Shown here: positions 1 to 64,000 of the stretch, one piece after another
Numbering within the stretch: the first letter of the stretch is position 1
Layout: every line of letters starts with the position of its first letter
Assembly (NCBI GenBank): GCA_030549335.1
Contig: CM060197.1
Location: forward strand, 24,006,501-24,070,500
Direction of reading: 5' to 3'
DNA from: Pontederia crassipes
Taxonomy: Eukaryota > Streptophyta > Magnoliopsida > Commelinales > Pontederiaceae
Length of the DNA stretch: 64,000 nucleotides
Notes under the pieces: generated by a model
Told to the model about the DNA's origin: nothing
What the model saw: the letters and a program-made list of their open reading frames with translations, nothing else
Database searches by the model: none
Translations under genes and position numbers: made by a program

Positions 1-300
1 CATCGAATTTCAGTCGACCGGTGCTTCTGGTCGGTCGATCGATGTGTCGACCGATATCTTGTCATCTTTTCTTTCACAGAATATCAATCGATCGGTGCTT
101 CTGGTCGGTCGACCGGTCGTGTTTGGAACTTTTTCTTCAAACTTTTGATTTGCCGAATTCTTTCGTAAATCTGTTCATATTAATTCTACACCTGTATTAT
201 CATCACTTGAGAGAAGATTAGTAACTTTTAGGTCCATTTAATTTGTTATCATCAAAATATGAGATTCAACAAAAATAACATAATATCTTTCTTTCCTTTG
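1..300. mobile_element. LTR-like scrap with GGTCGACCG words
   Basis: Seen: positions 10-115 hold several copies of a GGTCGACCG / GATCGGT word, the same word as in the LTR of element A further right. The following stretch (225-275) has a TTGTTATCATCAAAATATGAGATTC run that resembles the tail of some plant LTRs. Inference: the edge of an LTR retrotransposon fossil cut by the window start. No coding part is visible and the family is uncertain. Confidence 0.35.
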
Positions 301-850
301 CATTTGTTGCCTCAGTAGTATAATATATCATTTTTTTGTCTAACGGATTGGTCCAATATAGAGATTGTAGAAGTTTGCGTTGAAGGTGGTTCTTGAGAAG
401 TCATGCTTTCCTACAAAATACAATAGCAAACTAATTAAATGTTATATAAAATCAGGTCATATAATAATAAATTAATCAATATTCCATGATAATAGATGAA
501 AATCTATATTATATTAAAAGGAGGATAGTATGTAAGGAGGAGTTGACACTTGGCATAAGCAAATCAAGACAAGTGTCCCTAAAAATGTTATGCAAATTTT
601 TTAATCAATAGATAGTGGATAATAATTATCCATAATCGTTATACACAAATTTGTACTTATAGAGTCTATATGAATAAGAATACAAATTTCACAAGATCAG
701 GTGGCAAACACGAGACCATAAAAATCATTTAATGAGTGAGGGTAATTTATAAGATGTTTTCTTATAGAATAATATAAATTACTCATGGTTAATTAATTTA
801 TAAATATCCCAATTACATTTTAATATCATCAACAAAATATCATTATATAA

Positions 851-898
<48 letters not shown>

Positions 899-2019
899 AA
901 TTATTCCTGAAGTGAGTTACAAATAAAAAAACTACATTTCTGAAGTCATAATCTGATATCGTCTTACAAATATGTACAAAATTTTGAAAATGTAAAAGGT
1001 GAAGTTGAAAAAGTAGTGGTTAACAAATAAAAGCAGTTACAAAAAATTTAGCAACCACAGGCGTCATCCTATAAATACGTAGAAAGGGAAGCAAATCGAG
1101 ATTGTGGATTGTGGTGTGTGATCACAATGCCAATTGGATCACAATCAAATCTTGACGAGTTTTTTGTGTGATTGAAATTATTTTCTTTTGTTTTTGTTAT
1201 AATGATGCTAAAAGTTATCGGGTCAAGAGTTAGTTGTGATTCAATTTATGCATTCATTGTGATTTTATGTACCATAATTTAAGTGGTAATAAATTTTTTG
1301 CTCAATTTTTTTGTCATAATTATGGTTATAAGGATCGGTAACCATACAAAAGAATTGTGTAAAAAAATTGTTTTCATTGAAATTGTGCATCCATGTTGGT
1401 TTACTTGCAAGAGAAAAAAAATCAATTTATTCTCATGTATCTTGATTCCATCATATAAAATAGCTTAGAAGACTTAATTTCATAATTTTTTAGGTTTACG
1501 AAGTTGCATCATTGATTAAGGTGTTGTAATAAGCCAATTAATTTTCTATTAGAATTTGTCTATTTTCAATTGTTCTAACTTTAAACTACAGGTGCATATG
1601 CCATAGTCTATATGAAAATTTAATTGTTTAAAACTGTATTTATTCACATGTTAAATTTGAAATATGTTAGGATGCTTGCATGGGACTCCTTGCAACATAG
1701 GTACATAGTTAATTTTTATAAAAATGATTTTTATAAGCATTGTCATATTTGTTTACATTTCCAATAAATTGAATATTTTTAATTTAATTGCATGTATTAT
1801 GATTCTTTGAAATCATTTTCTTTTAACAATTGTTTTAATTGTCTATCAACATTGTCATATCTATTTATATTATTTTAATAATTATCTCATACCTTTTAGC
1901 AATCATTTTAATTGTCTATGGACATTGCCATTTTCTATACATTTGTATATCAATTTTTATTATTGTTATTTTCTTGAATATATTATTTTCTTTTTGCTAA
2001 ATGTTTAAAGTCACTCCAT
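301..2019. other. Non-coding AT-rich stretch, left Helitron arm
   Basis: Apart from the Helitron left end at 503 and an AT microsatellite at 854-895, I see no gene, RNA or clear repeat here. Short open frames such as the one near 1283-1468 have AT-rich composition and no recognisable domain. Confidence 0.5.
854..895. repeat. (AT)n microsatellite
   Basis: An uninterrupted run of about twenty AT dinucleotides. Such runs vary in length and are useful only as a marker. Confidence 0.95.
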
Positions 2020-3905
2020 GTAACACCTAACACCCGAAAAAATAAAATAAAATAAAGTTCAAACAGAATGTAACAGCAATGGACAGCTGTTGTGTGGAGA
2101 AATAAAATCACAGCAATGCACAATTAAATGGGATTTGGCCAATTAAGGAGAGTAAATAGCAGATTTGAAAAAATTAATGGGGTATCAACACCAAAGGTCT
2201 TTGTCTCACCTCCCACATCAGAAAAATTGTGAGTCCCCTGTTACTGCCATCTTAACTCCTAGTGCACCTCACGCACATCTGCAGAAGAAGAGATATTTCA
2301 TCATTTCACAAAAGGGTAGAATAGCAAATGTTCTTTTTGTTCCTCAGTCCTTGACCGCGAGATTCTGCCCTCATAGTTTTTCTCTCCGATTTGGACTGTT
2401 CTGCAAGGGGAGAATTACAGAGAGAAGGAGATTTCGCACAGGGCTGATAGGGAGGAAACGACCACAAGTGATATGAATAATTTCATGCAAGAGTAGACCA
2501 AGACAAGAGGTGAGTGAAATTGTGAAATCCCTCTACATAACTTGAATAAAATTAGGTCAGAATCATAGCTTTGAAAATCTTGTGATATGACACCCGATAG
2601 AATAAAGAAAATGAGAACTAATGGATTGTTTGATTCCCTGATTTTATATTGGTTGTTGATTGTTGATACGAGGGTATTCCCTTTTAATAAATCCTTGTGT
2701 GATGATTGCTTTGAAGTGGTAATTTCATTTAGGATTTAAATCTCCCAAATTTTTTTATCCTGCTCAAAATCTAATACAGGACAACCGGTCGATCGCAGGG
2801 GATCTGTTGACCGATATGCCATAGTCCGCCCATGTGTATAGATCGGTCGATCGATCGTTCCTTCTGAATCGTCCGGCTCGATCGACCGACCGACCGCAGC
2901 CCATGAATGAACCCAGTCTTATCGGTCGACCGATCCAGAGTTATCGGTCGACCGAACCTGACTTTACTTTTTCTTACTATTTAATCTAGACTTTTACATG
3001 ATCATTATCTATTTTCCCTGCTGATTGGTTAGTGGTATAACTGAATCGAATGACTTGTTACTGATCTATTCTTCCAGTGATTCCATCCTTCCTATAGAAC
3101 GAAAGAACGACAAATTGGTAAAGTGGTTAACAAAGAAAGATGAAAAGATAAAGGGTGGATGGTCAGCCCATGCCAAGTGCTTATAGTGAAGGGTCGCTCT
3201 CTTAGCCATGGCTTGATCAACCAATGGCTATACAAGGCTGTAATATTTTGCTCGGTAAAATCCCAAAAAGTTAAAGACACCTAAAGTCACTTAGGCTAAG
3301 AAAAAGGTTCAAGGATAAAGAGATTGTACAAATGATATGAGTATGATGTTAAATGAAGTATGATTATTAATTCCGTATGATAACTGAATCCTTTCATGAT
3401 TAAGATTGTTATATATTATCATAAGACCTCTGCCCTCTTTTATCCATTGATATCTATTCTCAAATGATTTTATGCTCACTACATGATCTTGATAAAGTGC
3501 TTATTGATTCTGACTAATCCTATTTATTCATTATGAATTGAGTAATTATGTTGATTCCTCACTAGACTATATAGCTTACGGAAGAACCTTCTCCCCTGTG
3601 TTAATTTCCACAGGGCCAGGTCATTAATGATGTTGAGATCGTGTGCCGCAACTAAGCTCAGGCGATAATAAAGCACATGAACAAAAAAAGGGCCTAGTTA
3701 TCATTTTCCTTCTTTCCGCATTCATGAACTTTGATGTAATTCAGATGCTATATTTATTATGGAGACTTTGTATTACTTTGAGACTTCCGCTATTATGACA
3801 TTTCTATTTTTCCTCTTTACTCCCATTGCTGACATGTCACTATTTTTAATTGAGTTTTGGTCAAGTTATAGTCAAAGTTGTAGTTTTTCGTAGCGCCTTC
3901 AAATA
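2020..3905 (+). repeat. 5' LTR of element A
   Basis: Starts TGTAACACC, a usual start for Tekay LTRs, and contains the GGTCGACCGA word array at 2784-2955. The right 485 bases match 7697-8172 closely, which identifies the block as an LTR. The right boundary is approximate, because the junction to gag shows no clear primer-binding site. Confidence 0.65.
2784..2955. repeat. GGTCGACCGA word array in LTR of A
   Basis: About eight close copies of the palindromic word TCGGTCGACCGA or its GATCGGTCGATCGA variants, separated by 10-30 bases of unrelated sequence. The same word occurs at 10-115. The position within the LTR corresponds to word arrays in elements B, D, E and G. Confidence 0.75.
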
Positions 3906-3924
3906 CCCATTCACTGAGTCACAA

Positions 3925-6900
3925 ACCTCTAGAGAGGCCGAGGACAGGGTCGTGGTTGAGGCCGCACCACCAGCCGTGGCCGAGGACAAGGCCGTAGCAT
4001 GAGGAGACAAACATAGGAAGAGCATGTTGGTGAGACTGACCCACTTGAGGGCAGTCAAACTAGAGGCAACCAGCCAGCGGCCAGATGTCACACACAGGGA
4101 CCCTGACAAGAGGCTTTGGAAGACACCATCCAGGCATTCCTGAAGCTACATCCGTCACATTTTGATGGCAAGGCAGATTTCATCAAAGCAGAGCAGTGGA
4201 TAGAGACTTTAGACCGCATATTCAAGATGATGAGGTGTGCCGAGGAGCACAAGGTTCTATATGCCATGCATATGATCATTGACACCGCGATGGGATGGTG
4301 GAAGACCACAAGAGCCACAATATTCAGAGGGCTGGAAGAAGAAAAGGTATCCTGGACTGAATTTAAGAAGGCATTTGCTGCTTGGTACACTCCTGAACAC
4401 GATCGGGTCAGTAAACATGAGGAGTTCTTGCAACTTGAGCAAGGAACCATGATAGTTGTAAACTACCATACTCATTTTATTATGCTGAAGCAGTACTGCC
4501 CAATGCCATTTGAAGGGCGCATCAGGGCAAACAAGTTCATCAATGGTCTACAACAGTCACTGAAAATAGAAGTCATCTCAGGGACTGTGATACGCTAGAA
4601 AAGGTAGTGAGACTGGCCACACGGATGGAGAAGGACCAAGCTGAGCGTAAGGCAAAAGCCCCATCCTAAAGGTCGCTGATCGTTCAGGAGGGACGATCAT
4701 CATGGTCGTCGCTATAGGCCCTCCTATCAGAGAGAGGCCCCACAATATGCCCAAGCTCAACAACGTCCAGCACCACTACAGCCCCAGGTATAAAACTTCG
4801 AAATGTTAAGTACTTAAGAATATGTTAAAGATGTGGCAATTAACTCATGATTTAGTGTGATAGCCACTGAGACAGCTGCCACCACCTCCTCGTCAGCCTC
4901 AGCCACAAGCACCTCAGCAGAAGCCCCTCTGCCCTCATTTTGGTCGATATCATGATGGAGAGTATTGCAGGAGAAATGGTTCGTGCATCCAGTGTGGGCA
5001 GTTCGATTATTTTGTTCAAAACTTCCCCTAGTTCGCTAGAGGAGGCCGAGATAATAGGGGTGCAGGAGGCCCCAAACCCATTGTTCAAGGCAGAGTGCAC
5101 AACATGGAGGCAAATGCCGCCCAGAATGATAATGATGTTATCAGAAGTACTCTTCCTATTGTTGACGTATATGTTATTATATTGTTTGATTCGGGGGCCA
5201 CGCACTTGTTTATTTCGGAGTTGTACGCCCAAGCTCTTGGCTTATCCTTACAACAGATGCCACATGCCATGAGGGTGAGCACTCCCATGGGGACCCTTCA
5301 CACGGCTAAGTACATTCCGAATGTACCAGTCACAGTAGAGAAGAAGAATTTTTCTACAGATCTTATTTTCATCCCGATGGCGGACTACAACGTCATTCTA
5401 GTGATGAATTGACTTTCTTATCATGATGCATCTCTACACTGTAAGCAGAAGAAGATCATGATAGGCGCACAGGACAAGCCCAAGGCAATTATCAGAGGTA
5501 CCCTATTAGAAAGCAAGAAGGTGATCGTCTAAGCAATGAAGGCACAAAAGTTGCTCCAGAAAGGATGTTGTGGATATTTAGCAAGTGTGGTCAAGACCGT
5601 TGCACCAGTCACCGCACTGCAACAGATAGATGTGGTGCGTGAGTTTCCGGATGTCTTTTCTGAAGATACTTCAGGATTACCATCGAGGCGCGAGATAGAC
5701 TTCAAGATCGAACTCCTACCTAGAACAGAACCTATCTCCAAGGCACCGTACCGCATGGCACTTGCCGAAATGCAAGAGCTGAAGAAGCAGATACAAGAAT
5801 TGCTAGATAAAGGCTTTATTCGAATGAGTGTCTCACCGTGAGGAGCACCGGTACTGTTTGTTAAAAAGAAGGATGGCTCAATGCGGCTTTGCATTGATTG
5901 CAGGATGCTCAACAAGGCATCAGTATTCTTCGACCTTTGCCCTGCATCGATGACCTCTTCGACCAATTGTCCAAGGCATCAGTATTCTTCAAGATCGACT
6001 TACGTAGCGGCTACCATCAGTTGAGGATCGCTGAGGAAGACATACCGAAGACGGTCTTCTAGTCAAGGATTGGTCATTACGAGTTTTTGGTGATGCTGTT
6101 TAGACTGATAAACACTCCTACAATGTTTATGGATCTAATGAACAGGGTTTTTCGGCCCCATCTGGATCAATTCGTCATCGTGTTTGTGGATGACATCCTA
6201 ATATATTCGTTTAGTCCAGAGCAGCACCGAGAGCATCTCATAATAGTATTAGAGACTCTACGACAGTATAAGCTTTACGGTAAGCTCTCGAAGTGCAAAT
6301 TTTGGTTAAAGAAAATCATGTTTCTTGAACACATAGTATCCAAGAAGGGCATATCAGTGAACCCAGCAAAGTAGAAATAGTGACCAATTGGGCAAGGCCG
6401 AAGAATGCATCCGAGATCCGCAGTTTTCTTGGATTAGTAGGCTATTATAGGAGGTTCATCAGAGATTTTTCTAAAATTGCAGCACCACTCACGAATCTCA
6501 CGAAGAAGGCATAGAAGTTTATCTGGCCAGATAAATGTGAATAGAGCTTCCAGAAATTGAAGGACCGTCTGACATCAGCACCTGTCCTCACCATACCAAC
6601 GGGCAGCGGAGGATATGTAGTCTATAGTGATGCATGTGGGACAGACTTAGGTGTGTACTAATGCAACATGGTAAAGTAGTGGCCTATGCTTCGCGACAAT
6701 TAAAGAAACATGAGGTTAACTACCCCACTCATGAACTTGAGTTAGCTGTAGTGGTTTTTGCTTTGAAGATCTGGAGGCACTATCTGTATGGGGAGACTTT
6801 CGAGATCTTCACAGATCATAAGAGTCTCAAATATATTTTTGACCAGAAGGACCTTAACATGAGGCAATGCCGTTGGTTAGAGCTCCTGAAGAATTATGAA

Positions 6901-7697
6901 TTTGCTATTAATTACCACCCTGACAAAGCAAATTCAGTTGCAGATGCGCTGAGCAGAAAATGGGAAGATTTTTTTTAGGAGATGGGAAGGTTTTTTTTTT
7001 TGAGGAGATGGGAAGGTTCACTAGCTTACATCAGGGTACATGAGTACAAAATGCTACAAGAGATAGATTAGTGGTGTCCAAGACTTGACAATAACGAAGC
7101 TCTATAGATGATGCATCAGATGAGGCCTAGTTTTATTGACAAGATCATATCCGCTCAAAAGGAAGATCCGGAGTACTAGAAAGTATTGAAAAGATGTCAG
7201 AATGAGCTAAAGGATTTTCAGATATTATTAGACGAAGGGATCTGAAATAGGGACAGATTATGAGTTCTCATAGATACAACTATTCGACGTGAAGTAAAAG
7301 ATGAGTGCCATAAGTTTGAGTTTGCCATCCACCCTAGAAGCACCAAGATGTACAAGGATGTACAGCGTAGCTATTGGTGACCCGACATGAAAAAGGAGAT
7401 AGCTGAGTATGTATCAAGATGTCTGGTGTGCCAGCAGGTGAAGATTGAGTACGAGAGACCATATGGAAAATTGAAGGCTCTAGATATTTCACAGTGGAAG
7501 TGGGATAATATCACTATGGATTTTGTATCCAATTTGCCCAGGTCCAAGAAAGGTCATGATGCTATATGGGTAGTAGTGGACAGATTCACGAAGGCAGCAC
7601 ACTTCATCCCTATCTGGTGGAAGCAATCTGTAGAAAGTTTATTAGATCTATACGTGAGAGAGGAGGTCAGATTACTGACCGAGACCCAGAGTTTATA
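3925..7697 (+). pseudogene. gag-pol remnant of element A
   Basis: Seen in order: an arginine/glycine-rich gag start near 3930, a capsid-like gag core at 4110-4600 (FLKLHPSHFDG), a CCHC-like region near 4920-5010, an aspartic protease (LFDSGATH near 5186), reverse transcriptase with FVDD at 6183-6194, RNase H at 6600-6970 (TDHKSLKY), and the front of integrase at 7300-7697. An AT-rich spacer lies in gag at about 4790-4860. Known: these are the parts of a Ty3/gypsy polyprotein. Broken beyond function. Confidence 0.85.
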
Positions 7698-8208
7698 AGA
7701 CCTCTGCCCTCTTTTATCCATTGATATCTATTCTCAAATGATTTTATGCTCACTACCTGATCTTGATAAAGTGCTTATTGATTCTGACTAATCCTATTTA
7801 TTCATTATGCATTGAATAATTATATTGATTCTCCACTAGGCTATATAGTTTAAGGGGGGACCTTCTCCCCTGTGTTGATTTTCACATGACCATGTCAGTG
7901 ATGATATTGAGATCGTATGTCGCGACCAAGCTCAGGCGATAATACAACACATGAAAAAAAATGGCCTAGTTATCAATTTTCTTCTTTCCGCATTCATGAA
8001 CTTTGACGTACAGATGCTATATTTATTATGGAGACTTTGTATTATTTTGAGACTTCCGCTATTATGACATTTCTATTTTTTCTCTTTACTCCCATTGCTG
8101 ACATGTCATTATTTTTAATTGAGTTTTGGTCAAATTATAGTCAAAGTTGTAAATTTTCGTAGCGCCTCAAATAAATTCTCGTCACGTGGCGTTGGTCGAT
8201 TTGGAAGC
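7697..8208 (+). repeat. 3' LTR portion of element A
   Basis: The first 475 bases repeat 3420-3905 with scattered differences. The remainder (TCACGTGGCG near 8182) matches the end of the D-element LTR near 36230. The left part of this LTR is absent. Confidence 0.75.
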
Positions 8209-11200
8209 GTTACCCTCCATTTTTTCCATCCAACGTTTTTTGCTCTTTTTCCCTTGGTGATCTGCCCTCTACACTTCTGAAGTTCTGCATCATCATTTGA
8301 GTAGCAACTCACTGGATCAACATCACGTGTTTCTAGAGTTAGCTTCAGTTTACATTTGCATTAGACTTCTACACAGTCTATGTCTTTGTCATTTGAAAAA
8401 TAATTACCACATACTGTCCTAATTTTCCTTTGTCATTGGACTTTTGTAATGTTTGGACATTTACAGTTTGTTCTTGCGGCATCTTTATTTTCCCCTCAAA
8501 TTAATCTTAACAAAAAACCTCTCGAATAATGCTTTTTGTTTTGGGGCTAAAAATTCTAAGACGATGTTTGATTGCAAAATAATAGGAGGAATAACTTCTT
8601 ATTCTTTCGTTAAGATAATTGATTCTATGGTGTGGTTAAATATTGGATTATTATGATAATAAAATATGGTGATTAAACTGCACAATCTATAGTTATTAAC
8701 ACTTTGTAATGACAATAATTAGCTTTTCCACGTGCATCTGTTGGCATGTTTAAAAACAAGCATGTTATGTTAAATAATTAGAATAACTTTGGAAATAACT
8801 TTTCCATGCTGATTGGACATTAGTTTGTAACTAAACATTTTGAAATGATTAATTATAAGAGTTATAAAATATCATTAATCATATAATATAGAATTTAATT
8901 TGGAGTATGTGACAATAGTTATGCATAATCATCTAATAGACATTATAGTATTTCATGACGAATAAAAAAAAGTTATATAATATAGCATACTAGACATTAT
9001 ATCTCTAATAGCTAGACATTATAAATTTATATGCTAATTGGAAAGTTTTTTAGTAATTTAAAAGTCCTAAAAACTACAAATTAAGAGTATTGGAAAAAAT
9101 AATTCTATATCACTATATATTAACATAATTAGATAATGTCAAATAATAATATTCTAGAAAAGATCTTTTATACAAATATATAATAAGAATTTGATATGTT
9201 CAAAAAGTATTAAAATATGAAATTAACAATATAATTCAAAATGTAGCATTTGTATATCATTTATAAAAAAAAAATCTATAAGAAAAAGAAACGAAACTGT
9301 CATATTCATATTTCACCAAGTACCTATTAATATAGAAAATATAAAACTAAAGATGTATTAACAACGTTGTTACTTAGACAAGCTAAGATATCACTCACAA
9401 ATAAAATTAGATATCATTTGTATAGTAACATAACTAGAAAAAAATATCTCAAATATATACATATACATGTGTATATATTAAAAACTAAAAAACATGATAT
9501 GCAATAAAAAATGTTCAAATAATATCTGGGAAAAATTGGCATTTTTTATAAGACAATTATAGCTTAAAACAACAAGGCCAAGTGAAATTCTAACGTAAAA
9601 TTATGTATTTAAGAAATAGGTATATACCTTAATATTTAATATAAAACATATGTATGTTCTATTAAAGTCAATATAGTAATCAAGGTGGGACTGATACTTA
9701 ACAAAGGCAAAAACTGTCACGTGACATAATTAATTAAATTTTCATTTATGTGCTAATTAGAAATTTATTGAATAATTTAAAAAGCACAATAATCTTCTAC
9801 TTTTAAGTCAATGAAAAAATTTATAATGAAATTTTAGCTATTCATATATAGGAGTCTGTTTATAAAAACTAAAATTACTTAAGACAATGGTCTATTAAGA
9901 AATTATTATCTTATATAAAATGTGAAATAAAATTATTATCCTATAATAAAGTTATTAATATATATATATATATATATATGATACAAATCCAACATTATAA
10001 TATTTTGGATAATAGTTATAGATTGAGTTTTACTACCTCTTATTAATTCACATATATATAACTTTTTTTTACATTTATATTTATTATTTTTGTGTAAAAC
10101 ATTTATTTAAATTTGTCCCTGCCATTATCATATTTGTTAGTATTTTTCCATAGATTAAACTTATGCATTTTATGAGAATTGTAAACAAAATATTATCTGT
10201 GAGAATAATAGACCAAAGGGGTTTAACATTCACTTATCATGAATTGTTATACTTTTATATTATAAATTTATTACTTAATTTGATAAGAATGCATATGTAC
10301 TATTCAACAACTATTAATCGAAATTTCTTTTTATATTTCATAAAGACGAGTTGGAAACAACTTAATTAGGCATTTCTAAGACCCATCGCTCCTCGGTTCA
10401 TTACATATTTATAGAGTATTTCTACTAACACGACATGTTAATTACATCTAAATATATTCTTATTTATCTCAATTTATATTTGTCATTTAATTATTTTTTA
10501 ATATTTTTGATCCATAGTTTTTAAATATTCGCGTATTGAAAATTAAAAAAATAAGTACTATAATTTTTGTCAATTAAATTTAGAACATATGGATTGCTTT
10601 TGGGAGTCCACATAAACGTTTTGTTCATTTTTTTTCTGCAAAAAATCATTTAAAATGCTTCTTATCATTACAATATTTATTAATATTTTATCATAAAAAT
10701 TATGAGGTTTAGATGTTTCTCACGTACTTTTATTAGTTTCTTTTGGTAAACTTTTATAATTAGATTATCATGTTTGAATATATTATTAGTGCCACATATT
10801 ATCACGTACTTAAATAGGACTTTCTTTATTTAGTATATTAGTTTTCTCTAAAATATATTGTATTGCTTGCATGGTCTCCACGGTAAGATTATGCTCTTTC
10901 TTTTTATTAAACAATTCTTTCAGTTTGTTTTGGAACATTGTCACTGCTATCTTAATGCATAGCATTTTTAAAAAAATATTTTTTATTTCTATTTATTATG
11001 AAGAATATTTCTGTAATTGTTTTAAAGCATTATTGTATATATTCATAATATTTTTACATTATTGCATTTCTTCTTAAAATATTATTAGTGTAAAAAAGCA
11101 AACAGTTTTTAGTATACTATTTATTTTTATAATGGTAGCCCTCTAAATGAGCTATTATATTATATTCTTATTTTTTAATTATAGTTGTCATATTTTAATT
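8209..11200. other. AT-rich non-coding stretch inside the Helitron
   Basis: Very AT-rich, with no domain-bearing frame on either strand. It includes a TA run at 9957-9979. I see nothing else that can be supported. Confidence 0.6.
9957..9979. repeat. (TA)n microsatellite
   Basis: An uninterrupted short TA run within AT-rich sequence. Confidence 0.9.
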
Positions 11201-11205
11201 TTTAT

Positions 11206-11224
11206 GCGAGCGTTGCATGCCCGC
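11206..11224 (+). other. Decayed Helitron-like 3' hairpin
   Basis: GCGAGC, a 7-base loop, then GCCCGC form a six-pair stem with one mismatch, followed by CTCTATAAT rather than the usual CTAGT. Plant Helitrons commonly end in just this kind of GCGAGCG hairpin. It may be a dead earlier terminator bypassed in favour of the one at 12402-12429. Weak on its own. Confidence 0.3.
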
Positions 11225-12401
11225 TCTATAATTTTTCATGATAATGTATTTATAGATTGGAAATAAAAATATATTAAATTTGTAATTATCAAGAAGTTAA
11301 CATCAAATAAATACAAATGATTTAATTTTTTATCTTGATTGCGACCATGATTTTCGTTCTATTAAATAGTTCCTTTTAATTTATGTGACATTCATATTCA
11401 TTTTAATTTGTTTTAGAATATTGATATTATTTCTTATTTTTATTTATCATATTTAATTTGTTTATAAAAAATTATATGTGAAGAAGTAAAACAATACAAG
11501 AATGTTTAGTTTTTTTTAATATTATGGCCATATTCTACAGGCATCTTTTCACATGTGAAATTATTGTTTTCTTAATAATTAAGTTTATATAATATCAAAA
11601 CTTAACAAATATTTATTTTAAAAATTGATTGTCAATGTTTTATGTTAATGATATCATATATAAGATTATTTATAAAAAAATAAGTGTTGTAGATGTGTTT
11701 ATGTGTTGACTTTTATTGTTAAGTTTAAGTCATCATGACATATATAACACTTAAACTATCTCGGTGATGAATAAATTAAGAAGTCAAAATGATTGATGTG
11801 TTTTTCATATTTTTGTGGTGATCATTCAATATGAATAATGATTGGAGTCTATCCCTACATCAATAAAAAGATTTATTGGATAATTCTTTTCTATATATGT
11901 CAAGTTGCATATTTTTATTACCAAAAACATAGTTGCATGCATGTTTTGAAAATTAAGCAACATGAATAATTTCATAAGATAAAATTTGTGTATAACATTG
12001 GACTATCTATGACATATTGAACACAAAATAATATGTAAAGATTTGACAAAAATAAGCATAATTCAACATTTGTATGAATATATTGTCAAGTATTCATCAT
12101 GCATTTAAAATTTAATATGTTTACAGATGATTAGAGTAGTGATGGAAACAAATATAATATATGATATTATATATCATGCAATTCATATAGATATCAAATA
12201 GAACAATAGATTAATATGTGAAATTTAGATGAAAGTATTAATTCTAAAATGAGAGTAAAATATATGAGACAAAGAGAATTAGATAGACTAATAAATTATT
12301 TCTCTATTTTATAATTATTATAATATTCAAGTAATTTTAAAATATATCAAACTAATATTTACTCATTTTACAAACATACGATTTATCTAATTTTGCATCT
12401 T

Positions 12402-12429
12402 CCGCGAATCGCGCGGGCCATCAAGCTAG
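12402..12429 (+). other. Helitron 3' terminus: hairpin plus CTAG
   Basis: CCGCG-AATCG-CGCGG is a perfect 5-bp stem with a 5-base loop, followed by GCCATCAAG and CTAG, then T. It stands out as the only GC-rich patch in several kilobases of AT-rich DNA and fits the canonical Helitron terminator. Confidence 0.65.
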
Positions 12430-13024
12430 TTATTATCTAAATTTAACACCCTGAATTTCACCCCAAAATTGCCAAGGACAATTAGATCATTTGGTTGTGT
12501 TAGCCCGTTCGCCATCACATAATCATAATAAAATATCACCATCACATAAGCATAATAAAATATGATTTTGATTTAAATCAGTGGGAACATAAATCATTAT
12601 ATAAGGTAAAAGAATCCTTCAATAAAATGCGAAAAACTTCATTAAGCATCAAAGTATTGTTATAGAATTGAAAACATCACTAAATGCAATTAAAACATCA
12701 TAAAATCATAGTCAAATGCCATTAGAGGAAACAATTTAAAATCATAGTCTATCAAACTTAACACTTGACTTTAACTCCTAGATTAGTGTGCAATCTTATT
12801 CGTCATGAGCTGAGCACCATCATCCATGACTTTATGCACCTGCATGGATTCAGGATATAGGGGTTTCCCCGATTAGAGTATGTAAAAGTCGTACTATGCG
12901 ATGATGCTAAATAGGATACTACATGATATACATCATCTTTATATAAAAGAAATAACAATATGCATATCATGCTCTATACATAAGATCTACATGTCACTCT
13001 TCAATAAAAATCTATCATCATTGT

Positions 13025-13292
13025 CTTTATAAATAATAGCATGGAGGACATGTAATCATCATCATACTCATATCATCATACTCATAGTATGGATATTTAT
13101 AGCATTCATTCATTCAATCCATAGGCTTATAAATGAGATACACTTACCATAATCATTGCCTCTTGCCTTTATAAATAATAGCATGGAGAACATGTAATCA
13201 TCATCATACTCATAGTATGGATATTCATAGTATCATTCATTCAATCCATAGACTTATAAGTGAGTTACAATTACGATAATCATTGCCTTCAT
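13025..13292. repeat. 142-bp tandem duplication in LTR of B
   Basis: The unit starting CTTTATAAATAATAGCATGG at 13025 recurs at 13167 with few differences (GGAGGACATG versus GGAGAACATG). The other LTR of the same element has one copy at about 19914-20035, so the duplication arose after insertion. Confidence 0.85.
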
Positions 13293-13744
13293 AACTCTCC
13301 TCAGGTTTGCTTTATAACCCTTTGGACTTTCACATTCGTGAGACATCATTCCATTCCATCGATCATTGACACTTTCCTATTAACATTATATCTTCCGATA
13401 GTTGAAATTTATTTCGTTGCCCTCTCAATAGGCTACCTAGGCCTAGGAGACAATGCTCTCCTCTCGCCCGAATGTGACATCAGAATGCACACACTGTTGT
13501 CGATACACATAACAATTATTCCAAGCAAATATCCGATAAAGGGTCATAGAGGGTCAGCATGTAACATCATCCATAATTGGGTTCATTATGCTTTTTACAA
13601 ATATTTACATCGCTCAATCTTCATATTTTAACCTAGTTATAAGGGGAACATACATATACGTGTATCTAGATTATTATATAATCAACAAACATCAATACAT
13701 AGTATCAATATCTTCAAAACAACTTTTAAAATACTATAATAAAA

Positions 13745-13965
13745 GTCTGTCACAATGAAGACCGTGATAAAGGCCGTCACGACCGTGATAGAAGCCCATA
13801 AATACCATCCACCAGTCACGATCGTGCCTCTAGTCGTTACGATCGTGCATGATCTGTCACGACCGTGACATAAACTATCACGGGCGTGACAGGCCCCTTA
13901 TTCTTTCCATCATTCTAGCCCTTTTATCACGGGCGTGACATGCGCGTCACGGCCGTGACCGAGCG
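13745..13965. repeat. TCACGGCCGTGA word array in LTR of B
   Basis: About ten copies of TCACGRYCGTGA-type words, several perfectly palindromic (TCACGGCCGTGA near 13950), separated by unrelated spacers of 8-40 bases. The same array occupies the same place in the other LTR (20571-20785) and in the LTR at 57191-59187. Confidence 0.88.
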
Positions 13966-14513
13966 CTGGAAACTGCGTCGCCGGCCCAATTTTTCACGAT
14001 TTTTGATCCAAAAATTGAGAAAAATAATAGATAATAATCAGAAATTGAACATATGTATTTCCTAGGCATTCTATGATCAAAAGAACATGGGAAAACATAT
14101 TAATCCATGAATTTCTAAGATTTAGGGTACATCCCTAAACCATGAACAATAAAAAAAACATGAATCCTAGTTATTAGATATAATCATAAAAATCTATACA
14201 TGCATAGATCTAATGCTTTCAACAATAAACACCCTCATCACAATCCAATCTGAGGGCAAGGAGTCCTCAATCCAATCGTGAAATATCATTGAGAGAGGAG
14301 AGAGGGATTTGGATCCTCTTTACATACATTTCTTTAAGATCCTTCTCCTCTTTCTTCCTCTTCTCCATTCTCCATGTTCTTCTCTTATTCCTTCCTCAAG
14401 CCCTAGTCGCCAAGATGTGGAGAAAGGAGGTAAACAATAGGAATAGAGGGCTTCATATAAGAGAGATTACGAGGGTTTGGACAAAATGTTTAAATTACCT
14501 TTAATGGAAAATC

Positions 14514-14525
14514 CTCCCCTCTTAA
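14514..14525 (-). promoter_or_regulatory. Polypurine tract of element B
   Basis: On the minus strand the sequence reads AAGGACGAATTTTCTTTT, then AAGAGGGGAG, just before the 3' LTR. This is the usual plus-strand primer region of Tekay elements and confirms minus orientation. Confidence 0.6.
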
Positions 14526-14599
14526 AAGAAAATTCGTCCTTGAATTTTAAACTATAATAAAGAACACTTACCAAATAATACTAAAAATTATTCTTTCAT

Positions 14600-17500
14600 T
14601 TATTCTTCTAGTTCCCATGTCGCTTCGATTCATTGTGGTGCATCCATGCGATCTTCACCATATTTACTACTTTGTTTCTTAAACGACGCTCTCTATGCTC
14701 TAGTATCTCTATAGGATACTCTTCATAGGTGAGGTCTTCCTTGATGGTTGGCTCTTCAATTACCACCACATGTGAACTATCATATGTGTACTTGTGAAGC
14801 ATTGACACATGGAAAACATTGTGTATTCTGGCATATGAAGGAGGCAATGCGAACTTTATGCTTCTTCTCCCACCTTTTCTAGAATCTCAAAGGGGCCAAT
14901 GTTATGGGAGTCAGCTTGCCTTTTTTACTGAACCTCATGACTCCTTTGGTAGGTGATACCTTCAACAATACATGATTTCTAGCCTGGTAGATTTATTTTC
15001 TTCTTTTCTTATTTGCATACTCTTTTGACGGCTCTAAGTTGTCATCATTCTTTCCTTGATCAAATCTATCTTTTCAGCATACTTTTATGCTAGTTCAGGT
15101 CCCGGTAGCCTTCCTTCACCAACTGCACTCCAACATGTGGGAGACCTACAAAAGTCTTCCATTCTGTGCTTCAAATGATGCCATTTTGATGGTGGAGTGA
15201 TAACTATTATTATAGGCAAACTCAGCTAGAGTGAGGTGATCATCCCTATTGCCTTGCCAATCTATAGCACATGCTCTGAGCATGTCCTCCAAGGTCTGAA
15301 TTGTTCTTTCGCTTTGCCCATCACTCTGAGGGTGAAATACAGTGCTGTAATATAACCTTGTAGCAAATGCATGCTGCAACCCTGTCCATAACCTTACCAT
15401 GAATTTGGAGTCTCTATCCGATACAATGGAAATAGGAATCCCATGTAATCGGATAATTCCATCAACATATAGCTTCACCATAGTTGCAACTAACTGTCTC
15501 ACATCACAAGATAAGAAATGAGCTGACTTAGTCAACCTATCAATGATGACCCATATGTCATTGTGACCCTTTTATGTCTTTGGGAGACCCACAATGAAGT
15601 CCAATGTGATCTCCTCCCACTTCCACTAAGGTACGGGTAGTGGGTTCAATAGTCTTGGTGGCTTTTGATGCTCAATCTTGACCTGTTGGCAGATTAAGCA
15701 TTTGGAAATAAATTTTGCACTTCCCTTCTCATATCCTTCCACCAAAATGTCATTTGCAAATCTTTAAACATTTTAGTGGTTCCAAAATGAATGGCAAACT
15801 CTGACTTGTAGCATTCAACCATAATTTTTTCCTTGAGCTCTTTATCTTCAGGTACCCATAATCTGTCTTGGAATCTGATAGTCCCATCTTCATCAATCTT
15901 GTAATCTGGGTGCCATTTCTCACATAGAGCGCTCATGTCTTTGTACTCTGAGTTTTCTTTTTGTGCTTGTGTTATTCTTGCTACTAAATTAAGTTGAATG
16001 ACACAGTGCATCATCAACTTTCCCTGAGTACTTTTTTCAACAAGGGTCCACTTGTAGACTCTTAGACATGCCAATGATCCTTCCCATTTCTGCTCAAGGC
16101 ATCTACTACAGAATTGGCCTTCCCTGGATGATAGAGAACGCCAAAGTCATAGTCATTCAGAAATTTTAGCCACCTTCTTTATCTCATGTTCAGTTCCTTC
16201 TGAGTGAACAAATATTTGAGACTTTTGTGATTAGTAAACACTTCAAATTCTTCTTCATATAAGTAGTGCCTCCATATCTTTAGAGCAAACACTACCAATT
16301 CAATCATGAGTAGGATAGTTCCTCTCATGTGGCTTGAGTTGTCTTGAAGCATAGGCAATAACTCTTCCATGTTGCACCAACACAACCCAATCCAGTCCCA
16401 CTAGCTGTACATTTTGTAGCCTCCAACTCTTGTGAGAATTGTTAGCACTAGTACAATGGTCAATCTCTTCTTCAACTTCACAAAGCTCTCTTCACATTAT
16501 TGTGTCCAATTGAACTTTTCTCTCTTCTTGTTCAACTTTATCATTGGAGTAGCAATCTTTGAGAAGTCTTGAATAAATCTTCTGTAGTAGTCGACCAATT
16601 CAAGAGAACTTTTGATATCTGTCTCCGTCTTTGGCCTTTCCCAATTGATGATAACTTCTACTTTGCTTGGGTCTATTGAAATCTCTTCTTTTGAGACTAT
16701 GTGTCCCAAAAACATTACTTGCTCCAACCAGAATTCACATTCGAAAAACTTCGCACAACTGATGTTGTCTTAGAGTCTCCATCGCAAATGCTTCTAGTGT
16801 TCTTCAGGACTTGATAAATAAATTAGTATATCATCGACAAACACAATTACAAATGTGTCGAGATGGGATTTGAAAATCATGTTCATCAAATCCTTAAATG
16901 CTACAGGAGTATTTGTTAATCCAAAAGACATAACTAGAAATTTATAATGGCCATACCTGGACCTAAAAGCCGTCTTTGCAATATCTTCATCAGCTACTCT
17001 GATCTGATGGTATCCACTTCTCAAATTGATATTTGAGAAGGCCGATGCTGTGGACAACTAATCAAACATATATCAATCATGGGCAAAGGGTACTTTTTCT
17101 TAATGACCACTTTGTTTAGCATCCTGTAGTCTATATACAACCTTATTGACCCATCTTTCTTCTTCACAAATAAGACATGTGCATCCCATGGGGACACACT
17201 TGGCCGGATGAATCCTTTGTTCAGTAGTTTTTATAGTTGAGTCTTCAACTCATTCATTTCTGATGGTGCCATTCTGTAGGGAGATTTTGAGATGAGAGCC
17301 ATCCCTAGTATGGGATCAATATGAAAATCGATCTCTCTTTCCGGAGGTAATCCCGAAAGCTCATCGGGAAATACATTAGGAAAGTCCTTAACTACTTCAA
17401 GATCTTCTAGTGGCTTGGGTTGAAAGTCACTTTTGATAGTACTTGCTAGAAATCCTATAATGTTATATATGTAGGTATGTTAATTAGATGAACTATATCT

Positions 17501-19230
17501 ATATATATATATATATTGTATTTATACACATATACATATATTAATTAATATACAGATGCATATCCATATACCTATACTTATTAATTATTATTAGATTGGT
17601 AACAATATATATATATATATATATAAAAATATAGTAATTATTGTTTATGTAGGTGACATATCTATATTTGTATTCATAATTTGGCGCCGCAATAGGGTCG
17701 CATTAGCGCCGACGAAGTTAGCATCACATTGGAGTCTCATTAGCATCAAAATGTGGTCACGCAGAATGTCAGAGCCTCTACAACGCCTGTAAAGATGCTG
17801 ATGCGGGCAGCCTTTATTTAGCAACTTGATTGCCTTTATGGAGGAAATCATCATCTTATTTTCTTTTGATGGAATCCTACGAAAAATCACAGAACTTCCA
17901 TCTTTTCTATCTATTTGTACCTTCTTCTCTCGGCATCTCAAATGATTGTCATGGTAAGATAATCAATCCATGTCTAGAATAACATCGTAGTCTACCTAGC
18001 ACTACAAGATCAGTAAAGTAATTTACTCCTTCAATCATAACTGATGTCTCTGGGAGGTACTACCTGGTGGAGACCCTCCCAATTGTGGAGTTGTTATGTC
18101 TAGCTGCCACTTTATATTTACTCTCTCAACATTTAACAGATCAACAAATACAGACGATATGAAGGAATGAGTAGCACCAGAATCAATCAATACATTTGCA
18201 TAGTGATAGGCGACAAGGAGATTACCTTAAATCACATCATTAAAATTCTGGGCCTCATCCACTTGCATGGTATAGACCCTTCCAGGTACTCTCTATTAGC
18301 CTTTAGCTTTGCCCTTGCCCTTGTATTGGTACTCGAGCTTTTTCTCAGTACAGTTCCTAGCAAAGTGGCCCATCTTGTCACAGTTGAGACATGCCCCTGA
18401 TTTCATCCTACATTCACCAGGATCGAACTTGTGGCAGAAAGAACATGGATTGCGTCCTTGTCCACCATCGCCTTTAGAGTAGGGCTTGGAGTCCTTATAC
18501 TTTTTGCCTTTGTGCTTCTTCTGGTCCTTCCTGAACTCCTTACCTTTTTCATGCTTCTTTTGTTCATCAATCTCCCTAGCCAAGTTGGTTGCCAAGGAGA
18601 TAGCTTTTGCCATGATTTCAGGATCCCCACACTTCACATTTATCCTTAGGCGAGAATTCAGCCCCTTCAAGAAGTGGTCAATCCTGATCTTTTCATCATT
18701 CTTCAGTGGGCTATACCACTCAAGCTCTAAAGACTTATTGAGGTACTCTTCAACATACATGCTTTCTTGCTGCAAATTCATGAATTCAGTAGTATTCTTC
18801 CCTTGTACATGTTAAAGAAGGTAATGGTTCTTGAAGGCATTCTTGAACTCCCATCAAGTGATCTTTGCCTCATCATCAAACTGGACTTCCAACAGTGACG
18901 AGCTCTGTCAGTGAGTTGATGCATGGCCAAATTGACCCTATGCCTTTTAGAGCAATCCATTGCTCTAAATTTTTCAGTGATCACATCCAGCCAAGTTTCA
19001 GCCTTTTTTGGATTCCTATCCCCATTGAAAGTAGTGGGATGCAACTTCAGGAACCTCTCGATTCTTGAACCCGACCGGCTAGAGTGGCCCGAGTCCGCAT
19101 TCCTTTTCATTGTCCGCGCCATGCGGGTCATGCTTTCAATGAGCTCTCGCTGGTCTCTTGAAGTATTGGAGGGACCACCGTGTTCCATCCATCTCATAAC
19201 AATAATTAACCAACATAAGTTAATCAATTT
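14600..19230 (-). pseudogene. gag-pol-chromodomain remnant of element B
   Basis: Reading on the minus strand from right to left: gag 18296-19227 (FLKLHPTTFNGD) with a CCHC knuckle CLNCDKMGHFARNC near 18350-18400, protease DSGATHSF near 18160-18187, reverse transcriptase 16500-17380 with FVDDILIY near 16838, RNase H 16100-16420, integrase 15130-16074 (DRDSKF, HPQSDGQSERT) and a chromodomain at 14608-14750 (YEEYPIEILEHRERRLRNK). Known: an integrase-linked chromodomain defines chromoviruses and directs integration to heterochromatin; this variant matches Tekay/Del. Broken by many changes. Confidence 0.88.
17460..17812. mobile_element. Insertion inside element B
   Basis: About 350 bp that do not resemble Tekay sequence lie between the protease and reverse transcriptase parts. 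The right half has GC-bearing repeats (GCATTAGCGCC, GTTAGCATCAC, CATTAGCATC); the left half is a TA-rich stretch. Within it an 8-bp repeat ATGTAGGT at 17469-17476 and 17647-17654 brackets about 170 bp of AT-rich sequence, which suggests a small DNA element nested in a larger one. Class not determined. Confidence 0.45.
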
Positions 19231-19363
19231 AACAATGCAATAAATGGCACAATACTTACATGCTCTTTACTTTGAATGGCTGTTCATGACGATTGCACAT
19301 GGACTTAGACTCTTAATAATTTTATAACATACTTAGCATAGGTCCTAAGCATGCTACCAAACT

Positions 19364-21332
19364 ATAACACCCCGAATTTCACTCCCAAATTGCCAAGGAC
19401 AATAGGGTAATTCGGTTGTGTAAGCCTATTCGCCATCACAAAATCATAATAAAATATGATTTTGATTTAAATCAACGGAAACATAAATCATTATATAAGG
19501 TAAAAGAATCTTTCAATAAAATGTGGAAACCTTCATTACGCATCAAAGTACTGTTATAGAATTGAAAACATCACTAAATGCAATTAAAATATTTTAAAAC
19601 CATAGTCAAATGCCATTAGAGGAAACACTTTAAAATCATAGTCTATCACACCCAATACTTGACTCTAAATCCTAGACTAGTGTGCGATCTTATTCGTTTT
19701 GCCATCATCCATAATTTTATGCACCTGCACGAATTCAGGATGTAGAGGTTTCCCCGGTTAGAGTATGTAAAAGTCATACAATGTGATGTGATGATATTAA
19801 ACATGATACTACATGATATGCATCATGTTTATATAAAAGAAATAACAATATGCATGCCATGCTCTATACACAAGATCTACATGTCACTCATGAATAAAAA
19901 TCTATCATCATGTCTTTATAAATAATAGCATGGAGGACATGTAATCATCATCATACTCATAGTATGGATATTCATAGCATTCATTCATTCAATCCATAGG
20001 CTTATAAGTGAGATACGTTTATCATAACTATTACCTCCATAATTCTTCTCGGGGTTGCTTTATAACCCTTTGGACTTTCACTTTCATGGGACATCATTCC
20101 ATTCCATCGATCACTGTCACTTTCCTATTAACATTATATCTTTCGATAGCTGAGATTTATGTCATTGTCCTCTCAATAGGCTAGCTAGGCCTAGGAGACA
20201 ATGCTCCCCTCTCACCCGAAGGTGATATCAGGATGCACACACTATTGCCAATGCATGTAACGTTCATTCTGGACTCCCACCCGAGGGTGACATCGGATTG
20301 CACACACCGTTGTCGATGTGTGTAACGATTATTTTGAGAAAATATTCGATAAAGGGCCATAGAAGGTCGATATGTAATATCATCTACAATTGGGTTCATT
20401 ATGCTTTGTAATCAATAAATATTTACATCGCTCAATCTTCATATTTTAACCTAGTTACATAGGAAGCATACATATACATGTATCTAAATTATTATACAAT
20501 CAACAAACAACAATACATAGTATCAATACCTTCAAAATAACCTTTTAAAATACTATAATAAAAGTCTGTCACAGCCACGACCGTGATAAAGACCGTCACG
20601 ATTGTGACAGAAGCCCAAAAATATCATCCACCCTGTCATGGTCGTGCCTCCAATCGACACGGCTGTGCCTGATCTGTCACGGTCGTGACATAAACTGTCA
20701 CGGACGTGACGGCCCCTTATTCTTTTCGCCATTCTAGCCTTTCTGTCACGAGCGTGACATGCGCATCACGACCGTGACCGAGCATTGGAAACTACGCCGC
20801 CAGCTCGATTTTTTATCCAAATATTGAGGAAAATGATACATAATAATCAGAAATAAAACATATGTATTTCCTAGACATTCTCGGATCAAAAGAACATGGA
20901 AAAACATATTAATCCATCAATTTCTAAGATTTAGGGTTCATCCCTAAACCATGAACAATAAGAAAAAAAATATAAATCATAACTATTAGATCTAATCATA
21001 AGAACCTATACATGCAAAGATCTAATTCTTTCAATAATAAACACCCTCATCACAATTCAATATGAAGGCAAGGAGTCCTCATCCTCTCAATCCAATCGTG
21101 AAAAATCAGAGAGATTTGGATTCCCTTTACATACCTTTCTTTGAGATCCTTCTCCTCTTTCTTCCTCTTCTTCCTTCTTCCTCTTCTTCTCTTTCTCCTT
21201 CCTCAAGCCCTAGCCGCTAAGATGTGGAGAAATGAGGTAAACTATAGGAATTGAGAGCTTTATATATGGGAGATAATGAGGGTTTGAACAAAAAATCTAA
21301 ATTACCCTTAATGTAAAATCAGGGGTGTCACA
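19364..21332 (-). repeat. 5' LTR of element B
   Basis: Pairs with 12443-14513. On the minus strand it starts TGTGACACCCC at 21332 and ends at 19364, with the body to the left. It contains two tandem copies of an approximately 80-bp unit (CTCTCACCCGAAGGTGAT... at 20207-20330), where the left LTR has one. Confidence 0.9.
20571..20785. repeat. TCACGGCCGTGA word array, second LTR of B
   Basis: Same words and order as 13745-13965, with base changes in individual words (for example TCACGATTGTGA, TCATGGTCGTG). Confidence 0.85.
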
Positions 21333-21879
21333 TAAATAGTTGCATTTAACATCAAATATTATACATAATATCTAATTAATTTCTGAAATAAATCATATAA
21401 AATTAAAAGAAACTAATCAAAGTGATATTGTTATATGCAATCAAAATTATTACTGATTAATTAGTAATAAAAAAGTTTCTAATTTTTTTATGCAATTGTT
21501 GAATGCACAATTATTCAGTGGTTTTCAAAATAAAAAAATACTAAAATATAAGAACCGTGGTTACTTGTAAGTAATTTCTAACATAAATAATAAAATTAAA
21601 GCAATTCGAATAAAACTCTATTTAAAAAATGTATTATTCCAATATAACACGTAATTCATATCTTTATATAACTTTTCACATTAAGCAAATTCATTAATAT
21701 TCCTTTAAGTAAATAATTAATGCTTGCTATTTTGTTAACATACCTAAAATATAATTATATATTTATATTTATTATTTGTGGCTTTTTGCACATGATATGC
21801 CAAATTATTTTGTGAGTAAAAAAATGCATGCTTAATATATTGAAATACAACAGACAGCTTTGATATATGGTTTACGCAC

Positions 21880-21884
<5 letters not shown>

Positions 21885-21919
<35 letters not shown>
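21885..21919. repeat. (TA)n microsatellite
   Basis: Uninterrupted TA run of about seventeen units. Confidence 0.95.
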
Positions 21920-21922
<3 letters not shown>

Positions 21923-22479
21923 GGTCAGAGGGACGTGTGAATATGAAGAAGTGCAGGACGTGTGATTGTGTGAAGGATAAGTGCAGGATGTGTGTGTTTT
22001 GCCTGTTGCCACTCATTATTAATTTATTATATAAGTGATTATACCTTTATAAGAAGACTTTATAAAAAAATTGAATATTATTTTGTAATCTCTCTTTGGA
22101 ATATTTGGCGATGAGATAGAGATGGTTTTACTTAGATGAATTATAATTATTAATCATTATGATGACATTAGAGTTATTGTTTAGTATAAAAAGAAGAAGA
22201 AAAAAAACTAAACGTTCAAATATCAAATAACTTATAAACTCTCCTGGAACCTTAGTGCTATGGATGAAACTTGTATGCCAATGCCCAATGGATGAAGACG
22301 GAACTTGTGCTCAAGCGGCTGAAAACTCCTCAACGAGATCGGCCAAAACAAAAATTCTTTTTTTCTATCTCTAGTCGCCAGTAGAATTTAGGTTTAAACT
22401 TTTTATTTTTTTTCCAAAATCGTCCTTCAACTTTAATCAAATGTTCAAAATAAACTAAAATTAAGCTTAACTAGATTTG

Positions 22480-22640
22480 CACCGGTTCGGTGGTTCTTCG
22501 GTTCTTGGCGGTTCAATCTGATCCAATTTGATTCAATTCATCTTCTGGTTTTTTAGGTTGGATCGAACCAATTTATGTGGTGTTCATGGTTGAACCAGAT
22601 GGACCGGTCCGGATCGATTTTAATAACAATGATGAAGACT
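22480..22640. repeat. GGTTCGG / GGACCGG-rich patch
   Basis: Scattered GGTTCGGTGG, GGTTCTTCGG, GGACCGGTCCGG words ending in TTTTAATAACAATG. Such words are common near the ends of non-autonomous plant DNA elements. A similar patch begins the insert at 39838. No terminal repeats could be paired here, so the element class is open. Confidence 0.35.
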
Positions 22641-23306
22641 AATCATAAGAAGAAATTTTAAGGAAAATAATCGCGCCAAAAATATCTAGTAGCAATGTAG
22701 GGGAAAAAACATTAATTGCCCTCATTTTTTCAAGGGAAAAAGTTAAATATAATAAGGATTTAATGTTTTGGTGGGTAGCAGGATGCTGCCCATCTCTTGA
22801 GACGTGGGATCAGGTAGATGCTTGCACGTGCGGTTCAGTTTAAGTGATTTTTCGATCGGTCCGGTATCAAGGTGTGGAAGTTAGGGCGTTCTCTGCTATC
22901 TCGCCGAAATAGCAATCTGGTCGCCGAAGGCCTCTCTCGTCGTTGAAGGAGCAACTCTCATCATAGAAGGAACACACTCTCCGATGATCTTTGTCGAACG
23001 CGCTCATTGTTGAATGCATTCTCCGGCGCCAACGAACGCGCACCACCGAATGTGCTCTCCTCATTGCCTCATGCCTTGTCGACTTTGAGGCGTGTCAGCG
23101 AGGCACGACGATATTGACTTCAAGGCAAGGCGAACTCAGATTGACTTTGAGGCAGGTCGGCGAGATGGTTTAGAGTGATGGCAACTACGGATCGACTTCA
23201 AGAGGCGCTTACCATAGCGCACGGTATAGGAATGGAAATCGAATCATTTCTAGACCGGCGTGGAACGGCCCGAAACGGGGATGGGCTGACAAGGCAAGGC
23301 GACTTT

Positions 23307-23432
23307 GGCGTCATGCCGCCGGCATTGTTCAACGCCTCCTCCCTCCACTCCATCTTCCTCTATGATAATCGCCTCTCCAGCCAAATCCCGACTACTGCTT
23401 GCAACATGCCGAATCTATAGAATCTGGATGAG
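23307..23432 (+). pseudogene. Captured LRR receptor-kinase-like fragment
   Basis: The plus-strand reading GVMPPALFNASSLHSIFLYD followed by NRLSSQIP, and further on NMPNL, is a clear plant leucine-rich-repeat register (LxxLxLxxNxLxxxIP spacing). It matches extracellular repeats of receptor-like kinases, where phrases like LFNASSLxxIFLYDNRLSGxIP are usual. Only about one and a half repeats are present. Upstream and downstream in the element there is no kinase or signal peptide. Therefore a captured scrap, not a gene. Confidence 0.65.
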
Positions 23433-23436
23433 GCGG

Positions 23437-23590
23437 CAAGGCGACTTCAGACTTCGGCGGTGATGACTTCATCAGTGAAGCAACGAGATTCATTCGATGG
23501 GCCCTTAAGGTGGTGACTTCATCGATGAGGCAACAAGATTCGTTCGACAGTAGGCTCATTCGGTGGTGAGACTTCTTCGAAGGTGGACTG
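23437..23590. repeat. Imperfect tandem repeat inside Pack-MULE
   Basis: Two units of roughly 65 bp sharing GGTG(A)TGACTTCATC, a CAACGAGATTC or CAACAAGATTC step and ATTCG(A/G), with a partial third. Likely local duplication in captured GC-rich sequence. Confidence 0.5.
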
Positions 23591-24985
23591 AAGATGATCT
23601 CTCGAGCGAATGGGTGTGTAGTGGGTGAGATAGCCGAAGACGCGATGAATCGATCAAAATCACGTGTGAATCGATAGTGGGGCAACTGAACCGCACGATC
23701 AATAAAAAATTTTCCATTTTTTATCGAACGTGTAATAAAATTGGCAGCATCCTGCTACCAACATAACATTAAATCCTTACAATAAGTAAAAGAATTCAAA
23801 TTTAAAGGGGTCAACATACTTATCCAAAAAAATAGTTCGATATCTAAGGAATATAACTTTTCTAGTCATTTTCTAGAATTAGTATTTCTTTTTTAAAAAT
23901 TTTAAATTACTCTTCACTTTATGTTATGTCAAATGCATTTACTTAGTTTCAATTAATCCTTTTAAGTAGAAGTGTGACACCCTTAAAATTAGGTTTGATT
24001 TCCCTGGCTAAAACTCTAGGTGACGTCATATTTCACTTCAACTTTGACATTCAATACAACATGCTAGCATTTATAATTGCAACAAAATATAAGAAGTAGA
24101 CATCAAACTTAAACAAATTATGGAAGACTTAATTAAAATATAATTACTTAATAACATTGTCTAGCTCATGGAATCGACATACACTTTAACATAATTACCC
24201 AATAAAAGTTTCATAATGAGATGACATATGAATATAAGTAAGTTCTCGCAAAGTTCTCAACTCAAAGGCTGCCAGACATGACTCCACTCGCAAGAGTTAA
24301 ACAACATAAGTTAACTTGGGCTCAGTGGTCTAATCATGACACCTTTGTAATCTTCTATTATTAGAGACACCATCGCCAAGACTATGCTTCCTCAATTATA
24401 TGGATTCATGGGAGACACAAGAGAGTCTCCCATTAGAGTATATCAAGGTCTATACGTGTTAACCTACTCATAATTTGTAAATAATATGGCACATGCAATT
24501 ACATTGTAAGCATAATTAACATATTATTCATAGAATGAGCTACTTCATGCACCCTAAATAAGATGTATACAATCATTCATGGCAAGATAAGACTTTGAAC
24601 ACAAGACTTTGAATATATCTTGAGGACAGAACATCATATGATGAGGGGCATACTTTCATTGTATTCTTAATGGTGCATAACATTTCACATCTTCATTTTC
24701 ATGCCCATGTCATTACATCTTCATCATATGATATTCCATTCTTTACATCATCATTATATTCTATCATTTTTATAAGATAATTTATTATCTTGTTTGAGTA
24801 ATAAATTAAAGGAGCATAATGTATGGTTAGCTAGACCATAGGATCATCCTTTTATGGTTTTACCTAACATTGAGCTTAACAATAGAGGTGAATACATTTT
24901 ACTATGAGACTTCATACTTTATGGACGTAGACTTTGCCTCATGAAACTCAACACTTAGTGATGATATTGCCTCCTCCGATGTGTC

Positions 24986-25031
24986 CGTAAGACATCTCCG
25001 TCAATCTTCGTAAGACATCTCCGTCAATCTT
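24986..25031. repeat. 23-bp tandem duplication
   Basis: CGTAAGACATCTCCGTCAATCTT occurs twice head to tail without change, so it is recent relative to the surrounding decay. Confidence 0.9.
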
Positions 25032-25239
25032 TCTTTAATTACATCCAGGGAAACACAATCATTGCAATCAAGTTGACATATTTTAATTCACAATTACAAA
25101 TATCCATGCAAATCATCCCTGTATTAGAATAATACATCAAGAAATGTTTAAAATAATTATCATAATCAATTAAAAATAAACTTGTTATAATATAAATGTG
25201 ATTAACAAGCCCAATAGGTCTATTATCGTTGACATTCGA

Positions 25240-25625
25240 TTGTTAAAGTCACCTATCGTGCTATGGTCCAACTCAGCACACTACGACCTGACAATAGGAC
25301 CTTTCCTGATGAACTCATTTCTACGGTTTCCTTTTATGCACTATGATTTGTTGTAAGCGCCAAGGTTCAGTCATAGTACTCCTTCTAAAGGGTGCATTAT
25401 ATCTGAAACACATAACTATGGTTCCATTGTGCGTGCTTTAGTCCCGAGCGTTATCGCTACAATCCCAACTTTGTGCACTACGGTCTCAAATTCTCACTAG
25501 TAGTCAAAATGTCCCGTAAAGACACCACTCTCTCACTATGATCGAGCTTCCAGCTCATAACACCATTTCCCCACTTGTAGAATTGTTAGCCACTTTGCCA
25601 CGACCATATCATAGCACTACAACTA
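25240..25625. repeat. GCACTACGGTC word array in element G
   Basis: About nine loose copies of GCACTAYGGTC or GCACTACGACC (for example GTGCTATGGTCC, GCACACTACGACC, GCACTACGGTCTC, CACTATGATCG), spaced 20-60 bp. The place in the LTR corresponds to the arrays of A, B, D and E, but the word is different. Confidence 0.65.
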
Positions 25626-25767
25626 CATTTTGATACAATTCATTTAAGAATCATCAAGTAACACTAAGAGGTCATATAAAATATCTTTAGACAATTATAA
25701 GTTTAATTCATGGTTATCATATCACATGATTTTAATTCAATAGTAAAAACATAGAACATTTCTGATA

Positions 25768-27254
25768 TGGAGGAGTTATGTATACTTTTTACTTATGTTC
25801 AATATGCATTTATTCTATTTCTTAGTATGGCATCATGTTCGAACACATGCTTTATTTTTTAAATACATTTTTTATGATTTCTCCATATTCATCTTGTAAA
25901 ATATGATAATTTGCATTCTTAGGATGTACTGCTTATTGTGATTATTTTTCATGTAAAAATCCTAGTAGACAACACATGGTGGCATGAAGATAGATGTCCC
26001 CACCTACGCATTTAGACAAATTCAGGGTAGGCACCACATGGGGGCATGCAGGCATATACCTCCACCTGAACACTTATGCAAGTTCGAGAGAAGGCAATAT
26101 GGTCCAAGAAGGCAACCTATCCAAAGCAGCAAACATCTTGAGGAAGACAAATTCTCTTGTACAAGAGGAAGGAAGTTTTCTCTACACTTTATGGATAGAT
26201 GTGGACAAAGGAGTAATTGGAAAAGCTGGACAAACGTCAAGTTAAAAGGGAGGCAAGCAAGGAAGAGCATATTCCTTTGGCTAGAAAAATGGGCAGAACA
26301 AGATAGTGTGGACATGTGACACAAATATCTTAAAGTATAAATGGACATAGGCACGTCCTAGCTGGAGGACCACAAAATCTTCGAACATGAATCTCCATTA
26401 CACTACAGAAAGAGGCTGAAGAGGAGGCTGCGACGGCAACCTCCATTCTTCTTCTTTTTTTTCCTCTTATTCTTGCTTTTAAACCAGCCAGCTAGTGGTT
26501 GAGGGGACTTGTGATGGATATCTCTATTTCTAAACATTTTTTATTTCTAAACTTAAGGTATTAGACACCTGTCATTTATCTTTCATCTCATGCTTACTAT
26601 TTCATTATTCTTATGGCTATTGTTTCTTTATTGTTGTGACTTTCACGATGAATTTTTTTATTATCGGATATATTTTCTTCGTCTATCTATCCATTGTGCA
26701 TTGCCTGGGAGGATGTTTACCTTCTCCATTTCAAGCTTTAAGTCCGAGAGGTGAGGAACTTCAAGCTAGGTTCCTTCAGCAAGGCACAATGTTGGTCGGT
26801 TCTTTGCCAATTTGTTTCATGTTTCCATTTAACCTCTGAATTTAATTTAGACAACCTCCGACGAAGGTGATTGCCATCCGAGAGGGTGTTCGCAATTCCT
26901 AGCTAAGGCATACAAGTCGAGATATTGGACTAGTGCTAGGATATTATGAGGAATAACCAAGCACCAAGGCATAGCTAAGGGGGATGCATTCGTGCTTCCC
27001 CTATTTTATATTTTTGAGAGATGATCTCTTTTTTTTAGAACTACGACCATACATCTTGACGTCGGCATATTCCGCTAGAGAGGGTACTCTATTTTCTAGT
27101 TGTTACATGTGTGTCAAGAGGTGGAGCTACGACTGGGTTTCCTCTAATAATGTGTCGATGGTTAGTTCCGCGGTGAGGCCGAGAGGTGGAGCCGGAGTAC
27201 CCTTAGATCATTTTCTTTGCTGAAGTTATTCCTTCGTGTAAACTATCTTTGATT
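25768..27254. other. Unassigned filler in element G
   Basis: No recognised protein. The frames at 25984-26319 read as low-information sequence with no known motif. A CCGAGAGGTG phrase recurs at about 26743, 26878 (CCGAGAGGGTG), 27178 and 28175, on both sides of the Mutator-like insert, so this stretch and 28171-28975 were once continuous. Confidence 0.4.
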
Positions 27255-28170
27255 TATAGTGTCATATGCCAAATGCCCTTCAACTTTGACGTTTGCTCCG
27301 TGATACCCTCAAACTTCACTTTGTAACACGAATGCCCTTCATCTTTGAACTCGTTTCACCCGGTGCCCTTTTTACCTATGATCGGCCATCTCCCGATTGC
27401 CCCATCAATGTGGCATCCATACGGTCATTTTCTCTCTCCTCCATAGAAGAAGCCATTCGATGTGACATTTCTTTCTCTTACATGGCATGATTAAATAATA
27501 AAAAAAGAGAAGGCGACCTCCGGCGGCCTTGCCGACATCGGAGGGAGGGGGTGGGGGGGGGGGGGGGGGCGGCTCGTCGACGTCGAACGCGAGGGGCCTT
27601 GCCCCTCCTCTGCGACCTCCGACACTCGCCAAAGGACGCAAAAGGGGGGCGAGGACCCCCTTGCATGCGTCAGTGCACCTCCCTCTGCGTCCTCCGATGA
27701 GCGTCGGAGGTCGTAGAAGGGGGGGGGGGGGGAGGAGGCCCCCCTTCGACGCAAAGAAAGGGGGGCCTCGCCCCCTTGCGTCCTTCGACGAGCGCCGGTG
27801 GTCGCAAAAAGGGGGGGGAGTCCCCGTTGTCTACGTGCGTCGCCGCAGACAAAGGGGGAGAGAGATTATATTCTTATTTTATTATTATATTTTAAATTTT
27901 TTATTATTATATTCTTATTTTATTATTTGATATTTTTTATTAATTTGCTGGTGTGGAGTTTGCGTGGCAATGCCACGTCGGATGCTCTCCTGCGTGGTGG
28001 AGAGAGAGCGTCGCTACGTCAACAAAGTGACCAGAAATCGAGTATTCTTAGTCGGAAGAGCATTTCGTGAAACAAATTATATGATGGAGGGCATTCATGT
28101 TACAAAGTGAAGTTGAAGGATTGCACTAGAAAAATAGTCAAAGTTAGAGGGCATTTGGCATAATTTACCC
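27255..28170. mobile_element. Mutator-like element, GC-rich core
   Basis: Seen: long imperfect terminal inverted repeats (left TGCCAAATGCCCTTCAACTT, right the reverse complement of TGCCAAATGCCCTCTAACTT). Homology extends about 100 bp inward on each side (CTTCACTTTGTAACA, TTTGTTTCACG-like). The core at 27520-27850 is extremely GC-rich, with two poly-G runs (27546-27568 and 27719-27731), then an ATT-rich run at 27862-27945. The element at 31980-34048 has the same terminal repeats, GC-rich core and ATT run. No 9-bp target repeat could be matched here. Long proline or glycine frames in the core are composition effects. Confidence 0.6.
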
Positions 28171-28985
28171 CCATCCGAGAGGTGAGGCGACAGTCGATTT
28201 TCATCTATGGTGTCAATGGAGGCGAGAGGTATGTCCAAAGTTTTCTTTATTTTCTCTCTTAAAACATAGGACTTAAAAAAAATTGTTTGAGAGGGATTAT
28301 TACTTATTGGGACTCAGTTCGGGCCTTGATTGAGCTCCGACTTACAGTTATTCTTCACATCCGGAGGTGGGGGTATGACGACACATGCCCCCATATGGGT
28401 ATTCAGCACTTTAGAACATCATGTCCTCGCGAGAGCATGACGATTGCGTTCTAGATGATGACTTGGTCGCTAGATGGTATCCACCATGAGAGTGGGAATG
28501 CCCATGCATATGGTCATTTGCTGCTACTTTATTGGTTTTATATCAGTTTAAGAAACAAAACTTCTGAAACAATTGCCTTAAGCCATAGTGTTTAGTTACT
28601 TCGATCTTTGTCCACGCTTACATCTAAAATTCCTAAAAAATTGTGTAGTTTTATTTACTGCAATTTTTAATTTAATAGTATTTCACTTCCTCAATTGAAA
28701 CAATTTTCATAGACTCAACTTTTCCTTTAAAACAATTTCAATCAAGTGTGATTTCAATCAAGTATACTACTATGTTCTTGTAGTCTCGTCGAATGTGCTA
28801 AGAAGTTTATTTAGATTTGTTTGCTAAGTTTATCATCCCTTCAGTATATTGACTACTACACGTGGGATCATCGGTTGACATAGGGGTACTTGGTTCCTTA
28901 GTTGCCAACTTCCCACTAAGATTGCTTTCTACATTATTTTAGTCTATTGCACCTCACACACGCACAAGTCATGACCACATCAATT
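28171..28985. other. Unassigned filler in element G, right part
   Basis: Continues the sequence left of the Mutator-like insert (CCGAGAGGTG motif). No gene recognised. Confidence 0.35.
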
Positions 28986-29680
28986 TCTAGCATCAAATGT
29001 GGGATCCCTAATCATAATACAATATTCCTAATCCAAACCTATAGAAAATCAAGTTATTTTTCATAATCATCAATCCAACTAAAGAAATCACGACATGGAT
29101 ATTTCAGTTTGGGACTAAATTACATGAAAATCTGGGTTGTTACATTGGATGCATTCAAACAATTGAGTTCAATTTATGGTTAGCATATCACAAGGTTTAA
29201 TTCAACAATAATAAAAAAAAACATAGAACATTCCTAACATGAAACATGCAATCCTTAATCATAACGCGACATCCTTAATCCAAATTAATGGAAAATCATA
29301 CTACTTTCTAAAATCCTCATTCTAAATAAAGAAAACGCAACATTAAAAAAGAGATTATGATCAGATCACCATAAACATACCTTTTAGGGGTTGAGTAAAC
29401 TATAATCAACTATCTCCTTTTATGTTTTTATATTCTTCAACCGATTCTCCTCCTTGATGTACTCCATTCCTTTAAAACGTTACTTTTTTCGATCGAGATC
29501 CATCTGTGTCCAAGACTATTAATATCCAACTAATCAGTAGTAAAATGCTAGTTGGAGTAGAAGGGTTTAGGATAATTTTTCGTATTTATATTATGAGCTG
29601 AAGGTAGCGGTTTGAAAGTTATTGGATTGTTGGAGCTTGCTGGGCCGCCTTCTTGGACTTTTAATGCATTTGGACTGTTA

Positions 29681-30088
29681 CAAATGCCAATCAATTTGGA
29701 TGGTGATCCATCCCACTCATGAAAGTTGGCTTTTTTAACATTTCTAGATAATTATACATATATGAAAACTAAAGTGCACAAAGCCCAAGCGTCTGATTTC
29801 ATTTATAAATGAATAAAAACCTTTCTATCCTCATAAGAAAAAAAATTCGAATGTGTAATATGATATTTACAATTAAATATATACTTTTTGGTGGTGAGCA
29901 TATTTTTATGAAAAACAAATAATAAAATATCTATAAAACTAAAAAAACGACGAGCTTTAATTTACCAATTATTGGAGGAGGAAACCTTAAAATTCTACGA
30001 AAACAATTAGTGAGAGAGAGAGTCGTTTCGTCTTGATTTGGAACGATAATATCGAATGTACATTTTGTTCCACAACATTTCATGAGAC

Positions 30089-30131
<43 letters not shown>

Positions 30132-30529
30132 ATTTCATTGTGGTGGAGAAGGAAGGGACCCCTCCATGTCCCGTGCCGCCATGAGGAGAAGCACTCCCCA
30201 TCGTTGGACTTGTCCTCTCCATGTCCATGTCTAGCTGCTGCAAGACAAACACTGCACCGAATTCCCCTTGTAGGCTTCTTCGATCACACACGACATCACA
30301 AGAGCTACGCCTCCTGTGCGTGCCATGCCATGACTCTCGCTCCTATTAGTTGGCATATCTGAATATGTACCAACAGATCAACATTCAGCAAGTTCTTCAC
30401 TTGGAATTTTCAAAGTCATTTTTTTCTGAAAAAAAAAGAAAAAAAGAGGCAAGTATCAGGGTATGAGGAACGAAGAAAATGATCAGAATCAAATGTTTAG
30501 TACCAGAAACATTGAGGATGCTGCGCCTA
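29681..30529. other. Intergenic stretch with (GA)n
   Basis: Contains an uninterrupted GA run at 30091-30129. The frame at 30033-30362 crosses it and gives an arginine-glutamate string that is a microsatellite artefact. No gene recognised. Confidence 0.5.
30091..30129. repeat. (GA)n microsatellite
   Basis: About nineteen GA units without interruption. Confidence 0.95.
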
Positions 30530-30636
30530 CATGTTGGAAAGAACACATTCAGCAAAAAAGATCACGGATGCTCCGCCGCTCGCATTCATTTTGTCGCAGC
30601 TGCCTTACATGCTGACATGATCATCAACATCCTCCC

Positions 30637-30732
30637 GAGAGAGGGAGAGAGAGAGAGAGAGGGAGGGAGGGAGAGAGGGAGGGAGGGAGGGAGGGAGAGA
30701 GAGAGGGAGGGAGGGAGACAGACAGACAGACA
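30637..30732. repeat. GA / GGGA / GACA low-complexity run
   Basis: Mixed GAGA, GGGA and CAGA repeats. Copy 2 has only a short AGAGGGACAGAGAGACAG version at 41090-41115, so this run expanded after the duplication. Confidence 0.9.
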
Positions 30733-31075
30733 TGGGCCTTCCTCCTCCCTCCTCGCTGCTGTCATACGAGCGTTACTCCTCATGTGCGGCGTTCTCCATT
30801 GGAATGGTTCTTGTCGACAATGTGCGGGGGAGGATGCAAAGGTTCGCTTTGTTGCTCCCATGTCAAATGTCGCCATTGATTTGATTTCGACAAAAAGTGA
30901 TAAAGGCAACGGAAATTGCTCTTTCGGCTACGGCGGCGTCCCGATCATCTTCGATTTTGCACACGGCGTCGCCATACTCACCACCATCTATGTTCCATCG
31001 TAAAAGCACAAGATCTTAGACATTGCAAAAGAGAAATCAACAAAGCAGGGAAAACAGGGGAGAACAGGGGAAACT

Positions 31076-31530
31076 AAGGTCTCTTTAGTGCATGATCTAT
31101 TTGATTAACAGATAATTCATATGACTACTTAAATAAATTATTACTAATATCGCAATTATAGTGTTTGATAAATAATGATAATATATATAATAGTCATAAT
31201 AAATAAAGAACAAATTATCAAAATACTCTTATCACATATTATTATAAATAAAAAAGCAAAAAATGAATATAAATAAAAAGTTAAGTTGAATGATATTTAT
31301 TTATTAATAATATATTTCAAATGAAAATTTTGATTGAATAAATAAAAATATATTTCAAACAACTCGTAATTTAGATTACATGTGAAATGATAATAACATT
31401 ATTAGAGTAATTAAAATTATCGATAAACAGTTGCACTCTAACAAGATAATATAATAGAAGGTGAAAATTTAAATAGAATAATCAATAATTTATCTAAATT
31501 ACCTTATACCACATTGTCCTTATTTCTTTC
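31076..31530. other. AT-rich block absent from copy 2
   Basis: About 450 bp with no counterpart in the partner copy, where the flanking blocks nearly adjoin (41480-41525). It may be an inserted MITE without recognisable terminal repeats, or a deletion in copy 2. Confidence 0.4.
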
Positions 31531-32999
31531 TATTATTATAATAATTTGATCCCGAATGCAAGGTATTAAAATACTAATTTTTCCTCAACAATATGAGCAT
31601 TACCTCTCTCGTCCTAACCTTGAGTCCATTTTTTTTGAATTAATCAAACATCTAAACTTTTGTTCCAATTTCGTTGACTATTGCAATTTGTATGGCATTT
31701 CAAGAAATATTTTAATCATTCCATTTACGCCGCAACTCGATCGAGTAGCAAATTTTAATATTAAGATGATGTAACTGTTTTTGAATATATATATATATAT
31801 ATTATTTTATTCATGTGACAACTTGGTGGATTCTATTCTGCTCTTGACCTTTGCAAGACGAGCCGCACCTATCATATTGGAGATGAATTAGATCTTTGCA
31901 ACATGGAGATAAAATATTCAATTTATAATGGCAAGGCGTGAGCTCCTATCTTTTCATTGAGAGGTGACTTGCGAATTTTGGAGTAAATCACGAGAAATGC
32001 CCTCAATTTTGACGTTTCCATACTTTTCAACTTTAATTTATAACATTAATGTCCTTCATCTTTTAACTCATTGCACCGAATATTTTTTTCACTATTAATC
32101 ACCCATTCCCCGATTGCTCCGCTCTCCGCCACATAGGCAAGCATAGCACAACTACGTAGACTACTTTTCACGTCAATAAATTATTAATAAATATAAAATA
32201 ATAAAATAAAAATATAATAATAAAAAAGGAGGGGTGCTCCCTCCCACCCCCACCTTACCGACGATGGAGAAGAGAGGGGGAAGGGGGCGGCGCACCCTCA
32301 CCCCGCGCGCAGATGGGGAGGACCGCCTCCCCCTCTCTTCTACGACAAGTGGGTGGCGCCCCTCCCCCCACGACTCCCCCTCTGTACGGGGTGGCGCTCC
32401 TTCCCTCTCTCCTCTCCACAGAGGGGGAGGTGGGTGGCGCCCCTCCTCCCGCACGCAAGGGGGAGTGCTGCCTCCCACCTCTCTTCTCACCGGAGAAGAG
32501 AAGGGGTGGGGGGTGGGGGATGCGCCCTTCCCCTCCTCAGTGCATAGGATGCTACGCCCCTCCTTTATGGTGCAGGAGAGGATTGGCCGTTAGGTGGACC
32601 ATAACTCGTCCACCATGCAGGGCAAAGGCACCATGGGAAGCAAAGGCTCGGGCTCAAATATCAATAGCAGCCAACCAGTCCTTTGATAGAGGAAAGAAGA
32701 GCACACTCTTATATCAATTCATCGATGGTAAGCAAGTATGATGGTGGGATGAACCAAATCATCAATAGTAACTGATTTCTTGATTGCATGGCTTTTGCTG
32801 TTATACGGTATTGTTCGAAATGAAATGACACAATATTATTTTTATACATGCCCAAGTGATGGAAAACAAACAATATCTTTTACTTAGTCCATTTTCTTTT
32901 TCGAGGTCTCAAAAATATTTTGGAAACTCAGAATCGTAAATGGATTCGGGTACCATAAAAAAAAGATAGAGAAGATCGCCAAGATTTCATGATCCCCTG

Positions 33000-33655
33000 C
33001 CAAACCTATTCCAATTCCAACAGCTCAGACTCGGATCGTGGGGATTGCCGGAATACTTCGGTTTAATTACTTAATCACTTCCCAACGGTATGTTCCCATA
33101 CCTGGAGAACGTGTGACGCTGGGCCGAGGTTTGGTGAACCAACAGGTGGTCTCGGCAGGAGAAGGATACTTCGGGGATTGAGTGGCAGGAACAGCGAAAG
33201 CGACGGCCGAATACTTGCGGCAATTGAATGAGTTGATGATCCAATGTGTTCTTTTCTCTATGAACCTGAACGAAAACCACCTCATCAAAAAGTGAGACTA
33301 GGTGTTCGGCTAAGCACTCAAGAGATGGAAGACCTCGGTGTCCTTCTAGCGTTCACTGGGCTTTCGCGCTAGGGAACTGGATTGAAGAAGGGAAAGCTTA
33401 TACTTAGGACATACCCTTCCTGGAACATCCAATACTTATTCTATTGAACAAAGTAGAACGACTACGAAATAGTGCACCACAAATAGGAGCTAATGAATAG
33501 ACCTGTGATCCCATAGAAAGACATCACGAGTACTTGGTGTATTGATTTATTTGGAAAGGGAGTGTGTGCGAGTTGTGTATTTCAAGAACGTAATTGGAAG
33601 TAACCAATTAGGTTTACGACGAAATCTAGAAATCAATCACTGATCCAATTTGAGT
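33000..33655. other. Possible organelle-derived DNA beside rpoC1
   Basis: Higher GC than the surroundings, with gene-like but unrecognised stretches, for example around 33080-33290 on either strand. A GTGTGCGAGTTGTG motif at 33562-33575 resembles a group II intron 5' end. The source is not identified; it could be plastid, mitochondrial or a nuclear gene fragment. Confidence 0.35.
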
Positions 33656-33659
33656 AGTA

Positions 33660-33728
33660 ATGTGTCAGGAAAATTTGGTACAAGAAGTCGTGGATACTCT
33701 TCTTGATAATGGGATCCGCGGGCAACCA
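33660..33728 (+). pseudogene. rpoC1: Plastid rpoC1 fragment
   Basis: Twenty-three codons read MCQENLVQEVVDTLLDN then GIRGQP, which differs at about two residues from the plastid RNA polymerase beta' subunit ([23 protein letters not shown] as I recall it). It begins within the subunit and stops after the proline, so it is a scrap of the second exon. Sequence to its left (33555-33655) includes GTGTGCGAGTTG, the usual start of an organellar group II intron, so more organelle DNA may be present. Nuclear plastid DNA carried inside a DNA element; not expressed as RNA polymerase. Confidence 0.75.
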
Positions 33729-34379
33729 TAAAAAACTTGAACCCTCATGATTTTTAAAATCGATGGATTTTCCTCTTACCATAAATTTCATTGTTGTCAG
33801 TATTGACATGCTGCCGGAGGGAAAGGGAACGGAGTCTCCCTCTTTTCTTTTTTTAATATATATTTAGCATGTGTTTTTTAAAAATAAATGCCACGTCAGT
33901 CAAATGATCGAGAAACTAGGTATTCTCGGTAGAAAGGACATTTTATGAAACAAATTATACGATGGAGGGTAGTCTTGGTACAAAGTGAAGTTGGAGGATA
34001 GCGTTAGGAAAATAGCTAAAGTTGAAGGGTATTTGTCATAATATACTCGTGAATTTTATGATGTGGGTGATGAAACAAAAATATAATGCATGCATATCTG
34101 ACAAGTATTTATTTATTCTACGTAATGATGTCAACTTTTTGTGGCTTATTCAACAATGTCACTAAACTTTTTTTTAAGAGATAAGATTAGAGGTGAGAAA
34201 AAGATCATCCAGCTAACTTTGATGAACATGTATCATTTCAAAAATTTAAAAGAAAAATTAACACTTGATTTATTTGCTATCGTGCACCAATCAATCCCTC
34301 TATGGAATGGATGCTCGGTGTGCAACCGCCGACACTTGAAAATGAAAGTAAAATTCTTTTTTACTCCTCTTTTCGCACC

Positions 34380-34600
34380 TTTTTTTTAAATAGAAACTTT
34401 CATTAATGTGGATTATAGTTGTCGAAGTACAAAAAAGGGGCAAGACCCGAAGATGGGCTGTCCTCCCAAAAAAAGTCACCATTCGAACGAGCAGAATATA
34501 GTCCACCAAGACTTTTAGAGTCAGAGCAGATCTTGATATGTGTTTGTCCCCTTTGCACCTCAATGCCTGAAATCTCGTAGTACTCTTTCACCTTCATGAC
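34380..34600 (-). mobile_element. Possible 5'-truncated LINE tail
   Basis: On the minus strand a short frame (MKVKEYYEISGIEVQRG...) ends in a LYFDNYNPH-type tail, an AATGAAAGTTTCTATTT segment and an A run (34379-34388 as T on the plus strand). Plant LINEs often end this way after the reverse-transcriptase tail. There is no catalytic domain, so this is tentative. Confidence 0.25.
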
Positions 34601-34839
34601 TCACGGGGATGAGGGGGTGCAAAGTTCCATTTTCATTTATTTTTAATCTCAAGAACTTCTCATTGTCCTCTTTTCCTATTCATTTTCTCATCTCTTCCTT
34701 TCCACCATTGTTATGTTGTTCCTCCACTACTTGGGCTCAGCCGGAGGGCTTCGGAAAAGGCTCTACAATTGTAAACAATCAAGAGAATCAAGGAAGAAGA
34801 AGAAGGAAAGAACCAAAAAGTGACCAAATAGATGTGTTA

Positions 34840-36260
34840 ATGAGATAATAAGGTAGAGTTTCTGATAGTTAAAGCATGTTTTAGGGGTGTTTTCATGCTT
34901 AGTGTCATGCTAGAAAGATGTAGGATTCATCTTATTCTAGTTCTACTAATAGCATGCTTTTATGACAATTTGATGACTTGATGAATTTATATTGTGCTAA
35001 AATTGTTTTGTTATAGATGCCATGATTATGAACAACAAATGATGACATTCTTAGTGGATTTTATGTATACTTAAGGTCGATAGCTTATGGTCAAAGTTTC
35101 ATTTTTACGTGGGTATCTAGTTCATCTCAATGATAATATTTAAGATGCATGATGTTCATAGAACTATAGGATCTAAATATAAATAGATGTGAATGGAGTT
35201 TTTATGTATGTGTGCAGAACTCTTTGGAATTGATCTTAGTTACTGAAAAACATGTATGCATGCTTTATGATAAATTATGGATTATATGTGGATGAAATGC
35301 ATATGTACGATGTCATAGATTTTAGGATGTTTATAAATGAGATATGGCCCTAAGAATATGCTCTTTGGACTATAGCTTACACTAGAATTAAGTTTGTATG
35401 TGTTAAGGAAATGTTGTGTTTTGAAAATTGATTGAAAACATAAGAATTCTCGCAATGACCTATGGCTCTGATGGATGAAATGGTCCATCAGTTCCTAAAA
35501 CGGGTGCCCATTTTCTTTTCAGGATAAGGTAGTTAATATCAGATCAGACGATCAATCTTCGAGAATTAGATGGTCGATCGGTATGATATATGCTAAATTA
35601 TGTGATTTCGACAAAACGGGCAATCAATTAATTTTTGGACGACTAAAAATGGTCAAGAGTTTGTAGTTTCTGTCCAAGGAAGATTGGACGTACGCCCAAC
35701 ATATCAGGCGTCCGAATCGCACCAGAGCCTTTGAATGGCCAAATGGTATTTTATGATTGGATGATCGCTCGATGTTTGAGGCACCCGATGACCTTACTGA
35801 CAGACGTCCAAAAACTGTACCGAGACACTAATATGAGTTTATTTAAAAATCATGTCTTGATTCATCTCTGCCCTCATGATTGTCCTCACACCTATGATTA
35901 TTCAAGTTAACTAGGAGTCATGATCGAAAGATAGATTAAGAGGTTAATAAAGATAAAAGATGAAATGGAGGGATGTTTATGCCTACTTAGATGTGAAGTG
36001 TACACTTGTGTGATGCACTCCCCCTTTCTAGGATGTTACAGCATTGTGTGAGGCCATCCACCCCCTTTGCGGGGCATTTGTCACCGGCCTTTTCATGGTA
36101 TAGGTGGACACACAGAAGTGGGAGAGCTCACTCATCCGAATTCTATGTTCAGTTGACTAGTCAAAGTTTTTTTTTGTCAATATGATGTCTACTTATTTAT
36201 GGATGTAGCGTCTCATGAGGCGTATTCTATCACGTGGCGTGGTGGGTTTTGAGAATGCTA
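34840..36260 (+). repeat. Probable 5' LTR of element D
   Basis: Ends just before the primer-binding-like site. Its right end (TCACGTGGCGTGG near 36230) matches the end of A's right LTR near 8182. It carries a word array at 35535-35830. The start is uncertain by several hundred bases. Confidence 0.5.
35535..35830. repeat. GATGGTCGATCG-like word array in LTR of D
   Basis: Loose copies of GACGATCAATC, GATGGTCGATCGG, GGACGTACGCCC, GGCGTCCGAATCG, GATGATCGCTCGATG and AGACGTCC, spaced 15-40 bp. More decayed than the arrays in A and B, but in the same part of the LTR. Confidence 0.5.
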
Positions 36261-36265
36261 TATTT

Positions 36266-36277
36266 AGGTATTAGAGC
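36266..36277 (+). promoter_or_regulatory. Primer-binding site, element D
   Basis: AGGTATTAGAGC matches TGGTATCAGAGC, the complement of the initiator methionine tRNA 3' end, at ten of twelve positions. Confidence 0.6.
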
Positions 36278-37264
36278 TTAACGTGACGGCATTTTTATGT
36301 CTTATTGTCCTTATAATCCTATGATGTCATATACATGGTGCCATGAGCAGTCACTACACCACCTGAAGTCAAGTAAGTTTATCCTTCATTCATAAGTCTA
36401 ATGATTTCTATGTTTGCTATTGATGTATGATGATGTAGTACCTCCATGACGGGATCCTACTGTTAGAGGTCATGGCCGAGGCCGAATCGTGGTAGAGCAG
36501 CCAATGCTAAACATTAAGGGACAATTCAGAATGGTATACAAATTAGTCAGGCTCATTAAGAGGAGCCAATAGTTCAACCTCCACCAGTGCAGCCTTCACA
36601 CGTCTAAGGACGTCATTCAGGCATTCCTCAAATTACAACCACCATAGTTTGATAGCAATGAATTTGACATGGCTGAGAGGTGCTTAGAGGTATGAAGGAA
36701 ATATGCAGTGAAGATAAGATGGTCCATCATGCGACCAACCGGCTAACTGATGATGTTTTGGACTAGTGGAGAACCACCATGGACACCAAGTTCGAAGGTC
36801 AAGACACTATTACCTAGAAATGCTTCCATGAAATATTTGAGGAAAGGTACTTTCCGAAGTACCAACATGCCTAGAAGTAGGAGTTCCTAGAACTAAGGTA
36901 AAGTCACATGATGGTTCCTCAATACCATATCCAGTTCATTCACCTAGAGAGTAAAGGGCATATCTTTTTTTTTTCAAAGGCCTGAATACTTCCACCAAGA
37001 ATATTCAAACTTGAGTGTGACACTCGATCTCACAACCACGATAGAGAAGAAATATGATAGGGAAAAAATTGAAGGATATGAAGGGAAATGCCCCAATGCA
37101 GTTCACGAAATAGAATCAACCCAAGTAGAACGATCAACACTAGAATCGGGATCCCAACAGAAGCAACAATCGAGCTCCGGGTAAAGAAGATGAATGAGAA
37201 GTTAAGATGTTAAGATGTTAAGATGTTCATGATTAAAATAGTTAATTGATTATCAATTGCAACC

Positions 37265-37878
37265 GTGGTTCACAAATTCTCGAGTTTGACACTTAAACTC
37301 TTACGAGTTCACGAGTTTTGCTATAAAATCGAGTGAACTAAGAGTGGAATCGTACTTGGTTGTAAACTCAAGTAGAATCTAGTGGACTCGAATAGACTCG
37401 AGTAAACTCAAATAAAATTGCGTAAACTCAACTGGGTTTACAGGTAGAATCATCAGATGCAAAAGTTAAACATTTAACCAAGATTTGAAGTCAAAATTGA
37501 AATAAAAATAGCATCAAACATTCGTGATTTAACAACTAAAAATGTTTTATGTTTTAATTTGTATGACTCATGGACTACTTTAGTAATTTGATGTGTAAAC
37601 TTTGAACTCTTTATGTTTCAACATGTTTTGCATTAACTTATATATTGTATGTGTAGAGTGATGAATTGTTAAAAATAATGAATGGTTATGCAATTCAATA
37701 TGAGTGAGTTGAAATATGACAAATGAACTCATTACAAACTAACATATAGAAATTATTTTTCACAAATATTTTATAACATATAATATTAAAAACGTATATA
37801 TAAACTCTACGAGTTCACATTTCGAGTTTACCAGATGTAAAACGTATCTACATAAACGCTCGATTTTGAAAACCTTGA
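37265..37878. mobile_element. hAT-type non-autonomous element in D (1)
   Basis: Flanked by TTGCAACC (37257-37264) and TCGCAACC (37879-37886), 7 of 8 identical, as for hAT 8-bp target repeats. Left end GTGGTTCACAAATTCTCGAG, right end reverse complement CAAGGTTTTCAAAATCGAG. Near both ends there are repeated ACTCGAGT / GAGTTTAC words in opposite orientations, with an AT-rich centre. No transposase. It lies in the AT-rich spacer of D's gag. Confidence 0.6.
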
Positions 37879-39166
37879 TCGCAACCCCAATGTCGATAGC
37901 CTCCATGGAAGACACAAAACAATGACAATTGCCCTCGGTGCAAGAGATTCTACACTGAAGAGTGCAAGTTAAAGGCTAGAGTTTGGCTACATTATGAGGC
38001 AAACATGGACATTTCTTTCGGGATTGCCCGATAAAGAATACGGATGACCAAGTGCAAGTTCAATGTGGTTCCAGTGGTAGGAATAATATGGTACAAGGAA
38101 GAGTCTTTCACTTGGAAGAGGATGCAACTTCGGCTGACACCAAAGTCATAAAAGGGACACTGTATATATAGCTAGTCTCCCTATTGATCCAAGTGTATCA
38201 CACTCTTTCATATCTGAATATTGTGGTGTTGTTTTGAGCTTACCCTTGCATTATATAAGTCACCCATCCAATGATGATCGAAGGTAAGAATTTCTTTGCA
38301 AATTTGATAGTCCTCCCTATGATGGATTACGATGTAATTTTCAATATGGATTGACTATCCTATCATGATATAGTCATTATATGTAAGCAGAAGAAGTAGT
38401 TACAGTCACTCATGGTAGACCTAAAGCAACTATCAAAGGTACCAACGGAAAAGAAGGAAAGGACATCATATCAGCAACAAAAGCACAAAAAGATGATGCA
38501 AAAGGGATGCAGAGGTTTCTAGCATGTGTAGTTAAGACCAATGTCCACTAACTAAACTATAGCAATTGGATGTAGTTCGAGAGTTTTTAGATGTCTTTCC
38601 AAATGACATCTATGGATTGCCACCACAATGAGAGGTTGACGTCCACATTGACCTCTTTTCAGGCACGACCCAATTTCAAAGACCCCTTACAATATGACAT
38701 TGATCGAGATGCATGAACTGAATAAGCAAATTTGAACTTTTAGGCAAGGAATTTATCAGGCAGAGTTTTATCTGTGAGCAGCAATTTTATTTGTGAAGAA
38801 GAATGACGACTTCATGAGATTATGCATTAATTATTGGATGTTGAACAATGCAATTGTCAAGAACAAGTATCCACTATCACATATTGATGATCTCTTCGAC
38901 CAATTATCCAAGTTCGTGGAATTCTCCAAAATTGATTTATGAAGTGAGTATCATAGTTGCCAAAGAAGATGTATTGAAAATAGTTTTTCGGTCAAGGTAC
39001 AAACATTGAATTTTTAGTGATGTTTTTTGGACCAACGAACACCACTAGAACTTTTTTTGGACTTCATGAATCGGGTGTTTAGATCGTACCTAGATCAATT
39101 TTTTATTATATTTATATATGACATTGTGATTTACTCAAGGAGCTCATATCAGAACAACATAGAGAA

Positions 39167-39755
39167 TAGAGATGGAATTTCGTGTCATGCTTGAGCTAGT
39201 AAAAAAAAGGTTTGATCAGGTCTTAGTCCGTGTCAGGTGCCGGCCCTATTGGCATCCTAAGTCGTGCCGGCACGCACATCGGCCGACCCGGCCCGATTTC
39301 GACCTAACCCGGTCGGGACGTTCTTTTTTTACTGTGTTATTTATGAAATTAGAAAAAATGGGCCAGATTATTTTTGCCCAAAGATTTGGACTAATAAAAA
39401 ATAACAAATATAATAAAAATATTATAATATATCATAATATGATTATTAGATAGATAATAAAATATTTTTATATATGATATAGTTAATAAAATTATGATAT
39501 ATGATTAAATATATGTACAATATAGTATAAAACTTATAATATATCAGTAAATATTTAACTGCATAACAATAAAAAAATCGTGCACACCGGGCTAGGCCTA
39601 GGCTCGGCCATGCTCATTGGGCCCGTGTCACTAGGCAATCCAACACGATCTGGCCGAGGCCTGAGCAGATGGTCATGCCCAGACCGGGTTGGCCTAATGA
39701 AAAACCATGCGGGCTGCGTGCAGGGTTGAGGGATTCACGTGGTTGTCCATCTTTA
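39167..39755. mobile_element. hAT-type non-autonomous element in D (2)
   Basis: Perfect 8-bp direct repeats ATAGAGAA at 39159-39166 and 39756-39763. Ends TAGAGATGG and CCATCTTTA are inverted repeats with one mismatch. Subterminal regions are GC-rich with GGCCCG and GGTCGGG type words in opposite orientation at the two ends (39225-39325 and 39585-39720). The centre (39330-39560) is AT-rich. It interrupts the reverse transcriptase region of element D. Non-autonomous; the frame at 39172-39453 is not a gene. Confidence 0.85.
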
Positions 39756-39837
39756 ATAGAGAACATTTGAGAATTGTTTGTATGCTAAGTTGTTGAAGTG
39801 CGAGTTTTGGCTTGAGAAGATTTATTTTCTTCAATTA

Positions 39838-40391
39838 GTGTTGTCAACACTAGACCGGACTGGCCAATCGGATCGGACCATCGATCGATCATAAAAATGA
39901 TACAAAGTCATTCTCAAAATTGGAATGGAGGTTGGACCATTTTGAACCATTTCAAACCAGTCAAGAACCGGGTAGAACAAAAATATATCTATCTAAATGG
40001 ACCGACCAAAGTAAAAAAAATTATTTTGGCCCATGGATTACTCTTGTGGTTCATTTTATAGTGGATGAACTATTCACTTGTACATATGCCTTTTCTACTT
40101 TACTAATTTAATAATTAAGCTTTGTCAATATTATTAGTGTGTAACTATTTATTTATACAATTTTTTAACAAATATTTTTTCTCATTTATTTAATTTATGA
40201 ATATTAAACTATTTTATATACATACTTTATTTTTTCTTTTTACTCTCATTTTATGTCATTTAATTTATAATACAACAATATTATTCAATAAATTGTGGCT
40301 TCATTTTTCATATAAAATATTTGTATTAAATATTATTATAAATTTATTAGCTATTAAGATAATTTGTATTTATTTTTAAAGTTAATAGTCT
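39838..40391. mobile_element. AT-rich insert in D, class unresolved
   Basis: About 550 bp beginning TAGTGTTGTCAACACTAGACC, with GGACCGG and GGATCGGACC words at 39855-39980, then a long AT-rich part. Element D resumes near 40391. I could pair neither terminal repeats nor a target duplication. The start resembles the patch at 22480-22640. Confidence 0.45.
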
Positions 40392-40984
40392 CGAAGAATT
40401 TTTCGTGGGCCCAGCTAAAGTGGAATTAGTATCAAACTAGTGATGGTAAAAAATGCAATGAAAATTTATAGCTTTCTCGGATTAACTAATTATTCCTACA
40501 GATTTATCAAGGACGGTAGGTTGTTACCGAAAAAAAAGATAACATCCATTTTGACAAGCCTGACAAAAAAAGACATTGGGTATGAATGGTTACAAAAATA
40601 AGAAAACTTCCAAAAGAGCGTGAGGTTGACCACGACACCCATACTTAATATTCCAACTAGCATTGATAGGTTTGGAGTGTACAATGATGTTTACAATAGA
40701 TATTTCGAATACATACTGATGTTACACGGTAATGTTGTTGCTTATGCATTAGAAGCATGAAGTGAACTACTCGACTCATGATCTGAAACGTGGTGACACT
40801 GGAGAAGAGTTCAAGATGTTAGCTTTAAATATATTTTCTCTTAGCGGGATCTCAACATGCGATAAGGGATAAAATTATTGAAGAACTACTAGTTCGTCAT
40901 TAATTATCATTATAGAAAGACAAACACCATTGCAAACCCACTAAGCAGCAAGTGTAAAAGCTCTCTAGTCTTTCTAAGGATGTG

Positions 40985-42237
40985 CGGCTTAGAAACAGAT
41001 TCAGCAAAAAGATTACGGATGCCACCCAGCTTGCATTCATTTAGTAGTTCCTGCCTTACATGCTGGCATGAACATCATCATCCTCCTAAGACAGAGGGAC
41101 AGAGAGACAGTCACATAGACATGGGCCTTCCTCCTCCTTCCTTGATGGCTGCTGCTGTCGTACGAACGTAACTCCTCATGTGGAGTGTTTCTCCATTGGA
41201 ATGGTTCTGGTCGACAATGTGATCTTTGGATTTTGTCTTGCATTATGCATCACGAGGGCGGGGGATATGCAAAGGTTTGCTTTGCTCACCTGTCAAAGGT
41301 CGCCACTAATTAGATTTTGCCAAAAAGTGATAAAGGTAACGGAATTGGTCTTTCGGCTAAGGCGGCGTCCCGGTGATCTTTGATTTGTACCCAGCGTCAC
41401 CACAATCACCACCATCTATGAAGCACAAGTTTTTAAATAAACAAAAGCACGGGAAAACAGGGGAGAACAGGGGAAACGCAGGCGGCCCACACAAATCCCC
41501 TGTTCTCAGTACTTTTTTTTTCCATTATTATAAGAATTTGATCCCAAAAGCAAGGTATTAAAATACTAATCTTTCCTCGACGATACGAGCCTGCAGCAAA
41601 TTTTAATATTAAGATGATGTAATTTGTTTATGTGACAACTGGATCGTTAAATTTGATGTGCTAATTAGTTTTTCTTAAAAGTTTGAACAGTAAAAAAGCA
41701 ACATCATTTATTTTATATTCTTAATACTTCTTTCATGAGTGGGCCACTGACAATTTTAATCTAATTTAGCTTATCACGTGGATAAAAAAAATATTTTTTT
41801 AATAAAAACTTACCAGATTGGAACTCATGAGGTACTCATGTTGATATGCTGATTATTTTTTAAAAAAAACTTAAATTGTTAGAAAGAGGAACATTATGAA
41901 TTATTTATTCTTAACATTGACCTTTGCATAAGGACCTACTCCCGTCATATTGGAGATAAGTTAGATCTTTGCAACATGGAGATAAAATATTTAATTTATA
42001 ATGGCAAGGCGTGAGGTGCGTAGTGCCTTCATTAGGTACGTATCTTTTCATTGAGAGGTGACTTGTGAATTTTATGATGAGGGTCAGGAACTAAAATATA
42101 ATGCATGCATATTTGACGAGTATTAATTTATTCTACCTAACGACTACTGTGACAATTTTTTTGGGGTTTATTCATTAATGTCACTAAACTTTCTTTTAAG
42201 ACAGAAGATTAGGGGCGATGTAAAGATTATCCTAGTA
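40985..42237. repeat. Local duplication, copy 2
   Basis: Partner of 30530-34218. It lacks the Mutator-like insert and keeps the single GTGAATTTT target at 42065-42073. It is bounded on the left by the truncated end of element D and on the right by the truncated LTR of element E, so its arrival coincided with, or was followed by, loss of both neighbours' ends. It has about 285 bp of its own at 41630-41915 where copy 1 has only about 85. Confidence 0.75.
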
Positions 42238-42264
42238 AGGCATTGTTTGACAATATTAAAAAGA

Positions 42265-43066
42265 GCATTTAAAATCTTCTGGATGAGCCTTTTGAATTCT
42301 CTCACGTTCTTGACTTCAAAAGTCTGGTTGCAAACTCTAGCATCATGTTTTTTGACTGTAGAAGGCTTCTATTTATAAGAGTTTGAGTTTTCATGTGATT
42401 GGAGAAGAAACGAAAATTTTTTCCTATTTAAAGCAAGGTAAATTCGGAGTATAATTGATTATGAAATTTTGGCCTTGTCAAACTTCGAAATTTGGACCAT
42501 ATGTTTCTAAATCATATTGAGATCCTATTATATGAGTAGGAATCCTTGTGCAATTAAAATTATTTTAAAATTTTATCCAAAACTCGAATACTTCATCACG
42601 GTCTGTTACGATGATTTAACGACCTAACAGGGTCCGAATCGAATTAAAAATTAGATTTCCTGGCCTATGACTCTGTTTTCATGACTGTTACAATGTGGAA
42701 AAATATGGATTTCACGACCCGTGAAAGTTTGGTCACGGTCGTGATTCGGGACAACTCGAAATGCATTTTAAATACCTGTTAATGAGTTTCACATCCCTTT
42801 TCATGCCCCGTGACTGTACCATTTCAGTCTTGCTTCATTGTTTTCCACTTTCTTACTCTGTTTTAACTCTGATTTGAGCACGATTTTTTTTTTGCTTCTT
42901 AATTTATTTTTCTTGCTTCCTAAACAATTAAAATATAATATTTGGATAGATTTTCATTTTTTTAAAATTAATGCAAATAAATCCATAAAATGATGCACGC
43001 TATTAGAAAATTATTCGAAATGAGATAAATATATTACTAAATATATGTTATATTTTGCATGCATCA
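42265..43066 (-). repeat. Partial 3' LTR of element E
   Basis: Matches 48019-48774. Its remaining part is missing where the local duplication copy 2 abuts. Confidence 0.8.
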
Positions 43067-44199
43067 AATTCTCACAAGATTAAATATTTGCTTGTCCTCA
43101 AGTAATGTTCAAGACAAAACTCCAACAACAAAGGTCAATCATTGCTTCCACCCTATTAGTCAACTATTTTCCTTAGCACTAGATTTTATACATCGATCAT
43201 CAAAGTATCTTTCCATCATTTCAATGACCTAACCTTGTAGAAGTTTTGAATATTAGACATATTTAAACTCATCCAAGTTCAACTCATGCAAGAAAATATA
43301 CAGTCTATCAAATAAGAGTCTTTGAAAACATAAGTGCATATAAGTTTATGTATTTTTGCTTTAAAACTTCTTCATTTTAAAGCTTTTTTACATTTTCATT
43401 CATTTTTTTGTTGATTTGGTACTTATGTACTTCTCCATATTGCACAAGATGGTCCATGTAGTGGGCTTTCGATCGACGGATCCCAAAGCAGTTGCCCTTA
43501 GGTCTCCAGGCAAGAATCCTCTACAGATCTAATCATCCAAATACACCAAGGTTCCGGATAACACTTTTGTACTATTTTATTTTGTTGGGGTTCAACTAAC
43601 CCTCTTTTATCTTTTATCAAAACTAAAGAAAAATAAAAGAAAAGAGCATGAACAAGGATTTGTCGTCCAAATATTCATAGTTCTACTTAGCAATATTTAC
43701 ATTCCAAATACCCAATACTAAGGTGATAAAAGATAAAATAATAGTGCTTCGAATTTCATTAATTAGCAAGACGACCTTGAATAATGTTTGAAAATAAGAA
43801 AATATTAAGACATGAGAAAGAATGATATAAAATTTTTAATTTCTAGATTTTTGAGATGATGCAAATCAAATAAATAATAGATAAAACATGATAAGAATGT
43901 ATGCATGTAATGCAATATAAGAGGATAGGCATGATGCATGAAAATGCAAACTCCTTCAAACTTGAACTCAACACTGTCCCAGTGCTGAAAATCAAATCCA
44001 AAAAAGAGAGTATAAAAATAATCATAATGGGAAGAATTGAAAAGAGACAACCTGGTGTATCCCAATGTGATGGATGCAGAAGCCGTAGAGAGAAGCCAAT
44101 GTATATGCATCGGATGTCAAATATATAGTGAAGTTGATGATGACAAATAGTCATTAATAAATTGCATGTGTTGCCTAATTCTAGAAGGTCAGTGCGTTG

Positions 44200-45575
44200 A
44201 ACTCCTTCGAGCTTCGTAAATGGCCTTCATTTGGAAACTTCAGTGAACATAATAACTCCATGGTGCTCGACTCGTGGGAGGGGCACCACTGCTACTCCTC
44301 GGGACAACTAAACTGGGATGGGGAGTCTTCTTCAACAACTGACGGTGATGATGAACGGGTGCTGGTAACGGCCATGAAAAATGGTTAATGACTTGTGAGA
44401 ATCTCATCACAAGGCGTGATAGAAAGATAACGGTCCTCGTGATGTGGTGTTCATGCCTCTTGTAGTGTGTAGGGAAGTCTGGTCGGTTGTTGTCATGGGT
44501 CATGAAATCTCACTAGTCGATGCAGCGCTAAAAGTTAGAAGCCATTAGTTGAAGAAAATTGGCAGAGCCAGGAGGTCGTCGTTGCGGACGCCAAGGGTGC
44601 AAGTGAAGAATCTGATCTTCGCTGGTGAAAATAGGGCGGCCTGCTGTTGGCCGCCGGAGAAATCATCAAAGTTCGCCACACTGGTACACACACGTGATGG
44701 GTCGCTGGAGTTGTGGACGATGGACATCATCATTTTGGATGCCGAAGAAGATGAAGGCGCTTGCTGAAGTCTCTCAGTGTTGTCGACGAAGATGTAGGAG
44801 CCAAGCTGGTCGGGGCCGGTCTTGACATCACAATTCTCGGGCAGAGAGAAGAAAGGGGCGGCATTGCTAGGTCATCAATCAAAGATCATCGACGCCATGG
44901 AAGTCCCTGCCGGCATGGATGAGGTCGATGTGTGGAGGTCAGCGCTAGGGGCCTTGCTGTTGGTTGGAGGTCGCGTCGGTGCCGAAGGTCAAAGGCGGTG
45001 GACAGAGTGTCGGTGCCTGCTGGGTGATGTGGCGTGAAAGAGCAACATCACGGACCTGCATATAAATACCAAACACAGAGGGGGTCATGAACAAGATTCT
45101 CACGGGGTGTGAGAAATAAATGGGGTTTGGATGGATGATGGGAAGTTTCACGGAGCTGATATATCAAGTTACGAAACATGAGTAATGTGTGTTGGCGGTA
45201 GCCCATAAGGTGTTGCCACGTATACTTCATAAAGAGAGGAATAATAGGTGTTTAACGGCTCGTGAAGGTGTCCTAACGGCCCATGAAGAGATATAACATC
45301 TCGTGAAAAAGTGTAGGGTCATGAATCGAGCAAAACCCGTGATGAGTTCCGTGAGAGCAAATGCATCTATTGGGTGACCCGTGAGATTTGTGTAATGACT
45401 TGTGATAGATGAAAAGTTGGGTCTAAACCTACCGTGAGACTCGTGACAGCTTGGTAATGCCCCGTGAAACTTGAGATTTTCATAAAAATAGTTACTGTGA
45501 TCATTGTGATGGATGGTGCACGACCTGTAAGTAAAAAATAACGCCCGTGATATGTAAATAACGGTCTGTGACACA
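44200..45575. other. GC-richer interior of E with CGTGA words
   Basis: 44200-45060 is GC-richer than the surroundings, with no protein I recognise on either strand. 45240-45575 and 44390-44470 hold about a dozen loose words such as AACGGCCCATGA, CGTGAGACTCGTGA and ACGCCCGTGA, akin to the words in this element's LTR (42595-42830 and 48350-48540). Confidence 0.5.
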
Positions 45576-46055
45576 ATTTTTTTTTGAACCTACAAACGAT
45601 GATCAATAAAAATAACAAAAATAAAAATTAAACAACTAAGACACTAAATTAAGAAAAATAAAAACTAATCTAATCAAATGAAAATTAAAATGTCAAAGAA
45701 TAGTTTAATTTAATGTCATTAGCTTACTTTGACATGCATATGCTGAGAATTAATAAATTAGAATAAATACATGAATTTGCAGTTAAGGAACAATCTCACC
45801 GGAATTATTTGATGTGATCATAAACGTTAGATGTGGTGAGGCTCAACACATGTAGTGGTGGATGACGCTCAATGTCTCCACCCTTGTGTCATCATCCAGT
45901 GGTGGAGATTCTTCAAGTTCAGCAATGTTCTTATATGGAAGTTGGGAGTTGTGTTGCTTATTGTCGTGGATAGTAGTGATTTGCCACTGGACTGATGTAG
46001 TTGGAGTCTTTGGCATCAGTAATGTGTGTCTCTTCTTTTATTTAATTTGCCACTG

Positions 46056-46786
46056 TTATGTTGTAGTCGGAGATGACTTTATTGATGACGATGAAGTTCT
46101 TTCTCTCCTTGGTGATTTTTTAATTTGGGAAGGTGTGGTAGCCGACTTGATAATGGCGATGTTTGTGATGGAGATGAAGTTTGAATAGTTGGAACCTCCG
46201 AAGGCCCAGTTCCTCCTTTGTACTTGCCCATCTTCTATGATATATACACTTGTCTCCTTTACACGCCATCTTGTAGTTGCTATCCTTGTTGAAGCCTTTG
46301 GTTTTGGATGCCACTTTGTTTGATAATGGCATGGACACATGATGATGGTTGGGCTCTCGTCAATGTAGTTTGGAGATTCAGATTTTAGAGAAGTCAGTTG
46401 CCTGACCTGACCCTCTAATACATGTAGCTTTGCTTCCAAGGCATCGAACTTGAGCTCCGTGTCAAATAATCGAATTGAATCATCCATTTCGATTTGCATT
46501 TGAATTTGTTTCAATTGGGTTGCCAAGTTTTGAATATGTAGGACTTGTGTTTGCAGCTTTCTTTCAGTTGTTGTGATAAGTTGACCCATCATCTTTTAGC
46601 TGTCGTGATAAGTTGACCCATCATCCCTTCGATATCAACTTTCAGCTCAGCTGAAGGCTTTGAATTAAAAAGTAATGTGACATCCTCTTGTGTTTCCTTA
46701 CTTTGATGACGCAAATTTAAAATTTGTCTCTCCAGATTGTGGATTTGATAACTTTGTGTGAAGAGTTGCTTCAGTAAAGGACTCAA
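46056..46786 (-). pseudogene. Coiled-coil frame in element E
   Basis: Two adjacent minus-strand frames are rich in Q, L, I, E and K with heptad-like spacing (LHIQNLATQLKQIQMQI; ALEAKLHVLEGQVRQLTS), so a coiled coil is likely. A phrase MMGQLITT occurs twice because of a short tandem duplication of about 34 bp at 46556-46625. It may be a remnant gag-like protein of the non-autonomous element. No enzyme motif. Fossil. Confidence 0.45.
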
Positions 46787-47104
46787 TTTTCTTGTGATAA
46801 TGATTTCTAGTTCTATGAAGAAGTCTTCATATGGAGATTATTGAGGTATCTTCATGTTATTGTGACTCGTTGTGGCCTCATTGTGAATTTTATGTTGCTG
46901 GACAATAGCTTTATCTTCCTTAATTTGTTGGCTGGAAGTCATTTTCTTCTTTGCCATCAAGGATTTAGTGATGTGAGCGTGGTAGCGAAGTCGTGTACAA
47001 AAGATGTAAACCTGAAAACTTTACACAACTAAAAGAACAAGTGAAAGCAATAAAAAGTATAGTCTCAGAGTAGCATAAAATAAGCATAGTTAGTAAAGAA
47101 TAAT

Positions 47105-47124
47105 TTCTCGGCAATGACGCCAAA
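47105..47124 (-). promoter_or_regulatory. Asp-tRNA-type primer-binding site of E
   Basis: Minus-strand TTTGGCGTCATTGCCGAGAA, four bases inside the LTR end, resembles TGGCGCCGTTGCCGGGGA of Athila-type elements. It fixes the orientation as minus. Confidence 0.7.
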
Positions 47125-47128
47125 AATT

Positions 47129-48774
47129 TGATGCGAGAATTAATAACAATTAAATGCTAACAAGTGCACTAGTCACTCAAGTAATAAAGTGTAATGAGTA
47201 GAGTGTCGAACCCATGAAGAATCAACTTACTTAACTAAACTAATTTCAGAGGCTAATAGGAGACAACATGGTTTGGGTAAAAGATGTGCAGAAAATAAAA
47301 TTACAGAAAACTAGATAATAAAAATAAATTAATCTAATCTAATCTACTGATGCATAGGGCTTAAGATGATAACAAAAATTGTAGACAAACTTAACTGAAC
47401 AAATATTATAAGTTAGTCTCTAACGACGGATTAGAGTCTACTCAAATTATTTATTTCCATCGAGGTTTAGCCAACCCATCTTAATTCAAATTAGATTAAG
47501 ACTACTCTGTCGTGGATCATAATCTAATCAAACATGATATTAAGATGCATTAAAATGTATTCTCTAAACTATTATCACCCATATCATGGTAATGATTAAT
47601 AGACCGCACAACTAATATTCCATCAAATATCATACGAGTTGTGATATGCAATACTTGGACTTAAAAGTCAAGAATCAATTTCATAGAAATCATGCAATCA
47701 AAAGTAACTACTCATACAAGGATGATAGCTACCTATAGAAGGCAATTAATCTTTAAAAAAAAACATTAATAATAGTATGCATATTCGAAAGAAAACTGAA
47801 CTATAATCGATTACGAAATATGGTTTAATAGTTTGTCTTTATATATTAAAACTATTACAATAGTCTCAAATAGAAAATAAAACTAAAAAATCCAAATTAC
47901 TAAAGATAGAATAATGTATCAAGTAAGTATGAGATCATCCCAACATGAAATAGAACAAGGATTACTCTCAAGAATGTCGATGAATTGCTACATGGTCCTC
48001 GTCTAGAGTCAATTGTGCAGAAATCTTTTTGGTGAGCCCTCTGAATTCTCTCACATTCTTGGCTTCAAAAGTCTGGTTGCAGACTCTAGCATGATCTCTA
48101 CTATAGAAGGCCTCTATTTATAGGGGTTCAAGTTTCCATATGATTGGAGAAGAAACAGAAACATTTTCCTATTCAAAACAAGGAAATTCGGAGTATAATT
48201 GATTCTACAATTTTAATCTTGTCAAATTTTGAAATTTAGAACATAATGTTGTTTGCAAATCATCTTGGGATCATATAGTATGAGTAGGAATCCTTGTGCA
48301 ATTGAAATTCTTCCGAACTTTCCTCCAAAACTCGAATATGGGCTTTATCACGACCTTTTACGATGATTTAACGACATAAAAAGGGTCCGAATCGGATTAA
48401 AAATAGGATTTCACAGACTGTGACTGCGTTTTCACGGCCCTTACAATGTGAAAAATATGAATTTCACAGTCCGTGAAAGTCTAGTTTCAAAGCCCGATAA
48501 AGTTCGTTTATGGTTCGTGACTGTGCCATTTCAGCCTTTCTTCACTATTTCTCACTTTCTGACTCCGTTTTAACTTTGATTTGAGCGAATTTTCTCTGTT
48601 GGCTTCGTAGTTCAATTTTCTTGCTTCCTAGAAATGAAATACAATATTTAGGTAGATTTCCATTTTTTTAAAAATTAATATAAATAAGTCCATAAAATGA
48701 TGCATTCTATTAGAAAATGATTTGAAATGAGAATAAATGTATTACTAAATATATGTTATATTTTGCATGCATCA
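47129..48774 (-). repeat. 5' LTR of element E
   Basis: About 1.65 kb, ends TGATGC / GCATCA on the minus strand. Contains the TTTCACGACCCGTGAAA-like words at 48350-48540. It could also have served as the 3' LTR of F, since F's body ends exactly at its right edge. Confidence 0.78.
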
Positions 48775-51700
48775 TGTGGTAGATGCCCCTAGCCAAGAAT
48801 TTTTTATAGTCATCGAACAAGGGGTAATTCTTTTCAGCCATGGCATACAAAAACATCATCTGGTAGAAGGCCTTGGACTGGTGAGCGTTCATCTTGTGGG
48901 TAAGTCTTGGCTGGTGTTCGGCCACCTAGTTTTTTGTCCCACTACAGACTTGGAGCTCCAAATCAAGTTCTTGAAGGGAGGAGACCCATCTAATCAATTG
49001 CAACTTTAAACTTTCTTGGAAAGGAGGTGTTCTAGCACTACTACTTTGAAAACAACCAAGTAAGGAGAAACTTGTCCGTCGTGTACACAACCACCAAAAA
49101 TTCCTTCTCAATTGTTGAGTTGGATCAAGGACCTTGCTCGCGTAGTATATGACATGGATTAGCTTGTCCTTCTTCTACCCTAGTACAGACCCCATTGCAA
49201 AGTTACTTGCGCCACATATTATTTCAAATGACAAGGATGAGGCTGCATCACAGGGGCTGAGATCAGAGCTATTTTGGTTGAAGGCTTCTAGGCAATCATA
49301 GTCAAAGAAGAAAACCACATCCTTATGCAGAAAGTTGGTGGGAGGCTTCATGATTTTGGAAAAAATCTTTAATGTCCTGTGTGCCGCAAGAAACTTCTAA
49401 CTACCTTCATTGCTCATTGACTTTCACTTTAGCCCGATCGACCTCAATACCTTTATGAGAAATGAAGTGTCCAAGAACTATGCCTTACTAGACCATGAAG
49501 TGACACTTCTCCCAATCCATGACTAGATTTATCTCTTCACATCGCTCTAAGACCTTTTCAAGATTCATTAGACAATTGGTAAAGGAGGAGAGATCTGAGA
49601 AGTTGTAAATGAACACCTCCGTAATATACTCAATGTAATCAAAGAAAATAGAGGCCCTACATTTTTGAAGGTGGCTGGTGCATTGCATAATCCGAAAGGC
49701 ACTCTTGATCGGTAGAGTGAATGTGGATCTGTAGGAAACTTGAAAATCCATCTAAATAATAGAAGTGTTTATGCTTGCTAGCTCATCTAGCATATGATCA
49801 ATGAAGAGCAAGGAAAGTGGTCTTTATAGGAGGACTTATTTAATTTCTTGAAATCTACACACATTGTCCGGTCGATTGTGGTTTTGGAAGCAATCTTCTT
49901 CCCTTTTTCATTTTCAACTGGGCACCACTTGAATAGGGATCACCCACTTGCTATCAAAATTTGAGTAGATTAAACCTGCATCTAAGAGTTTAAGTGCTTC
50001 ATTTTTTACTACATCCTTCAAGTTTGGGGTTAACCTTCTCTGATTTTCCCAAGATAGTTTGGCATTATCCTCTAGTGGGATTCGGTGCATGCATAGGGAC
50101 GGACTTAAATCTTTAATGTCAGTCATGTTGTAACCTATGATCATTCTATGCTTTTTCTATAATTTTAGATGTAAATCAAATTGTTCATAATCTAGTATAG
50201 AGTTAACAATAGGGGTGAGCAAAACTGAGTTCGGGACTGAGTTTCGACCGACTTGATTTGCCTTGGGTTTCGCAGAAAGTGTCTCGATCACGGACCCAAT
50301 CTTGATCGAACTAGGACATTTTGATTGTCCCGATTTGACTATAATTAATAAAACATTGAATATAATATTTTAAAATTTTTTTAAATACTATTACAAAAAT
50401 ATAATAATTATCAACTAAATTAAATATATGATAAAATAATATGATGTATGTTTAATACATATAGTAAACTATAAAATTTTAATAAAAATAGAAGTAAATA
50501 TAATATTTTTAAATAATTTAATATATTAATATAATATATAATAGCGGGTCGGCACACGGTTAGAGCTTTTACAACTTGGACTCGGTCCCGATTTGGTACT
50601 GGCCGAGTCTCAATCTTTGAGACCCAGTCCCGACCCGGTAGATAACCGGGTCGAGACAAAGTTTGAGAATTCTGGGTCACTGCCATCCAGGGCGACCGAG
50701 TCATCTCGGGCTAGAGCGACCAGCCCGTGCTCATAACTAGCTAACAATAATTACAAATGTTGAATTTGATCCTAGAAATTCAAACCATAGAGTAGAAGGA
50801 AGGGTTTCATCTCTGTCTTGGGTGCGGGTGGTGTATGGGATGACTCAGCTTGAATTTCACATACAAATTGTAGCTAGAGTTTTGATGTTGGGGTATGCAT
50901 GGAGGTGGGGTCATCTCCTGCCTTAACACTTTGATCATCTCGTGGTTCCAGTTCTTGATTTTGCAACTCCAACAGTTCCTTGGAATCGACTAGATTGTCT
51001 TTAGTAAGACATTTTTGAGGCGCATCTTCTGGGAGCATAAGATTTAGCTCCTCGTGAAATGTGGGTTCCAATATGTTTTCGACTTCGTTCATGTCTTCAC
51101 AAGTTGGTTGCTTCATCGCTTTTGACAGGTTGAGTTGAATAGTTTCCTCACCCAGCTAAAAATATAGTATGTCATTATTCACATCGATGATTGCTATAGC
51201 GGTACCTCGGAATAGCCTTCCTAGGATTAGAGGAGTATTGGTGTCTTCTTCCATGTCGAGAACAACAAAATCCGGAGGGATGAAGGACTTCACTATGTGA
51301 ATTGGCACATCTCTAGAATCCCTTGAGGGTACTTAATTGACATGTCTGCCAGTTGAGGGATCATAGTTTGTGGCCTTCATTTCGGCAGCGCCCAACTGGC
51401 GGCACATGGATAAGGAAATGACACTTGTTCCAAGATTGCAAAGAGCCCTGCTGACTTGCAAGTTTTTGATGTGATATGGTATGGAGAAGTTGTCAGGATC
51501 CTTCAACTTAGGAGGCCATTTGTTCTAAATCATTGCACTCACTTCCTCTGTTGGGCATTTAGTTTCTTGAATGTATATTTTTCTTTTGTGTCAGGATCTC
51601 TTTAAGGAATTTGGTATATGCCAGCATTTGTTGGATGGCCTCGTCAAAGGGAATATTGATATGAAATTTCTTCGGAACCTCCATGAATTTTAGAAATTGC

Positions 51701-53100
51701 TGCTCATTCTGCACTTTGGTCAACCTTTGAGGAAATGATAATTAAGTAGTATCAATTATTTGGCTTTCTTTAGTGGCCACCTTTGTAAGTTTGGTTTCTA
51801 TTTCAGGTTCCTTTTCATTTCGTCTATTGAGTTGAACCGCTTCCTTGGCTTGCTTCTTTAGATTGAACTTCAGACACTAGAGTGGGGCTATGTGTGGAAA
51901 TGGGGTTAGGAAATGCTTTCCACTTCTTAGTGATATGTCCTAACATTGCTCCCTTGGATTTTTCTCATGCTACCCAGGGAATTATCCTAGTTGTCTTGAA
52001 GATGAAGAGGCTTGTTAGAGTATTTCATTCTCTAGAAGTTTGTTGTGAGCTGACAAGTCTTGAATCTTTTCAAAAGTTACCTCATGGTTTCATTCTAAAC
52101 TTTTTATTGTTTCATGAGGTTTTGCAGCATCTGCTTTGGTGATGACTTCTCTAGAGGTGATGGAGAAGGTAGTGCTAGCTACTGAGGTGCAAGGAAGATT
52201 GGTGGCTACCGATTGGAGTATTGATGTTAGTTTTGGGGATACCTAGTTTGTTGATTCTGTGGTGGCGGTTGGTAGGAAAAGCAAGGGTGTGTTTGATTTT
52301 TTATCCATGGTGGTCTTGAATATATTGAAATTGGTTGCCACTACCTTAGTTCTGGTTGTAAGGAACTAAGTCATTTGCTTATTCTTCGGATGCATCTTGG
52401 ATAATATAATTAACTCATGTACAAATTAGTGCAATGTGGAATAATGATTGACATAGGTCACATTTGGCCCCAAGAGTAAGATATGGGTTAGGAACTGCGT
52501 TAGCAGCGCACACGTATGCGGAAGTGATGAGATTGAATTTCTCCATTGCCTTCTTCACAATTTCTTTTACATGTACTTTTAGCTCCTCTGGATTCTTCCT
52601 ATTTACCATGCCATGCATCCAGTTTCTAAAGTTCAAAGACACCTTCTCAATTAGATCGTATCCCTCATTCGCATTCTTGTCCACAAACCTTCCTCCTATT
52701 GCAAAGTCCAAGCATCATTTAGATTAAGCTCCAATTTGAACTATCATCCATTTGTTAAATCCATGATGTGGGCACATTCACAGCATGTCCTTCAATTATT
52801 TCCAAGCTTCATGGATAATTTCTTTATCATACTGATAGGATGAGATCACTTGATTGTGCACCCTTACTATCTTCCTTTATAGGAAGAACCTTCTCAAGAA
52901 CATTGCCACCAGGTGATCCCATGTGTGAATATTGCTCTATTGATCTTATCCAAGCTTTAGTATTGTCCCATAAGGATAATGGGAAAAGGCGTAGGTGAAC
53001 AACATCGCTTGTGACGTTTGTACATTTGGTATCACACAACTTCAAGAATTTGATCTTTATGTGGTTGGCCAGCAAATGCATTCTAGCCTAGGACAGCCAA
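48775..53100 (-). mobile_element. Element F: Athila-type gag-pol fossil
   Basis: On the minus strand from right to left: gag at 52410-53085 (LRLFPLSLWDNTKAWIRS), protease-region sequence at 51150-51560, start of reverse transcriptase at 49914-50144 (KLLDAGLIYSNFDSKWVIPI), further reverse transcriptase at 49488-49751 (NLEKVLERCEEINLV-DWEKCHFMV) and RNase H at 48940-49320 (LIRWVSSLQELDLEL). Integrase is not present; the body ends at the LTR of E. These phrases are typical of the Athila lineage of Ty3/gypsy. Broken, many changes; interrupted by a hAT-type element. Confidence 0.8.
50210..50739. mobile_element. hAT-type non-autonomous element in F
   Basis: Flanks GTTAACAA (50202-50209) and GCTAACAA (50740-50747), seven of eight identical. 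Ends TAGGGGTGAGCA and TGCTCATAACTA are inverted repeats with three mismatches. Subterminal GC-rich words (GGGACTGAG, CCCGACCCGG, GGGTCGAGAC) lie in opposite orientation on the two sides of an AT-rich centre (50340-50540). TAGGGGTGAGCA-type ends are common among plant hAT elements. No transposase. Confidence 0.82.
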
Positions 53101-53764
53101 CAATGTTAGATTTATCTGAAAATGGTTCGCGGTCACCTTCAGCCTTAAAATCCCAAAGATCGAAAGTGTGCAAAATTCCTATAGGTAGTGTTTGGATGAG
53201 AATGTTTTGGCAAAACTTTCGTTACTTCTACTAGACACCTCATAAAATCTCAATGGGGGTCCAACTAGAACTTTAGTTCTGGTTGTAGGATCACAAGGCA
53301 CCAAAAGGGGGGGGAGTGAATTGGTGCTAAAATCGAAAATATCGATTTCACGAAATACGTCACGGAAGCTTAAAATCGATTCGTTAATGTTTAAACCAAC
53401 ACAATAGTAATCATTACCTGCATATTAAAGTATAAAGGAGAGGGAGAGATAAAGACAAACACAAGAACGCAAGGTGATTTGTTGAGAGGTTCGGCTATGT
53501 CCCCACTCTGACTTCTCGACAATTGTAGGATCACAAGGAACCAAGAGGAGGGTGAATTGGTGCTAAACCGAAAATATCGATTTTACGAAAATCATCGCAG
53601 AAACTTAAAATCGATTCATTAATATTCAAACCAACACAAAAGCAATCATATCTCATCCATAATGAAAGAATAAGATTCATGTCAAAATATTTCACAAAGA
53701 TGATCACACAAATCAACTTGTATAGAAGATGTATATAGAAAGTTGAAAATAATCTTTTTTAGTG

Positions 53765-54836
53765 ATATGCTTTATTTCAAATATGTGCATAAGCATAGAG
53801 TTTAGCAATTAAATGTATTATGCAATAATGTTCAAATGGCACATCAATATGATCAATCATCTTATTCCAAATCATAATATGCATTGTGTCCAAATGATAT
53901 AGTGTAATAAATCAAAATTCATAATAAATTCATATACTAAGGCTCATAACACAAGAGTCATATAAATCTTGTGCCAAACATATTTATTATAAATATGATG
54001 TTTTTTTATAAATAAACAAGAATTATTCAAATTTAAAAGACTTAGGATTCATATTTCCATGTGTCTTTTTCTTTCAAAGAATAGTTGTGATAATAAGCAT
54101 AGCAATGATAAAAAACTAGACATATAATTCTTTTTTTCTTTGACATGTGAACAACATCGATTTTGCAAGTATATTGTCACAAGTCAAAAGAAGATATTAT
54201 GTATTAATTTCAAAATTCACCATAAATTTGCATTTTGAAATATTCAAAAGATATCCAATTCTTATATCAAGATCTTAGAATATCAAGTGTCATCGACAAA
54301 AGGTATGCGAGAATCAAATTTCAATCAAACAAAGTCATTTACTATTTTTCACTCATAAAAATATAATTCTTTTATACTTTAAAATCATAGGCATCATATA
54401 ATCACATTGAATCACAAATATCAAGATGCAAAGGTCGTACACAATATTCATATAAATAAATTATACATGTCTAATGCCAAAATTAACATATTTTGAGTAT
54501 GAAGAATCATGCATATTATTGATATGAGTGTCCTTGTTTTTCATAAATATGATTTTCACATTGAATTAGCAAGATAGTCCAAAAATGTCAATATATCAAC
54601 CATTAATGTAAATCTCGTGGCAACATAAACAAATATTAATCGAAAATTTAATGCACGAAGCAACTCATTTCTATTTAAACTTTTTCGATATTTTAAATAT
54701 AACTCTAATCTTTCGAGATTTGTATCATCAAAATATAATTATTATATGGCATAAAACTACGCTCGAACACCGGTAAACACAATAAATTCTCAAAAGTTCT
54801 AACTAAAATATTCTCATCTCAATCAAGAACTTGCAA
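53765..54836. other. AT-rich sequence within the copia-like LTR
   Basis: Very AT-rich, with scattered ATATCAA / ATAAATC words. No gene, no clear repeat. Confidence 0.4.
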
Positions 54837-55425
54837 GTTCGGATTGAAGATGTGAACTTCACTTTTTTTTCATTTCCAACTTTATGGTGAGTCCCATTTA
54901 TTTCACTTTCTACTTAATATCACATATTGTATTTTCAAATATCACTTATTTCTATTTCTACTTAATATCATCACCTTTTCATAACAAAAAGTAAATTAAT
55001 TTAAATGATTTTATTATTATTTTAAAAACTTTTCATTTCAGTTTTTATTACTATATATAATCTAATTTATATTATATCAAGATATTATATAAATAATTAT
55101 TTATATTAATTTATATTATATTAAGATATTATTTAAATAATTATTATATTAATTGTTTATATTAAATATTATTAATTACTGTTTATTGTTAATATTATTT
55201 GTTAAACTATTTTTATAATTATTTTAAATAATAATAAATTATACTAGTATTTAAATAAAAGATTTACTGTATTATAATAAATTATACTAGTATTTATATC
55301 TATAGTTCTTACTTTTTATTCAAACACTCACTAAAACTTATCTGTCAAATTAACTTTTCTATCTAATCGATTAATTTTCGAGAACTAATAAAAACTTAAG
55401 TTCATCCATCCAAACACAGCCATGG
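54837..55425. mobile_element. Probable MITE
   Basis: Left end TTCGGATTGAAGATGTGAAC and the reverse complement of the right end (GGCTGTGTTTGGATGGATGAAC) align loosely. The interior includes GTGAGTCCCATTTATTTCAC and then AT-rich sequence. GTGTTTGGATGG-type ends are common in plant MITEs. A target duplication was not found, so the boundaries are approximate. Confidence 0.4.
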
Positions 55426-55859
55426 AGGAGGCATTAGGGGCCTCCATATAAATGTTCCTATTTAGATTCCTTCCTTGTTCCATATGTTTGTGAATCCTTC
55501 TTTCCCTTTTAAGGTTTCTCTCAAACTCTATATCAAATCCTAGACCACCCTCTAGCTAAGAAAATCCTTTTGCACTAGTATGAGGGTGTTTACCTTTTCT
55601 CTTTGACATAAAAATAGGATTAATAGGTTAGTGTATAAACAAAGTCCCAGAAAAAGATATTGACAAAAATGGAAATCAAATACAAGGAAAAAATTAACAG
55701 AGTATATAAATATAAAAGAAATGAATCAACAAAATTTAACAAAAAGAATGTTATAAACATAGTATGGAAAAAAACTCAATAAATCTCACGACAAGTATCA
55801 TATTAGAGTTAAACATCGTTGTATGAAAGCCTTTCACTAATGGTATCAAAGCCGCTCTA

Positions 55860-57190
55860 AGTCCGTCTTTCGGCCTCACTCGGCACTGAACATCGGGCTC
55901 TTGAACGTAACTCAACGGTCACTCCATCTCTCAACACACATGACTCTCAAGTGAGAGATGTTGGCATCTAAAGCATAATAGTTTCTCGAATATGAAAACT
56001 GCTCCACATATGGGAGAACAAAGAAGAACTCGAGTCTGCCTCTCGGCTGACCCCTTGGCAATCGATGATTCCTTGGGCATATCATAGCACCAACACAATA
56101 TGTCGACTCACATAACTTAGCTAGGAAAATGTTTACCTTCTCAGGTGGGAATCACAGAAGCCAAAAAATGAAGATTGTTCGAATGAAAAGTATGTCATGA
56201 CAAGAATAGAGGATGACTGAAAAAGTCTTGATCTCTTTCTGATTAAACTCAGCTCAAACCCCTACCTCTCTACGTTGGGGTTAGTGCGAAGGAAACCTCT
56301 CGGGCCAAGGCACATCAGACCAACAGATAGAGAAACAAATTTGACATTCTTGAGAAATACCACACCAAACGGAACCAAGAAATTAAATACTAAACCAACT
56401 AGAATAGATAAATGTCTGTTGCAGTAACTTAAATTCAGTAAAAAAATGTTGAGAAATAGTTTAATCCATCAACAAATTCCTTGGCTATGTAGTTACGCAT
56501 TAAATGGGAGGATGCTACAAATGAAAAGAGGAAAAGAGAAAATATAGAAGCGTCCGTCCGCTTGAATATGGAATCCGCAAAGTGGGATCCGGAACTGCTT
56601 TGCTCAGCAGCATCCTTCTTGCTTTCATACTAGTGTTCATTGTGCCACCTGTCCACGCGCCCTTGTCTACGTTTGCCACAAAAGGTGCTAGAGGAAGCTT
56701 CTGGCAAAAAGGAATCTGTATGTGGCAAGGATCTGTCCTCTTTCTTCCTCTAAATAAATAAGTGGCGGCACCTCCCCCTCAAGTGCCCTATCTGTTGCCT
56801 TCATTCCAGACGATTTGTCCTTTGCCTCTATAGTCAACTGAAACTTCTATATGAAAACAAATAAAACTAGTAATGTATCACATGAATGACAAATCACTAT
56901 TTCTATAAAAAAAAATAATGCGGAGAAATCATAGAACCTACAAAACGATCGTAAAGTATGTATTCGAGTATGAAAATATAAAATATATAAAAAAAATGCA
57001 TGATGAATATAGAGCAAAAGTATATGTAATTTCTTCACAACAATACTCCATGTGTTTTTCTATGTTCTATGATACAATGGCACGTGCTTCAATGTTATAT
57101 TTTAATCCCTTTAGAGTGAACCTTAAATCATCAAAAGCCTCTGTCTGCTATGGTTAGATTGTGACAAGAATGTTAGTAGGTATTATGAGT
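55860..57190. other. Unassigned stretch with promoter-like patch
   Basis: No gene recognised. 56560-56830 is GC-richer. It holds AGAAGCTTCTGG-like (56693-56703, a partial heat-shock element GAAnnTTC) about 50 bp before TCTAAATAAATA (56749-56760). No convincing reading frame follows, so any promoter reading is speculative. Confidence 0.3.
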
Positions 57191-58016
57191 GTAATACCCC
57201 AAATTTTATCCTCAAATTGCAAAGGATAATTGGGTCATTCATTTGTGTCTGTTTGTCATTATATAATTATAATAAAATATAATTTTTTATAAATTCAGCG
57301 GAAGCATAAAATTATTAAATAAGATAAAAAAACTCTTCAATTAATGTAGAAAATTTCATGAAAACATCAAAGTACGGTTATAGAATTGAAAATATCACTA
57401 AAAGAAACATCTTAAAACATAGTCAAATGCCATCGGCGGAAACATTTAAAATCATAGTCTATCAGACTCAACACTTGAACTCCTAGACCAGTGTGCAATC
57501 ATTTCGTCATGAACTGAGCCACCATCCATCCAAAGCACTATGCATCTACACAGATTCAGGATGTAGAAGTTTCCCTGTTAGAGTATGTAACGATCATACA
57601 TGCGATGGTATGATCATAAACAGGATATTATATGATATGCATCATCATCTTTATATAAAAGAGGTAACAATATGCATGTCATGTGTTAACATATGAACTA
57701 CATGTCATTCATTCGTTCATTCCTACCATCATGCGATAATTAAAAGCATGGAAACATGTGGTCAATTCATCATACATAAAGTATGGACATTCATAATATT
57801 CATTCGATCCATAGGCATATAAGTGAGATACACTTACCATAACTATTGCCTCCATAACTCTCATCAGGACTACTTTATAACCCTTTGGACTTCCACTTTC
57901 GTTGGACTTCATTACATTCGATCGATCATTGGCCCTTTCCTATTAATGTTATATCTTCCGATAATTGGGACTTATGTTGTTGCCCTCTCAATAGGCTAAG
58001 TAGACCTAGGAGCTAA

Positions 58017-58200
58017 TGCTCCCCTCTCACCTGAAGGTGACATCAGAATGAAGTGATCATTCTGAACTCTCGCCCAAGGGCGACTTCAGAATGCGCACAC
58101 CGTTGCCGATGTGTGTAACGATCATTCCGGACTCTCGCCCGAAGGCGACATTAGAATGCACGCACCATTGCTATTGTGTGTAACGATCATTGCAGACAAT
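58017..58200. repeat. About 80-bp unit repeated in LTR
   Basis: A unit of the type CTCTCGCCCGAAGGCGACATCAGAATGC...GTGTGTAACGATCATT occurs about two and a half to three times here, twice in the right LTR of B (20207-20330) and once in its left LTR (13470-13520). Confidence 0.75.
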
Positions 58201-58429
58201 TATCAGATAAAGGGCCATAGAGGATCAACATGTAACATCATCCACAACTGAGTTCATTATGCTTTGCAATCAATAAACATTTATGCCGCTCAATCTTCAT
58301 GTTTTAACCTAGTTACGCGGGAACATGCATATATATGTATCTAGGTTCATATGTAATTATCAAGCATCAATACATACTAATATTACTTTGAAAATAACAT
58401 TTAAAAGATTATAATATATGTTTATCACT

Positions 58430-58645
58430 ATCACGGCCGTGATATAGGTTGTCACGGCCGTGACATAAGCACTAACAAATCCATTCCCTCTGTCACGGTC
58501 GTGCATAAAAGTGTCACGGTCATCCCTACTCTGTCACGACCGTGACATAAGTTTTCATGATCATGCCAGAGGCCATGTCTTAGCCATTTTTCCAATCTTT
58601 CTATCACGGGCGTGACATGTGTGTCACGGTTGTGACCGAGCACTG
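58430..58645. repeat. TCACGGCCGTGA word array in lone LTR
   Basis: About nine words including TCACGGCCGTGA twice, TCACGACCGTGA and TCACGGGCGTGA, in the same order as in the LTRs of B. Confidence 0.88.
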
Positions 58646-59187
58646 GAAAACTGCGCCGCCTCTTAACTTTTTCGTGATTTTTCATCAAAAACTTTGGAAA
58701 TTGATGTAAATCATTATGAATAAATACATATATGTTTCCTAAGCATTCTAGGATCAAAAGGGCATAAAAATCATGTAAAAATATTCAAATTTCCAGATCT
58801 AGAGTTCATCGCCAAATTATGAATAATAGGAAAAACATGAACTCTAATAACAAATCTGATTCAAATCTTTGCACATGGCATAAATCTAATCATGGAATTC
58901 TATTCATACATAAATTTAGGACAAAATCCTCAATCAAAATCCAACACGAGGACAAGGTACCCTCAAACTCTCAATCCAATTATGAAAACCATTGAGAGAG
59001 GAGAGAGGAATTTGGATCCACTTTGCATACCTTGATCTTCGATCTTCCTCCTCTTTCTTCCTCTCTTCTTCCTCTTCTTCCTTCTCCCTCCTCTTTCTTC
59101 TTCCTCGAGCCCTAGCCGCCAAGATGTGGAAAAATCATGAGGGTTTGGACAAAAGTTTAAATAATACCCTTATTGAAAAATCTTGAG

Positions 59188-62100
59188 TTTGGACAGCTTC
59201 CACCGGTACAGCCCCCACTAGTTGAGCCTCCACCGGTGCAGGAGCCTCCACTAGTCCAGCCTCCATCGGTGCATATGCCACCATTTGAGCCTCCACCAGT
59301 GCAGACACAGACAGTTGAGCCTCCACTGGTACAGGAGCCTCCACAGGTGCAAGAGCCTCCACTGACGCTGACACCACCAGTCCAGCCTCCACTGGTGCAA
59401 ACATCGTTGGTCCAACCTCCACCGATGCAACCTCCACCAGTCTATCCCCCACAGATGCAGTTCTTGCATGTGCAGCCTCCACAAAGGGCAGCCATGGCCG
59501 ATGCAGCCCTGGCCGATGCAGCCTCTGAATGTGCAGCTCATGCCAGCGCCACCACAGGACACCTTACAAGAATTCTTGAGGTTGCATCCGCCACAATTCG
59601 ACGGCACAGGGGATTTTGACAAGGCGGAGAGGTGGATCATAAGTATGACGGAAACTTTCCGTGCGATGCATTATGCTGAGGACAGAAAGGTCTTGTATGC
59701 CACTAATCGTCTGACTGGTGAAGCCCTTGATTGGTGGAGAAGTACCAAAGCAACTCAGTTTGGAGGGCAGAACATGATTCCCTGTAATAGCTTTTATGAG
59801 GCGTTTGAGGTGCACTATTTCCTAGAGCATGATCGCATTAAAAAATAGTGGGAATTTCTACAGCTTAGTCAGGGGAAGATGATTGTTGCTGAGTATCACT
59901 TTCAGTTCATAAAATTGGAAAAATACAATACCATGCACATGAGTGAGAAGCAGAGGATAGATCAATTTGCTCAAGATTTAAACACCACTATCAGGTCCAA
60001 AGACTTTATCCGAAAAATTGCAAAATCTGAAAGAGGCAGTTGAGCTAGCAACTACTATGGAGCGAGACCACTTAAGAGAATTGGAAGAACAAAAAGGGAA
60101 GGCCCCTATACAAACCCTTGAGCATGGTCGTCACAGGTGGAATGACAAGCGTTCAAACCGGAGGGACCATCGACGTGATAATCGTGTGAGGCCATATGAG
60201 CCTCGCAACACCCCATGCCAGCCACCACAACAGCAACAACCTTATCGTCAGGTGAGAAATAAAATAAATAAATAAATATAAGTAGTCAATGATGATGACT
60301 AATGAATAAATTATTTCAGCCTCAACGGCGATAGGCACCGCAGCCACTGTGGTCAGCAGGGACACTTTATCCGTGACTGTCCTAAGAAGGCAAGGGAGGA
60401 ACAAGTTCAGCGTGGCGCTGGAGGTGACCATCGACGTGATAATCGTGTGAGGCCATATGAGCCTCGCAACACCCCACGCCAGCCACCACAACAGTAGCAA
60501 CCTTATCGTCAGGTGAGAAATAAAATAAATAAATAAATAAATATAAGTAGTCAATGATGATGACTAATGAATAAATGATTTCAGCCTCAACGGCGATAGG
60601 CACCGCAGCCACTATGGTCAGCAGGGACACTTTATCCGTGACTGTCCTAAGAAGGTAAGGGAGGAACAAGTTCAGCGTGGCGCTGGAGATGCTAATACCT
60701 TGGTGCAAGGCAGAGTTAATAATATGCAGACGGATGCTACACCAGCTGACGTCGATGTCATCAGAGCTACCTTACCTATAGCAGGCATGCCTACTACAGT
60801 ATTATTTGATTCGGGTGCATCACATTCATTTATCTCTCAAGATTGTACTATTGCTTTGAGTTTGCCTATGCATGATATGACATGTTCCATGAGTGTGGCA
60901 ACCCCTATGGGTACTCTCTACACTACGAAGTACATCCCAGAAGTACCAGTGATGATCGATGACAAGAATTTCTCTACGGATCTGATCATGATTCCCATGA
61001 CAGATTATGATGTCATACTTGGTATGGACTGACTGTCATACCATGATGTTGTAGTATGCAGGCAAAAGAAGATTATCATTGGTACTCAAAGCAAGCCGAA
61101 GGCTACTGTGAAGGGCACTACTGGCAAGGAAGGCAAGGTAATCATTTATGCAATGAAGGCACATAAGATGTTGCATAAAGGCTGCAGAGGCTATCTAGCT
61201 AGTGTTGTGAAAACATATGCCCCAGTTTTGGACCCACGACAGATGGACATAGTTAGAGATTTTTCGGACGTCTTTCCAGAAGATGTCACTGGATTGCTAC
61301 CACGACGGGAGATAGATTTTCGCATCGACCTCCATCCGGGCACTGCTCCTATCTCCAAAGCTCCATTTCGAATGGCTCCAGCTGAAATGCAATAACTCAA
61401 GAAGCAAATTCAGGAGCTTTTAGATAAGGGTTTTATCCGACCCAGTGTGTCACCATGGGGTGCACCAATGCTCTTCGTGAAGAAGAAGGATGACTCCCTC
61501 GGATTATGTATAGATTACAGAATGCTAAACAAGGTCACAGTGAAGAATAAGTACCCACTACCACGTATTGATTATTTGTTTGATCAACTGTCCAAGGCTT
61601 CTGTGTTCTCCAAGATAGACTTGCGGAGTGGTTATTACCAACTACGAGTTACAGAAGAAGACATTCCGAAGACTGCTTTCCGGTCGAGGTACGTGCATTA
61701 TGAGTTCTTGGTTATGCCTTTTGGGTTAACGAATGCACCTGCAGCATTCATGGATCTGATGAATAGGGTGTTCAAGCTTTATTTAGATCAATTCATCATC
61801 ATCTTCGTTGATGACATATTGATCTATTCAGAGAATCCCAAGCAACACAGGGAGCATTTGAGGATCGTATCGAAGTGTGAATTTTGGCTGGAAGAAATTA
61901 TGTTCCTTGGACACATCGTCTCTAAGAAGGGTATTTCTGTTGATCTAGCAAAGGTAGAGGCAGTGACAAATTTGGCTCGACCGAAGAATGTGATCAAGAT
62001 ACGTAGTTTTTTCGGATTGGCCGGATACTATAGACGATTCATAAAGGACTTCTCGAAGATAGCCTCTCCAATAACGAAGCTGACAAAGAAGGGTGAGAAG

Positions 62101-64000
62101 TTTATCTGGTCACGACAGTGTGAAGATAGCTTTCAGGAGCTGAAGACGAGATTGACTACAGCACCGATACTCACTATCCCTTATGACAGCGGTGGGTATA
62201 TGGTGTATAGTGATGCCTGCGGTACAGGATTGGGATGCGTACAAATGCAGCATGGTAAGGTGATTGCATATGCATCAAGACAGCTAAAGAAGCACAAGGT
62301 TAATTACCCGACGCATGATTTGGAGTTAGTGGCGGTGGTATTTGCTCTAAAAATTTGGTAACACTATTTGTACGGAGAGGAGTTTGAGGTGTTCACCGAT
62401 CACAAGTCTAAAGTATGTCTTCTCTCAGCGAGATTTAAACATGAGGCAACACAGGTGGATGGAGTTTTTGAAAGACTATGAGTTTGCTATTAACTACCAT
62501 CCAGGTAAGGCGAACACAATTGCTGATGCATTGAGTCGTAAGTGGGAAGGCTCATTAGCATTTATGAGGCTCCGAGTATTCGAGATGTATGAAGAACTCA
62601 ATATGTGGAATCTAAGGTCGGGCAGAAATGGAGCTATATTAATGTTGCATAAGCTTCAACTGAACTTGGTTGACAGAATCATCAAGGCACAACCAGAGGA
62701 TGCAGAATATGTCAAGATGGTTAGTAGGTATGAGAAAGAAATAGAGGACTTCAAGATATCAGTTGATGGCGGAATCAGATATAGGAACCGTTTGTGGGTC
62801 CCGAATGATGCTGAGCTAAGGAGAGAGGTGGTGGACGAGTGCCACAAGTCAGAGTTTGCCATCCATACAGGCAGCACAAAAATGTATAAGGATGTACAAC
62901 GAAGTTACTGGTGGCACGATATGAAGAGAGAGATTGCGGAATATATCTCTAAGTGTCTGGTATGCCAGCAAGTAAAGATCGAGCATCAGAGGCCATATGG
63001 CAAGCTTAGCTCCTTAGGAATCCCGAGGTGGAAATGGGAAGATATTTCCATGGATTTCATATCATGTCTACCCCGCACACAGAAAGGACATGATGTTATC
63101 TGGGTAGTGGTCGATCGATTGACAAAATCTGCACACTTTATACCGATCAAATGGAGGCAGTCAATCGAGAGATTGATGGATATATATGTGCAGGAGGTTA
63201 TCAAATTGCATGGTATTTTAGTTTTCATAGTATTAGATCGAGATCCTCGCTTTACAACTAGATTTTGGAGGAGTTTATAGAATGCTTTTGGGACAAGACA
63301 GAATTACAGTACGGCCTTTCATCCTCAGACAGATGGTCAGTCAGAGAGAACCATCCAGACTGTAGAAGATATGCTGAGGGCATGTGCTTTGGACTGGCAT
63401 GGAAGTTGGGACGATCACTTGCCTCTGATCAAGTTCACCTATAATAGTAGCTATCATTCCAGCATCGGCATGGCTTCATTCGAGGACTTTATGGGAGGCC
63501 ATGTCGTTCACCTGCTTGTTGGAATGAGGTTGGTGAACGAAAGTTCTTGAGTGCAAAAGAATTAAAGGAAACTGAGGAATATGCCAAGAAGGTGGAGTTA
63601 ATACAGCAGAGAATGAAAGTAGCACAGACTCGCCAAAAGACCTACGCAGATAAAGGTCGACGTGAGCAAATCTTTCAAGCAGGGGATCAGGTACTGCTAA
63701 AAGTCTCCCCGATCATGAGATTCAGTAAGAAGGGAAAGCTCAGCCCGAGATATGTGGGTCCGTTCGAGGTATTGAAATTAGTTGGAGAGGCGGCATGCAA
63801 ATTAGCATTACCCCCATCGTATGACGAGTGCATAATGTTTTCATGTATCTATGCTCCGGAGGTATAAACATGATGAGGCAAACATTATCAGATACGAGGA
63901 GCCGAATCTTAAAGAAGATCTCACATATGAAGAGCAACCACTCAGAATCCTAGAATACAAAGTCCAACGTCACAAGAATAGGGATGTGCCACTAGTTAAA
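59188..64000 (+). mobile_element. Element C: Tekay-type Ty3/gypsy, cut by window edge
   Basis: The best-preserved retroelement here, though broken (roughly ten breaks or fewer). It lacks its own 5' LTR, starting inside gag at the junction with the lone LTR, and its 3' end lies beyond the window. Protein similarity to A and D is high in the protease (LFDSGASHSFIS, STDLI-IPM-DY-VIL), so the three belong to one family. Less decayed than A and D, hence younger. Confidence 0.88.
59188..64000 (+). pseudogene. gag-pol-chromodomain remnant of element C
   Basis: In order: a proline/valine/glutamine-rich leader (about 59200-59480, repeats of VQPP and VEPP), gag core 59555-59850 (FLRLHPPQFDGTGDF), CCHC knuckle HCGQQGHFIRDC at about 60345-60380 and again at 60610-60645 because of a tandem duplication, protease DSGA at 60808-60819, reverse transcriptase 61280-62100 with FVDD at 61804-61815, RNase H 62190-62560, integrase zinc domain 62840-62975 and core 63040-63540, a GPF module near 63745, and the start of a chromodomain at 63895-64000 (EDLTYEEQPLRILEYKVQ). 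Known roles: capsid, polyprotein processing, reverse transcription and integration; the chromodomain targets heterochromatin. Confidence 0.87.
60165..60690 (+). repeat. 261-bp tandem duplication in gag of C
   Basis: A unit starting GACCATCGACGTGATAATCG at 60165 recurs at 60426, with a handful of changes and a 4-bp difference in an AAAT run. Each unit contains the CCHC-coding part and an AT-rich spacer. The near-identity shows the duplication is recent. Confidence 0.92.

Follow-up and report, generated by a model that had tools for sequence, protein, structure and literature searches.

The closest described counterparts of the arrays reported here are the RM boxes in the LTRs of Sireviruses (Bousios et al. 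2010, PMC2829016), the palindrome clusters of maize Sireviruses (PMC10760457, PMC5311732) and the VANC-bound motif arrays of VANDAL transposons (Hosaka et al. 2017, PMC5735166). According to the available text of PMC2829016, the RM motif is confined to Sireviruses, and classic Ty1/copia elements lack it. We found similar arrays in a window of 64,000 bases, the whole stretch of DNA analysed. As in the available RM description, a CpG-containing dyad word occurs in many copies clustered in the LTR; the CGG-CCG core recurs in the words of elements A and E and in CACGGCCGTG, the grapevine RM motif CGGTCGACCG is the core of the A word, and a second, internal cluster, located at the envelope gene in Sireviruses, lies here inside element E. 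By contrast, Sireviruses are Ty1/copia, whereas A and B are Ty3/gypsy, as predicted from gag, Ty3_capsid, RVP_2 and RVT_1 matches in A and, in B, from pol DNA like that of A together with a zinc knuckle and a gag match below threshold. The Sirevirus TATA box comes about 37 bp after the cluster, compared with at least 180 bp away in E, and doublet spacing of the kind seen here is not described in the available part of PMC2829016. The maize clusters are likewise palindromes in LTR regulatory regions but, in the available text of both papers, they are tied to small-RNA mapping and reported for copia elements. VANDAL arrays resemble ours, as far as the accessible text of PMC5735166 goes, in consisting of short motifs that lie in non-coding DNA and vary from one related element to another; unlike ours, they belong to DNA transposons, the motifs quoted are not dyads, and VANC is encoded by the element, whereas the words here are common to unrelated families.

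The features of the window are as follows.

10..116, unstranded: A-type words at the left window edge, probably part of another LTR (four of the six non-LTR matches to the A word)
2019..3905, plus strand: 5' LTR of A (right part pairs with 7695-8173; homology of genome copies)
2784..2960, unstranded: A word array, TCGGTCGACCGA and variants (scan, shuffles)
4107..4595, plus strand: gag piece of A (domain matches Retrotrans_gag, Ty3_capsid)
5032..6371, plus strand: protease and reverse transcriptase pieces of A, frames broken (RVP_2 5032-5409, RVT_1 6063-6371)
12444..14513, minus strand: LTR of B (LTR pairing; genome copies share its ends)
13756..13958, unstranded: B word array, TCACGNNCGTGA (scan, shuffles)
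18299..18811, minus strand: gag piece of B (zf-CCHC above cut-off, Retrotrans_gag below it)
19365..21320, minus strand: second LTR of B (LTR pairing)
20569..20777, unstranded: word array of the second B LTR (scan, shuffles)
42283..43066, minus strand: LTR of E (LTR pairing; strand inferred from TATA box and terminal sequence)
42595..42815, unstranded: E word array, TCACGNNNCGTGA (shuffles)
45040..45580, unstranded: E-type word array within element E (top dyad beats 40/40 shuffles)
48031..48774, minus strand: second LTR of E (LTR pairing; TATA box and terminal sequence)
48410..48521, unstranded: word array of the second E LTR (shuffles)
57191..59150, minus strand: C, a lone LTR related to B (LTR comparison)
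58431..58635, unstranded: C word array, TCACGNNCGTGA (scan, shuffles)

The left end of the A LTR is set by a TG start read at 2019, and some genome copies reach 2020-2028. LTR C is 72-76% identical to B over most of its length and 83% in one part. One other copy also has words of the internal E array in its corresponding stretch.

Arrays had been predicted in the LTRs of A, B (both), the lone LTR, D, G and E, and this was partly confirmed: those of A, B (both LTRs), C and E are real, D is weak and G is borderline. The dyad words are TCGGTCGACCGA in A, TCACGNNCGTGA in B and C and TCACGNNNCGTGA in E. In A, C and both LTRs of B and E, the top dyad word and the top 10-mer each scored higher than any of 40 dinucleotide shuffles. 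The dyad finder placed 7 sites in A, 8 and 7 in B, 7 in C and only 3 and 3 in E; the 10-mer finder placed 8, then 8 and 9, 10, and 6 and 6. A sliding scan counted 8 copies in A, 9 and 9 in B, 10 in C and 6 and 5 in E, with a maximum of 7 in 765 shuffled control windows. The exact spellings originally quoted are rare, each being found 1 to 5 times over the two strands, and the arrays are composed of word variants. Allowing one mismatch, TCACGNNCGTGA matched 22 times, 21 of them within the mapped LTRs, which make up 9,880 of the 64,000 bases, and the reversed word did not match at all. TCGGTCGACCGA at up to two mismatches gave 12 matches (6 in LTRs, 4 at the left edge at 10-105; reversed word 0), and TCACGNNNCGTGA at up to one mismatch gave 7 (3 in LTRs; reversed word 1). 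Outside these LTRs, the windows at 27501 (9 copies) and at 32251, 37001, 45001 and 56001 (7 each) reached at least seven copies, and those at 59001 and 59251 gave 14 and 13; some of these high-scoring windows are simple or coding-like repeats.

The D and G arrays were not confirmed. The D dyad was equalled by 5/40 shuffles, although its best 10-mer was equalled by none of the 40, and in the single near-full-length relative of D shuffles reached the dyad in 8/40 and the 10-mer in 6/40 cases. For G, one of 40 shuffles reached the real score on dyad and 10-mer alike, and the array lies outside the G repeat, because genome matches to the flank query start near window position 25,763.

Genome copies of the elements gave the same words. 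A blind dyad finder returned TCACG..CGTGA as the best dyad in 16/27 B arrays, 12/20 divergent B arrays and 14/21 C arrays. For A, its best dyad was CGGTCGACCG in 16/30 arrays; for E, either TCACG...CGTGA or CACGG.CCGTG came first in 15/19. Many B and C words lack the CGG-CCG core on one side, because the middle pair varies. Concerted word change along an array was considered for one locus, L024, with TTACG..CGTAA as its best dyad, and was rejected, as none of 20 further divergent arrays behaved likewise. The expectation that words are better conserved than spacers was borne out for A and B in both half-tests and for E clearly in only one. When the word mask was shifted, 0/200 shifts reached the real value in each B half-test, 4/241 and 3/241 did so for A, and 38/168 did so in the second E half-test. 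These tests used 27 of 30 B loci, all 30 A loci and, for E, both window LTRs plus 17 of the 38 other listed matches (19 rows); the B loci L006, L015 and L021, among which an insertion, a missing homology and a deletion were seen, had no words nearby and were also left out of the dyad-finder, arm-letter, alternation and indel counts. Within the B arms, letters differed in 18/600 cases at the A of TCACG and in 129/600 at the CpG C, and the word CpGs show C-to-T and G-to-A changes, as expected for methylated CpG. These arm-letter counts raise apparent conservation, since only words aligned without large gaps and with at most five differences were kept (300/376 in B, 148/168 in C, 175/270 in A and 66/76 in E).

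The words had been described as spaced by unrelated sequence. The spacers are indeed unrelated, with identities between spacers of different clusters of 0.434 (0.398 shuffled) and 0.452 (0.427 shuffled), but the distance is not arbitrary: start-to-start distances peak at 20-23 bp, in 25/35 and 31/51 spacer clusters. The sample comprised 50 plus-strand A rows and 82 B rows among the 100 matches listed per word; rows omitted by eye were other-strand or repeated entries. Short and long gaps alternate, so the words tend toward doublets. With the proviso that copies are related and arrays are not independent, B, divergent B and family C showed alternation beyond chance, as did the samples of both words from contig C1 (p 0.0002 and 0.0046); family A showed none (p 0.878). 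Per base, doublet spacers did not carry clearly fewer indels than other positions, and the idea of tighter indel constraint in doublets was not clearly borne out. The three-turn distance of 31-32 bp is rare; distances of 45-47 bp, which are not whole helical turns, occur in A-word arrays.

The arrays also extend beyond single families. Genome-wide, close pairs of GGTCGACC numbered 12,782 and those of CACGGNCGTG 1,849, compared with 6 and 2 for the reversed patterns. Family specificity, as claimed in the original prediction, was not supported: the A word (GGTCGACC) at 20 loci falls into six flank groups and the B word into several, and the published grapevine Sirevirus motif, in the available text of PMC2829016, is again the A-word core. 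The 20 and 10 sampled places were chosen from the pair lists, all on contig C1, each with at least one close pair by selection, and the B-word groups rest on 251-381 bases, so that their number is an upper bound. Words spanning unrelated flanks differ from a motif private to related elements, as in VANC/VANDAL. Eight stretches between array places on contig C1 were scanned; Ty3/gypsy domains were found in one (L131), four had none in the scanned pieces and three had no 80-codon open frame.

Candidate TATA boxes were located relative to the arrays. The E array has one on its downstream side, about 180-290 bp away from it and 688 and 651 bp from the start of the LTR. In B, the best-kept TATA-like site (25/29 copies) is near the LTR start, before the array, and two more follow it (15/20 and 17/22 copies). 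In most copies of A, a TATA box was not found (6/26 at best).

The preferred explanation, to which we give an even chance, is that the arrays serve LTR retrotransposons as cis-regulatory modules, dyad clusters read by a dimeric, probably host, protein. Each dyad site would suit one protein dimer, neighbouring sites 20-23 bp apart, about two helix turns, would place paired dimers on one face of the DNA, and the bound protein would most likely activate or de-repress LTR transcription. Of the predicted binding sites for a family-specific factor, binding is the best-supported reading, because the words are dyads, are conserved beyond their spacers (A and B), keep a preferred spacing and, except in family A, form doublets; family specificity was not supported. 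The same words recur in families with otherwise unrelated LTRs, which suggests that the reading protein is host-encoded. Counting against this explanation are the lack of alternation in family A, the second E half-test, the indel result, the 45-47 bp and 31-32 bp distances and the places of the TATA-like sites in A and B.

It is less likely that the words are a silencing target, in which palindromes fold LTR transcripts into a source of small RNAs and CG/CHG sites lead to host recognition and methylation, a mechanism put forward for maize Sireviruses. Relative to dinucleotide shuffles, the sense strands of the arrays fold better (mean z -5.07 in B, -3.20 in C, -3.95 in A and -1.66 in E, six copies per family), and a small-RNA excess is reported over maize Sirevirus palindrome clusters in the available text of PMC10760457 and PMC5311732. 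However, self-complementary words fold well in any role, a pure target is expected to be lost rather than conserved, and hairpins do not need a spacing rule. Somewhat more doubtful still are functionless relics of tandem duplication, left after a unit of about 21 bp was copied. Such a unit would leave a pitch of this size, and adjacent A spacers look loosely similar by eye, but words are kept and spacers are not (A and B), and spacers that are nearly random between clusters nevertheless hold the same pitch. The arrays may have originated by duplication.

Anti-silencing by an element-encoded protein, with each family reading its own word to lift silencing as VANC does in VANDAL, appears improbable. 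The short non-coding arrays that differ between related elements would fit, as would the different words of A and B, whose pol DNA is 67% identical, and an additional ORF structurally similar to dsRNA-binding proteins is reported in sunflower Tekay elements (PMC12844716, available text); against this, words are common to families with unrelated flanks and no candidate protein was found among the open-frame pieces scanned with Pfam. Pairing of words in genomic RNA, between molecules (dimerization) or within one, is very improbable: the words are self-complementary and the B TATA-like site near the LTR start would place the array inside the transcript, but CpG C changes are equal in both B arms (66/300 and 63/300), hence no sign of tolerated G-U pairs, complementary changes in both arms within compared with across words (B 0.0167 and 0.0134, C 0.0176 and 0.0101, A 0.0133 and 0.0176, E 0.0173 and 0.0083) and strand asymmetry reveal nothing beyond CpG decay, and the E TATA box is downstream of the array.

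We found no description of palindromic arrays in plant Ty3/gypsy LTRs, in literature from which subscription journals were mostly missing, which makes this weak evidence; none of the matches listed for the four word spellings concerned LTRs. On the host-protein reading, we tentatively propose, while considering it doubtful, that unrelated Ty3/gypsy families and the Ty1/copia Sireviruses, across plants, each adopted doublets of dyad words two turns apart on their own, because one conserved family of dimeric host proteins reads them, with related elements such as A and B swapping the word and keeping the pitch. Given a preferred pitch, the binding model could be probed by shifting one word by half a helical turn. 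If the model is true, the feature extends beyond the one copia genus to which it has been ascribed, and a short host-read DNA grammar would be part of the explanation for the activation of common plant retrotransposons.

Ty3/gypsy families of the window carry a kind of LTR array known from Ty1/copia Sireviruses, and the words of these arrays, short GC-rich motifs with dyad symmetry, are common to families with unrelated flanks. The assembly that holds the window comprises 1.13 Gb in 43 contigs. The following LTRs, on forward-strand coordinates, were defined by self-comparison of the window except where indicated:

12444-14513 and 19365-21320, LTR pair of B
42283-43066 and 48031-48774, LTR pair of E
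3421-3905 and 7695-8173, partial LTR pair of A
2019-3905, extended LTR of A (from genome copies and terminal sequence)
57191-59150, lone LTR C, related to B

Element A contains Ty3/gypsy pieces of gag, protease and reverse transcriptase, and B contains a zinc knuckle, a gag match scoring under the cut-off and pol DNA that shares 67% identity with A pol. A and B may resemble Tekay, and E may resemble Tat/Ogre elements. Measured from the LTR start, the arrays lie at about 765-940 of 1,887 bp in A, 555-757 of 2,070 bp in B and 250-470 of 784 bp in the first LTR of E; their position relative to promoters is mixed across families.

Consistent with the original prediction, the best dyad and best 10-mer scores of the arrays in A, both B LTRs, C and both E LTRs were reached by none of 40 dinucleotide shuffles; the arrays also proposed for D and G were unsupported. 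A blind dyad finder, applied to every copy separately, ranked TCACG..CGTGA first in 16 of 27 B arrays, 12 of 20 divergent B arrays and 14 of 21 C arrays. Among 30 A arrays it ranked CGGTCGACCG first in 16, and among 19 E arrays it ranked TCACG...CGTGA or CACGG.CCGTG first in 15. The remaining top dyads were mostly shifted or CpG-decayed versions of these words. One B-family copy (L024) had TTACG..CGTAA as its best dyad, replacing TCACG..CGTGA. A possible extra array at 37260-37480, absent from the original prediction, has a ACTCGAGT-like dyad (best CGAGT..ACTCG, 4 sites, matched by 0/40 shuffles). The strongest repeated word in the window scan, CCAGCCTCCA (13-14 copies, 59001-59500), is a non-palindromic short-unit repeat adjoining LTR C.

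The B and A dyads lay largely in LTRs, and E words less so, being also present inside element E; some windows outside LTRs had repeated words too, and thus repetition by itself is not LTR-restricted. The internal E-type array spans 45,040-45,580, and in another E copy the corresponding 1.4 kb contains 8 words at ≤4 mismatches. This array recalls the second cluster of the repeated motif (RM) in envelope-bearing Sireviruses, as given in the available text of the founding paper (PMC2829016).

Half of the copies served to set the word columns, and identity was scored in the other half. Words were more conserved than spacers, as predicted, in both halves for A and B; for E this was clear in one half only (0/229 shifts, and 38/168 in the other). 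Identity at B non-CpG positions was 0.843 and 0.767 in words versus 0.671 and 0.578 in spacers, and at A CpGs 0.801 and 0.828 versus 0.591 and 0.614 (spacer CpGs being few, 6 and 8 columns), differences that are possibly inflated by alignment anchoring on the repeated words. B word CpGs scored 0.662 and 0.670. The arrays may have a hairpin or small-RNA role, and they fold well as RNA, but such folding is unavoidable for self-complementary words. RNA-level pairing is argued against by the complementary changes in both arms of a word, which in B, C and E barely exceeded the rate between different words of one LTR, were lower in A and fell mainly at CpG, and by the symmetry of changes between the two arms.

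The proposal that each family has its own word was not supported. For the A word GGTCGACC, each of 20/20 sampled places on contig C1 (picked for holding two) contained 3 to 17 words, and their flanks, with words masked, formed six groups, A in one. For the B word CACGGNCGTG, all 10 sampled places held 3 to 10 words, and when B, C and E were included the flanks sorted into nine groups, a figure to be read as a maximum. The A-word core is the same as the grapevine Sirevirus RM, CGGTCGACCG, in Table 3 of the founding paper as available (PMC2829016). Because the words are common to several flank groups, and the core of the A word to the grapevine RM, they are not family signatures. At one locus (L137, C1:1196880-1197580), three A-type and two B-type words occur together.

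Genome-wide, TCACGGCCGTGA occurs 2,624 times versus 15 for its reversal, and close pairs number 1,849 (forward) versus 2 (control) for CACGGNCGTG and 12,782 versus 6 for GGTCGACC; as retrotransposon copying inflates such counts, they are a sign of spread, not of selection. On C1, the same or near-same spacers, judged by eye, reappear at 5.6-5.9 kb, as two LTRs in one element would give, for example:

1,211,575 and 1,217,506
2,428,450 and 2,434,140
3,429,851 and 3,435,630

One of eight stretches between paired array places matched the reverse transcriptase, RNase H and integrase of Ty3/gypsy elements; retroelement domains were not found in the other seven, and therefore several other array-bearing families may be non-autonomous. 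At three C1 loci with flanks grouping with A (1213300-1216000, 2430200-2432900 and 2894400-2897100), little or no open frame lies between the paired arrays, which suggests non-autonomous relatives.

Start-to-start spacing, taken once per spacer cluster within a 12 to 42 bp search window, was 20-23 bp in 25/35 clusters for the A word and 31/51 for the B word, with 39-42 bp in another 16/51. Spacer similarity between clusters was close to shuffled (0.434 versus 0.398 for the A word; 0.452 versus 0.427 for the B word). Neighbour distances of 19-23 bp made up 81/156 (A word) and 28/46 (B word) in whole sampled arrays, where short and long distances alternated above shuffled order (p 0.0002 and p 0.0046, respectively). 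Families B, divergent B and C alternated likewise; alternation was not seen in family A arrays (p 0.878). We read the words as forming doublets, which we infer to lie about two helical turns apart, although the three-turn distance is rare and a second mode in A-word arrays, 45-47 bp, does not correspond to complete turns. This spacing preference does not appear in the description of RM arrays in the available text of the founding paper (PMC2829016).

The described arrays are hosted by Ty1/copia Sireviruses, whereas their carriers here include Ty3/gypsy families. The most economical candidate for a reader of the words is a putative dimeric host protein, by which, we propose, they would be read.
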